Part shown: positions 1 to 47,041 of the stretch, in pieces | Layout of the letters: every line of letters begins with the position of its first letter | How positions within the stretch are numbered: the first letter of the stretch is position 1 | From: a virus | DNA length: 47,041 bases | Virus record (IMG/VR): IMGVR_UViG_3300030202_003906 | Span: 1 to 47,041 of that record | Direction: 5' to 3' (one strand) | Program-made: the position numbers and the translations under genes | Notes under the pieces: model-generated | Told to the model about the DNA's origin: nothing | Databases searched by the model: none | Seen by the model: the letters and a program-made list of their open reading frames with translations, nothing else

Positions 1-626
1 TAGATGCACTAGAATTAGATCAAATCAAAAAATACTCAAATATGGGTATTTTATCAGGAGTTACTACAAATCCTACTTTAGCAAAAAAACATGGGATGTT
101 AGATGACATTGATATGATTAAAAAAATAAGAGAAGTTATGCCTGTTGGGGAAATTCATGTTGAAGCTTGGGGTAAAACTAAAGATGAAATATTAAATAAT
201 ATTACACGACTAAAAACCCACTCAAATGACCCAGATCTAGTTTATAAAATTCCATTTTCACCTGATGGAATTGAAGCTTGTAATACGGCTATTTTAAACG
301 GGGATAAAACAAATATGCACCTTATATTTTCTCACAACCAAGCTATAATATGTGATACTGTAAATTCTACTTACATATGTCCTTTAGTAGGTAGACTTGA
401 TGATATAGGCCATGATGCATTATCATTTATATCTGAACTTACAAAAGTAATATTTTTTTCTAATATTATGGTATCGAGCGTTAGACACCCTATGCATGTT
501 ATTAAAGCATCAAAAGTCGGGGCTAATGTTATAACAGTACCTTTAAAAGTTTTAGAACAAATGTTTGAACACCCTTTAACTACAACTGGTATTGAATTAT
601 TTGAAAAGGATATACAGTCAATGTAA
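1..626 (+). CDS. talC: Transaldolase, TalC/FSA-type, 5' end outside window
   Basis: Class I aldolase of the small transaldolase/fructose-6-phosphate aldolase family, acting in the non-oxidative pentose phosphate pathway. The frame is open from base 3, before the first ATG at 42, so a few N-terminal residues lie outside the window. Counting from that ATG, GVTTNP is at 6-11, the Schiff-base lysine is K69 in VYKIPF, and GRLDDIG and SVRHPMHV follow, all in family order. The C-terminal HPLTTTGIELF is also typical. It overlaps the next gene by TAATG. Marine T4-like cyanophages carry TalC to steer host carbon flow towards the pentose pathway; the same role here is inference. Family assignment is firm. 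Confidence 0.93.
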   Translation, partial: DALELDQIKKYSNMGILSGVTTNPTLAKKHGMLDDIDMIKKIREVMPVGEIHVEAWGKTKDEILNNITRLKTHSNDPDLVYKIPFSPDGIEACNTAILNGDKTNMHLIFSHNQAIICDTVNSTYICPLVGRLDDIGHDALSFISELTKVIFFSNIMVSSVRHPMHVIKASKVGANVITVPLKVLEQMFEHPLTTTGIELFEKDIQSM

Positions 627-841
627 TGAGTACTTTAGATCTACATGGGGTTAAACACACACAAGTAGAAAATACTTTAATACAATTCTTTTTTTGGGAA
701 AAACCTGGGTGTAAAAATTATACCATTATAACAGGTAATTCTTCTGCAATGCAAAAAATTGTTTTAAATTGGCTTGATCATCATGAATATTCTTATTATA
801 TTCCATCTCATAATTTAGGAGAAATAAAAATTAGTGAATGA
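626..841 (+). CDS. Smr-domain-like small protein
   Basis: A 71-residue protein that looks like a stand-alone short Smr (small MutS-related) domain. LDLHG at residues 4-8 matches the family's opening motif, and TGNSS at 36-40 sits where TGxG is usual, followed by a helix and a final strand. Smr domains bind or nick branched DNA or act on RNA; the altered TGxG loop makes catalysis uncertain. It starts on the TAATG overlap with the transaldolase and overlaps the polymerase fragment by ATGA, so the three genes are probably translated together. Confidence 0.6.
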   Translation: MSTLDLHGVKHTQVENTLIQFFFWEKPGCKNYTIITGNSSAMQKIVLNWLDHHEYSYYIPSHNLGEIKISE

Positions 842-1767
842 AACAGTTAGAAACTACACCTTGGTTTATTTGTAATAAAGAAGATACAAATTACTGTGTA
901 TATGTTGATACAGATTCTAACTATTATAATGCTGAACCTATGCTTAGACATCTTTATCCTAATTTTGACACCATGTCAGAAGAAGAAAGAGATGAAGCTC
1001 TTGAAAAAATTGCACTAACATATCAAGATTTGATTACTAAATCATATAGTAATTTAGCTTTAGAAGCATTTAATATTAAAGATCATAGGTTTGATATGAA
1101 AACAGAATGTATGATCCGTGCTGGTTATTTTAGAGCTACTCGTAGATATGCTCAATGGATTACTAAAAAAGAAGGAGTACCAACTGATGATTTAGATATT
1201 AAGGGGTTAGAGTTTATGAAAGCTAATTTCCCACAAATATTTAGTGATTTTTTTAAAGATGTTTTACAAAAAGTTATTAAAGGTACTCCACAAAAAGAAA
1301 TTGATGGGATGCTAAAAGATTTTAGATCTAAAGTTTTAGCTGATGATATGGATATTACTGTATTGGGTAATCCTACTCGTGTAAAAACATTAGATAAATA
1401 TTTAGCTTCAATTCCTCGTCCTGGAGAAATGTTTTCCGTTATAGCTCAAGGTGCCCCTGCTCCTGTAAAAGCAGCTATTAAATATAATGACTTACTTACA
1501 TTTTGGAAACTAGACAAACAACATTCTAAAATAGTTCAGGGTGATAAAGTTAAATGGATTTATTTAAAAGATAATCCCTATAGAATAGATGCCCTAGCAT
1601 TTTTAGATTTTGATATGCCAGATAAAATTCGTACATTATTGGCTCAATATGCAGATAAAAATAAATCATTTGAAACAATTTTAGAAAGTAAATTAGCTGG
1701 GTTTTATGATGATCTAGGTTGGGATTTAAATATGAATCCATATAGAAATATGTTTTTTAATTTTTAG
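838..1767 (+). CDS. 43: DNA polymerase family B, C-terminal fragment (gp43-like, split gene)
   Basis: The last third of a T4-type family B DNA polymerase as a separate 309-residue protein. Motif C is VYVDTDS at residues 21-27, with metal-binding aspartates D24 and D26. RRYAQW at 102-107 and KGLE at 122-125 correspond to the KKRYA and GLE segments of the RB69/T4 thumb side. The tail ending MFFNF resembles the clamp-binding C-terminus of T4 gp43. RB69 has about 280 residues from motif C to its end; here there are 286, so this part is complete. Exonuclease, motif A and motif B are absent and must come from another gene. The start is set by an ATGA overlap with the Smr-like gene. The sliding clamp follows after two bases. 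Confidence 0.9.
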   Translation: MKQLETTPWFICNKEDTNYCVYVDTDSNYYNAEPMLRHLYPNFDTMSEEERDEALEKIALTYQDLITKSYSNLALEAFNIKDHRFDMKTECMIRAGYFRATRRYAQWITKKEGVPTDDLDIKGLEFMKANFPQIFSDFFKDVLQKVIKGTPQKEIDGMLKDFRSKVLADDMDITVLGNPTRVKTLDKYLASIPRPGEMFSVIAQGAPAPVKAAIKYNDLLTFWKLDKQHSKIVQGDKVKWIYLKDNPYRIDALAFLDFDMPDKIRTLLAQYADKNKSFETILESKLAGFYDDLGWDLNMNPYRNMFFNF

Positions 1768-1769
1768 TT

Positions 1770-2516
1770 ATGATAAATAAGAATGAACTTCAATCAACAA
1801 TTGGTAAATACCATTTAAATGGATTAATTGAATCTGTTAAATGGACTATCGCAGATAACGCATTAACTGTTGATTTCCAATCCCCATATAAAGACATGAT
1901 TGGACGCGTTTATCACGCATCATTCCCGTTAAAAGACGCAGAAGTTGCGATATATGATACATCAAAATTAAATAAATTATTAGGGATTACTAGTGGTGAA
2001 GTATTCATCAATTTAACTAAACCCGAACAAGCAAAAATTTATGATAAATTAGTAATTTCAGATTCTACATATACTCTTAATTATACTCTTAGTGAATTAT
2101 TATTAATTCAAAAAGTAGGTACTGTAGATGATCCTGATAATTATAAAATTGTTACTCAATTAGATGATGAAAGCATAAGTGCCCTTATTAAAGCACACAA
2201 TGCACTTGAAAGTGATAATGTAATTGTTTCAATTGATAGAGATTTAGATGGTCAAGATATTTTAGTAATGTCTTTTGGTGATGATCTTAAACATACTAAT
2301 AAGATTGATTATCAAATGCCTTTTACTACTTTAACAGATATTAAATATGGAACTAGGATTCCATTTGATTCTAAAATGATTAAAAATATATTAAATAATA
2401 ATAAAGATGCTACACAAGCAACTATGAAAATTAGCTCTGAAGGTTTAATGAAATTTACATTTGAAGGTGAGAATTGGAATAGTTTTTATTATGTTGTGCG
2501 GAAAGCAAATATTTAA
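1770..2516 (+). CDS. 45: Sliding clamp (T4 gp45-like)
   Basis: DNA polymerase processivity clamp, a ring that tethers the polymerase to DNA. The 248 residues compare with 228 in T4 gp45. The segment DAEVAIYDTSKLNKLLGI near residues 56-73 matches the T4 clamp's VAIYDLNGFLGI region, and the C-terminal FEGENWNSFYYVV matches the T4 FEGEHANYVV strand. It is two bases downstream of the polymerase fragment, and the clamp-loader genes follow at 6239 and 7734, the usual T4 companions. In T4, gp45 is also a coactivator of late transcription; whether that holds here cannot be seen. Confidence 0.88.
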   Translation: MINKNELQSTIGKYHLNGLIESVKWTIADNALTVDFQSPYKDMIGRVYHASFPLKDAEVAIYDTSKLNKLLGITSGEVFINLTKPEQAKIYDKLVISDSTYTLNYTLSELLLIQKVGTVDDPDNYKIVTQLDDESISALIKAHNALESDNVIVSIDRDLDGQDILVMSFGDDLKHTNKIDYQMPFTTLTDIKYGTRIPFDSKMIKNILNNNKDATQATMKISSEGLMKFTFEGENWNSFYYVVRKANI

Positions 2517-2526
2517 TATACGTATA
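2517..2526. promoter_or_regulatory. Palindrome TATACGTATA after the clamp stop codon
   Basis: A perfect 10-base palindrome directly after the clamp stop codon, followed four bases later by AATATAAA. The same arrangement occurs at 15116-15125, also just after a stop codon and upstream of a small gene. It may be a protein-binding site or part of a second promoter class. Its function is unknown. Confidence 0.35.
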
Positions 2527-2556
2527 CATGAATATAAAATTGCAAGTAGCTAGGGC

Positions 2557-2580
2557 ACGCGCAGTTTTTGTTTACATTAA
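2557..2580 (+). promoter_or_regulatory. Probable promoter element upstream of hsp20 (ACGCGCAGT motif)
   Basis: A GC-rich ACGCGCAGT block followed by TTTTGTTTACATTAA in an otherwise AT-rich gap. Almost the same block occurs at 40711-40730 before the small membrane protein. The canonical TTTG-20-TATATTTA pair is absent here, so this may be an activator site or a different promoter class. The assignment rests on the repeat and the position only. Confidence 0.35.
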
Positions 2581-2612
2581 TCGAGAGCTTCGGCCTCACA
2601 AATTTAAATGAT

Positions 2613-3029
2613 ATGAGTACATTATTCAATGAACGTACACCGTTCGATTTATTATTTCGCAATCTGTTCAATTCAGATTCAGGGTTTCAACCAACAACGT
2701 TTGAAACTAAACAACCCCACCCACTAGATATTTTTTATGATGACAAAGGACTTCATTTTGAAGTTGCCTGTACTGGTCTGACTAAAAAAGATATTCAACT
2801 TGAAATTGATGGAGATCTTTTACAGATTATCTATAATAAACCAAGTGAAGAGGAAGATTATAGTGGCTATATCTATAAAGGATTAGCCAAAAGATCTTTT
2901 AATTTAGGTTATAAAGTAGCAGCTAAATTCGAACTTGAGAAATTAGAAGCAGAAATGAAAGATGGTTTACTTCATTTATTTATTCCAATTGTGGAATCTA
3001 AAAAACCAAAAACAATCAAAATTAAATAA
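2613..3029 (+). CDS. Small heat-shock protein, Hsp20/alpha-crystallin
   Basis: An ATP-independent holdase that keeps unfolding proteins soluble. The 138-residue protein has an alpha-crystallin domain from about PLDIFYDD to the strand LHLFIPI, including the conserved A-x-x-x-(D/N)G-L pattern (AEMKDGLL), and ends in an I-x-I anchor (TIKIK). The ATG at 2613 is chosen because the upstream in-frame extension starts at TTG and runs through a promoter-like sequence. It lies just before the GroES-GroEL pair, forming a small chaperone block. Hsp20 is common in T4-like cyanophages, where it is thought to assist folding or scaffold assembly. Confidence 0.92.
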   Translation: MSTLFNERTPFDLLFRNLFNSDSGFQPTTFETKQPHPLDIFYDDKGLHFEVACTGLTKKDIQLEIDGDLLQIIYNKPSEEEDYSGYIYKGLAKRSFNLGYKVAAKFELEKLEAEMKDGLLHLFIPIVESKKPKTIKIK

Positions 3030-3046
3030 AAGTTATATAAAATAAG

Positions 3047-3078
3047 CGTGTCCTAGCGCAATTTTATTTGTATATTTA
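3047..3078 (+). promoter_or_regulatory. Bacteroidota-type promoter, weak -33
   Basis: The -7 element TATATTTA at 3071-3078 is preceded by TTG and followed by CC, as in the other phage promoters. Twenty bases upstream the -33 position reads CGTG rather than TTTG. It would drive the 92-residue gene at 3103 and probably groES-groEL. The block GCGCAATTTT upstream is similar to the 2557 element. Confidence 0.55.
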
Positions 3079-3102
3079 CCGAAACAAAATATATATAAAG
3101 TT

Positions 3103-3381
3103 ATGGCTAAACCTAGCAAATCAAATTTAAGATTTATCAAAGATCCACAGTTAGATCCTTATTACATTCAATTAGATGATTATTGTTATATTGCTCAAAA
3201 ATCCACATTTTCGGATGCTGGGCATGAATACCAAAACACTTTAGGGCATTACTCTACATTAGGGGGTTGCCTTGAATGTATTGCTCGTGATGATGCCAAA
3301 TCTAAGAGTTACGACTCATTAAGAAGCTTTGTAGAACGTTTCGAAGCAAAAACACGTGAACTAAAAACCCTTATTAAATAA
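3103..3381 (+). CDS. Unknown 92-residue protein
   Basis: I do not recognise this protein. A basic N-terminus leads into aromatic strands (YYIQLDDYCYI), then HEYQNTLGHYSTL with GGCLECI, and a helical C-terminus. The pattern resembles small phage proteins of unknown function that show a similar YIQLDD plus LG.YS layout, but I cannot name a family with certainty. It starts at ATG in the SD-less context AAAGTTATGGCT and sits seven bases before groES, so it is probably part of the chaperone transcription unit. Confidence 0.75.
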   Translation: MAKPSKSNLRFIKDPQLDPYYIQLDDYCYIAQKSTFSDAGHEYQNTLGHYSTLGGCLECIARDDAKSKSYDSLRSFVERFEAKTRELKTLIK

Positions 3382-3387
3382 TTAATT

Positions 3388-5302
<1,915 letters not shown>

Positions 5303-5303
<1 letters not shown>

Positions 5304-5554
5304 TGAAAGAACAACAAGAATTTCTAGAATTAATAGCAACTAGAGTTCCCCCTGGTGATCGTTGGTCACTAGAGGGGGACAAAGTTGTCCATAAGTCTCT
5401 TACTGAAGCTTTAGAAGCATGGTTTGCTAAAACTGGCCAAAAAGCCCAATTTAGACTTGCTCCCTTAGAAGGAAAACTTTATGTTATACGTACTGAAGAG
5501 GTAGAAGTTAAAGTTGAACCTCCTAAAAAATTTAACATATACGGAGATTATTAA
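5303..5554 (+). CDS. Unknown 83-residue protein
   Basis: I do not recognise this protein. It has an N-terminal helix (QEFLELIATRV), a central helix (LTEALEAWFAKTG), then strands rich in R, L and V and a proline-containing acidic-basic tail. No membrane segment or Cys/His cluster is visible. Its start overlaps the groEL stop (TAATG) and it abuts the FkbM methyltransferase gene, so translational coupling to groEL is likely. No role can be assigned. Confidence 0.7.
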
Positions 5555-6202
5555 ATGAACTGGTCCTATATCCCAGAAGATAAAGATGTTGCTTTAGTAG
5601 AATATGCTACAAAAAATTCTATAGAAGGAAAATGTACTTGGCAGGCTGATACTTTAGATTATTTATTATCATTTTATAATAAAACTACATTCCGTAGATG
5701 CATTGATGCAGGAGCTAACTATGGATTTTTATCTGTAGGATTTTCTGAACATTTTCAAAATGTAGAGGCATTTGAACTTTCTTCTGATATTAGACACCAT
5801 TTAGAAATTAACATAAAAAACATTTCTAATATCAGAGTCCACCAAAAAGGACTTTATGATACTACTACCCCAATTAATTTTGAACTTAGACAACAATCAG
5901 GCCAAAGTTGTATTGTAAACCATGGGGGAATAACAGAACAAGTTACTACTTTAGATTCTTTTAATTTTGATGATGTAGATTTATTAAAAATTGATGTAGA
6001 AGGTGCTGAGGAACATTTAATAAGAGGAGCTGAAAATACTATAAAAAAATGTTTACCTGTTATTTGTTGTGAAATTCATTGTAATAGAAGTGAATTTGGT
6101 CCTGGGTCATTAACAAGTAGACAATATATTTTTAAATTTTTAGATAGTTTAGGATATAAATTAGTTGATGTTAGACATGCTGATTTATTATTTATTGCTT
6201 AA
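5555..6202 (+). CDS. FkbM-family SAM-dependent methyltransferase
   Basis: A predicted O-methyltransferase of the FkbM class, which often methylates sugar hydroxyls in surface glycans or natural products. The SAM-binding motif I is CIDAGANYG at 49-57, an acidic residue follows in VEAFEL, and the family's late motif KIDVEGAE is at 145-152. Its 215 residues are enough for a single Rossmann-like domain. It starts right after the small gene at 5303. A second, longer FkbM protein is at 10869 inside the glycan island, so this one may act on the same glycans. The substrate is not visible. Confidence 0.82.
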   Translation: MNWSYIPEDKDVALVEYATKNSIEGKCTWQADTLDYLLSFYNKTTFRRCIDAGANYGFLSVGFSEHFQNVEAFELSSDIRHHLEINIKNISNIRVHQKGLYDTTTPINFELRQQSGQSCIVNHGGITEQVTTLDSFNFDDVDLLKIDVEGAEEHLIRGAENTIKKCLPVICCEIHCNRSEFGPGSLTSRQYIFKFLDSLGYKLVDVRHADLLFIA

Positions 6203-6234
6203 TTTGGGAATATAAATATAAATTCGTATATTTA
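6203..6234 (+). promoter_or_regulatory. Bacteroidota-type promoter for gp44; likely leaderless
   Basis: TTTG at 6203-6206, a 20-base spacer and TATATTTA at 6227-6234 match the -33/-7 promoter of Bacteroidota. The ATG of the clamp-loader gene begins only four bases after the -7 element, so the transcript is predicted to start at or within a few bases of the start codon. Confidence 0.8.
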
Positions 6235-6238
6235 CGCT

Positions 6239-7153
6239 ATGGTAAGAAATGATCATACATTATTAGTTGAAAAATATCGTTCTAAAACATTAGATGATTA
6301 TGTTGGGAATGAGCATATTAAAAAAACTATTAATCAATATATTTCCCAAAATGATATTCAAAACCTTATTTTCTATGGCCCCGCTGGTACAGGTAAAACG
6401 ACTTTGGCTAAACTTATTGTTAATAACCTTAATTGTGATCACCTTTATATCAACGCAAGTGATGAAAGAGGTATCGAAACTATTAGAGATAAAGTATCCG
6501 GGTTTGCTAGCAGTGCTTCATTTAAACCACTCAAAGTGGTTATCTTGGATGAGGCGGATTTTCTTACGATACAAGCACAAGCTTCACTTCGAAATGTAAT
6601 CGAAACATTTTCTCGTAGTACACGTTTTATTATGACTTGTAACTATGTTGAACGCATTATTGATCCACTGCAATCGCGTTGTCAAGTACTTAAGGTTATC
6701 CCACCTAGTAAAGGTGATGTTGCTAAACACATTGCTTGGATTTTAGAAGAAGAAAATACTAGTTTTGAATTACAAGATATCAAAACAATTACCAACCAAT
6801 TCTACCCAGATTTACGTAAATGTCTTAATACTGCTCAACTATCAACTCAGGATAATAAATTAGTTATAGATAAATCAGTATTAGTGTCATCTAATTATAT
6901 GACATCAATACTTAAAGAATTAAGTAATGCTAAACCTAAATGGCGTGAAATACGCCAAATTATTGCTAACGCAAATGTTAGTGATTTTGAAGAGCTTTAC
7001 CGTTATCTTTATGATAATGCTCATGTATATGCAAGTGGTCGTGAAGGAATGGTTGCAATTTATATTAACGAATACAGTTACCAATCCAATTTCCGTATTG
7101 ATAAAGAAATAAACTGTATGGCACTTATGCAAAAGTTAATTGAACTAAAATAA
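6239..7153 (+). CDS. 44: Clamp-loader large subunit (T4 gp44-like AAA+ ATPase)
   Basis: The ATPase that opens and loads the sliding clamp onto primer-template DNA. Its 304 residues compare with 319 in T4 gp44. N-terminal VEKYRSKTLDDYVG is the clamp-loader signature. Walker A GPAGTGKTT is at 47-55, Walker B DEAD at 104-107, sensor-1 asparagine N135 in MTCNY, and the SRC motif at 146-148 supplies the arginine finger. The gp62-like partner is encoded at 7734 after three small genes. No in-frame start exists between the promoter and 6239, and the first ATG lies four bases after the -7 element, so translation of a leaderless mRNA is likely. Confidence 0.94.
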   Translation: MVRNDHTLLVEKYRSKTLDDYVGNEHIKKTINQYISQNDIQNLIFYGPAGTGKTTLAKLIVNNLNCDHLYINASDERGIETIRDKVSGFASSASFKPLKVVILDEADFLTIQAQASLRNVIETFSRSTRFIMTCNYVERIIDPLQSRCQVLKVIPPSKGDVAKHIAWILEEENTSFELQDIKTITNQFYPDLRKCLNTAQLSTQDNKLVIDKSVLVSSNYMTSILKELSNAKPKWREIRQIIANANVSDFEELYRYLYDNAHVYASGREGMVAIYINEYSYQSNFRIDKEINCMALMQKLIELK

Positions 7154-7154
7154 T

Positions 7155-7346
7155 ATGAACTACCAAATTTTAATTTTTGGAGATAGACATTTTAAATTAG
7201 TTCGTACTTTACCAGAAACACCTAAATTTACAAAGGGTATTTCTGATCTTAAATTACTTTGGAATTGTGATACAGTTTTAAAGAAAAATGGAATGCTTTA
7301 TTTTTGTAGAGCAATAGAAAATATAGAATATGAAGAACTTCCTTAA
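7155..7346 (+). CDS. Unknown 63-residue protein
   Basis: I do not recognise this small soluble protein. It opens with strands (YQILIFGDRHFKLV) and has a basic middle (SDLKLLWNCDTVLKKNG). It starts two bases after the gp44 stop and overlaps the next gene by 17 bases, consistent with coupled translation inside the clamp-loader operon. Confidence 0.6.
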   Translation: MNYQILIFGDRHFKLVRTLPETPKFTKGISDLKLLWNCDTVLKKNGMLYFCRAIENIEYEELP

Positions 7347-7518
7347 ATTTACTATTATTTGGATTAGCCAAAATTTAGCCGTACCTTTTTGGATGGTTGG
7401 TCATATTCATTTAATGACTACAATTTATGAAGACATACATGAGATCTTAGCCAGCTTAGGTATGAATATAATAGTATTAATTGGCTTTATTTTAGATTAC
7501 AAACAAAACAAAAATTAG
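7330..7518 (+). CDS. Small membrane protein, two predicted helices
   Basis: A 62-residue hydrophobic protein with one segment around residues 5-27 (FTIIWISQNLAVPFWMVG and following) and a second around 40-55 (LGMNIIVLIGFILDY), ending in a basic tail. I recognise no family. Its position between the two clamp-loader genes need not imply a replication role. It overlaps the preceding gene by 17 bases. Confidence 0.6.
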   Translation: MKNFLKFTIIWISQNLAVPFWMVGHIHLMTTIYEDIHEILASLGMNIIVLIGFILDYKQNKN

Positions 7519-7522
7519 CAAG

Positions 7523-7771
7523 ATGGCAAAACAACCCCAAATGAACATTGACTTGAATAATACCGAGTCTGTAGAACACAAAAACGGCAAAATCTGGACT
7601 CAAGGATTTCTTATTAGAAAAATTTCTAAATTTGTAGCTGGAACAGATGAAGACGCTATGATGCCTATTCCCATTTTTTATGATTCTGTTAGTGGAGAGA
7701 TTTTACAAGCAACCCTACCAAAAGAATTAAGAGATGACCAGCCCGAAAAACCTCTTCGAGTGGTTGACTGA
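7523..7771 (+). CDS. Unknown 82-residue protein
   Basis: A soluble protein of unknown function. The centre (GKIWTQGFLIRKISKFV) is basic and strand-like, followed by an acidic stretch, a proline-rich IPIFYDSVSGEIL strand pair and a charged tail. It overlaps the gp62-like gene by 38 bases, an unusually long overlap for this genome, so the real end or the gp62 start could differ slightly. Confidence 0.65.
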   Translation: MAKQPQMNIDLNNTESVEHKNGKIWTQGFLIRKISKFVAGTDEDAMMPIPIFYDSVSGEILQATLPKELRDDQPEKPLRVVD

Positions 7772-8165
7772 GATAACAGTCAATAAAACTCCTATTACAG
7801 AAATTTCGGAAGAATCATGGGATAAGTTTAATTCTTACATGATACATAGATATGTATCTATGAATATAGATTATATTGATATTGCAAATTATATTCAAAA
7901 AATTAATCCACAAAATAAGAAACAAATTTATTCCATATATAAAGAAATGATTCCAAAGAAAAAAGTCTGGTTAAAGTATACTAAAAACGAAGAGAAAAAA
8001 AATTATCAAGAATTAGCTGAATATGTTGCTGATTATTATGAATGCTCCTTAGGTGAAGCTGATCATTATATTGATATTTTAGGTGTTAGTGTTAGAAGTA
8101 TCCTTTGGGAATTAGGAGTTGAAGAAAAAGAAGTTGATAAATTAATTCAAAAAGCCCAATTATGA
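7734..8165 (+). CDS. 62: Clamp-loader small subunit (gp62-like)
   Basis: Probable non-ATPase subunit that completes the pentameric gp44/gp62 clamp loader. The 143 residues are close to short cyanophage gp62 proteins; T4 gp62 has 187. YMIHRYVSMNIDYIDIANYI near residues 34-53 and the basic IPKKKVWLKYTKN near 77-89 resemble the conserved FMxNRxLS and RPRKRFxKWAK blocks. The C-terminal half (ECSLGEADHYIDIL) matches the helical end in which gp62 proteins place A.xYLxIL-like segments. The position after gp44 supports the call. The similarity is weak and family-based, so a search should confirm it. Confidence 0.7.
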   Translation: MTSPKNLFEWLTEITVNKTPITEISEESWDKFNSYMIHRYVSMNIDYIDIANYIQKINPQNKKQIYSIYKEMIPKKKVWLKYTKNEEKKNYQELAEYVADYYECSLGEADHYIDILGVSVRSILWELGVEEKEVDKLIQKAQL

Positions 8166-8380
8166 GTACTTTAGTAAAAATGCTTAAATCTACAGCAGAA
8201 GCTGATAAAGCAAAAGCATTATTAACTCTAGACTTACTAGAAAACCACCCAGCAGGTATTGGAGATCATTCAACAGATGATTTTTATAAAAATGCAAATG
8301 AAGCTCTTGAAATGTTAGCTGATGCTGATGATAGATTAGATGCAATTGAAAAATATTTAGTTAAAAAACAAGTTATTTAA
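8162..8380 (+). CDS. Conserved small phage protein, 72 residues
   Basis: An all-helical acidic protein. The middle, NHPAGIGDHSTDDFYKNANEA, followed by LEMLADADDRLDAIEK, looks like a small helical protein often seen in T4-like marine phages, but its function is unknown to me. ATGA overlap with the gp62-like gene suggests co-translation. Confidence 0.65.
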   Translation: MSTLVKMLKSTAEADKAKALLTLDLLENHPAGIGDHSTDDFYKNANEALEMLADADDRLDAIEKYLVKKQVI

Positions 8381-8381
8381 A

Positions 8382-8738
8382 ATGGAAAAAAAATTAGGTT
8401 CTAATATTAAAGCAAGTGAAATTATTAAAAAAGAATATCCTCATATTTACAATGGTTATATGGCTGTCGTGGAAGAGCAACTGGAGCTATTCAGTAAAAA
8501 ACATCTGGACTATGGTATGGCTAATATTAGTGCTGGGACTTTACTTGCTACTAAAGAAGAAAGGGCTTTTGCTCTTACAGGACTTTGGTATAGAATAAGT
8601 GATAAAATTAGTAGGTGGAAAAATCTATTAATTAATAATAAAGTTATTAATAACGAACCTCTAACAGATACTTATCAAGATATTGTAAATTATGGTATTA
8701 TTGCTCAATTAGTAGAGCGTGGTTTATGGAAAAAATAA
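8382..8738 (+). CDS. DUF1599/Nmad1-like protein (MazG-like fold)
   Basis: A 118-residue helical protein. The layout of KKHLDYGMANIS near residues 39-50, LTGLWYRISDKISRWKNLL near 65-83 and PLTDTYQDIVNYGII near 94-108 follows the DUF1599 (nucleotide modification associated domain 1) pattern, which is related to all-alpha NTP pyrophosphatases. The acidic and aspartate residues (D43, D73, D98, D102) could bind metal. If active it might act on nucleotides or modified bases. The fold similarity is reasonable but the substrate is unknown. Confidence 0.6.
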   Translation: MEKKLGSNIKASEIIKKEYPHIYNGYMAVVEEQLELFSKKHLDYGMANISAGTLLATKEERAFALTGLWYRISDKISRWKNLLINNKVINNEPLTDTYQDIVNYGIIAQLVERGLWKK

Positions 8739-8741
8739 ACT

Positions 8742-9737
8742 GTGAAAGACTTAATTTGCATAACAGCACATTGTCCTAATACTGAAAAAAGAAAAATATT
8801 ACTTGATTTAGTTTTAGGGTTACAACCAATTAGAGATGACTTTGATATTATGGTTGTAAGTCATACTCCTATTACGTCGGATGTGCAAGAAAAAGTAGAT
8901 TGGGCAATCTATGATAAAGATAATGAATTATTAACTGAGTGGAAGTATCAAAATTCTCCATGGTTTCACCCTGAAAATAAACATATTCAATCTATCTTTT
9001 TTGGAGCTGGGAACACCTATCTTCCAGTACATAAACAATTAATTACTGGATATTCCTTAGCTAAAACTTTTGGTTACGAAAAAATCCATATGACTGAATA
9101 TGATGCTTATTATAAGGATTTTACTGAATTTTATGATAATTCTAAGGTTTTAGATGATTATGATGCTGTACTATATAAAAAACCTGATGGTTATGGGGAA
9201 ATTAATATTGAATGGGGATTAGGATGTTTTCATGCTGCTAAAATTTCTTCCTTAGATGAAAGAGCATTTAATTATACTAGTGATTCTATAAAAAAAGAAT
9301 TAGAAAATGCTTCTATTAAAACTACTGAAAAAAGAACTGAAGATATATATACAGCAAATAACAATAAAGTTTTATTTAAGGACCATAAACTTCTTACCCA
9401 GAATGGTAATCAAATAAGATTAGTTAATTTTCATGCTTTAAATTTAGACATGCAATGGGCTGTTCCTGTTTATGATTCAAAAATAAATCAAATTGTATTT
9501 GTAGGGTGGAATGAATCATCAAATAAACCTTGTAACGTAACTGTTATTATTAATAATTTTCGAGTTTTAAATTTTCCAAATCTTGAAAAATTACGTTGGT
9601 TTATAGAACCTCTTGGGACCCCAGAAGAAATATCAGATATTACTATTCTAATAAATAATAAATTAAGCCGACATATTCATCTCCACCCAGATAATATAGA
9701 AGATTTTAAATATTATAACTTTATCAAAGATGACTAA
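8742..9737 (+). CDS. Predicted GT-A-like glycosyltransferase, GTG start
   Basis: First gene of the glycan island. The 331-residue protein begins at GTG, the first in-frame start after the previous stop. An N-terminal Rossmann-like region (DLICITAHC, then FDIMVVSHTPI) leads to HMTEYDAYY at 117-125, where the E-x-D pair could act as a metal-binding DxD-type motif. A C-terminal domain of about 100 residues is of unknown type. Similar putative glycosyltransferases occur in T4-like marine phages. It overlaps the DegT gene by eight bases. The specific sugar is not visible. Confidence 0.55.
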   Translation: MKDLICITAHCPNTEKRKILLDLVLGLQPIRDDFDIMVVSHTPITSDVQEKVDWAIYDKDNELLTEWKYQNSPWFHPENKHIQSIFFGAGNTYLPVHKQLITGYSLAKTFGYEKIHMTEYDAYYKDFTEFYDNSKVLDDYDAVLYKKPDGYGEINIEWGLGCFHAAKISSLDERAFNYTSDSIKKELENASIKTTEKRTEDIYTANNNKVLFKDHKLLTQNGNQIRLVNFHALNLDMQWAVPVYDSKINQIVFVGWNESSNKPCNVTVIINNFRVLNFPNLEKLRWFIEPLGTPEEISDITILINNKLSRHIHLHPDNIEDFKYYNFIKDD

Positions 9738-10875
9738 AAAAATAGATTTATTTAAAGTTTTTATGGCACCTACAGCTGCTGAAGAAGTATCAAAAGTTCT
9801 TAATAGTGGTTATATTGGTCAAGGACCTAAAGTTAATGAGTTTGAAAATCAATTAAAAAACCATTTTAACCATGATTATATTCAGACTGTAAATGCGGGC
9901 ACATCAGCACTTCATTTAGCCTTACATTTATTAAAATCTCCTGATTCTCAATGGCCTGGATTAACTTCAGATGATGAAGTTTTAACTACTGCTATGACTT
10001 GTACAGCTTCAAATTGGCCTGTATTAGCTAATGGTTTAAAATTAAAATGGGTTGATATTGATTCAAAAACATTAAATATGGATCTTGATGATTTAGCTCG
10101 TAAAATTACTCCTAAAACTAAAGTTATTATTTTAGTTCATTGGGGTGGGTATCCTATTGATTTAGATCGAATAAAACAAATTCAAGATAAAACATACCAA
10201 ATGTATGGTTTCAAACCTGCTATAATTGAAGATGGAGCTCATTCATTTGGTTCAAGTTACAAAGGTAAACCTATTGGTACTCATGGTAATTTAACTATGT
10301 TTTCATTACAAGCAATTAAACATATTACTTCAATTGATGGTGGTTTATTACTTTCACCTCATAAGAAATTACATGATAGAGGTAAATTAGCTCGTTGGTA
10401 TGGGATAGACCGTGATGGAGATAGAAAAGATTTTCGTTGTGAAGCTGATATCGAAGAATGGGGATTTAAATTTCATATGAATGATGTTTGTGCTACTGTT
10501 GGAATTGAAAACTTTAAACATTTAGACGAAATTGTTTCTAAACATAAAGCAAATGCTGCTTATTATGATAAAGAATTACAAAATATTCCTGGGGTAACTC
10601 TTCTAGAACGTAAACCAGGTCATGATTCTGCATTTTGGATTTATTCTATGTTAGTAGAAAACCGTCCTGGTTTTTATAAGTGGATGGATGAGTGTAATAT
10701 TACAGTATCTCAAGTTCATGAACGAAATGATAAACATACTTGTGTAACTGAATATCGTTCTCATCTTCCAACATTAGATAAAATTATTAGAAGTATAGTT
10801 TCAATCCCTGTTGGTTGGTGGGTAAGCCAAGAAGAAAGAGAATATATTGTAGACTGTATTAAAAAAGGATGGTAG
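9730..10875 (+). CDS. DegT/DnrJ/EryC1/StrS aminotransferase, full length
   Basis: A PLP-dependent sugar aminotransferase that puts an amino group on a nucleotide-linked keto sugar. The 381 residues are the normal length. GYIGQGPKVNEFE at 27-39 and NAGTSALHLAL at 55-65 bind sugar and PLP phosphate, EDGAHSFGS at 167-175 contains the PLP-pyridine aspartate, and the Schiff-base lysine is K197 in LQAIKHI. It fits the WbpE step (3-amino transfer) if the nearby dehydrogenase, oxidoreductase and acetyltransferase form one pathway; it could equally make a 4-amino sugar. It overlaps both neighbours by a few bases. Confidence 0.9.
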   Translation: MTKKIDLFKVFMAPTAAEEVSKVLNSGYIGQGPKVNEFENQLKNHFNHDYIQTVNAGTSALHLALHLLKSPDSQWPGLTSDDEVLTTAMTCTASNWPVLANGLKLKWVDIDSKTLNMDLDDLARKITPKTKVIILVHWGGYPIDLDRIKQIQDKTYQMYGFKPAIIEDGAHSFGSSYKGKPIGTHGNLTMFSLQAIKHITSIDGGLLLSPHKKLHDRGKLARWYGIDRDGDRKDFRCEADIEEWGFKFHMNDVCATVGIENFKHLDEIVSKHKANAAYYDKELQNIPGVTLLERKPGHDSAFWIYSMLVENRPGFYKWMDECNITVSQVHERNDKHTCVTEYRSHLPTLDKIIRSIVSIPVGWWVSQEEREYIVDCIKKGW

Positions 10876-11786
10876 AATTTATTAAATTTTATAATAATCA
10901 TAAAGGATTAGTATTCCGTTCTCTATTCCCAGATCCTACTAATTTAATAGTTACAGTTAGTGATGGGTATACAGGATTAAATTTATGGAGAAGTAATCTT
11001 ACAGTTACCCAAAATACAGAATATTGGTTTTATGCTGATATAGATTCTTTAGAAAGAGAATTTACCATTTACAGTGAAGATTATCAAACACTTTTAAAAC
11101 TTTATATAAGTGTAGATGGATGCCCCTCAATAAAACAAATTGATAAATTTGGTATTCTTGAATCATATCAATATGATCAAAAAGATGAAAGAGGAGTATC
11201 TTTACCAATATATGAAATCTTCTTAAATAAAGTTTATGAAAATGAAAATTGTTATATTAAAGATAATGATATAGTATTTGATATAGGGGGTAATATAGGA
11301 ATTTTTTCTTACTATGCTATTTGTAAAAATGCTAAACAAATCCATACTTTTGAACCTGGATTACAACAATTTAATTCTATAAAAGATAATATTATTTCAA
11401 ATTTTTCTAATGTGATAGGTAATAATTGTGCCGTTAGTAAAACAGATAAACCAATTACATTTTACTTAGACCCAGAATCATCAGTAAAAAATAGTACAAC
11501 AAACCCATCAAATAGATTCTACCAAGTTAATTCTATAAATTTAGAAAAATATACTAAAGATAAAAATCTTAAAACTATTGATTTTTTAAAAATAGATTGT
11601 GAAGGAGGAGAGTATGATATAATAGATTCTTTAAGTAATGAATTTCTATTAAATGTAGTTAAAAAAATAGTTATTGAGTTACATAAAGATTTAGAATCTA
11701 AAGAAACAAATTTATTAATAAATAAATTAAGACAAAATAATTTTATAACGAATATTGAAGGTGATATTCTTTTTGCATGGAAATGA
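10869..11786 (+). CDS. FkbM-family methyltransferase with N-terminal extension
   Basis: A 305-residue protein with two parts. Residues 1-125 form a beta-rich region of unknown type. A SAM-dependent FkbM domain follows, with motif I FDIGGNIG at 137-144, FEPG at 161-164 and KIDCEGGE at 241-248. The enzyme probably O-methylates a sugar of the glycan assembled by this island. The following DUF1919 protein also starts with about 90 beta-rich residues, so the two N-terminal regions may play a similar binding role. It overlaps the DegT gene by seven bases and the next gene by ten. Confidence 0.82.
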   Translation: MVEFIKFYNNHKGLVFRSLFPDPTNLIVTVSDGYTGLNLWRSNLTVTQNTEYWFYADIDSLEREFTIYSEDYQTLLKLYISVDGCPSIKQIDKFGILESYQYDQKDERGVSLPIYEIFLNKVYENENCYIKDNDIVFDIGGNIGIFSYYAICKNAKQIHTFEPGLQQFNSIKDNIISNFSNVIGNNCAVSKTDKPITFYLDPESSVKNSTTNPSNRFYQVNSINLEKYTKDKNLKTIDFLKIDCEGGEYDIIDSLSNEFLLNVVKKIVIELHKDLESKETNLLINKLRQNNFITNIEGDILFAWK

Positions 11787-12751
11787 TTGAAATTACTCAA
11801 GCTACATATGGAGGAAGAATTCATTATACTGCTAAACAAGAGGTAAACACTCCACTTCAAGTAATTCTTAAAGATAAGAATTTAGAAGGAGAAATTTACA
11901 TAATGTCTCATAATAATTTATCTTTTACTGATTATTCATTCTCAGTATCTTCAGTAGTTTTACCTTTTTTAAAATCCCCTTATTTAGAAATTACTTTAGG
12001 TTCTCAAACCACATCTTATCCTTTTAATTTTGATAAAGGACCTTTAAATAATTTTTCTATAATATCAAATTCGTGTTTAGGTTGGAGAACTTATGAAAAA
12101 TTTAATTCTTCTTATAATTCTCCTACTATTGGTAATTTAATTTTAGATGATTTAGAATATTTAAGGTTTTGTGAACACAATGAAACTTATTTAAATGCTG
12201 AAATGGTATTTGGAGAAAGTAAAGGCAACATAAATTTTAAAAATAGTTGTGGAAATGTTAGGGTTATTAATGATAAAGCTGATATACCTGATAATTATCC
12301 TATTAGTCATCATTTAGATTTAGAAATTCATTGGATACATACCCACCCAAGATCTAAACTTACTTTTAAAGATAATATCTACCATTACGTAGAATTTAAA
12401 GACCAAATAATTCCTTTATCAACATTTAAAGAAAAATGGATTAGAAGAGTAAATAGAGTTAAATCAACAGAAAAAATATTTATTTGGTCTTCTTCTGAAT
12501 TATTTAATGCTCATGGTAATTGGGAAAGAAAACAAATTATTAATAGATTTAAATCACTCCCAGATAGAAGTATTTTTCTTACTGAACGAAAAGAAGAAGC
12601 ATTTGAAGATGATTTACACATAGTTAAATATATTCCTAAATGGAAGGGAAATTCTCAATATGAAAGAGATTCATCTGGAGGCATGTTATGGAATGATCAA
12701 TTAGATAATGCACAAATCACCCACGATATAATTATTTCAAAATTTATATAA
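11777..12751 (+). CDS. DUF1919-like exopolysaccharide protein
   Basis: A 324-residue protein whose core matches DUF1919, a family found in polysaccharide loci. FSIISNSCLGW at 93-103 and YNSPTIGNLI at 113-122, followed by EYLRFC at 127-132, are the family's opening block; HHLDLEIHWIHTH and NWERKQIINRF follow. The first 90 residues are a beta-rich domain of unknown type. DUF1919 proteins are thought to be transferases but no activity is proven to my knowledge. The last base of its stop codon is the first base of the acetyltransferase start. Confidence 0.72.
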   Translation: MEMIEITQATYGGRIHYTAKQEVNTPLQVILKDKNLEGEIYIMSHNNLSFTDYSFSVSSVVLPFLKSPYLEITLGSQTTSYPFNFDKGPLNNFSIISNSCLGWRTYEKFNSSYNSPTIGNLILDDLEYLRFCEHNETYLNAEMVFGESKGNINFKNSCGNVRVINDKADIPDNYPISHHLDLEIHWIHTHPRSKLTFKDNIYHYVEFKDQIIPLSTFKEKWIRRVNRVKSTEKIFIWSSSELFNAHGNWERKQIINRFKSLPDRSIFLTERKEEAFEDDLHIVKYIPKWKGNSQYERDSSGGMLWNDQLDNAQITHDIIISKFI

Positions 12752-13185
12752 TGAATTTAATACCTTTAACTGAAAATGATTTACCTTTTTTACTAGAAAT
12801 CAGAAATGATGATTCTACAAGAAATAACTTAGAGAATGATTCAACATTTACTCTTCCAGAGTGTAGAATTTGGTTTGAATGCACTAAACCTAAATGGTAC
12901 ATTATTTTTCAACATGGGATGCGTTTAGGTTATATTAGAACTAATGGTGATGAAGTTGGTTGTGATATACATCCTAATTTTAGGAGACGTGGTTATGCTA
13001 AAATGGCTTATGAAACTTATCTTGAAGATAAGGACTATGCTTCACTATGGGTTTTTGAAGATAATTTTGCAAAAGAATTATATGAAAAACTAGGTTTTTA
13101 TACTACTTGGAAAAGTAAAATAATTAGAGAAAGAAAATATGTAAAAATGGAATGGATATCAACTAAATCAATGACTTATGGATAA
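12751..13185 (+). CDS. GNAT-family N-acetyltransferase
   Basis: A 144-residue acetyl-CoA-dependent transferase. The pyrophosphate-binding Q/RxxGxG/A motif is RRRGYA at 78-83, preceded by the GCDIHPNF strand; the C-terminal ELYEKLGF is the typical last motif. In this setting an amino-sugar acceptor is most likely, but a protein or small molecule is possible. It starts at TAATG with the DUF1919 gene and overlaps the next gene by eight bases. Confidence 0.85.
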   Translation: MNLIPLTENDLPFLLEIRNDDSTRNNLENDSTFTLPECRIWFECTKPKWYIIFQHGMRLGYIRTNGDEVGCDIHPNFRRRGYAKMAYETYLEDKDYASLWVFEDNFAKELYEKLGFYTTWKSKIIRERKYVKMEWISTKSMTYG

Positions 13186-14110
13186 TAAAGTTTGTTTTGT
13201 TACTAGTTTTTGGTTAGGAGAAAGACGTATGGAATCTCCTGCATATAAAGAAGATAGATTGTATTTTTTAAAAAAACAAATTGAACTTCTTCAAACAAAA
13301 AAACATACCCTATCCAAGATTATATTTAATTTCAATATAATCCCAGAACACTACTCTTATTTATCTGAAATAATTTCTATAACTCCTAAACAAATTCAAG
13401 GTACAGAAGTAGAAATTAATATTAGAGAAAATATAGGTATTAGCTATGGAGCTTGGTCTGATTGTTTTTCTAAACATAAAAGTGATTATGATTACTATGT
13501 TTTTAATGAAGATGATTATTTCTTTGTTCAAGACAATTGGGATACTTATTTAGTTAATAAACATAATTCATATAATGATTGCGGTTATCTTTGTATGTTT
13601 GTTAGAGAACCCCATGAATGGAATAATTACAGAAAAATTGCTGGAAGTAGTGTAGGTATTGCTTCAAGTAAAACTTTAATGAAAATTTACTCCAAATATG
13701 GTAAACTCCCTAGCTTAGATAAAAAAGTAGATCATGCTTTAGAAGAATATAAAGTAGGTCAAGACATACAAAACCAGTTTGGGTTTGCTTTTCTAGAAGT
13801 AGGTTTAAATTTATATGATGTAAGAGATGATTATGCTATTTTATTTGAAAAAGGATCACCTTTAGATCCAAATTGTAATCAATGGAAAATGTTTGATTGG
13901 AATCCTGAGTATCTATCTGTATGTAGTATTTATTTTTCTAATTCTTTTGGATGGTTTGTTTCTCATGATTTAGAATTTTTACAACATCATCAAATAACTA
14001 CTTACGAAGAAGCTATATACTATTATAATAATAGATTAACGTATTTTAAAGATAAGTATGAAGGAGATAGTACTAGAATTGAATGGATAAAAAGAGAAAT
14101 AAATGTGTAA
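13178..14110 (+). CDS. Predicted GT-A glycosyltransferase
   Basis: A 310-residue protein with an N-terminal Rossmann-like segment (KVCFVTSFWLG) and a likely metal-binding acidic motif FNEDDYFF at 109-116, after DYDYYVF, as in GT-A enzymes. The C-terminal half includes HHQITTYEEAIYYY. I see no close named family. It is the last gene before the promoter at 14115, so it probably ends the first glycan sub-operon. Confidence 0.6.
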   Translation: MDNKVCFVTSFWLGERRMESPAYKEDRLYFLKKQIELLQTKKHTLSKIIFNFNIIPEHYSYLSEIISITPKQIQGTEVEINIRENIGISYGAWSDCFSKHKSDYDYYVFNEDDYFFVQDNWDTYLVNKHNSYNDCGYLCMFVREPHEWNNYRKIAGSSVGIASSKTLMKIYSKYGKLPSLDKKVDHALEEYKVGQDIQNQFGFAFLEVGLNLYDVRDDYAILFEKGSPLDPNCNQWKMFDWNPEYLSVCSIYFSNSFGWFVSHDLEFLQHHQITTYEEAIYYYNNRLTYFKDKYEGDSTRIEWIKREINV

Positions 14111-14114
14111 CTTA

Positions 14115-14146
14115 TTTGGTTACCGTAAAAAAATTTCGTATATTTA
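14115..14146 (+). promoter_or_regulatory. Bacteroidota-type promoter for the Cas4-like nuclease
   Basis: TTTG at 14115-14118, a 20-base spacer starting GGTTACC-like (GTTACC here, GTTCCCC elsewhere) and TATATTTA at 14139-14146 followed by CG. The nuclease start codon is 18 bases after the -7 element, so the leader is very short. Confidence 0.8.
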
Positions 14147-14164
14147 CGACTTAAATAATTAGAT

Positions 14165-15112
14165 TTGGCTAAGAAGAAAAAACTGCCCAAAATAGTTACA
14201 GAGATAAGAAATAACCCTCCTGAACCAGTTAATTTTGCGTTTGAGAAGAATATTTCTTATTCACAATTATCTATGTATACTCAATGTCCTAAAAAATGGG
14301 CATTACAATATAGAGATGGTCATAAAGTTCGTGAACAAAGTATTCATATGACATTTGGTACTGCATTACATGAAACACTTCAAATGTATCTTGATGTAAT
14401 GTATGAAAAAAGTGCTGCTGAAGCTGATAGAATTAATTTAGTAGATGATTTTGAAGAGCGTTTAAGAAATTGTTATGCTGAGGCTTATCAAACAAATAAT
14501 AAAGAACATTTTTCATCTCCAGAACAACTTAGAGAATTTTTTGATGATGGTGTTGCTATTATAGAATATATTAAAAAAAATAGAGGTAAATATTTTTCTA
14601 AACGGGGATGGTCATTAGTAGGTTGTGAAGTACCTATTGTATTAGCACCTAATCCGCGTTTATCACGCGTTAAATACATGGGTTATTTAGATGTCGTGTT
14701 ATACCATGAAGATACAGAAAAATTTGTTATAATCGATATAAAAACTTCAACCAAAGGTTGGGGCCCTAGAGAAAGAAAAGATAAATCTAAACAATACCAG
14801 TTAGTTTTATATAAAAAATTCTTTGCTCAACAATATAATATTCCTATTAGTAATATTGATATTGAATTCTTTATTGTAAGACGTAAATTATGGGAATCTC
14901 AAGATTTTGCTATTAAACGCGTCCAACAATTCAGACCTCCCTCAGGGAAAACTTCAATAAATAGAGCAACTGAAAGTCTAAATAAATTTTTAGATAATTG
15001 TTTCACCCAAGAAGGCTATAATCAAAAACCAATGCCTTATAAAATAAATAATAATTGTAAATGGTGTCCTTATTACAAAACTCACTTATGTAGTGCGACT
15101 TTTGAAGGATAA
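14165..15112 (+). CDS. Cas4/RecB-type PD-(D/E)XK nuclease with Fe-S cysteines, TTG start
   Basis: A 315-residue nuclease of the Cas4/AddB-like PDDEXK superfamily. SYSQLSMYTQCPKKW at 31-45 is the family's opening motif; GTALHE is at 65-70, the catalytic aspartates are D176 (GYLDVV) and D191 with K193 (DIKT), and QLVLY at 212-216 is motif QxxxY. Four cysteines (C41, C298, C301, C309) have the spacing of a 4Fe-4S cluster that joins the two ends. The start is TTG, since no ATG precedes SYSQL in frame. It has its own promoter and sits inside the glycan island but is probably a recombination or DNA-degrading enzyme. Confidence 0.88.
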   Translation: MAKKKKLPKIVTEIRNNPPEPVNFAFEKNISYSQLSMYTQCPKKWALQYRDGHKVREQSIHMTFGTALHETLQMYLDVMYEKSAAEADRINLVDDFEERLRNCYAEAYQTNNKEHFSSPEQLREFFDDGVAIIEYIKKNRGKYFSKRGWSLVGCEVPIVLAPNPRLSRVKYMGYLDVVLYHEDTEKFVIIDIKTSTKGWGPRERKDKSKQYQLVLYKKFFAQQYNIPISNIDIEFFIVRRKLWESQDFAIKRVQQFRPPSGKTSINRATESLNKFLDNCFTQEGYNQKPMPYKINNNCKWCPYYKTHLCSATFEG

Positions 15113-15115
15113 TTA

Positions 15116-15125
15116 TATACGTATA
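15116..15125. promoter_or_regulatory. Palindrome TATACGTATA upstream of the 61-residue gene
   Basis: Second copy of the palindrome seen at 2517, four bases after a stop codon and again followed by AATATAAA. Its last bases overlap CGTATATTCA, which resembles the -7 element. It may be a regulator site or part of a weak promoter for the gene at 15149. Confidence 0.35.
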
Positions 15126-15148
15126 TTCAAATATAAATTAAATATGTT

Positions 15149-15334
15149 ATGGCTAATAAAGATATGACACTAACAAGTGTTAAAATCAAAAAGGATTTGT
15201 TTGAATCTTTTAAAATCGAGTGTGTTCGAAGAAAATTTTCGTTCCAAAAACTTGCTGATCGAGCTATTCATTTGTATCTTACAGATGAAGATTTTAGAAA
15301 ACAACTTACAAACCACAACGATTTAGAACTTTAA
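15149..15334 (+). CDS. Small ribbon-helix-helix-like protein
   Basis: A 61-residue protein with one beta strand (MTLTSVKIKKDLF) and two helices (FESFKIECVRRKF, SFQKLADRAIHLYL), the shape of Arc/CopG-type DNA-binding proteins. An acidic tail follows. Many small phage regulators look like this, but DNA binding here is inference. It lies just downstream of a TATACGTATA palindrome, the kind of operator such dimers bind. Confidence 0.55.
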   Translation: MANKDMTLTSVKIKKDLFESFKIECVRRKFSFQKLADRAIHLYLTDEDFRKQLTNHNDLEL

Positions 15335-15337
15335 AAA

Positions 15338-16768
15338 ATGAAAGAAGGTTATTTACCAAAGGATCAACGGAAAAATATTTTGTTGATCACAGACGATATT
15401 CGTCTCCCATCAGGTGTAGGGCATATAGGAAAAGAAATTGTAATCCAAACTGCACACCATTATAATTGGGTAAATTTAGGCTCAGCAATCAACCATCCTG
15501 ATGTAGGTAAAAAGTTTGATTTAAGTCAAGAAACTAATAAAGAAATAGGTATTGAAGATGCTTCCTGTTTTATAATTCCATTTAATGGGTATGGTAATCC
15601 TGATGTTTTAAGACACGTAATTAAAGAAGAAAAAATAGATGCTGTTTTTATAATTACAGATCCACGTTATTTTGATTGGTTGTTTGCAATTGAGAATGAA
15701 ATTAGAAAAAAAACTCCTATTATTTATTTAAATATTTGGGATGATCTACCTGCACCAATGTATAATAAAGCATTTTATGAATCTTGTGATGCATTATTAG
15801 GGATTTCAAAGCAAACAGTTAATATCAATAAAATGGTATTAGGGGAAAAATCAAAAAATAAAATTATTGATTATGTCCCTCATGGTTTAAATCCTAAAAT
15901 GTTCTTTCCTTTAGATAAAACTTCTGAAGAATTTATAAAGTTTAGAAATGAAGCTACTAAAGGTAAAGAAAAAGATTTTATTTTATTTTTCAATTCAAGA
16001 AATATTCGCCGCAAATCAATTCCAGACGCTTTATTAGCTTGGAAATATTTCCTTGATACTTTACCTAAAGAAAAAGCAGATAAATGTTTATTCATTCTTC
16101 ATACTGAACTTATTAGTGAACATGGAACAGATCTACAAGCTGTTCATAATTATATTTTTGGGCAAGATAATGCTACTGTTCAATTTTCTACTCAAAAATT
16201 GTCTACTCAACAAATGAATTCTTTATATAATTTAGCTGATGCTCAAATTTTATTATCATCTGCTGAAGGTTGGGGATTATCATTAACAGAAGCTTTATTA
16301 ACTGGTACCCCAATTATTGCTAATGTTACTGGTGGGATGCAAGATCAAATGAGATTTGAAGATGAGGATGGAAATTGGATTGATTTTGATTCTGATTTCC
16401 CATCTAACCATACAGGTAAATATACAAAATGTGGTAATTGGGCATTTCCAGTATACCCAAGTAATCTTTCCTTAGTAGGTTCACCTCAAACTCCATATAT
16501 TTGGGATGATAGATGTAATCCCTTAGATGCTGTAACTCATATTACTTCATTATATAATATGACTCGTGAAGAAAGAGAAAAAATAGGAAAAGAAGGTTAT
16601 GATTGGGCTCATAGTGAAGAAGCTGGATTTACTTCTCCTAAAATGGCAAAAAGAGTAATGGATAGCGTTGATAAGTTATTTAAAAGTTGGAAACCTCGTC
16701 CAAATTATGAATTTATTAATACTAATGAAGTTAAAGAAGATAGAGTACCCCATAAATTGTTATATTAA
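15338..16768 (+). CDS. GT4-type glycosyltransferase (GT-B fold)
   Basis: A 476-residue retaining-type glycosyltransferase. The N-terminal domain begins ILLITDDIRLPSGVGHI; the C-terminal nucleotide-sugar domain starts near FILFFNSRNIRRKS and contains EGWGLSLTEALLTGTPII, the E-x7-E type motif of the GT4 family. HGLNPKMFFPL separates the domains. The donor sugar is unknown. Another GT4 enzyme follows after 21 bases, so they probably act in sequence. Confidence 0.85.
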   Translation: MKEGYLPKDQRKNILLITDDIRLPSGVGHIGKEIVIQTAHHYNWVNLGSAINHPDVGKKFDLSQETNKEIGIEDASCFIIPFNGYGNPDVLRHVIKEEKIDAVFIITDPRYFDWLFAIENEIRKKTPIIYLNIWDDLPAPMYNKAFYESCDALLGISKQTVNINKMVLGEKSKNKIIDYVPHGLNPKMFFPLDKTSEEFIKFRNEATKGKEKDFILFFNSRNIRRKSIPDALLAWKYFLDTLPKEKADKCLFILHTELISEHGTDLQAVHNYIFGQDNATVQFSTQKLSTQQMNSLYNLADAQILLSSAEGWGLSLTEALLTGTPIIANVTGGMQDQMRFEDEDGNWIDFDSDFPSNHTGKYTKCGNWAFPVYPSNLSLVGSPQTPYIWDDRCNPLDAVTHITSLYNMTREEREKIGKEGYDWAHSEEAGFTSPKMAKRVMDSVDKLFKSWKPRPNYEFINTNEVKEDRVPHKLLY

Positions 16769-16789
16769 ATTAAAGAATACATATTAAGA

Positions 16790-18121
16790 ATGAAAAAACC
16801 ACTATTCATTATATCCTCCCCTTTTGACACATACTCTGGTTATGGAGCTCGTAGTCGTGATTTAATTAAATCTATTATTAAGAGTGATAAGTATGATGTT
16901 AAATTACTTTCTCAAAGATGGGGTACTACTCCTTTTGGGTTTTGTGAAGATCATTCACAATGGAAATTTTTATTAGATTATATTGCACCTTTAGAATGGC
17001 AGCAAGGTAAAATGCCTAAACCTGATGTTTGGTCTCAAATTACAGTACCTAATGAATTCCAACCTGTTGGAAGATTTAATATAGGTTTTACTGCTGGGAT
17101 GGAAACTACAGCGGTAGATCCTACTTGGGTTGAAGGTATGGAAAGAATGGATTTAAATTTTGTATCCTCAGAACACTCTAAAAAAGTATTTTTAGATTCT
17201 CAATTTGATAAAATCCATGAAAAAACTAAACAAAAAGTAGGTATAGTTAAAATAACAAAACCACTTGAAGTGTTATTTGAAGGAGCTGATTTATCTACTT
17301 ATTTCCCATTAACAGATAAACAAATTTATACTAAGCAAGCTACTCCCCTAATTTCAGATATAAATGAAATTCCAGAATCTTATGCCTATCTTTCAGTAGG
17401 ACATTGGATGCAAGGTAATATGGGTGAAGATAGAAAAAATATAGGGTTATTAATTAAAGCTTTTTATGAAACTTTTAAAAATAAAAAAAATAAACCTGCA
17501 TTAATTTTAAAAACTTCAAGTGCGGGAGCATCTTATGTAGATAGAGATCAAATCCTTAAAAAAATTACCCAATTGAAAAGTTCAGTTGTATCTAAAAACC
17601 TTCCTAATATATATTTGTTACATGGTGAACTTTCAGATGTTGAAATGAATTTACTTTATAATCATCCTAAAGTAAAAACTATGGTTAGTTTAACTAAAGG
17701 TGAAGGTTTTGGACGCCCTCTACTTGAGTTTAGTTTAAGTAAAAAACCAATTATTGTAAGTGGATATAGTGGCCATATGGATTTTTTAAATCCTGAATTT
17801 AATGTTATGTTAAAAGGATCATTAACTAATGTCCATAAAAGTGCAGCTGTACCAAAAATGATTCTTGAAGATTCTAAATGGTTCTCACCTGCTCATCCCG
17901 AAGTTGGTAAAGCATTTGTTGACACATTTGAAAATTATAAAAAATATCAAGAACTAGGTAAACGTCAAGCTCATTTAAGTAAAACAAAATTTAGTTGGGA
18001 AGCAATGCATACTAAGTTTGATGGGCTATTAAGTGAATATCTTGATAAATTACCTAAAGAAGTTCCTTTAAATATGCCTAAGATGAACTTACCAAAATTA
18101 AAATTACCTAAAAAGAAGTAA
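16790..18121 (+). CDS. GT4-type glycosyltransferase (GT-B fold)
   Basis: A 443-residue glycosyltransferase of the same class as its upstream neighbour. It opens with LFIISSPFDTYSGYGARSRD, a nucleotide-sugar-type Rossmann start with a glycine-rich loop. The C-terminal domain has LHGELSDVEMNLLY and KGEGFGRPLLEFSLSKKPII, again the E-x7-E-type motif. It ends in a proline/lysine repeat tail (MPKMNLPKLKLPKKK), perhaps for membrane or protein contact. The acceptor and donor are unknown. Confidence 0.85.
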   Translation: MKKPLFIISSPFDTYSGYGARSRDLIKSIIKSDKYDVKLLSQRWGTTPFGFCEDHSQWKFLLDYIAPLEWQQGKMPKPDVWSQITVPNEFQPVGRFNIGFTAGMETTAVDPTWVEGMERMDLNFVSSEHSKKVFLDSQFDKIHEKTKQKVGIVKITKPLEVLFEGADLSTYFPLTDKQIYTKQATPLISDINEIPESYAYLSVGHWMQGNMGEDRKNIGLLIKAFYETFKNKKNKPALILKTSSAGASYVDRDQILKKITQLKSSVVSKNLPNIYLLHGELSDVEMNLLYNHPKVKTMVSLTKGEGFGRPLLEFSLSKKPIIVSGYSGHMDFLNPEFNVMLKGSLTNVHKSAAVPKMILEDSKWFSPAHPEVGKAFVDTFENYKKYQELGKRQAHLSKTKFSWEAMHTKFDGLLSEYLDKLPKEVPLNMPKMNLPKLKLPKKK

Positions 18122-18123
18122 CT

Positions 18124-18582
18124 ATGAATTATGATCAAATAATAGATTGCCCTAAATCAGGAGGGGATTTATGTTATAAAACTGAAATTAACGATAAAAT
18201 TACAAATTATTTAAGCTTATCTTGTGGATTTTGGACTAATAGTCTAATGAAAAAAGATTCAGAATTCCATAAAGAACAACTAGTCACACTCCCAGAGTTA
18301 TATAAAGATATTTCTTGGGAAGATCCAGAAACAGGATTAATTTGGATACCTAATACTATTAACATTAAAGAAAAAGGAATGGTATTTGCTGATGGTCCAA
18401 ATGGAGAAAATTGGAGATGGGCAGCTGTAAAAGCTACTTTAATGGATAAAGAAGAATCAGAAAAATTTAAAGCTAAAGGTAAAGATTTTAAGTGGAAAAT
18501 GAATATGAAAACCATTAAACACTTTGAAGAAACTGATTTTATAGAAGCTATGGATTATATTGGAGTGTTTGAAAAATCATGA
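18124..18582 (+). CDS. Conserved phage protein of unknown function
   Basis: A 152-residue protein that I associate with a widespread uncharacterised protein of marine T4-like phages: IDCPKSGGDLCYK at the start, LPELYKDISW in the middle, WRWAAVKA, and FEETDFIEAMDYIGVF at the end. CPKS at residues 9-12 resembles half of a zinc ribbon that has lost a cysteine. Its place among glycosyltransferases does not prove a glycan role. It overlaps the next gene by ATGA. Confidence 0.6.
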   Translation: MNYDQIIDCPKSGGDLCYKTEINDKITNYLSLSCGFWTNSLMKKDSEFHKEQLVTLPELYKDISWEDPETGLIWIPNTINIKEKGMVFADGPNGENWRWAAVKATLMDKEESEKFKAKGKDFKWKMNMKTIKHFEETDFIEAMDYIGVFEKS

Positions 18583-19205
18583 AAATTTCCTTTGCAATTA
18601 CAGTTTGTAATGAATCAAATGAGATTCAAAAACTACTTCCTTTTTTAATTGAAAATAAAAGAGAAGAAGATGAAATTGTAATATTATATGATTCTAAAAA
18701 CGGATCTAAAGCAGTAGAAGATTATTTAAGAGCCCACTCAGTAGTTACATATCCCGATTTTATTTGGCATCCTTATAAATTTGATGGGCATTTTGCCAAT
18801 ATGAAAAATCATCTTACAAGTCTATGTAATGGTGATTATATTTATCAGATTGATGCTGATGAAATGGTAAATGAGTATATTTTGGCAGCTATACCTCAAC
18901 TTTTAGAAGCTAATGATGTAGATGTACTTAGAGTACCTAGAATTAATACAGTTTCAGGTTTAACTCAAGAACATATTAATAAATGGGGTTGGATGGTTGA
19001 TGATAGGGGTTGGGTAAATTTCCCGGATTATCAATGGAGAATATACAGAAATAACGCAGAAATAAAATGGGTAAATAAAGTACATGAAATATTAACTGGA
19101 TATAAAACTCATGCGGATTTACCTCCAAACCAAGAATGGTGTTTATTACATCCTAAAGATATAAAACGACAAGAAAAACAAAATTCTTACTACGAAACAC
19201 TCTAA
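18579..19205 (+). CDS. GT2-family glycosyltransferase
   Basis: A 208-residue GT-A enzyme. SFAITVCNESNEI at 3-15 and DEIVILYDSKNGS at 31-43 form the nucleotide-binding half; DADEM at 92-96 is the metal-binding DxD. WVDDRGWVNFPDYQWRIYR and KWVNKVHEIL near the end resemble the acceptor region of LPS-core-type GT2 enzymes (WaaE-like). Its stop and the next start share TAATG. Which sugar is transferred is unknown. Confidence 0.83.
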   Translation: MKISFAITVCNESNEIQKLLPFLIENKREEDEIVILYDSKNGSKAVEDYLRAHSVVTYPDFIWHPYKFDGHFANMKNHLTSLCNGDYIYQIDADEMVNEYILAAIPQLLEANDVDVLRVPRINTVSGLTQEHINKWGWMVDDRGWVNFPDYQWRIYRNNAEIKWVNKVHEILTGYKTHADLPPNQEWCLLHPKDIKRQEKQNSYYETL

Positions 19206-19498
19206 TGAAACTAAAAGAATATTATCAGATGTATCTTACATTACATCAAAACAAAAATTGTATTAGAATACATTTTTTAGGTCAATGGGTAACTTTAATA
19301 ATTACCTCTTTAATATTTTATCATTGGTTGTGGTATTTAATTCCTATAATACCATTTATAATTTACCCATTTGCTTGGACTGGTCATTATTTATTTGAAA
19401 AAAATGAACCAGCAGCATTTAAAGACCCTGTTAAAGCTAAACTTTCAGACTGGATGATGTTTTGGGATATATTAAGAGGTAAAATTAGCATATTATGA
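19205..19498 (+). CDS. DUF962/Mpo1-like membrane protein
   Basis: A 97-residue integral membrane protein of the DUF962/Mpo1 family. YYQMYLTLHQNKNCIRIHFLG at residues 6-26 with H14 and H23, two central transmembrane segments (about 28-40 and 42-58), then WTGHYLFEKNEPAAF at 58-72 with H61, all in the conserved order. The yeast member Mpo1 is an Fe(II)-dependent dioxygenase that shortens 2-hydroxy fatty acids. Here the histidines that should bind iron are present. It could change host membrane or lipid A fatty acids. Phage function is untested. Confidence 0.82.
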   Translation: MKLKEYYQMYLTLHQNKNCIRIHFLGQWVTLIITSLIFYHWLWYLIPIIPFIIYPFAWTGHYLFEKNEPAAFKDPVKAKLSDWMMFWDILRGKISIL

Positions 19499-20358
19499 GA
19501 ATATTAGTTACAGGAGGAGCTGGATTTATTGGTACTAATTTAATAAAAAGATTATTAAACGAAGGTCATAAAGTACATTCTTTAGATGACTATTCTACTG
19601 GGAGTGAAAAAAATCATCAAAGAGGATGTAAATATATTATAGGTAAAGTTGAAGAGAAAAGATCCCAATCAAACCTACATCAAAATTATGATTTAATTTA
19701 CCACCTTGCTGGGTTATCTAGAATACAACCCTCATTTAATAATCCTACAGCTACATTTTTAGCTAATACAGTAGGTACACAAGAAATGTGTGAATTTGCA
19801 AGAATCACTAATGCAAAATTAGTATATGCTGGTTCTTCATCAAAACACCATGATCCATATCAATCTCCCTATGCAGCGTATAAATACCTTGGTGAAGAAG
19901 TTTGTAAAATGTATAGAAAAACATATGGGATTGACATTGAAATAGTAAGATTTTATAATGTTTATGGTCCTAAAGAAGTAATTGATGGTGACTGGGCTGC
20001 AGTTATTGGAATTTGGAGAAGACAAATAAGAGATAATGAACCTATTACAATTGTAGGTGATGGGGAACAACGAAGAGATTTTACTCATGTAGATGATATT
20101 GTAGATGGTTTATGGAGAGTAGGAATGAAATCAATTAAACATGAAGATGCTTGGGAATTAGGTACAGGTTGTAATTATTCTCTTAATGAGGTATATCAAA
20201 TGTTTAAAAATAAATTTGAAACTACTTGCATCTACCTTCCAGATCAATCAGGTAACTACAGAAAAACACTTAGAGAAAATAATGATGCTATTGAAAGATT
20301 AGATTGGCAACCCCAAGATAGATTATTAAATTACATTAACAATTTGGAAAAGTTATGA
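19495..20358 (+). CDS. NAD-dependent sugar epimerase/dehydratase (extended SDR)
   Basis: A 287-residue nucleotide-sugar SDR. GGAGFIG at 7-13 binds NAD, GSSS at 113-116 and Y126-x-x-x-K130 give the catalytic triad, and RFYNVYGP and RDFTHVDDIVDGL are typical of the UDP-hexose 4-epimerase group. The exact reaction (4-epimerase versus dehydratase) is not readable from motifs alone. It overlaps both neighbours by ATGA, placing it directly before the 6-dehydrogenase gene. Confidence 0.85.
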   Translation: MRILVTGGAGFIGTNLIKRLLNEGHKVHSLDDYSTGSEKNHQRGCKYIIGKVEEKRSQSNLHQNYDLIYHLAGLSRIQPSFNNPTATFLANTVGTQEMCEFARITNAKLVYAGSSSKHHDPYQSPYAAYKYLGEEVCKMYRKTYGIDIEIVRFYNVYGPKEVIDGDWAAVIGIWRRQIRDNEPITIVGDGEQRRDFTHVDDIVDGLWRVGMKSIKHEDAWELGTGCNYSLNEVYQMFKNKFETTCIYLPDQSGNYRKTLRENNDAIERLDWQPQDRLLNYINNLEKL

Positions 20359-21206
20359 GAGATATAATTGAAAGAAGAAGAAAACCAATGAAAAAAGTTG
20401 GGGTATTAGGTAATGGATTTGTGGGTGAATCACAAGCCTTTGCTTTTAGCCCTACAGCTGAAGTTAAAATATTTGATGTTGATCCTTTAAAAAGTATGCA
20501 CACTTTAGAGGAGGTACATGATTGTGATTTTATTTTTGTTTGTGTTCCTACACCAATGAAAAAAGATGGTTCACAGGATAGTTATTATATTGAAAATGTA
20601 TTTAACCATGCTAAAAAAGGTCCTATTTATATAATTAAATCTACTGTTTTACCGGGCACAACAGTAAAATTACAAGAACAGTATCCACATCTTAATATTA
20701 TATTTTGCCCTGAGTTTTTAACTCAAAGAACTGCTAAATTGGATACATTAACTCAAGCTCGAATTATTTTTGGAGGAGAAGAAAATTTAACTCAAAAAGT
20801 AGAAAAGTTATTTGCTGAACGTTTTATGAATCGTCATTATATTCATACAGATGCTACTACTGCTGAATTAACTAAATACATGAATAATTCTTTCTTTGCT
20901 ACTAAAGTATCTATTATGAATGAATTTAAACGTATAAGTGATGCTTTAGGTACTAATTGGGATGATGCTTTATATGGTTTTGTTTGTGATAGTAGAATTG
21001 GAGACAGTCATCTACACGTTCCAGGACCTGATGGTAAATTAGGATATGGTGGTGTATGTTTTCCTAAAGATGTAAATGCTTTAATTACATTAGGTAAAGA
21101 ATTAGGCACACCAATGCATACTTTAGAAGCAGGTTGGAAAACTAATCTTGAGGTAAGACCTGAACGTGATTGGGAAAAAATGAAAGGTAAAGCTGTAAGT
21201 GAGTAA
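20355..21206 (+). CDS. UDP-glucose/UDP-HexNAc 6-dehydrogenase, short form
   Basis: A two-step NAD-dependent oxidation enzyme that makes UDP-uronic acids. GNGFVG at 19-24 binds NAD, PEFL at 119-122 and ELTKYMNNSF at 171-180 hold the catalytic lysine K174, and the nucleophilic cysteine is C235 in GGVCFPKD. The protein has 283 residues, against about 400-430 for cellular enzymes; the C-terminal UDP-binding domain is missing. It may be a compact phage form or need a partner. The ATGA start at 20355 is kept, but MKKVGVLG at 20388 is an equally plausible start. It fits the WbpA or Ugd step. Confidence 0.85.
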   Translation: MRDIIERRRKPMKKVGVLGNGFVGESQAFAFSPTAEVKIFDVDPLKSMHTLEEVHDCDFIFVCVPTPMKKDGSQDSYYIENVFNHAKKGPIYIIKSTVLPGTTVKLQEQYPHLNIIFCPEFLTQRTAKLDTLTQARIIFGGEENLTQKVEKLFAERFMNRHYIHTDATTAELTKYMNNSFFATKVSIMNEFKRISDALGTNWDDALYGFVCDSRIGDSHLHVPGPDGKLGYGGVCFPKDVNALITLGKELGTPMHTLEAGWKTNLEVRPERDWEKMKGKAVSE

Positions 21207-21679
21207 TGAGTAATTTTATACATAAAACTGCTATTGTAGATAAAGAAGTTACTATAGGTAATAATACTAAAGTTTGGGCTTTTTCACATATAAGTAAAGG
21301 AGCTAAAATAGGTGATAATTGTGTTATTGGAGAAGGAGTTCATGTAGGAATAGGAGTAATTATAGGTGATAATTGTAAAATACAGAATCATAGTTTATTA
21401 TATGAAGGTGTAACTTTAGAAAATAATGTATTTTTAGGACCTAACACTATAACAACTAATGACATTTACCCTAAAGCTAAAGGAGAATGGGCTAGAGAAA
21501 ACTTTAGACCTACTTTATTTAAAGAAGGTTGTGCTATTGGAGCTAATTCAACTATACTTTGTGGTATTACTGTAGGTAAGGATGTTTTAATAGGAGCAGG
21601 TTCTGTAGTTACTAAATCTATCCTCCCAGGTAAAATAGCTTATGGTAACCCAGCCCAAGTAAAAAAAGATAACAAATGA
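21206..21679 (+). CDS. Left-handed beta-helix N-acetyltransferase, WbpD/WlbB-like
   Basis: A 157-residue acetyl-CoA transferase of the hexapeptide-repeat fold. Isoleucine-rich hexapeptides run through most of the protein. The segments KVWAFSHI, GDNCKIQNHSLLYEGVTLE, FLGPN, FRPTLFKEGCAIGAN and GAGSVVTKSI match the order seen in WbpD/WlbB, the 3-N-acetyltransferase that makes UDP-2,3-diacetamido-2,3-dideoxyglucuronic acid. It follows the 6-dehydrogenase by TAATG. Close relatives acetylate other amino sugars (for example FdtC), so the substrate is inferred from context. Confidence 0.88.
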   Translation: MSNFIHKTAIVDKEVTIGNNTKVWAFSHISKGAKIGDNCVIGEGVHVGIGVIIGDNCKIQNHSLLYEGVTLENNVFLGPNTITTNDIYPKAKGEWARENFRPTLFKEGCAIGANSTILCGITVGKDVLIGAGSVVTKSILPGKIAYGNPAQVKKDNK

Positions 21680-22668
21680 AGATAAGTTTTTTAGCAGAAA
21701 ATGATTTTGCTAATGTTCTTACTGAATATACTTATTGCTTAAATAAGCATAGTAAGGATATAGAAGCTAGATCTATTTGTTATAGACCACATCCCTTTAA
21801 TTATAACCTTCAACATGATTATGATTTAGAAAAATGTAATGAAACACAAAAACTAGAAGCTAAACATTTTTTAAAAAAAAGCGACGTTATAATATTTGCA
21901 GAAGAAGGGCATCCTATAGGAAATACGTATAGAACTTTAAGAGAATTTAGTAATTTACTAGGACTAGATTTACTTAACTTAGATAAAAAATTTATAATCT
22001 GGCACCCTGGATCTCATTATAGAGCAAATAGTCAGTTTTATAATAATCATCCTTTAAGGAATAAAATCTATAAACATCTGTATGCTTTTGATTTATATAA
22101 AATATCCAATAAAGAAGCAAATGATTTACCTTTTTTAGTTTATAATTATATTGATTTTAATAAAGAAAAACTTATTAATAATTTTAAAAATAAACTTAAA
22201 TTACCTAAAAGATTAATTTCACATATACCATCAAACACACATACTAAAGGTACAGATATTATAACAAACCAGTTAGTCAATCTTCCAAATAATGTTGAGT
22301 TTATTACTGATCATGGTATTTCTCATCCTAAAGTAATAGAATATAAAATGAAATCCTTATTTTATATAGATCAATTTAATGATTGGGGAACATATGGAGT
22401 AGCAGCTATTGAAGCTGTGTTAACTTCTAATATAGTTTTTTGTACTTTGCATAATACTCATGAAGCTATTGTAAAATTAACTGGTGAACCTATATTACCT
22501 TTTGTAGATTTAGAAACAGATCCAAGTCAAATAAATTCTATTATTTCAACATATATTAATTTACCTAATGAAATTTTAATTGAAATGTATGAAGGAATTA
22601 TCCAATGGATGGAAGAGTATTATTCTCCAAAAGGAATAATAAACCAAATAAAAGAAATAATTAAATGA
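21676..22668 (+). CDS. Predicted GT-B glycosyltransferase
   Basis: A 330-residue protein with two Rossmann-like halves. The N-terminal half has KKSDVIIFAEEGHPIG and FIIWHPGSHYRAN; the C-terminal half has RLISHIPSNTHTKGTDIIT and DWGTYGVAAIEAVLT, where GVAAIEA aligns with the glutamate motif that binds the donor sugar. The similarity to named GT families is low, so glycosyltransferase is a fold-level call. It overlaps both neighbours by ATGA. Confidence 0.6.
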   Translation: MKISFLAENDFANVLTEYTYCLNKHSKDIEARSICYRPHPFNYNLQHDYDLEKCNETQKLEAKHFLKKSDVIIFAEEGHPIGNTYRTLREFSNLLGLDLLNLDKKFIIWHPGSHYRANSQFYNNHPLRNKIYKHLYAFDLYKISNKEANDLPFLVYNYIDFNKEKLINNFKNKLKLPKRLISHIPSNTHTKGTDIITNQLVNLPNNVEFITDHGISHPKVIEYKMKSLFYIDQFNDWGTYGVAAIEAVLTSNIVFCTLHNTHEAIVKLTGEPILPFVDLETDPSQINSIISTYINLPNEILIEMYEGIIQWMEEYYSPKGIINQIKEIIK

Positions 22669-23318
22669 ACGACTCAGGATTTACATATACCCACTATAAA
22701 AATACAATTCAACTAGCTTTAGATAAAGAATATACTTTTCTAAGATGTGAACAGTATAATGAAATTGTTAAACATGACAGGGTAGTTATGTTAAGACATG
22801 ATATTGATTTTTCCTTAGAGGGAGCTTTAAAGTTAGCTGAAATTGAAAACCAGTTAGGTGTTACTTCATCATATTTTATTAGACTACACTCTAGACACTA
22901 TAACCCTTTAGAGTATAATTCTTATAACATAATAAAAAAAATCCAAAATTTAGGCCATGAAATTGGACTTCACCAAGAGCCCGCTTTTGCTTTCTGTATG
23001 TCTGAACACCCAAATGATTACGTCCAACAAGAAATTAATTCATTTAATTCTATTTTTCAAACTAAAATTAAGGGTGTTTCAACCCATGAACCTACAAGAA
23101 CAGAAATTCAAATAACCCCTGAAAACATTACAAAATTTAACATAGAGTATGAAAGTTATTTCCCCGTATTTACTCAAAACATGAAATATATTTCTGATTC
23201 TGGTGCAAGGTGGAGGGAGGGTGATATGTTTGAATGGCTGCAAAAAAATACTCCTAAATTATACGTTTTGACACACCCAGTTTGGTGGTATAATAAAACT
23301 ACCTTAGAAAACTACTAA
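22665..23318 (+). CDS. Polysaccharide deacetylase-like protein (CE4/NodB fold)
   Basis: A 217-residue protein related to metal-dependent polysaccharide deacetylases. LRHDIDFS at 43-50 holds the metal-binding aspartates, ALKLAEIENQLGVTSSYF follows in family order, and GHEIGLHQE at 97-105 provides the second histidine motif; STHEPTR near 141-147 may contribute as well. Family members remove N-acetyl or N-formyl groups from glycans; ArnD, which removes formyl from lipid-linked Ara4N, belongs here. The next gene encodes a formyltransferase, so an add-then-remove formyl step is conceivable. Confidence 0.8.
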   Translation: MNDSGFTYTHYKNTIQLALDKEYTFLRCEQYNEIVKHDRVVMLRHDIDFSLEGALKLAEIENQLGVTSSYFIRLHSRHYNPLEYNSYNIIKKIQNLGHEIGLHQEPAFAFCMSEHPNDYVQQEINSFNSIFQTKIKGVSTHEPTRTEIQITPENITKFNIEYESYFPVFTQNMKYISDSGARWREGDMFEWLQKNTPKLYVLTHPVWWYNKTTLENY

Positions 23319-23320
23319 AA

Positions 23321-24232
23321 ATGAAAACAACAGCTTTTATAAATTGTATCGAATCAGGTTATGAATTATTAACCCATTTATTAAATAATGGTACCCGAAT
23401 AGATTATATCATATCCCTTACCCCCGAGCAAGCAGTAAAATTTAATGTATCAGGGTATAAGGATTTTACAGATATTTCAAAAAAACATAATATTCCTATT
23501 TATTACCCTGAAAGATTTAATTTAAAAGGGGAAAGGGACATCATGTTTTTCAAAACAAATAAATTTGATTTATTAATGGTGTTTGGATGGCAAAGACTTG
23601 TCCCTGACAGTATTATTAAAAGTTTAAAATTAGGAGCTTTAGGAGCTCATGGAAGCTCTGAATTGCTTCCTAAGGGTAGAGGAAGGTCCCCTCAAAATTG
23701 GTCTTTAATCGAAGGTAAAACTAAATTTATTATACATCTATTTTATTTAGATCCTGGAGCTGATTCCGGTGATATAATTGATTACATGGAATATGATTTA
23801 AACGAGTGGGATGATATTAAAACTTCGTATTATAAGGTTCAAATCTGCTTAAGAAAATTACTTGAAAAGAATTTGACATTAATACTTAATAATACTGTTT
23901 CTTTAATTAAACAAGACCATTCTAAAGCTACCTATTATCCAAAACGTACCCCACAAGATGGAATGATAGATTGGAAATCTACTACTAAAGAAATATACAA
24001 TCTTATAAGAGCGGTTACTAAACCTTACCCTGGAGCTTTTACCCCTACTAAAAATGTAACGATATGGAAAGCTCAACCCTTTGATAGTAGAATATCTTAC
24101 TCTAATGCTAAACAAGGTGAAATAGTTGAAGTTTTTGATACTAAGTGTTTTGTAATTAAAACTGTAGATGGTTCTTTATATGTAACTGATTATGAAACTG
24201 ATGCTAATTTAAAAGTTGGAGATAAATTATGA
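23321..24232 (+). CDS. Sugar N-formyltransferase-like protein
   Basis: A 303-residue protein with the N10-formyl-tetrahydrofolate transferase core. GALGAHGSSELLPKGRGRSP at 105-124 is the folate-transferase signature, with catalytic H110 and the distal aspartate D148 in ADSGD. The position two residues before H110, normally asparagine in methionyl-tRNA and ArnA formyltransferases, is G108. The C-terminal domain (about 190-303) resembles the ArnA/Fmt barrel. In a glycan island an amino-sugar nucleotide is the likely substrate. It is followed by an SDR with ATGA overlap, which recalls the two-domain enzyme ArnA. Confidence 0.82.
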   Translation: MKTTAFINCIESGYELLTHLLNNGTRIDYIISLTPEQAVKFNVSGYKDFTDISKKHNIPIYYPERFNLKGERDIMFFKTNKFDLLMVFGWQRLVPDSIIKSLKLGALGAHGSSELLPKGRGRSPQNWSLIEGKTKFIIHLFYLDPGADSGDIIDYMEYDLNEWDDIKTSYYKVQICLRKLLEKNLTLILNNTVSLIKQDHSKATYYPKRTPQDGMIDWKSTTKEIYNLIRAVTKPYPGAFTPTKNVTIWKAQPFDSRISYSNAKQGEIVEVFDTKCFVIKTVDGSLYVTDYETDANLKVGDKL

Positions 24233-25206
24233 TAGCCAGACCTAAAATAAAAAATAGTACAATCTTAGTTACAGGTGGAGCTGGATTTATAGGTAGTCAT
24301 TTAGTTGATAGATTACTTACAGAACAAGCAAAACAGGTAATTGTAGTAGATAATATGTTTCTTGGAGATGAAGATAATTTAAAAGATGCTTTTAAAAAAG
24401 GAATTATCCTTTATAAAGATGATTGTGAAATCTATACTTCTTTAGAATATATATTTGACAAACACGACATTGATATAGTTTTTAATTGTGCCACAAAACC
24501 AATTAATTATACATTTATGAATCCTTCTAATGGGTTTCATTGTAATACAAATATTATTATTAATCTTTTAGAACTGCAACGTAAAAATCAGTTTAAAACA
24601 TTAGTTCATTTCTCTACCTCAGAGGTATTTGGTAGTGCTGTTTATGAACCTATGGATGAAGATCATCCTTTAAATCCAAAAACAACATATGCTGCTGGAA
24701 AAGTAGGTGCTGACAAGGCATTAGAATCTTGGGTTGATAGTTTTGGGTTAGATGCTTTTATAGTTAGACCATTTAATAATTATGGTCCTAGACAAAATGC
24801 AAAACCCCCCTTGGCTGCTGTAATCCCTGTTACTATGTTTAACTTAATTAATGGTCAATCACCAGAAATTTGGGGTGATGGATTACAAAGTAGGGATTTT
24901 ATTTATGTACATGATACTGTAGATGCTATTATAAAGGTTTATGATAAATTATCTCCTAAAGAATCAGTAAATATATCTACAGATGGTCAAATTACTATTA
25001 AAGAAGTTGTAGAAGATATTTGTACTATTATGAAAGGAATGGATTATAAAGTAAAAGATATAATCTATAAGCCAGCTAGAAAAGCTGATGTAGAATGTCA
25101 TATAGCTAGTAATAAAAAAATTAAATCACTTATTAATTATCAACTTACTGACTATATACGTGGTTTAGGAGAAACTATTAGTTGGTACCAAAAAACATTA
25201 AAATAA
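24229..25206 (+). CDS. NAD-dependent epimerase/decarboxylase-like SDR
   Basis: A 325-residue nucleotide-sugar SDR. GGAGFIG at 16-22 binds NAD, and Y154-x-x-x-K158 is the catalytic pair. STSEVFG at 129-135 has the Ser-Glu variant seen in UDP-glucuronate decarboxylases and in ArnA, rather than the Asp-Glu of 4,6-dehydratases. However, where ArnA has its decarboxylase arginine (R619), this protein appears to have histidine in DVECHIAS. It may therefore be an epimerase. It lies between the formyltransferase and a DegT aminotransferase. Confidence 0.83.
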   Translation: MIARPKIKNSTILVTGGAGFIGSHLVDRLLTEQAKQVIVVDNMFLGDEDNLKDAFKKGIILYKDDCEIYTSLEYIFDKHDIDIVFNCATKPINYTFMNPSNGFHCNTNIIINLLELQRKNQFKTLVHFSTSEVFGSAVYEPMDEDHPLNPKTTYAAGKVGADKALESWVDSFGLDAFIVRPFNNYGPRQNAKPPLAAVIPVTMFNLINGQSPEIWGDGLQSRDFIYVHDTVDAIIKVYDKLSPKESVNISTDGQITIKEVVEDICTIMKGMDYKVKDIIYKPARKADVECHIASNKKIKSLINYQLTDYIRGLGETISWYQKTLK

Positions 25207-26024
25207 TGCCTGTAGTAATTAGAAATATTTTTGAAGATTATGTTAAAGATCGCTTTGACTTAGAAGACTGTATTGCAGTTAATAATGGAAGTAGTGCTAT
25301 AATAGCTGCTTTATGGTCTATGGATTTAAAATCTGATGATGAAGTTATAACAACTCCATTTACATTTATTTCCACTGTAACTTCTATTATTGTATCAGGT
25401 GCTAAACCTGTATTTGTAGATATTAATGAAGAAGATTATTTAATTAATGCTGATTTAATTGAAGCCGCCATTACATCTAAAACAAAAGCTATTATGCCTG
25501 TCCATTTATATGGGCAAGTATGTGAAATGGATAAAATTAACCAAATTGCTAAAAAACATAATTTAGTAGTAATTGAAGATACATCACAATCATTTGGAGC
25601 AGAACAAAATGGTAAATTAGCAGGAATGCTTTCAGATGTAGGTACTTTTTCATTCCAAAAAACAAAAAATATAAATACTTTTGAAGGTGGAATGATTTGT
25701 GTTCCTAAAAATTCTAAATTAGATGCTTCTAAAATTAGAGCAATTTGTAATCAAGGTCAAACTAGTAAATATTATCATGAATACTTAGGTTTTAATTTTA
25801 GATTAGCAGAACCTCTTTGTTTAATGGCTTATAGTCAAATGAAACTTCATATGACAGGAATTAAATCAGAACTAGGACTTAGAGGTCCTAAAGATGGTCA
25901 TTATCCTTATGTAGTTTATGATCAACCAGCAATTAAAAGACTAGGAATAACTGGAAATTGTCCTATAGCAGAAGCTAAAGCTAAATTTATTAATGAAAAC
26001 TATTTCAAAAGTAAAAAAGTATGA
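25206..26024 (+). CDS. Compact DegT-family aminotransferase
   Basis: A PLP-dependent sugar aminotransferase with 272 residues instead of about 370. The start is ATG at 25206 (TAATG with the SDR); an earlier in-frame ATG at 25182 lies inside that gene. AVNNGSSA at 24-31, EDTSQSFGA at 124-132 and the Schiff-base lysine K154 (QKTKNI) are intact. Compared with the family it lacks about 35 N-terminal residues, some 60 residues between MKLHMTG and GHYPYVVYDQPA, and the last helices. No frameshift or stop explains this. It may be a minimal enzyme or a substrate-altered one. Confidence 0.82.
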   Translation: MPVVIRNIFEDYVKDRFDLEDCIAVNNGSSAIIAALWSMDLKSDDEVITTPFTFISTVTSIIVSGAKPVFVDINEEDYLINADLIEAAITSKTKAIMPVHLYGQVCEMDKINQIAKKHNLVVIEDTSQSFGAEQNGKLAGMLSDVGTFSFQKTKNINTFEGGMICVPKNSKLDASKIRAICNQGQTSKYYHEYLGFNFRLAEPLCLMAYSQMKLHMTGIKSELGLRGPKDGHYPYVVYDQPAIKRLGITGNCPIAEAKAKFINENYFKSKKV

Positions 26025-26212
26025 ATAAAAAAAGAGAACTAATGGAAGATATTCTGGCTGTTAATACAGTAATAGAAGAAGTTTGGAATTATCATCCATC
26101 AAATCCCAATAAATTAGATATTGAAGAAGAATATGATAAACTCATGGAAATTAAATCTGATCTTCAAAAAGAATTAGTTGAATTAGAGAACTCACAAACA
26201 GATGAAGTATAA
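26021..26212 (+). CDS. Small helical phage protein
   Basis: A 63-residue acidic helical protein. VIEEVWNYHPSNPNKLDIEEEYDKL is a pattern I associate with a small conserved phage protein of unknown function, with coiled-coil-like flanks. It is coupled by ATGA to the aminotransferase and overlaps the oxidoreductase gene by eleven bases. No role in glycan synthesis is evident. Confidence 0.6.
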   Translation: MNKKRELMEDILAVNTVIEEVWNYHPSNPNKLDIEEEYDKLMEIKSDLQKELVELENSQTDEV

Positions 26213-27212
26213 AGTAGGAATTATTGGTTGCGGAGGCATATTTCCAAGACATATAGAAGCAATAGAAGCTAATGAAGAATTTGAATTAACATCAGTTTGT
26301 GATATACAACCTACATTAGCTAAAAGTTTAGGTAAAAGATATAATGTATCATATTATACTGATTACCAAGAAATGATTAAAAACGAAGATGTTAATTTCA
26401 TTGTTATTGCTACCCCAAATGTTTTACATAAAGAACAAGCAGAATTTTCTTTATCTAACAAATGTGATGTATTAATTGAAAAACCTGTAGCATTTAATAT
26501 TAAAGATGTGAAAGCTATTCAAAAACATGCTGAAAAAAGTAAGCAAACTGCTTATTGTGTATTACAAGTTAGATTAAATCCAACAGTACACTTATTAAAA
26601 GAGGTACTTGAAGATAAATTATTAGGGGAAATTAGAGGCTTTAGTTTTACTCAAAGATGGCAACGCCCACTTGAATACTTTTCAGGATGGAGAGGTGAAC
26701 CAGAAGTAGGTGGAGGTATTTTATATGAAACTGGGATTCATTATTTGGATATATTACAATATTTACTTGGAGCCCCTAAAGAAGTACTTGCTACAAAATT
26801 ATATACTACTAAACATAAAGATGGAGTAATTGAAGATACAGTATATTCCCTAGTTGATTATGGTGAATTTGGTGGTACTGTTGAATCTACAATAGCTACA
26901 GAACCACGTAACATTGAAAGTTCTATTTCATTATTAGGATCAAATGGTTATATAAAAATAGGAGGTAAAGCCCTAAATATAATAGAATCAGCAACGTTTT
27001 TAAGTCATGGGAGTACTACAGAATATGATAGAATTAGTAAAAAATATGACCAAGCAAATCAACCTAATTCATATGGTTCTTATCAAGGTTCGTGTCCTAA
27101 CCATCCTGATGTTTATAAAAATTTAAAAGATTTTAATTTGGCTCAAACATATAATGTTATTACCTTAATTGAAGGCATTTATAATAAAGCCGGAGTGGTA
27201 TATGGAAAATAA
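26202..27212 (+). CDS. Gfo/Idh/MocA oxidoreductase, WlbA/WbpB-like
   Basis: A 336-residue NAD(P)-dependent sugar oxidoreductase. GIIGCGGIFPRH at 6-17 is the nucleotide-binding loop, LIEKPVAF at 91-98 holds the catalytic lysine K94, and GGGILYETGIHYLDILQYLLG carries the catalytic histidine in GIHYLD. The first loop and LQVRLNP near 121-127 recall WlbA/WbpB, the UDP-GlcNAcA 3-dehydrogenase. The next classes in that pathway (WbpD-like, DegT) are in the same island, which strengthens the assignment, but inositol-type dehydrogenases share the motifs. Confidence 0.85.
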   Translation: MKYKVGIIGCGGIFPRHIEAIEANEEFELTSVCDIQPTLAKSLGKRYNVSYYTDYQEMIKNEDVNFIVIATPNVLHKEQAEFSLSNKCDVLIEKPVAFNIKDVKAIQKHAEKSKQTAYCVLQVRLNPTVHLLKEVLEDKLLGEIRGFSFTQRWQRPLEYFSGWRGEPEVGGGILYETGIHYLDILQYLLGAPKEVLATKLYTTKHKDGVIEDTVYSLVDYGEFGGTVESTIATEPRNIESSISLLGSNGYIKIGGKALNIIESATFLSHGSTTEYDRISKKYDQANQPNSYGSYQGSCPNHPDVYKNLKDFNLAQTYNVITLIEGIYNKAGVVYGK

Positions 27213-28002
27213 ATTATTAATTTTTATAGTTGCATATCAAAGGCAATCTTATACACAAGGTACTATTGAACTACTTAATAAAGTAAGACCTGAAGGTAGT
27301 ACTGTTATAGTTTGTGATAATGGTTCTACTGATGGAACTAGAGAATGGTTAGAAGAAAACCAAGAAAAATATGATTTAGGCCTTATCTTCCCAGAAGAAA
27401 ATCTAAGAGTAGGTGGAGCTTGGATGTTGCTTACAGAATATTTCCAACCAGAAGATTTTACTCATATTTTATTATTAGATAATGATGGTTGGTTTTCCCC
27501 ATCAAAACCTGATTGGTTTGATCAATGTCTAGAAATATTTGATACAGATCCTAAAATTGCATCATTAGGTTTACAACGTGAAAGAAAACCTGGGTTTTTC
27601 TCAATGGAAAAAACATTTGACCCATATTTTGACTCTAAAGAATTATTTAATGATTTAGAAATTTATGATACAATTTTCTTTGCTGCTTTTAGATTAGATA
27701 AATTTGATTTATGGCATGAAGCATTTTCTAATTGGCCTCATACTTTTGTTGGAGATAAACTAAACACCCATTATATATCTTCAGGTTATCGTTCAGTTAA
27801 AATAACTCCTGGATTTGTAGTAGACATATCTGAATATAATTTTAATAACCCAGACCATGCAGAATATAATAAATGGTTTTATGAAAGAGAAAGGGATGCA
27901 GATGAGTTTAAACGAAGAACTGATATGCATTCTACCACAGGAGAAGATGAACAATTCGTTATTGACAATTTTGGACAAGAATATATTAAATTTTTATCAT
28001 GA
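27202..28002 (+). CDS. GT2-family glycosyltransferase
   Basis: A GT-A glycosyltransferase of 266 residues, starting at ATG 27202 (the longer frame overlaps the oxidoreductase too far). LIFIVAYQRQSY is the first strand, CDNGSTDGTREWL is the nucleotide-sugar signature, and LLLDNDGWF supplies the metal-binding DxD. The C-terminal half is aromatic-rich and ends near HSTTGEDEQFVIDNFG. It overlaps the preceding gene by 11 bases and the next by ATGA. Donor and acceptor are unknown. Confidence 0.82.
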   Translation: MENKLLIFIVAYQRQSYTQGTIELLNKVRPEGSTVIVCDNGSTDGTREWLEENQEKYDLGLIFPEENLRVGGAWMLLTEYFQPEDFTHILLLDNDGWFSPSKPDWFDQCLEIFDTDPKIASLGLQRERKPGFFSMEKTFDPYFDSKELFNDLEIYDTIFFAAFRLDKFDLWHEAFSNWPHTFVGDKLNTHYISSGYRSVKITPGFVVDISEYNFNNPDHAEYNKWFYERERDADEFKRRTDMHSTTGEDEQFVIDNFGQEYIKFLS

Positions 28003-28703
28003 TACACATTTATCAAAGACATTGTAATTTTTCCTCTAATTCAGTAGGAAAAAGTAGACCAGAATGGTTTTCACGTGAAAAATGTTTTCAAAATCTAATT
28101 AAAACCCTAAGTAAGCATAAAAAAGATGTAAAACTTACTATTATGTTTGATGGTGAACCTGATGAGGATCATTTTATTAACAAATATAATAATAGATATA
28201 ATGATATAGTTAAACTAAAAGGAGGTGATGATGCTAGAAGTTTTCTTAATGTAGTTAATCATGTAGCAAAACAAGACATTCCAGAAGATGATATTATATA
28301 TTTTTTAGAAGATGATTATATACATACTTCTAATTGGGTAAAAATAATGTTAGAAGGATTTAACCAAATGAATCTTGATTATCTTACATTATATGATCAT
28401 TCTGATAAGTATTTCCTACCTATGTATGAAAATCTTCAAAGTACAATTTTAGTAACTAAAAGTACTCACTGGAGAACTACTCCATCAACTACAAATACTT
28501 ATGCTTGTAAATTTAATACATTTAAGAAACATTTATCTATCCATAGAGAATATTGTGATTTAGATCGTGGTTTTACAGATGATCATAATAAATTTACTCG
28601 TTTATGGCAGGAAGGTAGTAATTTAGTTTCTAGTATTCCTGGTTGTTTAACTCACGTAGAAACCGAATATTTAAGTCCGGTGGTTGATTGGAGCAAGGTA
28701 TGA
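27999..28703 (+). CDS. Predicted GT-A-like glycosyltransferase of marine-phage type
   Basis: A 234-residue protein resembling short putative glycosyltransferases found in T4-like marine phages. IYFLEDDYIHTSNWV contains an EDD acidic motif that would bind metal and nucleotide sugar. The C-terminal part has several histidines and RTTPSTTNTYACKF. It overlaps both neighbours by ATGA. Activity is inferred from motif and context only. Confidence 0.6.
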   Translation: MIHIYQRHCNFSSNSVGKSRPEWFSREKCFQNLIKTLSKHKKDVKLTIMFDGEPDEDHFINKYNNRYNDIVKLKGGDDARSFLNVVNHVAKQDIPEDDIIYFLEDDYIHTSNWVKIMLEGFNQMNLDYLTLYDHSDKYFLPMYENLQSTILVTKSTHWRTTPSTTNTYACKFNTFKKHLSIHREYCDLDRGFTDDHNKFTRLWQEGSNLVSSIPGCLTHVETEYLSPVVDWSKV

Positions 28704-29482
28704 GTTTTAGTGTAATTATTCCTACTTATAAGGAACCGGAATATCTAGATTTATGCCTTAAATCAGCATTTGAAGGTCAAGTCAATGATAATGAAATTAT
28801 TGTTGTTGTAGATGGTTTTTTAGAATTAAACCAACCAGTTTTAGATAAATATCCTAATGTTGTAGTATTAGATTTGGGTGATAATCAAGGTTTGCCTATA
28901 GCAACGAATTGGGGTGTTTACAACGCAACACATGACTTTATTTTAGTAGTTAATGATGACAACGTATTCCCGCGTAATTGGGACGAAAAATTGTTACCGT
29001 TTAGACAACAAGGTGTAGTAGTATCTCCTAATCAAATTGAACCTGAACCTTCAATGTTCTCTCAATTTATAATTAAAGATTTAGGAAAATCACCTGAAGA
29101 TTTTGATTTGGAAAAATATTGGGAATTTGAAGACACACAATATAAACAAGCTGAATTAAATGGTTCTACATTACCTTTTATGATGAGTAAGTATGATTAT
29201 TTAGCTGTTGGTGGTTGGGATATTATGTATCCTTCTCCTCATGTAGTTGATTGGGATTTCTTTTTAAAATGTGAATATCATAATTTTATTATGAAAAGAG
29301 CATATGTTAATTTTTATCATTTCGCAGGTGCCGCAACTCGTAAAACACCTGAACAAGATGCTGAATCTACTCTTAAAGAACAATTAGCACATCAATTTTT
29401 TGCTACTAAATGGGGAGAACATGCAGCTCATAATCCTGTAGATAATTCTAAATTATTAAATAAATTTTTACCAAATGGCTAA
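28700..29482 (+). CDS. GT2-family glycosyltransferase
   Basis: The last glycosyltransferase of the island, 260 residues from ATG 28700 (ATGA overlap; an in-frame ATG at 28688 is also possible). FSVIIPTYKEPEYLDLCL is the classic GT2 start, NEIIVVVDGF follows, VVNDDNVFPRNW carries the DxD, and GGWDIMYPSPHVVDWDFFLKC contains the ED/WD acceptor motif. The catalytic base is probably within the DWDFF segment. Acceptor unknown. It ends the glycosyltransferase run; a small basic protein follows. Confidence 0.87.
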   Translation: MSFSVIIPTYKEPEYLDLCLKSAFEGQVNDNEIIVVVDGFLELNQPVLDKYPNVVVLDLGDNQGLPIATNWGVYNATHDFILVVNDDNVFPRNWDEKLLPFRQQGVVVSPNQIEPEPSMFSQFIIKDLGKSPEDFDLEKYWEFEDTQYKQAELNGSTLPFMMSKYDYLAVGGWDIMYPSPHVVDWDFFLKCEYHNFIMKRAYVNFYHFAGAATRKTPEQDAESTLKEQLAHQFFATKWGEHAAHNPVDNSKLLNKFLPNG

Positions 29483-29630
29483 ATACTTTTTTTACTCAAA
29501 AAATGATCAAAAACAAGAACCTATTAGTATAATTTATTCTTCTAGTAGACTAAAAGCTGCAAAATTATTTGCTAAAAGGAAAAAAATGGAATTAAAACAA
29601 TTTTTAAGTATTTTTTCTATTTCTAAATGA
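29475..29630 (+). CDS. Small conserved protein, 51 residues
   Basis: A very basic 51-residue protein beginning MAKYFFYSKNDQKQEPISII and containing RLKAAKLFAKRKKMELKQFLSIF. It resembles a short marine-phage protein of unknown function. The start overlaps the glycosyltransferase gene and its stop shares ATGA with the next gene, so it belongs to the same translation chain. Confidence 0.6.
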   Translation: MAKYFFYSKNDQKQEPISIIYSSSRLKAAKLFAKRKKMELKQFLSIFSISK

Positions 29631-30013
29631 TGAAAAATGAAAATATATTAAAACCTTTACGAGAACTTGTAGGTGACAATGTAACTATTAAGGAATCTCC
29701 TAAATCTGAAGCAGAACGAGAAGAATTATTATTTATAGATACTATTAGTACTCTAGATAAGACCTTTGTTTCTGATAATAAGTTGCATGAAGACTATGGA
29801 ATTGATTTATTAGGCTTCACTCAGAACTATTACCATGCAATAGAAAATTTAATTGTTATGTTAGTTGGGTATGATAAAGCTGATATTATTTGGTGGTGGA
29901 TTTGTGAACGTTTTGCTGAAGATGGAGAACTTTTAGGTATAGGAACTGAAGATGGAAAAGTTCATATGATAAAAACACCAAAACAATTATATAAATTCCT
30001 CAAAAATCTATAA
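29627..30013 (+). CDS. Unknown 128-residue protein
   Basis: A soluble acidic protein with no recognised family. The middle contains DYGIDLLGFTQNYYHAIENLIVMLVGYDKADIIWWWICERF, an amphipathic aromatic helix region, followed by a strand pair (GELLGIGTEDGKVHMI) and TPKQLYKFLKNL. The tandem tryptophans WWW are striking. It is coupled to the small basic protein before it by ATGA. Confidence 0.7.
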   Translation: MMKNENILKPLRELVGDNVTIKESPKSEAEREELLFIDTISTLDKTFVSDNKLHEDYGIDLLGFTQNYYHAIENLIVMLVGYDKADIIWWWICERFAEDGELLGIGTEDGKVHMIKTPKQLYKFLKNL

Positions 30014-30036
30014 TATGTATCCTCAAAGATTAATAA

Positions 30037-30231
30037 ATGTCGAAGATACCTCAAAATATGAAGATGATCCCATGTATTTCATGTGGGGAGGATATGCCTG
30101 AATTAAGAGTTACAATGTATGGTTATAAAGTCTGTGTTAATTGTAGTAACGCTAAACCAAAAAAAGCATTAAACGTGCAATTTGGAGAAGGAGATCATAC
30201 ATTTAACGAGACTATAATTTTAGATGACTAA
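30037..30231 (+). CDS. DksA/TraR-type zinc-finger protein
   Basis: A 64-residue protein with four cysteines, C13, C16, C33 and C36, in the C-x2-C-x16-C-x2-C arrangement of DksA/TraR zinc fingers (CISCGED and YGYKVCVNCS). DksA/TraR proteins bind RNA polymerase; small phage versions can alter host transcription. There is no long coiled coil, so it would be a truncated form. It abuts the next gene without a gap. Confidence 0.7.
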   Translation: MSKIPQNMKMIPCISCGEDMPELRVTMYGYKVCVNCSNAKPKKALNVQFGEGDHTFNETIILDD

Positions 30232-30873
30232 ATGCCCAGTGCAAAACCATTAAGTAAAGAACAAATTTTAGCTGCTATGTCTCAAACATTGAGTAATAAA
30301 GCAGCAGCTCGTTACTTGCATGTATCTTATATTCATTATAAAAAGTGGGCTAAAACTTATGATGCTACTGAAGAAGGTTATCCTAACTTATTTGAACAAC
30401 ATAAAAACCAAGCTGGTAAGGGTATACCTAAATTCTTAAGAGCAGGTGGACCTGAACCTGCTCTACTTGATATAATTGAAGGTAGAATAGATGCCTCATC
30501 ATTTAGCCCAGATAAATTAAAGTATAGATTAATCACTGAAGGTTTTTTAAAGGAAGAATGTTCAGTATGTAGTTTTCATGAACGTAGAGTAAGTGACTAT
30601 AAAATTCCATTATTACTTAATTTTAAAGATAATAATAAAAATAACTATCGTAAAGAAAATATAGAGTTACTTTGTTATAATCATTATTTTTTACAAGTTG
30701 GAGATATATTTAGTGACAAACAGATTAAAGGTATTGAAGACCATGTTCCTACTTACCAAAGTAATGTTGAATGGGAAATGGATGATTACCAGAAACAACA
30801 ACTAGAAAAATTAGGATTAGGTGATTCTAAAGATGATGATGATGATCCTTATAGTCTAGTATCAAGAAAATAA
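30232..30873 (+). CDS. HTH plus degenerate HNH-like zinc protein
   Basis: A 213-residue protein with an N-terminal helix-turn-helix (KAAARYLHVSYIHYKKWAKTY at 23-43) and a later zinc-type domain with C110-x2-C113 and C148-x2-H151. The order CSVC, then KIPLLLNFKDNN, then NIELLCYNH copies an HNH nuclease, but the histidine normally in LxLHHxDG is absent (LLLNFKD), so cleavage is doubtful. The acidic tail is DDDDD-rich. It could be a homing-type remnant or a DNA-binding regulator. It directly follows the DksA-like gene. Confidence 0.55.
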   Translation: MPSAKPLSKEQILAAMSQTLSNKAAARYLHVSYIHYKKWAKTYDATEEGYPNLFEQHKNQAGKGIPKFLRAGGPEPALLDIIEGRIDASSFSPDKLKYRLITEGFLKEECSVCSFHERRVSDYKIPLLLNFKDNNKNNYRKENIELLCYNHYFLQVGDIFSDKQIKGIEDHVPTYQSNVEWEMDDYQKQQLEKLGLGDSKDDDDDPYSLVSRK

Positions 30874-30878
30874 ATATT

Positions 30879-31241
30879 ATGTACACTTATAAAGCAACAG
30901 TAGATAGAGTAGTTGATGGCGACACGGTAGATGCCTTAGTTGATTTAGGATTTGATACTTTAAAAAAAGTAAGAATTAGAATGCATGGGATGGATGCTTG
31001 GGAATCAAGAACTAGAGATAAAGAAGAAAAAGTTAAAGGTTTAGCTGCTAAAGCTCGTTTGATTGAGTTATTAAAAGATTATGATAATAAGTTTATTTTA
31101 GTTTCTCATGGAGTAGGTAAATATGGTAGGTGTTTAGGAGAAATATTCCTTTCAAGTTTTAATTTAACAGAAAAAATAAGTGTTAATAATACATTAATCT
31201 CAGAAGGACACGCTAAAGAATATCATGGCGGTAAACGATGA
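30879..31241 (+). CDS. Staphylococcal-nuclease-like (thermonuclease) protein
   Basis: A 120-residue calcium-dependent nuclease fold. VVDGDTVD at 11-18 is the signature; the catalytic residues R34, D39 and E42 lie in RIRMHGMDAWE with the same spacing as R35/D40/E43 of staphylococcal nuclease, and R84 in GKYGRCLGEI matches R87. No signal peptide is present, so it is expected to act inside the cell, perhaps on host DNA or RNA. It ends by ATGA with a small basic gene. Confidence 0.9.
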   Translation: MYTYKATVDRVVDGDTVDALVDLGFDTLKKVRIRMHGMDAWESRTRDKEEKVKGLAAKARLIELLKDYDNKFILVSHGVGKYGRCLGEIFLSSFNLTEKISVNNTLISEGHAKEYHGGKR

Positions 31242-31414
31242 AAAAAAGAATTCCATTACTTAAAAAAAAGAAACATAATAAAATTGTAAATGATTATGAT
31301 CGAACAAAATCTAAACATTTAGAAAGACTAGCTGATAAAATGTTAGAAGATCAAGATAGATTAGATAAGTTACGTGAAAAAAATAGTGATGGTAAATTCT
31401 TAGATTTGTTCTAA
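31238..31414 (+). CDS. Small basic protein, 58 residues
   Basis: A highly charged protein starting with KKRIPLLKKKKHNK and followed by a helix rich in D, K and R (HLERLADKMLEDQDRLDKLRE) that could form a coiled coil. No family recognised. It overlaps the nuclease gene (ATGA) and ends just before a promoter, so it closes this operon. Confidence 0.6.
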   Translation: MKKRIPLLKKKKHNKIVNDYDRTKSKHLERLADKMLEDQDRLDKLREKNSDGKFLDLF

Positions 31415-31415
31415 A

Positions 31416-31447
31416 TTTGGAATCCTAATAAATTGTTCGTACATTTA
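31416..31447 (+). promoter_or_regulatory. Bacteroidota-type promoter
   Basis: TTTG at 31416-31419, a 20-base spacer (GAATCCTA instead of GTTCCCCA) and TACATTTA at 31440-31447, preceded by TTCG as in the other copies. It would drive the gene at 31477, the lytic transglycosylase and the genes after it. Confidence 0.72.
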
Positions 31448-31476
31448 GAGTATAATTAATAATAACATTTACTCTA

Positions 31477-31785
31477 ATGGTAAAAAGGATTAAAGTTAAA
31501 AATGTAGAAGATTTTGAATCATTATTGCAAAATAAAGATATTAAAATATCTAAAGCTATTGCTTCTACAGCAATAAAAAATCTTCATAGCAAAAAACGCT
31601 TCATCCCAGTATTAGAGGTTCATTTAGAAGAATCAGGTGATATATTTGATATTACTTTAGATAAAAAAGATATTCTTCAAACTTTAAAACAAAATTTAGA
31701 AATTCATGAATATCATGAAGAATATGAAGGATGTGCCTTAATAGCATCTGCAATTAAAGAAGTTGAATTAAAAACAAAAAAATGA
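31477..31785 (+). CDS. Unknown 102-residue protein
   Basis: A soluble, charged protein with mixed alpha-beta content (KRIKVKNVEDFESLLQ at the start, IPVLEVHLEESGDIFDITL in the middle, EYEGCALIASAIKEVEL near the end). No named family is recognised. It is the first gene after the promoter at 31416 and shares ATGA with the transglycosylase. Confidence 0.7.
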   Translation: MVKRIKVKNVEDFESLLQNKDIKISKAIASTAIKNLHSKKRFIPVLEVHLEESGDIFDITLDKKDILQTLKQNLEIHEYHEEYEGCALIASAIKEVELKTKK

Positions 31786-32264
31786 AAAAGGTTATATTAT
31801 TAGGATTTATGCCCTTATTTATGGGTATGAATACTACCAAAGAATTAGAAGTATGTTATGAAGAAACTACTATTAAAATTAAACCTAAAACCATTCATTC
31901 TCCCGTTCTTTCAGATAATCTTATTAGAGCTATTATTATGGTTGAATCTAATGGGAATGATTCGGCTATTGGGGATAAACATCTTATAGGAAACGAAGCT
32001 ATAGGTGCATTACAAATTAGACCTATAATGGTTAGAGAAGTTAACCGTATATGTAAATTAACAAATTCAGATATAAGATTTAAACTAAAAGATAGATTTG
32101 ATCGTAATAAATCAATTCAAATGTTTTTTATCTGGAAAGAATACCATCATAAAAATGATAGTAATGAAGTTATAGCTCGCAATTGGAATGGTGGTCCTAA
32201 AGGTTATAAAATTAAGAGAACTGAAAAATATTGGCTAAAAGTCGCTAAACAGTTAAATTCTTAG
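31782..32264 (+). CDS. Lytic transglycosylase/endolysin-like protein
   Basis: A 160-residue peptidoglycan-degrading enzyme. The N-terminal stretch KKVILLGFMPLFMGM is a signal or membrane anchor. The SLT-type core follows: IRAIIMVESNGND at 48-60 with catalytic E55, AIGALQIRPIMVREVN at 73-88 with the GALQI motif, then ARNWNGGPKGY near 137-147. It likely degrades cell wall at lysis, exported by the host. Two very small genes follow, one with a transmembrane segment that could aid lysis. Confidence 0.82.
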   Translation: MKKVILLGFMPLFMGMNTTKELEVCYEETTIKIKPKTIHSPVLSDNLIRAIIMVESNGNDSAIGDKHLIGNEAIGALQIRPIMVREVNRICKLTNSDIRFKLKDRFDRNKSIQMFFIWKEYHHKNDSNEVIARNWNGGPKGYKIKRTEKYWLKVAKQLNS

Positions 32265-32280
32265 TATTTATACACAAAAT

Positions 32281-32406
32281 ATGTATAGTCTCTTTGAAGC
32301 AACATTTGTTATAGTAGTTTTAATTTGGGCTTGCTATACTTTATTCTTTTCCGTATATTCATGTAATAAACAAAAATGTAAAAAAAACTGTAATTGTTAT
32401 GAGTAA
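32281..32406 (+). CDS. Membrane microprotein with cysteine-rich tail
   Basis: A 41-residue protein. Residues 6-26 form a single hydrophobic segment (EATFVIVVLIWACYTLFFSVY), followed by a basic, cysteine-rich tail with C28, C33, C37 and C39. It sits right after the lytic transglycosylase, so a holin- or spanin-like lysis role is possible but unproven. Confidence 0.5.
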   Translation: MYSLFEATFVIVVLIWACYTLFFSVYSCNKQKCKKNCNCYE

Positions 32407-32542
32407 ATCTTCACCTATCGCACGATATAAAGCCTTTATTGAATGGCATGAATGGGCTAAAAAACAACATCCTTCTTATCGTGCTAAAAAAAAGAAAGTA
32501 AAATCCCCTAAATTTGTTTCTTACGGGAAAAATGATAATTAA
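32399..32542 (+). CDS. Small basic protein, 47 residues
   Basis: A 47-residue lysine- and tryptophan-rich protein (FIEWHEWAKKQHPSYRAKKKKVKS). No family is recognised. It overlaps the preceding microprotein by eight bases, so it is probably translated from the same message. Confidence 0.5.
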   Translation: MSKSSPIARYKAFIEWHEWAKKQHPSYRAKKKKVKSPKFVSYGKNDN

Positions 32543-32696
32543 ACCAATGGATGTAATCCTTATGTTGGATTCAGAAGATATGTTATTGATGGATACCATT
32601 GATTTACATAAATTATGTATATTAGCTACTTTAGATTTACAAGTTGAAAAAGAATCATATGCCAAAAATACTAGTCATAGGAGAAATATGTGCTGA
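32532..32696 (+). CDS. Small acidic/leucine-rich protein, 54 residues
   Basis: The ATG at 32532 opens a 54-residue frame (IIKPMDVILMLDSEDMLLMD) that overlaps the preceding gene and runs 38 bases into the heptose kinase gene. The first 36 residues look protein-like, while the last residues lie over the kinase start. It may be a real overlapping gene; confidence is low. Confidence 0.35.
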   Translation: MIIKPMDVILMLDSEDMLLMDTIDLHKLCILATLDLQVEKESYAKNTSHRRNMC

Positions 32697-33408
32697 TAAA
32701 TTTATTTATTGCGATATAAAACGTTTATCACCAGAAGCCCCGGTTCCAATTTTAAACCCAATTAGAACCACGAAAAACCCAGGAATGGCTGGTAATACTC
32801 TAGCTAATATTAAAGCCCTTATACCAGATAGTTATACTATGTCTATAGGACAGGTTGAAGCCATTACTAAAACACGTTATGTAGAGCAAAAAACAAATCA
32901 TATGTTCTTACGAGTTGACGAAGGGGAAGGAAAAATAACACCATTTGAATGGTCATTAGATATTGATGTTTTAATTGGTAAAGCTGATATTGTAATAGTT
33001 AGTGATTATAATAAGGGATTTCTAACAAACGCTGATTTAAAAGAAATTGCTCGTAAATCAACTTTATCTATTTTAGATAGTAAACGTAAGTTAACTGATG
33101 ATATTATTAAAGATTTTACATTTGTAAAATTAAATGAATCTGAACGAATTAATAATCCACAAATTACATTAGATAATGTTATTATAACATTAGGTAAGTA
33201 TGGAGCTCAACACCAAGGTGTAGAATACCCATCATCTAATCCTCAAGACACAATAGATGTTTCTGGTGCAGGTGATACGTTTGTAGCTTCTTTTATTGCT
33301 AAATATTACCAAACAAAAGACACTCGGCTTGCAATTAAATTTGCTAATCAAATGTCAGCTGAAGTAGTATCTAAAAGAGGAGTTGTAACACCAGAAAAAA
33401 ACCTATGA
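32659..33408 (+). CDS. HldE/RfaE kinase-domain protein (PfkB family)
   Basis: A sugar kinase of the ribokinase fold, most like the heptose-7-phosphate kinase domain of HldE. ILVIGEICADKFIYCDIKRL leads into SPEAPVP at 24-30 (HldE signature), then GMAGNTLANI at 42-51, and GAGDTF at 203-208 with catalytic D206. At 249 residues it is shorter than a full kinase domain of about 310, and it has no cytidylyltransferase domain. The TTG start at 32644 is rejected in favour of ATG 32659. Its neighbour at 33405 is an HldD-like epimerase, which supports a heptose role. Confidence 0.83.
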   Translation: MPKILVIGEICADKFIYCDIKRLSPEAPVPILNPIRTTKNPGMAGNTLANIKALIPDSYTMSIGQVEAITKTRYVEQKTNHMFLRVDEGEGKITPFEWSLDIDVLIGKADIVIVSDYNKGFLTNADLKEIARKSTLSILDSKRKLTDDIIKDFTFVKLNESERINNPQITLDNVIITLGKYGAQHQGVEYPSSNPQDTIDVSGAGDTFVASFIAKYYQTKDTRLAIKFANQMSAEVVSKRGVVTPEKNL

Positions 33409-34220
33409 AAGATAAAATTTTAATTACTGGAACTGATGGATTTATAGGAAGAAATCTATATAAAAAATTAAAATCTAAGTATGAAATTTTTAGATTTGAA
33501 AAAGACAGTTTAAAAGGTGACTGGAAATCTCTTTTAAAATCTATATTTGATGAAGGAATCATAGGTGTATTTCATGTTGGAGCATGTTCTGATACGTTAG
33601 AACAAGATGTAAATTATATGATGCTACTTAATTATGAAGTTACTAAATTCATTACAGATTTATGTTATAAAAAAAACATTAAACTAATTTATTCTTCATC
33701 AGCAGCTAATTATGGTATTAATGGTGAATACCCATCTAATTTATATGGGTGGAGTAAATATGCTGGTGAAGGGTATGTTGTATCTAATAATGGTGTAGCT
33801 TTAAGATATTTTAATGTTTATGGACCTGGTGAAGAAGATAAAGGTAAAATGGCTTCTGTTGCCTATCAAATGTATAAACGTAATCAAAATGGAGAAGAAA
33901 TTAAATTATTTCCCTTAAAACCATTACGCGATTTTGTTTACATAAAAGATGTTATCTCAGCTAACATTCATGCCTTTGATAATTTTTATAAATTATTATT
34001 ATGGAATAAGATTTATGAAGTAGGTAGTGGTGAAGCTAGAACTTTTGAAGATAAAATGGCTATCATGAATATTCCTTTCACATACCATCCAGAAAGTATG
34101 ATCCCTGAAGGTTATCAATATTATACTTGTAGTAATAGTGAAAAATTTCTAAATAAATGGAAACCCAAATATGATTTAGAAAGAGGGCTAAAAGATTATT
34201 TAAAGTATTTAAATAAATGA
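33405..34220 (+). CDS. HldD-like ADP-heptose 6-epimerase (SDR)
   Basis: A 271-residue SDR close to ADP-L-glycero-D-manno-heptose 6-epimerase. GTDGFIG at 9-15 binds the cofactor, FHVGACSDT near 57-65, SSAANYG near 105-111, YGWSKYAGE, RYFNVYGPGEEDKGKMASVAY and RDFVYIKDV follow in the order seen in HldD. The pairing with an HldE-type kinase suggests making or remodelling heptose-containing glycans. No GmhA, GmhB or heptose adenylyltransferase is in the window, so the host would have to supply those steps. ATGA joins it to both neighbours. Confidence 0.85.
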   Translation: MKDKILITGTDGFIGRNLYKKLKSKYEIFRFEKDSLKGDWKSLLKSIFDEGIIGVFHVGACSDTLEQDVNYMMLLNYEVTKFITDLCYKKNIKLIYSSSAANYGINGEYPSNLYGWSKYAGEGYVVSNNGVALRYFNVYGPGEEDKGKMASVAYQMYKRNQNGEEIKLFPLKPLRDFVYIKDVISANIHAFDNFYKLLLWNKIYEVGSGEARTFEDKMAIMNIPFTYHPESMIPEGYQYYTCSNSEKFLNKWKPKYDLERGLKDYLKYLNK

Positions 34221-34909
34221 TCAATTTAGGCCATTTAAGAACTTCTTATCAATTAGCAAAACCATACCCTCATGTGGTTATTAATGATTTATTCCCAACA
34301 AAAGCAGCTCAAGAATGCCTTATTGAAATGCAAAAATTTGAATATTGGGGAACTGATGGTAGTGAATATGTTAAAGATAAACAAGTTCATAAATTTTTTA
34401 CTCCATGGTGTGTTGAAAACATAGAAGATATTAAAAGAGATATGCCTACTGTATGGGAATATTTACAATATTTTAATTCTCAACCATTTCTTATAGAACT
34501 TGAACATTTAACAGGGATTAAAAATCTTATTGCAGATGATACCTATTCAGGTGGTGGAGTACATAAAACACTTTCAGGTGGTAAATTATCAATTCATACT
34601 GATTATAGTAGACACCCAACCAAACCTTTATTTCGTAGAATTAACCTATTAATTTATTTAAATCCTATTTGGGAAGATGATTGGGGTGGAACTTTGCAAT
34701 TATTAGACTATGAAACAAAAGAAAAAATAGTTGAAGTTCATCCTAAAATGAATACGGCTGTTATATTTAATACTTCAATAAAATCATTACATGGGAATCC
34801 AGATATTGTAAAATCTCCACCACATATTCCTAGATATTCCTTAGCTCTTTATTATTTCACCAAAGAATCATTTGAAGATGATCAATCTACTTCAGCAGTT
34901 TGGTATTAA
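34217..34909 (+). CDS. 2OG-Fe(II) oxygenase
   Basis: A 230-residue non-heme iron oxygenase. The iron triad is H127 and D129 (IHTDYS) with H192 (LHGNP); the 2-oxoglutarate arginine is R206 (PRYSLALYY). The core lies between about 115 and 215. Such enzymes are frequent in T4-like marine phages and may hydroxylate sugars, proteins or nucleobases. It is translationally coupled to the HldD-like gene (ATGA), which suggests a glycan substrate but does not prove it. The promoter at 34913 starts three bases after its stop. Confidence 0.88.
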   Translation: MINLGHLRTSYQLAKPYPHVVINDLFPTKAAQECLIEMQKFEYWGTDGSEYVKDKQVHKFFTPWCVENIEDIKRDMPTVWEYLQYFNSQPFLIELEHLTGIKNLIADDTYSGGGVHKTLSGGKLSIHTDYSRHPTKPLFRRINLLIYLNPIWEDDWGGTLQLLDYETKEKIVEVHPKMNTAVIFNTSIKSLHGNPDIVKSPPHIPRYSLALYYFTKESFEDDQSTSAVWY

Positions 34910-34912
34910 AAA

Positions 34913-34944
34913 TTTGGTTCCCCAAAATATTTTTCGTATATTTA
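34913..34944 (+). promoter_or_regulatory. Bacteroidota-type promoter (GGTTCCCC form)
   Basis: TTTG at 34913-34916, a 20-base spacer that begins GTTCCCCAAAAT and ends TTTCG, and TATATTTA at 34937-34944, then CGG. This is the fullest match to the phage consensus. It drives the SWIM protein gene at 34968 and probably the genes to 37880. Confidence 0.88.
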
Positions 34945-34967
34945 CGGCATAAATAAAGGTTACATAC

Positions 34968-35432
34968 ATGCCACTCTGGAAATTTAAAAATTTAAATAAA
35001 TACGGAAATATTAGAACCCGTATTATGCACACTGAGGATTCTAGTTTTACTATTAAACCAAAAGGTCTAGGTCCCTTTATTGGTGTAAGTAGATTCCATT
35101 ATGAATCAAGAACCCCATATCATGGCTTAATGACATCTCCAGCAGATGGTAAAACATATCTTACACCAGATTGGATTGAAGTATTACCACAAACTACTCT
35201 TGCTGATATTAAAGTAGCTAAAGAAGAAACTCGTGGTCGTAAAAAGAATAGCACTAAATTCGAAAATCCAAGAGAATGGAAATTCGAATCTAAATCAGAT
35301 CCAGATAGCTGGTATGTAGTAAAGCATGTCAGTGAATCTAAAGTAACTTGTACTTGTATGGGTCAATGGAGAGCAAAAGACCGTAAATGTCGTCACATGA
35401 AAGAAGTGATGAAAGAATTAAATATAGAATAA
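34968..35432 (+). CDS. SWIM zinc-finger protein
   Basis: A 154-residue protein with a C-terminal SWIM zinc finger: C128-x-C130 followed by C141-x-H143 (VTCTCMGQW and KCRHMKEV). The first 80 residues are beta-rich with DGKTYLTPDWIEVLP; a basic linker (TRGRKKN) separates the two. SWIM fingers bind DNA or protein. It is the first gene after a strong promoter, so it may be made early and abundantly. Function unknown. Confidence 0.82.
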   Translation: MPLWKFKNLNKYGNIRTRIMHTEDSSFTIKPKGLGPFIGVSRFHYESRTPYHGLMTSPADGKTYLTPDWIEVLPQTTLADIKVAKEETRGRKKNSTKFENPREWKFESKSDPDSWYVVKHVSESKVTCTCMGQWRAKDRKCRHMKEVMKELNIE

Positions 35433-35435
35433 ACT

Positions 35436-35798
35436 ATGCATGAATTAGAAATAGAAATCAAACGTTTAAGAGTATTAATGAATCAAGCATTTGATGATGG
35501 TGATGAAGTTACTGGTGATTATTATATTGATGAAATTGATGTTTTAGCTAAAATATTAAATAGTGGTATGAGCCAAGATGAATATACCAGATGGTTAAAT
35601 TCAACTGAACATGAACGTGAAAATAATCATTTACCAATTGAAATTAGAGGTGCTGTTATTGATGCTATTAATGGTTCTAATTTAAATAAAGAAATGGTAG
35701 ATCAATGGAATTCATATCTTGATTTTGATTTACATGAAAAACTACAAACATATGGTTTTGTAGGTAGTGCTCGTTTAAATAAAATATTTGCAATATGA
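35436..35798 (+). CDS. Unknown 120-residue acidic protein
   Basis: An all-helical, acidic protein (ELEIEIKRLRVLMNQAFDDGDE at the start, DEIDVLAKILNSGMSQDEYTRWL next, and a C-terminal NKEMVDQWNSYLDFDLHEKL). I recognise no family. It follows the SWIM protein and is coupled by ATGA to the next gene. Confidence 0.7.
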   Translation: MHELEIEIKRLRVLMNQAFDDGDEVTGDYYIDEIDVLAKILNSGMSQDEYTRWLNSTEHERENNHLPIEIRGAVIDAINGSNLNKEMVDQWNSYLDFDLHEKLQTYGFVGSARLNKIFAI

Positions 35799-36157
35799 AA
35801 TATAAGTTATATTTAGTAGTATTTACATTAGTAAAATCTAATAAACGTGTTTGGAAAATGGGTTTACATAGAGGATTTAATATTGAAGATAGATTTAGAA
35901 GGGAACTTGATGAAGGCATAATTGATAAATTTAAAATTAGACTTTCTGTTTGGGTAGATAATAATATTTTAGAACAAACTGAAAAAGAATGTTTTGATGA
36001 AATAGTAAAAGTATTTGGTGGGTATAAAGGTAGATTTCATAATTTCTGGTTGCCTAAAATGGTTAATGGTCTTACGGAAATGAGAGAATATAATTATAAT
36101 GAAGTCCAGTACGCCTATAAAATGCTCGAAAAAAAAGGTAATAGATATAAAGTATAA
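35795..36157 (+). CDS. Unknown 120-residue protein, possibly GIY-YIG-like
   Basis: The N-terminal part, MKYKLYLVVFTLVKSNKRVWKMGLHRG and NIEDRFRREL, recalls the first strands and conserved arginine of GIY-YIG/T5orf172-type nuclease folds, but the GIY-YIG motif itself is not clearly present. The rest (EKECFDEIVKVFGGYKG) gives a candidate glutamate. This is a tentative fold-level remark. Confidence 0.6.
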   Translation: MKYKLYLVVFTLVKSNKRVWKMGLHRGFNIEDRFRRELDEGIIDKFKIRLSVWVDNNILEQTEKECFDEIVKVFGGYKGRFHNFWLPKMVNGLTEMREYNYNEVQYAYKMLEKKGNRYKV

Positions 36158-36160
36158 TAG

Positions 36161-36574
36161 ATGAGTAGAGGTAGACCAACAGAAGAATCAGTAGTAAGAA
36201 CTAAATACGTTCAAACGTGTTATGAAACACCAACTAAGCCAGAATTAGGTTATAAATTAGTTTATCATTTTGATCTTGATAAATACCCTAATGGTGCATA
36301 TAAAGTAGACCATTTCCCAGCTAAAGGTGAAAAATTCCCATTTGTTAAACCTGAAAAAGGTAAGGCATATAATAAACAACCAGTAGTAATGGTATTTAAA
36401 ACGTCAAATCGTTCAAATGCCAAAACTAAAATGAAAGTTTGGAGAAACGAAAACATTGACTGGATTATAACTCAAGATAAACTTGCTGGGGTTCCTAGTA
36501 ACGCAGAAATATTAGAATTAGGTGTTGGAACTTCATTTATAGAAGAATATAAGTCTAAATATAAATTGAAGTAA
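36161..36574 (+). CDS. Unknown 137-residue protein
   Basis: A basic, soluble protein with no family I can name. The opening SRGRPTEESVVRTKYVQ resembles an AT-hook-like RGRP, followed by a beta-rich body (ELGYKLVYHFDLDKYPNGAYKV) and NIDWIITQDKLAGVPSNAEILELG. RGRP suggests DNA contact. It lies in the operon driven by the promoter at 34913. Confidence 0.7.
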   Translation: MSRGRPTEESVVRTKYVQTCYETPTKPELGYKLVYHFDLDKYPNGAYKVDHFPAKGEKFPFVKPEKGKAYNKQPVVMVFKTSNRSNAKTKMKVWRNENIDWIITQDKLAGVPSNAEILELGVGTSFIEEYKSKYKLK

Positions 36575-36575
36575 A

Positions 36576-37172
36576 GTGAGTACAAAAAAACATTTAGTTA
36601 TTATAGGTCATCCTGATAAAAAATCATTTTGTTATAATGGTATATTTAAAACTATTATAAGACAAATGAAACGATATGACGAAACTTTTGAGGTAATTGA
36701 TGTATATGATGATAAACTACATAGAAATCGAGAAGACTTAATTGCAGAATATAAAGACTTAGTTACTTGGTCTACTCACATTTATTTTATATCCCCAGTT
36801 TGGTGGTTTAGAATGACACCAAAGATGGAAACATTTTTTGATGAAGTATTAACACCAGGATTTGCTTATAAGTTTGTACCAGTAATTGGACCATATGCTT
36901 ATCCTAAACCATTTTTAAAAGATAAGAAGGTTAGAACATATATTACACATGGTGCACCAATGTTACCTGTTATTACCTTATATTTTAATTCAGTTAAGTT
37001 AAGGTTAGTAATGGGAGTTTATACATTTGTATTTGGTTGGAAACTATCTCGTTGGTTTAAAACAAAACAATTTTGGTCTGTCCCATTTGTAGATAAAACT
37101 AAAAGAGCTAAATATTTAAAAATAGTAAAAAAGGATATTAAAAGGGATTTAGGAATAAAACTAAATGCATAA
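36576..37172 (+). CDS. Flavodoxin-fold NAD(P)H quinone reductase, GTG start
   Basis: A 198-residue protein of the flavodoxin-like fold (NQO/MdaB type), started by GTG directly after the previous stop. HLVIIGHPDKKSFCYNGIF near residues 6-24 is the FMN/FAD phosphate loop, and ISPVWWFRMTPKMETFFDEVLTPGFAY near 74-100 is the family's flavin/substrate motif. It would transfer two electrons from NAD(P)H to quinones or similar acceptors. In a phage it may relieve oxidative stress or supply redox power. Confidence 0.82.
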   Translation: MSTKKHLVIIGHPDKKSFCYNGIFKTIIRQMKRYDETFEVIDVYDDKLHRNREDLIAEYKDLVTWSTHIYFISPVWWFRMTPKMETFFDEVLTPGFAYKFVPVIGPYAYPKPFLKDKKVRTYITHGAPMLPVITLYFNSVKLRLVMGVYTFVFGWKLSRWFKTKQFWSVPFVDKTKRAKYLKIVKKDIKRDLGIKLNA

Positions 37173-37226
37173 TATAAATTTAAGTATATTTTCTAATATT
37201 TATAATAAAATTAATACAAGCAGATT

Positions 37227-37880
37227 ATGGCTACAAGAGCATTGATTGGTTATTTAAATAATGATAACACAATTACTACAACATATAACCATTATGATGG
37301 TTACCCTGAAAACTTAGGCGTTGCATTAGATAAACATTATAATACTGACGCAAAAGCTAAAGAAATAGCTAATATGGGATACGTTTCATTTATTGACCCA
37401 GAAACAGGAGATATAGAAGCTAACAATTCAGATAGTCCTGTAACTGTGGGTGATGAAGATTTAATTTCATCTATCCAATTCTTTAAAGACGAGGCAAAAG
37501 GTGTTGATTATGTTTATTTATTTTCTCCATCAGTAATGGGTGGTGAATGGATTCCTGCTAAAACTAGTCTTAAAATGGATGCTTGGGTAGATACATTCTT
37601 AGATCAAATAGCTGATGCTCCTGTAGAAGATGATATGATGGATGAATCATACCAGTCTAAATGGAAAAATTTCTTAAATGAAGATATGCCATCAATAGAA
37701 TCAAAATTGATGAAACTTCAAAATGCTTTAGAAAGAGAGCCTGCTGAAAATGTAGAAATGTATTTAGCTTCTGTTGAGCGTGACTTAAAAAGAGGTGATA
37801 AAGAACAATATGAAAATATGACTATCGAAGATATGATTGAAGACTATAATGTCTATATTGATGATAGAATGGATTCGTAA
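37227..37880 (+). CDS. Conserved phage protein, MATRALIGY type
   Basis: A 217-residue protein of unknown function. The start MATRALIGYLNNDNTITTTYNHYDGYPENLG resembles a family of phage proteins that begin with MATRxLIG and HYDGYP, with a highly acidic C-terminal half (DDMMDESYQSKWKNFL and so on). The last residues run into a strong terminator at 37911. Its own upstream region is AT-rich without a canonical promoter match. Confidence 0.7.
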   Translation: MATRALIGYLNNDNTITTTYNHYDGYPENLGVALDKHYNTDAKAKEIANMGYVSFIDPETGDIEANNSDSPVTVGDEDLISSIQFFKDEAKGVDYVYLFSPSVMGGEWIPAKTSLKMDAWVDTFLDQIADAPVEDDMMDESYQSKWKNFLNEDMPSIESKLMKLQNALEREPAENVEMYLASVERDLKRGDKEQYENMTIEDMIEDYNVYIDDRMDS

Positions 37881-37910
37881 TTAAAATTTTAGGTAAGCCC
37901 GGAAAGAAAG

Positions 37911-37939
37911 AGTGAGAGGTGTTATGCCTCTCACTTTTT
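37911..37939 (+). terminator. Rho-independent terminator
   Basis: A nine-base-pair stem AGTGAGAGG (37911-37919) with CCTCTCACT (37927-37935), a seven-base loop and a run of T. It ends the operon that includes the gene at 37227, upstream of the TonB-receptor segment. Confidence 0.88.
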
Positions 37940-38016
37940 GGTATAATATGTATAACAAGTATGAAAAGGAATTATTTAAATACTAATTTTATATTTTTTA
38001 AAACTTAATAATTTGA

Positions 38017-38039
38017 GGTGGCGTTTGCCGCCTTTTTTT
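38017..38039 (+). terminator. Second terminator just before the TonB receptor
   Basis: GGTGGC (38017-38022), loop GTTT, GCCGCC (38027-38032) and seven T. It is 41 bases upstream of the receptor start. Together with the hairpin at 37911 it isolates the receptor gene from upstream transcription, so the receptor needs a promoter in the 41-base gap or one that overlaps the hairpin. Confidence 0.88.
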
Positions 38040-38080
38040 ATTATATTCACAGTTCATTAATATTAACTAAATTCAAAACA

Positions 38081-40645
38081 ATGAAAAAAGGTAAATTCGC
38101 ATTCCTATTAATTGGTATGCTATTTTCTGTCAATGTTGCTCTTGGTCAAACAAGTGCAGACGCTGACATTAAAGCCATTGATTCTGTAATGAATGCAACT
38201 ATGCTCGAAGAGATAGTAGTTTCATCAGGGGTCATTGATCTTGCTAAAGTGAGAGAGACTCCAATAGCAGTGTCAACAATCTCTATGGCAGAGATTTCTT
38301 TAAAGACTGGTAACTTAGAGTTCCCAGAAATTATGAACACTACTCCAGGTGTTTATGCTACTAAGCAAGGTGGTGGATATGGTGATTCAAGAATCTCATT
38401 GAGAGGATTTGATCAAACCAACACTTCATTCCTTATTAACGGACAACCTGTTAATGATATGGAAAATGGTAGATTATATTGGTCTAACTGGCAAGGTTTA
38501 ACTGATGTAGCTTCTGGAATCCAAATCCAAAGAGGATTAGGTGCTTCTAAGTTAGCAGTTCCTTCTGTAGGTGGTACGGTAAGTATCTATACAAAAGCTG
38601 CTGATAAAAAAGCAGGTGGATCATTGACTCAAATGGCAGGTAACGATGGTTACTTTAAAACATCAGCTGTTTGGAATAGTGGTAAAAATAAGAGTGGATG
38701 GGCAACATCTTTCCTTCTAAGTAGATGGTTAGGTAATGGATACATTAACAGTACTGCAGGTGAAGGTTATAACTACTTTGCTGCTGTAGGTTATGCTCCA
38801 GAAGGTTCAGCTCATAGCTTAAACTTTACCTTTTTAGGTGCAGGACAACAACATCATCAAAGAGACGTTTGGGTTTCTATTCGTGATTATCAAAATTTCC
38901 ATGGAGATAGAGATGATCTAGAAACTGGTGATATTAACCGTAGATGGAATTCTAATGGTGGTATGTTAAATGGTGAAGAGTTTTCTATGCGTAGAAATTT
39001 CTATAACAAACCATTAGCAACATTCAACTGGGATTGGGAAATTTCAGACAACCTTAAACTAGTTACCTCAATGTATGGTTCAGCTGGTAGAGGTGGTGGA
39101 ACAGGACCACGTGGTAAAAATTATTACAACAGTGCAACTGATATCCTACCATTTAGAAAAGACCTTACAGAACATTATCTTGAAAATGGAAATGGTTCAC
39201 GTGATGCTATTACTGGTGCTATTGATTTTGATGCAATTGTTGCTTCAAACCAAAATTCAACTGATGGTTACACAGGTGATATTTCAGGATTTGCTGGTCA
39301 AAGAATAGGTTCAAATGGTTTCCAAGATAGTAGTGTAAATAGAGCTATACTAATACGTAGAGCTTCTATGAATTCACATGACTGGGTTGGTGCTATATCT
39401 AACTTAGAAGGACAATTTGGTAATTTTAAAACATCGATTGGTGTTGATTTACGTTCTTATACAGGTTATCACTATCGTGTAGTAAATAACTTGATGGGTC
39501 TTGATGGATATTATTCAACAGGAAATAAGAATTCAAATGGTCAAATTATTAACACTACAGTTAATGCAAGCCCATTTAATAATACAGGATTAAACGGTCC
39601 AAAAATTGACTATTATAACGTAGGTGTTGTAGGATGGCAAGGTTTGAATGGTTTAGTTGAGTATAATAAAGACGGTAAGTATAATGCAGTAATTCAGGGT
39701 GGTTTATCAAATCAATCTTTCCAACGTAAAGATTATTTCGACCAACCAGAAATGCCTATCTCAGATGTTCATAATCAATTAGGTGGATATGCAAAAGGTG
39801 GTGTTAACTACAACGTTTCTGATGTACATAATATATTTGTAAATACAGGATACATTTCGCGTCAAGCTCAATTTGGTGCTGTATTCCCTAATTATGGAAA
39901 CACAATCAACCCAGATCTAGAAAATGAAGAAATTATTTCATTTGAAGTAGGTTATGGTTATAATGCTAAGAATTTAACTGTTAATGTTAATGCTTATTCT
40001 ACTACATGGGGAAATCGTTTCCAAACAGTATCATTGAGTAATTCTCAAGGTGTTGATGGTTCAGCTCAATTTACAGATATTGACGTTCGTCACAACGGTA
40101 TTGAGTTAGAAGCAGATTACTTTGCTACTAGTAAGTTGAGATTGAAAGGTATGGTTTCTTTAGGTGACTGGAGATATACTAAAGATTTCACAGCAGCATT
40201 ATTTGATGATAATCAAGTTCAAATTGGTGAAGGTACATTGTACTTAAAAGGTGCTAAGGTAGGTGATGCAGCTCAAACTACTGCTTACTTTACTGCTGAT
40301 TATAAGCTGATTAAATCTACTAGTATTGATTTAGGTCTTCGTTTAGTAGATGGTCTATATGCTGACTATTCAATTGTAGATGAAGAATTTTACACTCCTG
40401 ATAATAGAGGTGCTGTTAAATTACCTTCTTATGGTTTAGTTGATTTAGGTTTAACGTCTCGTTTTAAAAACTGGACATTACGTCTTAACGTAAATAACTT
40501 GTTAGATGCTGTTTATATTGCAGAATCAAATACAAGTATTCATGCTGATGAAACTTCAACTACTTGGAATGGTGTTGATGTTCGTAATTCAGTTTGGTTT
40601 GGATTTGGACGTACTTGGAATGCTTCTTTGAAGTATAACTTCTAA
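38081..40645 (+). CDS. TonB-dependent outer-membrane receptor
   Basis: A complete 854-residue TonB-dependent receptor. Residues 1-23 form a signal peptide (basic start, FAFLLIGMLFSVNVALG), EEIVVSSG at 43-50 resembles a TonB box, and the plug domain follows with ETPIAVSTI at 59-67, PGVYATKQGGGYGDSRISLRG at 89-109 and NGQPVNDMENG. The rest is a beta barrel that ends WNASLKYNF, the terminal aromatic outer-membrane signal. No N-terminal CarboxypepD-like domain is present. The ATG at 38081 is chosen because a longer frame (from 38018) lies over a terminator. Codons are richer in C-ending forms than in nearby genes. Its substrate is not readable. TonB receptors import iron complexes, vitamins or glycans, and many phages use them as receptors; carrying one is unusual. 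Confidence 0.95.
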   Translation: MKKGKFAFLLIGMLFSVNVALGQTSADADIKAIDSVMNATMLEEIVVSSGVIDLAKVRETPIAVSTISMAEISLKTGNLEFPEIMNTTPGVYATKQGGGYGDSRISLRGFDQTNTSFLINGQPVNDMENGRLYWSNWQGLTDVASGIQIQRGLGASKLAVPSVGGTVSIYTKAADKKAGGSLTQMAGNDGYFKTSAVWNSGKNKSGWATSFLLSRWLGNGYINSTAGEGYNYFAAVGYAPEGSAHSLNFTFLGAGQQHHQRDVWVSIRDYQNFHGDRDDLETGDINRRWNSNGGMLNGEEFSMRRNFYNKPLATFNWDWEISDNLKLVTSMYGSAGRGGGTGPRGKNYYNSATDILPFRKDLTEHYLENGNGSRDAITGAIDFDAIVASNQNSTDGYTGDISGFAGQRIGSNGFQDSSVNRAILIRRASMNSHDWVGAISNLEGQFGNFKTSIGVDLRSYTGYHYRVVNNLMGLDGYYSTGNKNSNGQIINTTVNASPFNNTGLNGPKIDYYNVGVVGWQGLNGLVEYNKDGKYNAVIQGGLSNQSFQRKDYFDQPEMPISDVHNQLGGYAKGGVNYNVSDVHNIFVNTGYISRQAQFGAVFPNYGNTINPDLENEEIISFEVGYGYNAKNLTVNVNAYSTTWGNRFQTVSLSNSQGVDGSAQFTDIDVRHNGIELEADYFATSKLRLKGMVSLGDWRYTKDFTAALFDDNQVQIGEGTLYLKGAKVGDAAQTTAYFTADYKLIKSTSIDLGLRLVDGLYADYSIVDEEFYTPDNRGAVKLPSYGLVDLGLTSRFKNWTLRLNVNNLLDAVYIAESNTSIHADETSTTWNGVDVRNSVWFGFGRTWNASLKYNF

Positions 40646-40658
40646 GTTAACCAACAAA

Positions 40659-40698
40659 TATAGTGGAGGGGGTTGTTTTGCAACCCCCTTTCTATATG
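40659..40698 (+). terminator. Terminator after the TonB receptor
   Basis: GGGGGTTG (40668-40675) pairs with CAACCCCC (40681-40688) across a short loop; flanking TATAG and CTATA can extend the stem. Only three Ts follow directly, so it is a strong but slightly atypical terminator for the receptor transcript. Confidence 0.75.
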
Positions 40699-40710
40699 TA
40701 TTACTACACA

Positions 40711-40730
40711 ACGCGCAGTATTTGCTCTAC
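40711..40730 (+). promoter_or_regulatory. ACGCGCAGT element before the small membrane protein
   Basis: The block ACGCGCAGTATTTGCTCTAC closely repeats the element upstream of hsp20 at 2557. It lies between the receptor terminator and the small membrane protein. It may be an activator site or -33-like sequence of a second promoter class. Confidence 0.35.
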
Positions 40731-40789
40731 TGCTATAGTTACCAAAACTCGATCGGTAGTTATATAAGTTTAACCTTAAATTTTATTAA

Positions 40790-41020
40790 ATGGAAATTTT
40801 AAGCAAAATTGGCTCTTGGGCCAACAAACTTACTGAGATAGGTATTTCAGTAATCTCTTTAGGAATAGTATTAGAAGTACTATTTGGCGGAGCCAATATT
40901 CCCTTCTGGAAAGATATATCTGTTGTAGATAATATCATGGGAATTTTAGGCAATTTAGACGCAGCAGGCTTACTTGGATTAGTAGGTGCGTTTGTATTAT
41001 TTAATATCCTGAAGAAGTAA
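40790..41020 (+). CDS. Small two-helix membrane protein
   Basis: A 76-residue protein with a short amphipathic N-terminal helix, a hydrophobic segment near 17-35 (IGISVISLGIVLEVLFGGA) and a second near 57-74 (DAAGLLGLVGAFVLFNILK), ending in lysines. This is the size and shape of a holin, a superinfection-exclusion or a membrane-anchor protein, but no family is recognised. It lies between two terminators, next to the TonB receptor, and may work with it. Confidence 0.72.
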   Translation: MEILSKIGSWANKLTEIGISVISLGIVLEVLFGGANIPFWKDISVVDNIMGILGNLDAAGLLGLVGAFVLFNILKK

Positions 41021-41044
41021 GTAAGGATTAATTAAAAATTAAGA

Positions 41045-41071
41045 AGCCTCGCGAAAGCGGGGCTTTTTTTT
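41045..41071 (+). terminator. Rho-independent terminator
   Basis: AGCCTCGC (41045-41052), loop GAAA, GCGGGGCT (41057-41064) and a run of T to 41071. It ends the small membrane protein transcript and closes the insulated receptor segment; the next phage promoter starts nine bases later. Confidence 0.92.
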
Positions 41072-41079
41072 GCGAGAAA

Positions 41080-41111
41080 TGTGGTTCCCCGAGGATTTGT
41101 TCGTATATTTA
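41080..41111 (+). promoter_or_regulatory. Bacteroidota-type promoter (GGTTCCCC form)
   Basis: TGTG at 41080-41083, a 20-base spacer beginning GTTCCCCGAGG, and TATATTTA at 41104-41111. The leader to the gene at 41147 ends AATAAAGGTT, a sequence also found before 34968 and 45564. Confidence 0.85.
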
Positions 41112-41146
41112 CAGGGTAAATAAGGATAAATTATAAAATAAAGGTT

Positions 41147-41899
41147 ATGGAAATGCAGTTAGATTTGTTTCAAGGAGTTGTTTTAAATGCAAAACAACAA
41201 ACTCAACTAGAAGAATTTATTAATGATCAAGCAATTAGATCACAAAGCGCTAAAATCAAAAATGAGCAAACAGAAATTGCATTAATTGATGCCGGTTTTG
41301 TTAAAGGTGTTGATTTTAAGAATAATTTTGAAATCTATAATGTAGTTGAAGATGTTGAATTAGGTTATAGCTATGATAATTCTAATTTCCAAGTTAATGA
41401 TGTTAGCTACATAGGTAAGCGTGGTGGTATTAGTCTTTTAAGTAAGCGTTATAGCCGTGAAGAGGATAAAATAGTTGATATTGAAATTCATTTCTTTGAC
41501 TTTGCTGGTGGAAAATTTGAGTGTGAAAGCTTAGTAGGTAGTTACCGTTATGTTAAACCAGCTACTTTACTTACTAAATTAAATTTTAAACGTGATCGTG
41601 CTGAATACGAAATGGAAGAAACTCGTAGACGTAATAATGGATTTGCTATTGCTTTAAAGAATTTACGTAAAAAATTCCCAACAGCTAAATTTAGTATTTT
41701 CACTGATTATGATCGTAGTAATTACGGTAGAAATATTTACAGTACTGAACGTGTTAAAGGTCAATTTGATAATGGTAGTTACGTTACACTTGATGTTCAT
41801 AGTAATGGTAAGTACAAAATTGTTAAAAAATACGATGCTGAAATGGTTGCAATGGTTAGTGATCAAGTAATGGGATTTTTTGCAAATCAAAATAAATAA
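41147..41899 (+). CDS. Unknown 250-residue protein
   Basis: A soluble mixed alpha/beta protein with no family I can name. A helical N-terminus (LNAKQQTQLEEFINDQAIRSQS) precedes strands with IGKRGGISLLSKRY and EIHFFDFAGGKFECESL, then a basic helix region (TKLNFKRDRAEYEMEETRRRNNG) and a C-terminal strand set. It is alone between two strong promoters, so it is probably made in quantity early in infection. Confidence 0.8.
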   Translation: MEMQLDLFQGVVLNAKQQTQLEEFINDQAIRSQSAKIKNEQTEIALIDAGFVKGVDFKNNFEIYNVVEDVELGYSYDNSNFQVNDVSYIGKRGGISLLSKRYSREEDKIVDIEIHFFDFAGGKFECESLVGSYRYVKPATLLTKLNFKRDRAEYEMEETRRRNNGFAIALKNLRKKFPTAKFSIFTDYDRSNYGRNIYSTERVKGQFDNGSYVTLDVHSNGKYKIVKKYDAEMVAMVSDQVMGFFANQNK

Positions 41900-41931
41900 T
41901 GTGGTTCCCCAAAATAAGGTTCGTATATTTA
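41900..41931 (+). promoter_or_regulatory. Bacteroidota-type promoter (GGTTCCCC form)
   Basis: TGTG at 41900-41903, directly after the previous stop codon, a 20-base spacer beginning GTTCCCCAAAAT, and TATATTTA at 41924-41931. It would drive the membrane microprotein at 41956 and the following small genes. Confidence 0.85.
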
Positions 41932-41955
41932 TACATTAATAAATAAGTTAAAGTT

Positions 41956-42129
41956 ATGTTACAAATTCTTCCAATGATACTAGTTGTAGTTGCTGTTTTT
42001 ATATTTTCTCTTTTATTTGGAGATTGGGAAGATGTATTTTCAAAGATTAAAAATAGTTTTACTATAAAACTAGGTAGTTATAAGATTACATATGATCGTA
42101 AAACAGGTAAATTCACTAAAACTAAATAA
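41956..42129 (+). CDS. Small membrane protein, 57 residues
   Basis: One hydrophobic segment at about residues 4-22 (ILPMILVVVAVFIFSLLFG), then a soluble tail with KLGSYKITYDRKTGKF that could form a beta hairpin. It starts 25 bases after a strong promoter. Membrane-anchored small proteins expressed early in phages often block superinfection or alter the host envelope, but this is inference. Confidence 0.6.
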   Translation: MLQILPMILVVVAVFIFSLLFGDWEDVFSKIKNSFTIKLGSYKITYDRKTGKFTKTK

Positions 42130-42136
42130 ATAGGTT

Positions 42137-42370
42137 ATGGCTAAAAAAAATAAAGGTTTATTACATAAAACATTTGCAGCAGCTCGTGCTGCAGTTAAAT
42201 TAGGAGATAAAGATAAAGCTCGTGATTTATTCGACTTTATGATTTATACTATTGCTCATGAGCGATGGGAAAATGATGTTCAGGTAACTGATGAAATGGA
42301 AGATGTCCGAGTTGGAGTTTGGTTAGAACGAGCTTGGTATGGTTTAGAAAATAACGATTTATTACTTTAA
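42137..42370 (+). CDS. Unknown 77-residue helical protein
   Basis: A basic N-terminus (AKKNKGLLHKTFAAARAAVK) is followed by an acidic helix set (KDKARDLFDFMIYTIAHERWEND, VGVWLERAWYGLENNDLLL). It starts in the SD-less GGTTATGGCT context. No family recognised. Confidence 0.65.
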   Translation: MAKKNKGLLHKTFAAARAAVKLGDKDKARDLFDFMIYTIAHERWENDVQVTDEMEDVRVGVWLERAWYGLENNDLLL

Positions 42371-42381
42371 TATTTTAACTT

Positions 42382-42612
42382 ATGGCTAAAAAGACACAAC
42401 AAGAAAAAAGTTTACTCAATATTAATTTGGATGCTAAACGAGGTGAAAATGAATCTTTTATTGATTATAAAATTCGTTTAAATCAAAATAGTAAACTACT
42501 TAAAATTTACCGCATTTCAGGACGTGAAAAATTTAAAGCAATGTTCCCTGAAGGAGTAGATTATACAATGTTTGATGCTCAACCTGAAAATACTGAAAGT
42601 GATGGACAGTAA
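42382..42612 (+). CDS. Unknown 76-residue protein
   Basis: A charged protein (AKKTQQEKSLLNINLDAKRGENE, then IDYKIRLNQNSKLLKIYRISGREKF) with an acidic C-terminus. It overlaps the next small gene by 11 bases. No function can be read. Confidence 0.65.
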   Translation: MAKKTQQEKSLLNINLDAKRGENESFIDYKIRLNQNSKLLKIYRISGREKFKAMFPEGVDYTMFDAQPENTESDGQ

Positions 42613-42736
42613 AAATAAAGAATATCTTTATGTGGAATTAAATCGAATTCTTGAACTTATTGAGTCTGGTCAAGCTTATGAAGCTAAAATTCCATTAGAA
42701 GGATTAATTAATGAAATTAAATACGATCAATTATGA
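42602..42736 (+). CDS. Small helical protein, 44 residues
   Basis: A 44-residue protein with a leucine-rich helix (KEYLYVELNRILELIES). It overlaps the previous gene and shares ATGA with the next, fitting the compact gene chain. No homologue is recognised. Confidence 0.55.
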   Translation: MDSKNKEYLYVELNRILELIESGQAYEAKIPLEGLINEIKYDQL

Positions 42737-43032
42737 AGTATATAGAATTAACAGGATATGGAAATCATAAACTCCATTTAATTCCTATAAAAGCTATAGT
42801 TTCATTTTCATTTGAAAAAAAAGATGATACAAACAATGGACCTAATTCATTTACTACTATCCAGTTTTCAAGTGGAAGTACTCTAAATGTAATAGAAACT
42901 AAAGATGAAATCTATTCTTTATTAAATAAATTTGGAGGTGAATTAATTACTTTAGACTCACTAAATGAACAAGTTCAATTTAAAGAAGATAGTGTAGACT
43001 TACATTATGAATATAGTCTTTATCATAAATAA
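42733..43032 (+). CDS. Unknown 99-residue protein
   Basis: A soluble beta-rich protein (YIELTGYGNHKLHLIPIKAIVSFSFE at the start, FTTIQFSSGSTLNVIETKDEIYSLL in the middle) that could be a small single-domain fold. It is coupled by ATGA to the preceding gene. No family recognised. Confidence 0.65.
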   Translation: MKYIELTGYGNHKLHLIPIKAIVSFSFEKKDDTNNGPNSFTTIQFSSGSTLNVIETKDEIYSLLNKFGGELITLDSLNEQVQFKEDSVDLHYEYSLYHK

Positions 43033-43041
43033 TATTTTACA

Positions 43042-43392
43042 ATGAATGATTTAAAATCTTTATCAATAGGTATACTATTGTTTATGTTGGGTCAAGTTTT
43101 TACTTTCTACCAATTAAATGGACAGTTTATTTGGAAGTGGATAGAAAAAAACCCATTATTAGTATCCCTTTTAGGGATTCCAATTTCATTAGTATTCATT
43201 TATGCTACAAAATATACTGTAATAGCATTTGACTACATAATGTGGCCTCAAAGATTTATAGGCTTTGCAAGCGGCATATTTATCTATGCCTGGGGTACTT
43301 ATTATTATTTTAACCAGCCAATTGATATTAAAACAGGAGTGTCCCTAGGTTTAGCTTTAGTGTTAATTGGTGTACAAGTTTTATGGGAATGA
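43042..43392 (+). CDS. Four-helix membrane protein
   Basis: A 116-residue protein with about four hydrophobic segments, near 7-22 (LSIGILLFMLGQVFTF), 39-55 (LLVSLLGIPISLVFIYA), 70-90 (RFIGFASGIFIYAWGTYYYF) and 99-114 (GVSLGLALVLIGVQVLW). I recognise no family. It is joined by a short overlap to the next gene. A role in lipid, quorum or exclusion processes cannot be decided from sequence. Confidence 0.7.
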   Translation: MNDLKSLSIGILLFMLGQVFTFYQLNGQFIWKWIEKNPLLVSLLGIPISLVFIYATKYTVIAFDYIMWPQRFIGFASGIFIYAWGTYYYFNQPIDIKTGVSLGLALVLIGVQVLWE

Positions 43393-43553
43393 CAAATTCG
43401 GATATAATGGAAGAATACGGTTTTAAAGCATACTATGCTGGTAAATTTGATGAATATAGAGCCATAAGCTCATCATTAATGGAAAAAAATCCTAAAATGG
43501 AACCATCAGATGCAGCTATGCAAGCCTATAATAAAGTTATGGGTAGTGTTTAA
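43389..43553 (+). CDS. Small 54-residue protein
   Basis: An acidic small protein (SDIMEEYGFKAYYAGKFDEYRAISSSLMEKNP, then SDAAMQAYNKVMGSV). It overlaps the membrane protein gene by four bases and the 331-residue gene by one (TAATG). It lies just upstream of a radical SAM system, so a role as a modified peptide can be asked, but nothing in it is diagnostic. Confidence 0.5.
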   Translation: MTNSDIMEEYGFKAYYAGKFDEYRAISSSLMEKNPKMEPSDAAMQAYNKVMGSV

Positions 43554-44548
43554 TGTTAGCCTTTGATAAACAGAAATTTGCTACATCATTAACCTCAGAC
43601 CATATTAATGGGGGCCACTTTGCAATTCAAAAATATGGAATCTCTCATAATCATAATAATTTAATTTATGATTATTTATCAACTGATTATTTTAAAGAAA
43701 CTAATTCAAAATTAGATCATTCTATATACGATGATGTTATATGGGAAGAGTCTGGTAAAGAAACCTGGAATAAATTACTAAATAAGTATAGGTATTGGCT
43801 TAATGATACATTAAAAGAAAATACTTCTACTACTGATGAGTTAGTTGAGAAAGTTGTTTTAGAATCTGTAAAATATTTTTCTGTAAACTGTAAAGGAGAC
43901 CCAGATAAAGCATATAGATTTAGTCCTAATAAGTTACAACACATTGATATTAATGCTGAATATATAAAGACATTATACAATGATTATAATAATGCTCTTA
44001 ATAATATATTCCCAGAAAATTTTCATTACCAAAATTTATGTGGTGCCTGTTGGATGTTATTAGAAGCTAATTATTGTTCTGAAGATGTTATTGAAATTAC
44101 ATCGTATTATTTTAATTCAATTTTAGGCAGAAAATCATCTTTGTATCAACATTATACAGATACTACAGGCGTAGATTTTTATAAGAATCAGTTAGGTGAT
44201 AATCCTAAAGGGTTAGATAATTTTTGGAGAGCTCTTTTAAGCATTTCATGGCCTTTAGCTCAATCTTTAAAGTATCATAAACGATATGATGAAGCATCTT
44301 TAATATATAAAATAACTAAAAAATTAACTAAACAACATATTCACTATAGCACAGGAAGAAATAGAATATTAGAGGCAGCAATTGAAGATTATAAATTATT
44401 TCCTACTCAGGAAAATAAAGAATGGTGTTACGAAATGTTACATGATGTTTCTAAAACTGAAATTAATAATAGTACTGAAAATACTAATGAAATATTTTTA
44501 ATATTTTATATGTTTTATAAGCATGTATTAGGTAAAAAATTAAAATGA
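43553..44548 (+). CDS. Unknown 331-residue protein coupled to the radical SAM gene
   Basis: A soluble protein with no family I can name. It has a helical body (ESGKETWNKLLNKYRYWLND, EKVVLESVKYFSVNCKGDPDKAYRF) with HYQNLCGACWMLLEANYCSEDV near the middle and GLDNFWRALLSISWPLAQSL further on, which look like an all-helical repeat fold. It shares ATGA with the radical SAM gene, so the two are probably translated together and may form one system. Confidence 0.7.
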   Translation: MLAFDKQKFATSLTSDHINGGHFAIQKYGISHNHNNLIYDYLSTDYFKETNSKLDHSIYDDVIWEESGKETWNKLLNKYRYWLNDTLKENTSTTDELVEKVVLESVKYFSVNCKGDPDKAYRFSPNKLQHIDINAEYIKTLYNDYNNALNNIFPENFHYQNLCGACWMLLEANYCSEDVIEITSYYFNSILGRKSSLYQHYTDTTGVDFYKNQLGDNPKGLDNFWRALLSISWPLAQSLKYHKRYDEASLIYKITKKLTKQHIHYSTGRNRILEAAIEDYKLFPTQENKEWCYEMLHDVSKTEINNSTENTNEIFLIFYMFYKHVLGKKLK

Positions 44549-45495
44549 ATTTAGAACGAGCAGTAATTGAAATTAACGGTGGGTGTAATTACAGTTGTGA
44601 AATGTGCCCACAAACTAATCCTGGTAGGCATAAAGGTTTCCTTAAAGTAATGAAACTTGATATGTTTGAGGATATTGTTAAACAATGTGCTGAACGTGGT
44701 GTAAAAATTATTAATTTAGAAGGTAGTGGAGAAGCAACATTAGTACGTAAATTACCAGAGTATATTAAAATAGTACGTAAATATGGAGCTAGAGCTGATA
44801 TTTGTTCTAATGGCTTTAGATTTAAAGGTCAGTATATGAAAGATTGTATTGATGCTGGTTTAAATAGGATTCGATTTTCAATTATTGGTTATGATAAAGA
44901 ACAATATATTAAATGGATGGATAGAGATGCATTTGAATTAGTTAAACAAAATGCACGTGAAGCTATTGAATATATTAAAGAAACAAATGCTGATTGTTTT
45001 GTTGCTTCTTATCATTTAATTTTAGACAATGATCAAACTGAATGGGAAATAGAACAGTACAAAAATAATTTTATTGATGAAATAGGTACTAAAGCTGAAG
45101 TATGGAAAATGCATAATTGGAGTGGTGCATATGAAAATCCAAATGAAAGAACAGGTGGTATAAAAACTTGTGGTCGCCCATTTGCTCCTGAAATTACAAT
45201 TAGAGCAGGTGGTATTGATGGTAATTTAGGTGCAGTACATCCTTGTTGTCAAGTATTAGGCAGAGATGAAGAAGCAGTATTAGGACATTTTTCAGAGAAT
45301 AATTTAGAAGAAATCTGGAATGGAGATCGCTTTAATGAACTACGTGAAGGACATAAAACAGGTGATTACCCAGATTACTGTAAATCATGTGATTTTTTAA
45401 TTGATGATCCAGAAGTATTAGTGTATACTAACTATGATCGTGATTTACATAAGTTACATGGTACAACATTTAGTTTAGAAGACTATCGAAGTTAA
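44545..45495 (+). CDS. Radical SAM/SPASM enzyme
   Basis: A 316-residue radical SAM protein. The CX3CX2C cluster motif is C14, C18 and C21 (CNYSCEMC), and EGSGEATL near 59-66 is the SAM-binding GGE-type motif. The C-terminal half has SPASM-like cysteines in CGRPFAPE, HPCCQV and DYCKSCD that would hold an extra Fe-S cluster. SPASM enzymes modify peptides, proteins or amino sugars. With no visible precursor peptide, its substrate is open. It is translationally coupled to the unknown 331-residue protein. Confidence 0.9.
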   Translation: MNLERAVIEINGGCNYSCEMCPQTNPGRHKGFLKVMKLDMFEDIVKQCAERGVKIINLEGSGEATLVRKLPEYIKIVRKYGARADICSNGFRFKGQYMKDCIDAGLNRIRFSIIGYDKEQYIKWMDRDAFELVKQNAREAIEYIKETNADCFVASYHLILDNDQTEWEIEQYKNNFIDEIGTKAEVWKMHNWSGAYENPNERTGGIKTCGRPFAPEITIRAGGIDGNLGAVHPCCQVLGRDEEAVLGHFSENNLEEIWNGDRFNELREGHKTGDYPDYCKSCDFLIDDPEVLVYTNYDRDLHKLHGTTFSLEDYRS

Positions 45496-45527
45496 TTTGG
45501 TTCCCCAAAATATCTTTCGTATATTTA
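45496..45527 (+). promoter_or_regulatory. Bacteroidota-type promoter (GGTTCCCC form)
   Basis: TTTG at 45496-45499 right after the radical SAM stop codon, a 20-base spacer beginning GTTCCCCAAAAT and ending TTTCG, and TATATTTA at 45520-45527. The leader shares ACAGGGTAAATAAGGATAAA with the promoter at 41080, so the two regions are near-duplicates. Confidence 0.88.
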
Positions 45528-45563
45528 CAGGGTAAATAAGGATAAATCAAAAATAAAGGTTAT

Positions 45564-45689
45564 ATGAATAAGGTATTAAGATTTTTTGAGTGTGCAATGA
45601 CAGGAACGAATTGTGCTGTTGTATTAGTTGGCGGAGATGAAATTTGCATTCCGTCTGAGATGGTTCCTTATTACTTAACTCAAAAATAG
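45564..45689 (+). CDS. Small 41-residue protein
   Basis: A 41-residue protein starting NKVLRFFECAMTGTNCAVVL and ending EMVPYYLTQK, with three cysteines. It is the first gene after the strong promoter at 45496. No family recognised. Confidence 0.5.
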   Translation: MNKVLRFFECAMTGTNCAVVLVGGDEICIPSEMVPYYLTQK

Positions 45690-45692
45690 ATT

Positions 45693-45974
45693 ATGGCTAA
45701 ACGAGGTAGAAAAAAACAACCAAGTAAGTTTAAATTAGGTGATAAAGTTACTACTATTAATAACCCAGGAATATGGGAGTTAGTTTGGTATAAGGATGGT
45801 GATAATTCCTGTGCTATACAAAATAGTAGGGTTAGAGCACTTGCTAAAGTTAACCAATTAAAGTTAGCATCAGAAGATACTGATATGATTGAATTACCTA
45901 CTCCATCTACTGATAAAAAATGGATGAAAGAAGCTACTGAATATTTAACTAAAAATAATTGGGAAATAATATGA
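45693..45974 (+). CDS. Unknown 93-residue protein with RGRKK N-terminus
   Basis: The start AKRGRKKQPSKFKLGDKV is strongly basic and could bind nucleic acid. FKLGDKVTTINNPGIWELV and ALAKVNQLKL are consistent with a small SH3-like barrel. An acidic tail ends with EATEYLTKNNW. ATGA overlap with the next gene. Function unknown. Confidence 0.65.
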   Translation: MAKRGRKKQPSKFKLGDKVTTINNPGIWELVWYKDGDNSCAIQNSRVRALAKVNQLKLASEDTDMIELPTPSTDKKWMKEATEYLTKNNWEII

Positions 45975-46330
45975 GCAATCAAGTTATAGAATACCAAAAT
46001 AGAAATGGTGATATGTTCACTTTCGAATTACTAGAAAATGGTAATATAGAATGGGAAGGTGATTTTGAGTATTGTAGATTTGGATATGACAAAGATCCAA
46101 CTGATTTTGGATTTGTAGATCCTGCAGGTGGTCCTCATATTAAAAAAGGCCAAATGTTATCTCACGTTATTAAACATGATGATTTTAATGTTATAGTAAC
46201 TGGATTTGAGCCATATGAATTTGGTTTTATTATTAAAACTAAACCACATGAATATGATCCAAATGATATGTCACATTTAGCTGATACTAAGATTATAGGA
46301 GGTATAATTAATACAAGTTATAATAAATAA
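45971..46330 (+). CDS. Unknown 119-residue acidic protein
   Basis: The start is ATG 45971 (ATGA overlap); a longer frame from 45959 adds only four residues. A beta-rich body (IEYQNRNGDMFTFELLENGNIEW, then CRFGYDKDPTDFGFVDPAGGPHI) ends with SHLADTKIIGG. No family recognised. Confidence 0.65.
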   Translation: MSNQVIEYQNRNGDMFTFELLENGNIEWEGDFEYCRFGYDKDPTDFGFVDPAGGPHIKKGQMLSHVIKHDDFNVIVTGFEPYEFGFIIKTKPHEYDPNDMSHLADTKIIGGIINTSYNK

Positions 46331-46346
46331 ATTTAAATAAATAAAC

Positions 46347-46517
46347 ATGGAAAAGTTCAACGTAAGAAAATGGTCGCCAGTATTAATTGCTTTAATAGCA
46401 TTATTATACTCAGTAGGGTTAGGTTTAACAGGTGAAATAGAAGAAGCACAATATTCATCTCATTGGCCTGGTACACTATTATTGTTTTATCTAGTAATTG
46501 ATAAATTGAAAAAGTGA
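46347..46517 (+). CDS. Small membrane protein, 56 residues
   Basis: A protein with two hydrophobic parts, near 12-28 (VLIALIALLYSVGLGLT) and 43-52 (TLLLFYLVID), with a basic N- and C-terminus. It shares its last base with the next start codon. Possible host-envelope modifier; unknown. Confidence 0.6.
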   Translation: MEKFNVRKWSPVLIALIALLYSVGLGLTGEIEEAQYSSHWPGTLLLFYLVIDKLKK

Positions 46518-46672
46518 TGAGCACATCAATGTACATAGTTGGGTTTGTAATCTTTTCAGTGTATATGTATTTCACTATTTGGAACATTTACAATGGTTCT
46601 AAAAAAATGGAAGAAGATTATTACCAAAGACATAAACAACCTACCCCATCTGATACTCCTAAAAAGCAATGA
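46517..46672 (+). CDS. Small membrane protein, 51 residues
   Basis: One N-terminal transmembrane segment at about 5-24 (MYIVGFVIFSVYMYFTIWNI), then a charged cytoplasmic-type tail with KKMEEDYYQRHKQPTPSDTPKKQ. It overlaps both neighbours. A membrane-anchored partner of the preceding small protein is possible. Confidence 0.6.
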   Translation: MSTSMYIVGFVIFSVYMYFTIWNIYNGSKKMEEDYYQRHKQPTPSDTPKKQ

Positions 46673-46941
46673 TGTCAAAACGCAGACGTAAAAGGCAATC
46701 TAATGCAAATTCATTTATGCTTAGTAACCAATACAATGAGGAATTCATTTATGATGGTATTCTTTATAGTGTATGTCATAAATTAAATGATATGGTTTAC
46801 GCTGTTGCTGTTAAAAAAGGTAAGCATGGTAAGATGATAGCAGGTGGTGCTATAGAGCATTTTTGTAATGGTGAGTTAATACCTAATCCACGTAAAAGTA
46901 AGCGGGAATTAAGCGAGTTAAACGCGAGCAATAATGGATAA
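46669..46941 (+). CDS. Unknown 90-residue basic protein
   Basis: It begins MMSKRRRKRQSN, a strongly basic segment, and continues with strands (EEFIYDGILYSVCHKLNDMVYAVAVKKGK) and IEHFCNGELIPNPRK. A nucleic-acid-binding role is possible. Either ATG (46669 or 46672) is usable. Confidence 0.65.
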   Translation: MMSKRRRKRQSNANSFMLSNQYNEEFIYDGILYSVCHKLNDMVYAVAVKKGKHGKMIAGGAIEHFCNGELIPNPRKSKRELSELNASNNG

Positions 46942-47041
46942 ATGGGACCAAATAAACGAAAAATTGGATTTCATATACCTCAATGTAGATAGGTGTTGTC
47001 AAGAGTTATGTGAAGGGCAAAGGTGTAAGTGGGCGGTAGAA
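46934..47041 (+). CDS. Unknown protein, 3' end outside window
   Basis: The ATG at 46934 opens a frame still open at the window end after 36 codons. The visible part (WDQINEKLDFIYLNVDRCC, then CEGQRCKWAVE) is helical with four cysteines in C-C-x3-C-x4-C order, perhaps a small metal-binding protein. Too little is visible to name it. Confidence 0.5.
   Translation, partial: MDKWDQINEKLDFIYLNVDRCCQELCEGQRCKWAVE

Follow-up and report, generated by a model that had tools for sequence, protein, structure and literature searches.

Does the virus analyzed here make its own rare sugar? The window, i.e. the whole of a 47-kb IMG/VR virus record (47,041 nucleotides), carries five genes in which an initial annotation recognized the WbpA, WbpB, WbpE (two candidates) and WbpD classes that together make UDP-2,3-diacetamido-2,3-dideoxy-glucuronic acid (UDP-GlcNAc(3NAc)A). 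Phages with sugar-nucleotide genes are already known, and a metagenomic survey (PMC13211439) lists wbpD among the auxiliary genes of viruses; in the literature searched, we found no earlier description of phage genes linked in a set that makes this diacetamido sugar acid. The present analysis confirmed the positions and Pfam classes of all five ORFs, which lie on the + strand and whose Pfam matches are far beyond chance (Table 1). The genes are intact according to ORF and Pfam analysis of the window, and the sugar genes are under purifying selection (dN/dS of ~0.09-0.33 between the window and its relatives). No NCBIfam equivalog scored above cut-off for any gene of the set. Overall, the phage probably encodes the three enzymes that complete the synthesis of UDP-GlcNAc(3NAc)A, with a precursor that would most likely be host-derived.

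Table 1. Glycan and nucleotide-sugar genes of the window.
Gene	Coordinates	Strand	Length (aa)	Type	Profile and other matches	Predicted role
9730	9730..10875	+	381	Full-length DegT aminotransferase, AtmS13/CalS13 type	DegT, E 2.4e-71	Outside the diacetamido set
Conserved island frame	15338..19205	+		Two GT4 glycosyltransferases, 152-aa protein, GT2		
19495	19495..20358	+		Short SDR epimerase	Pfam Epimerase, 4.9e-49; phrog_540, nucleotide-sugar epimerase	
20355	20355..21206	+	283	Short nucleotide-sugar 6-dehydrogenase, UDP-glucose-dehydrogenase type	UDPG_MGDP_dh, E 3.2e-22 and 1.6e-19	
21206	21206..21679	+	157	WlbB/WbpD-type left-handed beta-helix N-acetyltransferase	Hexapeptide, E 2.4e-27	Putative 3-amino acetylation
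23321	23321..24232	+		ArnA-type sugar N-formyltransferase	Formyl_trans_N/C; ArnA formyltransferase, E 5e-29	Possible alternative acyl step
24229	24229..25206	+		SDR with STSE motif (4,6-dehydratase/decarboxylase-like)	Pfam Epimerase, 4e-49	
25206	25206..26024	+	272	Compact WbpE-type DegT aminotransferase	DegT at 25182/25206-26024, E 4.4e-71	Putative C3 amination
26202	26202..27212	+	336	WlbA-type Gfo/Idh/MocA 3-dehydrogenase	GFO_IDH_MocA, E 7.7e-27	Putative C3 oxidation of UDP-GlcNAcA

The shared gene order and homologues (39-60% identity) indicate that the window is part of a phage related to Flavobacterium phage vB_FspM_immuto (Immutovirus), with which it shares a frame of GroES/GroEL, PD-(D/E)XK, GT4, GT4, GT2 and HNH genes. 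The four genes of the conserved island frame are 53%, 57%, 39% and 55% identical to immuto genes found in the same order, and the epimerase 19495 is 44% identical to that of immuto. The glycan island of immuto also has a DegT gene related to 9730 (58% identity); it holds other sugar genes than the window, includes no annotated Gfo/Idh gene, and immuto is absent from the phage records matching WlbA, among the matches listed. The best reading is that the sugar genes sit in a swappable, variable glycan island of Immutovirus-like phages. The host is probably a marine member of the Bacteroidota.

The best PDB matches of 26202 are 3q2i (E 2.3e-39) and 3q2k (E 6e-34), both of which we take to be WlbA structures, followed by a group at 9e-23; WbpB (4e-12) and inositol dehydrogenase (5e-12) come far behind. 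Among Gfo/Idh/MocA enzymes of known structure, its sequence thus places 26202 closest to WlbA, and its identification as an inositol dehydrogenase can be rejected, since the E-values for WlbA are better by 22-27 orders of magnitude. This gene has 31 phage relatives, it is 46-51% identical to bacterial genes located in Wbp-type operons, and PHROGs v4 gave no match for it. Its top NCBIfam model is an archaeal UDP-GlcNAc 3-dehydrogenase (104 of 450 bits, far under the cut-off), which, together with the lack of any WbpA-type enzyme in the window, would fit a GnnA/GnnB-like route where 26202 oxidizes UDP-GlcNAc itself and gives rise to a non-uronic 2,3-diamino sugar. Such a route is very unlikely: the best matches of 26202 are solved WlbA enzymes, its orthologue in the bacterial locus L118 shares an operon with a WbpA-type 6-dehydrogenase, and L029, L116 and L117 add WbpI-like epimerases to the set.

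The aminotransferase 25206 (ATG start at 25206, alternative TTG at 25182) covers positions 29-235 of the 360 of the DegT profile, plus a short HYP..QP tail. It keeps the PLP lysine (FSFQKTKNINT), the aspartate (IEDTSQ) and the GFNFR and HYP..QP motifs. The N-terminal ~30 residues and ~85 residues of the small domain are missing from 25206 and from all relatives compared; as the small domain typical of DegT proteins is thus incomplete, we call this protein a compact, WbpE-like variant. A frameshift or gene decay was rejected, since the same gaps recur in ten relatives (70-99% identity) and dN/dS is low. The AF2 model built from 13 sequences (pLDDT 75.5, compared to only 35 for a single-sequence fold) has a sugar aminotransferase fold, and its comparison with known structures ties WbpE (Z 27.0) with QdtB, WecE and perosamine synthase (27.4 to 26.4 for other sugar aminotransferases). 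As for gene neighborhoods, a relative (84-86% identity) adjoins a true WbpB (E 2.5e-77 with 3oa2) in L123/L124, the compact aminotransferase of L124 also having nearby a WlbB-like gene as well as an epimerase resembling WbpI (E 9e-68 to 8sxv), and other relatives adjoin WlbA in L143, L160, L161, L170, L173 and L129.

For 21206, the best PDB match is 3mqg (E 3.7e-34), presumably a WlbB structure, which makes WlbB its nearest counterpart among the hexapeptide acyltransferases with solved structures; NCBIfam gave just the broad NeuD/PglB/VioB subfamily, under cut-off. It is 46-49% identical to the WlbB of bacterial DegT-WlbA-WlbB-epimerase operons. In 16 of the 31 phage WlbA loci, a WlbB relative (57-71% identity) is found within three genes of WlbA, and in eight of the 31 a DegT gene is adjacent to WlbA or one gene away. 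Furthermore, bacterial orthologues of 26202 are encoded with WbpE, WbpD, WbpI or WbpA: the operons are DegT-WlbA-WlbB-2-epimerase in L116 and L117 and WlbA-WlbB-DegT-WbpA-type dehydrogenase in L118, and the bacterial locus L115 carries DegT-WlbA. The only informative hit, and the top one, of a generic-pattern scan of genome contigs was the bacterial locus L029 (DegT-WlbA-formyltransferase-GT-2-epimerase). Two observations count against this three-enzyme reading: (i) 21206 lies 3.5 kb upstream of 25206 and 26202, beside the 6-dehydrogenase 20355, and (ii) three phage records (68, 353 and 21 kb) carry WlbA and WlbB without any DegT gene, nor was any PF00155 aminotransferase found in these three records. 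Either some phages thus carry an incomplete set, or these phages rely on their host, or the pair is used differently. The WbpB-, WbpE- and WbpD-type assignments that had been proposed for 26202, 25206 and 21206 are each backed both by best matches and by independent phage and bacterial neighborhoods. Homology and context thus give good support to the predicted 3-oxidation, 3-amination and 3-N-acetylation by these three enzymes.

As to the acyl group, 23321 encodes a possible alternative acyl step. A final formyl group, or a mixture, would yield a 3-formamido or other 3-N-acyl sugar instead of the 3-acetamido one. Relatives of 23321 directly precede WlbB in L008/L148, and formyltransferases neighbor WlbA in phage loci L004, L005 and L150 and in bacterial L029, which speaks for such a variant. 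However, a WlbB-type N-acetyltransferase, the commonest partner of WlbA, is present, and 23321 can serve a separate 4-amino sugar via the SDR 24229 and the DegT 9730. The formyl variant is thus quite unlikely.

The second DegT protein, 9730, belongs to a different subfamily from 25206. Its best PDB matches are 4zwv/4xau (E 1e-123) and CalS13 (4zas, E 3e-111), compared to just 2e-19 for WbpE. Being of the AtmS13/CalS13 type and shared with a Flavobacterium phage, it is not WbpE, and the role first proposed for it has to be abandoned. This result, along with the likeness of 20355 to UDP-glucose dehydrogenases, could suggest a split between unrelated sugars: a UDP-GlcA-derived or aminopentose sugar would be made by 20355, 19495 and 9730 and a 4-formamido sugar by 24229, 25206 and 23321, with 26202 acting on another substrate. 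The gene 24229 overlaps the start of 25206, has a dehydratase/decarboxylase-like STSE motif (its RmlB and LegB NCBIfam models score about equally) and is adjacent to the formyltransferase gene. SDRs of this type are also found directly upstream of WlbA in L004/L005/L006/L011. Yet relatives of 25206 adjoin WlbA or WbpB in phage loci where 24229 has no counterpart alongside (L149, L160, L170, L173, L123 and L124), and DegT is paired with WlbA in bacterial operons, making this separation into unrelated sugars decidedly unlikely.

The first step of the proposed pathway is backed neither by the sequence of 20355 nor, in most phages, by its linkage. 20355, which had been read as WbpA, lacks the C-terminal (UDP-binding) domain and carries a GYGGVCFPKD motif, the GGHC motif of the WbpA/TviB/WecC branch not being present. 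It is 33% identical to a bacterial Ugd (E 4e-32) compared to 23% for a WbpA/WecC-type enzyme (E 1e-13), and NCBIfam ranks UDP-glucose dehydrogenase models higher. 20355 more likely makes UDP-GlcA than UDP-GlcNAcA. In contrast to the 31 WlbA loci, comparable islands chosen by their 6-dehydrogenase, i.e. 11 phage contigs with relatives of 20355, have neither WlbA nor compact DegT nearby. Epimerases of the 19495 type are found beside or near the 6-dehydrogenase in L003, L013, L009 and L165, and in the window 19495 overlaps the start of 20355.

If 20355 nonetheless oxidized UDP-GlcNAc, a universal precursor, the phage would cover the whole route to UDP-GlcNAc(3NAc)A, as the initial annotation proposed. 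This complete pathway is rather unlikely. In its favor, 20355 and the WlbB gene 21206 overlap where the latter starts, one phage locus, L179, combines genes resembling WbpI, WbpE, WbpD and WbpB with a short dehydrogenase of this kind in ~6 kb, and ugdA of Porphyromonas gingivalis, whose mutant has reduced A-LPS, was termed a wbpA homologue (PMC4031482). It is opposed by the CFPKD motif and scores of 20355, the missing C-terminal domain and the unlinked relatives, and by the GGHC-type enzyme of the Wbp operon L118. A stronger version, in which 20355 without its C-terminal domain and 25206 without its small-domain core are minimal working enzymes of a self-sufficient, miniaturized four-enzyme route from UDP-GlcNAc, whose product copies or overwrites a surface sugar of the Bacteroidota host, is unlikely. 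Two of the five genes (9730 and 20355) thus match other pathways, a number at which the initial annotation would have given up the whole reading; the three central steps nevertheless stand. Since these assignments hold while that of WbpA is unsupported by the sequence of 20355, synthesis of the rare sugar by the phage itself is likely only over the last three steps.

The data show homology, the retention of key motifs, a compact aminotransferase form common to the relatives, linkage of the genes and purifying selection; from these we infer the substrates, reaction order, product, host and acceptor as follows. UDP-GlcNAcA would be supplied most likely by the host, or less likely by 20355. The WlbA 26202 would oxidize its C3, the compact WbpE 25206 would then add an amino group at C3, and the WlbB/WbpD 21206 would acetylate it, giving UDP-2,3-diacetamido-2,3-dideoxy-glucuronic acid or a near variant. 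Glycosyltransferases of the island may then move the sugar onto a virion protein or a host surface glycan. No WbpI-type 2-epimerase (PF02350) was found in the window record, which may be a fragment, and 20 related records, and therefore the product should remain in the gluco form; this enzyme is present in L124 and L179, which are outside these 21 records. The window offers a case in which the synthesis of a rare acylated uronic acid by a virus can be tested. For marine Bacteroidota, this bears on the glycosylation of virions, the masking of receptors and superinfection exclusion. The conserved 272-residue aminotransferase represents a naturally occurring minimal form of an enzyme fold that has been studied well.

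Several known systems can be compared to this locus. AtmS13/CalS13 aminotransferases, which closely match 9730 over its full length, are known from actinomycete antibiotic clusters, unlike this phage protein. The Wbp/Wlb pathway of Pseudomonas aeruginosa and Bordetella (WbpA, WbpB/WlbA, WbpE/WlbC, WbpD/WlbB and WbpI) shares with the window homologues of the 3-dehydrogenase (WlbA class), the 3-aminotransferase and the 3-N-acetyltransferase, and its bacterial operon partners match; the window set differs in that it is phage-borne, its aminotransferase is ~100 residues shorter, and neither a WbpA-type 6-dehydrogenase nor a 2-epimerase was found. For Bacteroidota, a set of four Wbp genes that lacks wbpI has been proposed to yield GlcNAc(3NAc)A (PMC4031482). 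This set of P. gingivalis (ugdA, wbpB, porR and PGN_0002), which likely belongs to the same phylum as the phage host, resembles the window in having the four classes without a 2-epimerase. However, its genes are chromosomal, scattered and serve A-LPS (PMC4031482), whereas those of the window are phage-borne, and the 3-dehydrogenase of the window is, by sequence, of the Chromobacterium/Bordetella WlbA class, unlike that of the P. gingivalis set.

Five genes were initially annotated as a phage-borne WbpA/WbpB/WbpE/WbpD set making UDP-2,3-diacetamido-2,3-dideoxyglucuronic acid. All five are real plus-strand ORFs with strong Pfam matches in the window, which is an entire IMG/VR virus record (47,041 bp, GC ~29%). 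They lie among co-directional, tightly packed genes that overlap mostly by 1-17 bp and that also encode, according to Pfam, several glycosyltransferases, a GNAT, an FkbM methyltransferase and a DUF1919 protein.

Features of the window and their positions (start only for single genes of the island)
Feature	Position	Strand	Remarks
Transaldolase-like gene	42-626		phrog_440
309-aa ORF	838-1767		matches phage DNA polymerase families in C-terminal part only
Phage GroES + GroEL pair	3388-5303		GroEL 59.5% identical to that of immuto
Co-directional island	8,382-29,482
DegT aminotransferase	9730	+
SDR enzyme	19495	+	Pfam
6-dehydrogenase	20355	+
N-acetyltransferase	21206	+
ArnA-type formyltransferase	23321	+	Pfam
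SDR enzyme	24229	+	Pfam
Compact DegT aminotransferase	25206	+
Gap, aminotransferase to WlbA gene	26024-26202		177 bp; ~60-residue open frame inside, overlapping WlbA start
3-dehydrogenase (WlbA)	26202	+
PfkB-type kinase C-terminal region (PF00294), overlapping ADP-heptose 6-epimerase-like SDR	32644-34220
2OG-Fe(II) oxygenase-like protein	34217-34909		adjoins heptose genes
TonB-dependent receptor, full-length	38018-40645		plug PF07715, barrel PF00593; signal-peptide-like stretch near N-terminus
Radical SAM protein with SPASM domain	44545-45495		near record end

Among solved structures, the best matches of the 26202 protein are 3q2i (E 2.3e-39) and 3q2k (6e-34), which we take to be WlbA from Chromobacterium violaceum and from Bordetella pertussis, reportedly the subject of a 2011 paper by Thoden and Holden that PMC10622841 cites. 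Its matches to WbpB entries (4e-12) and to inositol dehydrogenase (5e-12) are much weaker, and no match was obtained in PHROGs v4. Bacterial orthologues (46-51% identity) were found in five of the 380 genomes searched, which represent the phylum of a Candidatus Levyibacteriota MAG (L029). The gene order is DegT-WlbA-WlbB-2-epimerase in L116 and L117, WlbA-WlbB-DegT-6-dehydrogenase with a GGHC motif (WbpA/WecC branch) in L118, DegT-WlbA in L115 and DegT-WlbA-formyltransferase-GT-2-epimerase in L029. These bacterial neighbourhoods are those of the Wbp pathway (PMC10622841). Both the solved relatives and this operon context thus uphold 26202 as a WbpB-class 3-dehydrogenase. At the position matching the gap upstream of the window's WlbA gene, another compared locus (L009) carries a methyltransferase gene.

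The best solved relative of the N-ACETYLTRANSFERASE (21206) is 3mqg (E 3.7e-34), presumably WlbB, and its identity to WlbB of L116/L117 reaches 46-49%. Among the 31 phage loci carrying a 26202 relative (51-95% identity; some contigs are closely related to each other), 16 have a 21206 relative (57-71%) at most three genes away, in line with the WbpD/WlbB-type assignment. By contrast, 11 comparable islands chosen via their 6-dehydrogenase have no close WlbB and no compact DegT. In L007 (9441-10004), L008 (8801-10011) and L012 (1136-1768), genes labelled methyltransferase-like and sulfotransferase-like from the look of their sequences and their mutual similarity lie between WlbB and WlbA, suggesting a putative further decoration of the sugar in some phages. 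The WlbB-WlbA pair also occurs in virus records of jumbo-phage size, L010 (353 kb) and L162 (269 kb); searches of L010 for DegT and PF00155 aminotransferases gave no match.

The compact aminotransferase 25206 (272 residues vs ~365 in relatives) lacks ~30 N-terminal residues and ~85 small-domain residues, with identical gaps in every compact phage relative compared. It retains the PLP lysine (FSFQKTKNINT), the PLP aspartate (IEDTSQ), GFNFR and HYP..QP, and its dN/dS is 0.09-0.18. An AlphaFold2 model built from 13 sequences (pLDDT 75.5, pTM 0.81) has a sugar-aminotransferase fold; perosamine synthase, WecE, QdtB and 8e75, the last of these described as the aminotransferase for UDP-N-acetyl-3-amino-glucosaminuronic acid, score level with WbpE 3nu7 (Z 27.0). 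Therefore, the substrate is decided by gene context and not by the fold. In phage loci L123 and L124, relatives of 25206 (84-86%) are directly followed by a Gfo/Idh protein, which is a clear WbpB in L124 (E 2.5e-77 to WbpB 3oa2) and a 94% identical copy in L123. Upstream of the L124 aminotransferase lie a WlbB-like acetyltransferase and, at ~2 kb, an epimerase whose best matches include the UDP-2,3-diacetamido-2,3-dideoxy-glucuronic acid 2-epimerase 8sxv (9e-68). In L160, L170, L173 and L129, as in the window, WlbA and not WbpB adjoins the compact enzyme. That this compact enzyme adjoins, depending on the locus, one or the other of two distinct 3-dehydrogenases assigned to a single pathway step is strong evidence for 25206 as the predicted 3-amination enzyme, as expected of a WbpE-type protein.

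The proposal that 20355 is WbpA is more doubtful. This 283-residue protein, devoid of a C-terminal domain and with the active-site motif GYGGVCFPKD, is nearer to UDP-glucose dehydrogenases (L109, 33%, E 4e-32; E. coli Ugd, 30%, 1e-26) than to WbpA/WecC-type enzymes (23%, 1e-13; 26%, 6e-16). Furthermore, its relatives (71-76%) occur in 11 phage contigs without WlbA nearby and it is therefore not tied to the set. However, L179 groups WbpI-, WbpE-, WbpD- and WbpB-like genes with a 20355-type short dehydrogenase inside ~6 kb, and ugdA of Porphyromonas gingivalis, regarded as a wbpA homologue, contributes to A-LPS (PMC4031482). Overall, a role of 20355 in step 1 seems rather unlikely. The other DegT protein, 9730, also proposed as WbpE, is instead of the AtmS13/CalS13 type (E 1e-123 and 3e-111 vs 2e-19 for WbpE), its solved match being presumably AtmS13. 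Its relative in Flavobacterium phage vB_FspM_immuto (58% identity) belongs to an island where no Gfo/Idh gene is annotated. With 20355 and 19495, it may make a separate UDP-GlcA-derived sugar.

Since no match to the 2-epimerase family was found in the window record and 20 related records, the gluco isomer is the expected product, as proposed for Bacteroidota carrying four Wbp genes (PMC4031482). A formyl variant is possible, because the window encodes a formyltransferase and genes of this class adjoin WlbA in L029 and in some of the phages. DegT is absent from some of the phage records that carry WlbA and WlbB, suggesting that these phages depend on their hosts to complete the pathway. Viral wbpD has been listed as an auxiliary gene in a metagenomic survey (PMC13211439); in the literature accessible without subscription, our search found no report of a linked phage gene set for the diacetamido-uronic acid pathway.

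Outside the island, the kinase and epimerase-like genes possibly form a phage ADP-heptose pair. The TonB-dependent receptor stretch has a GC content of 35% (vs ~29%), and 35% identical relatives over 95% of the receptor's length are found in two faecal 'Bacteriophage sp.' records.

The host is, as best inference, a member of the Bacteroidota. The window and immuto share the frame GroES, GroEL, PD-(D/E)XK nuclease, two GT4, 152-aa protein, GT2 and HNH-type gene, in conserved order and with 39-60% protein identity. The sugar genes that immuto has between GT2 and HNH are a different set; therefore, the island is a variable slot in Immutovirus-like phages.
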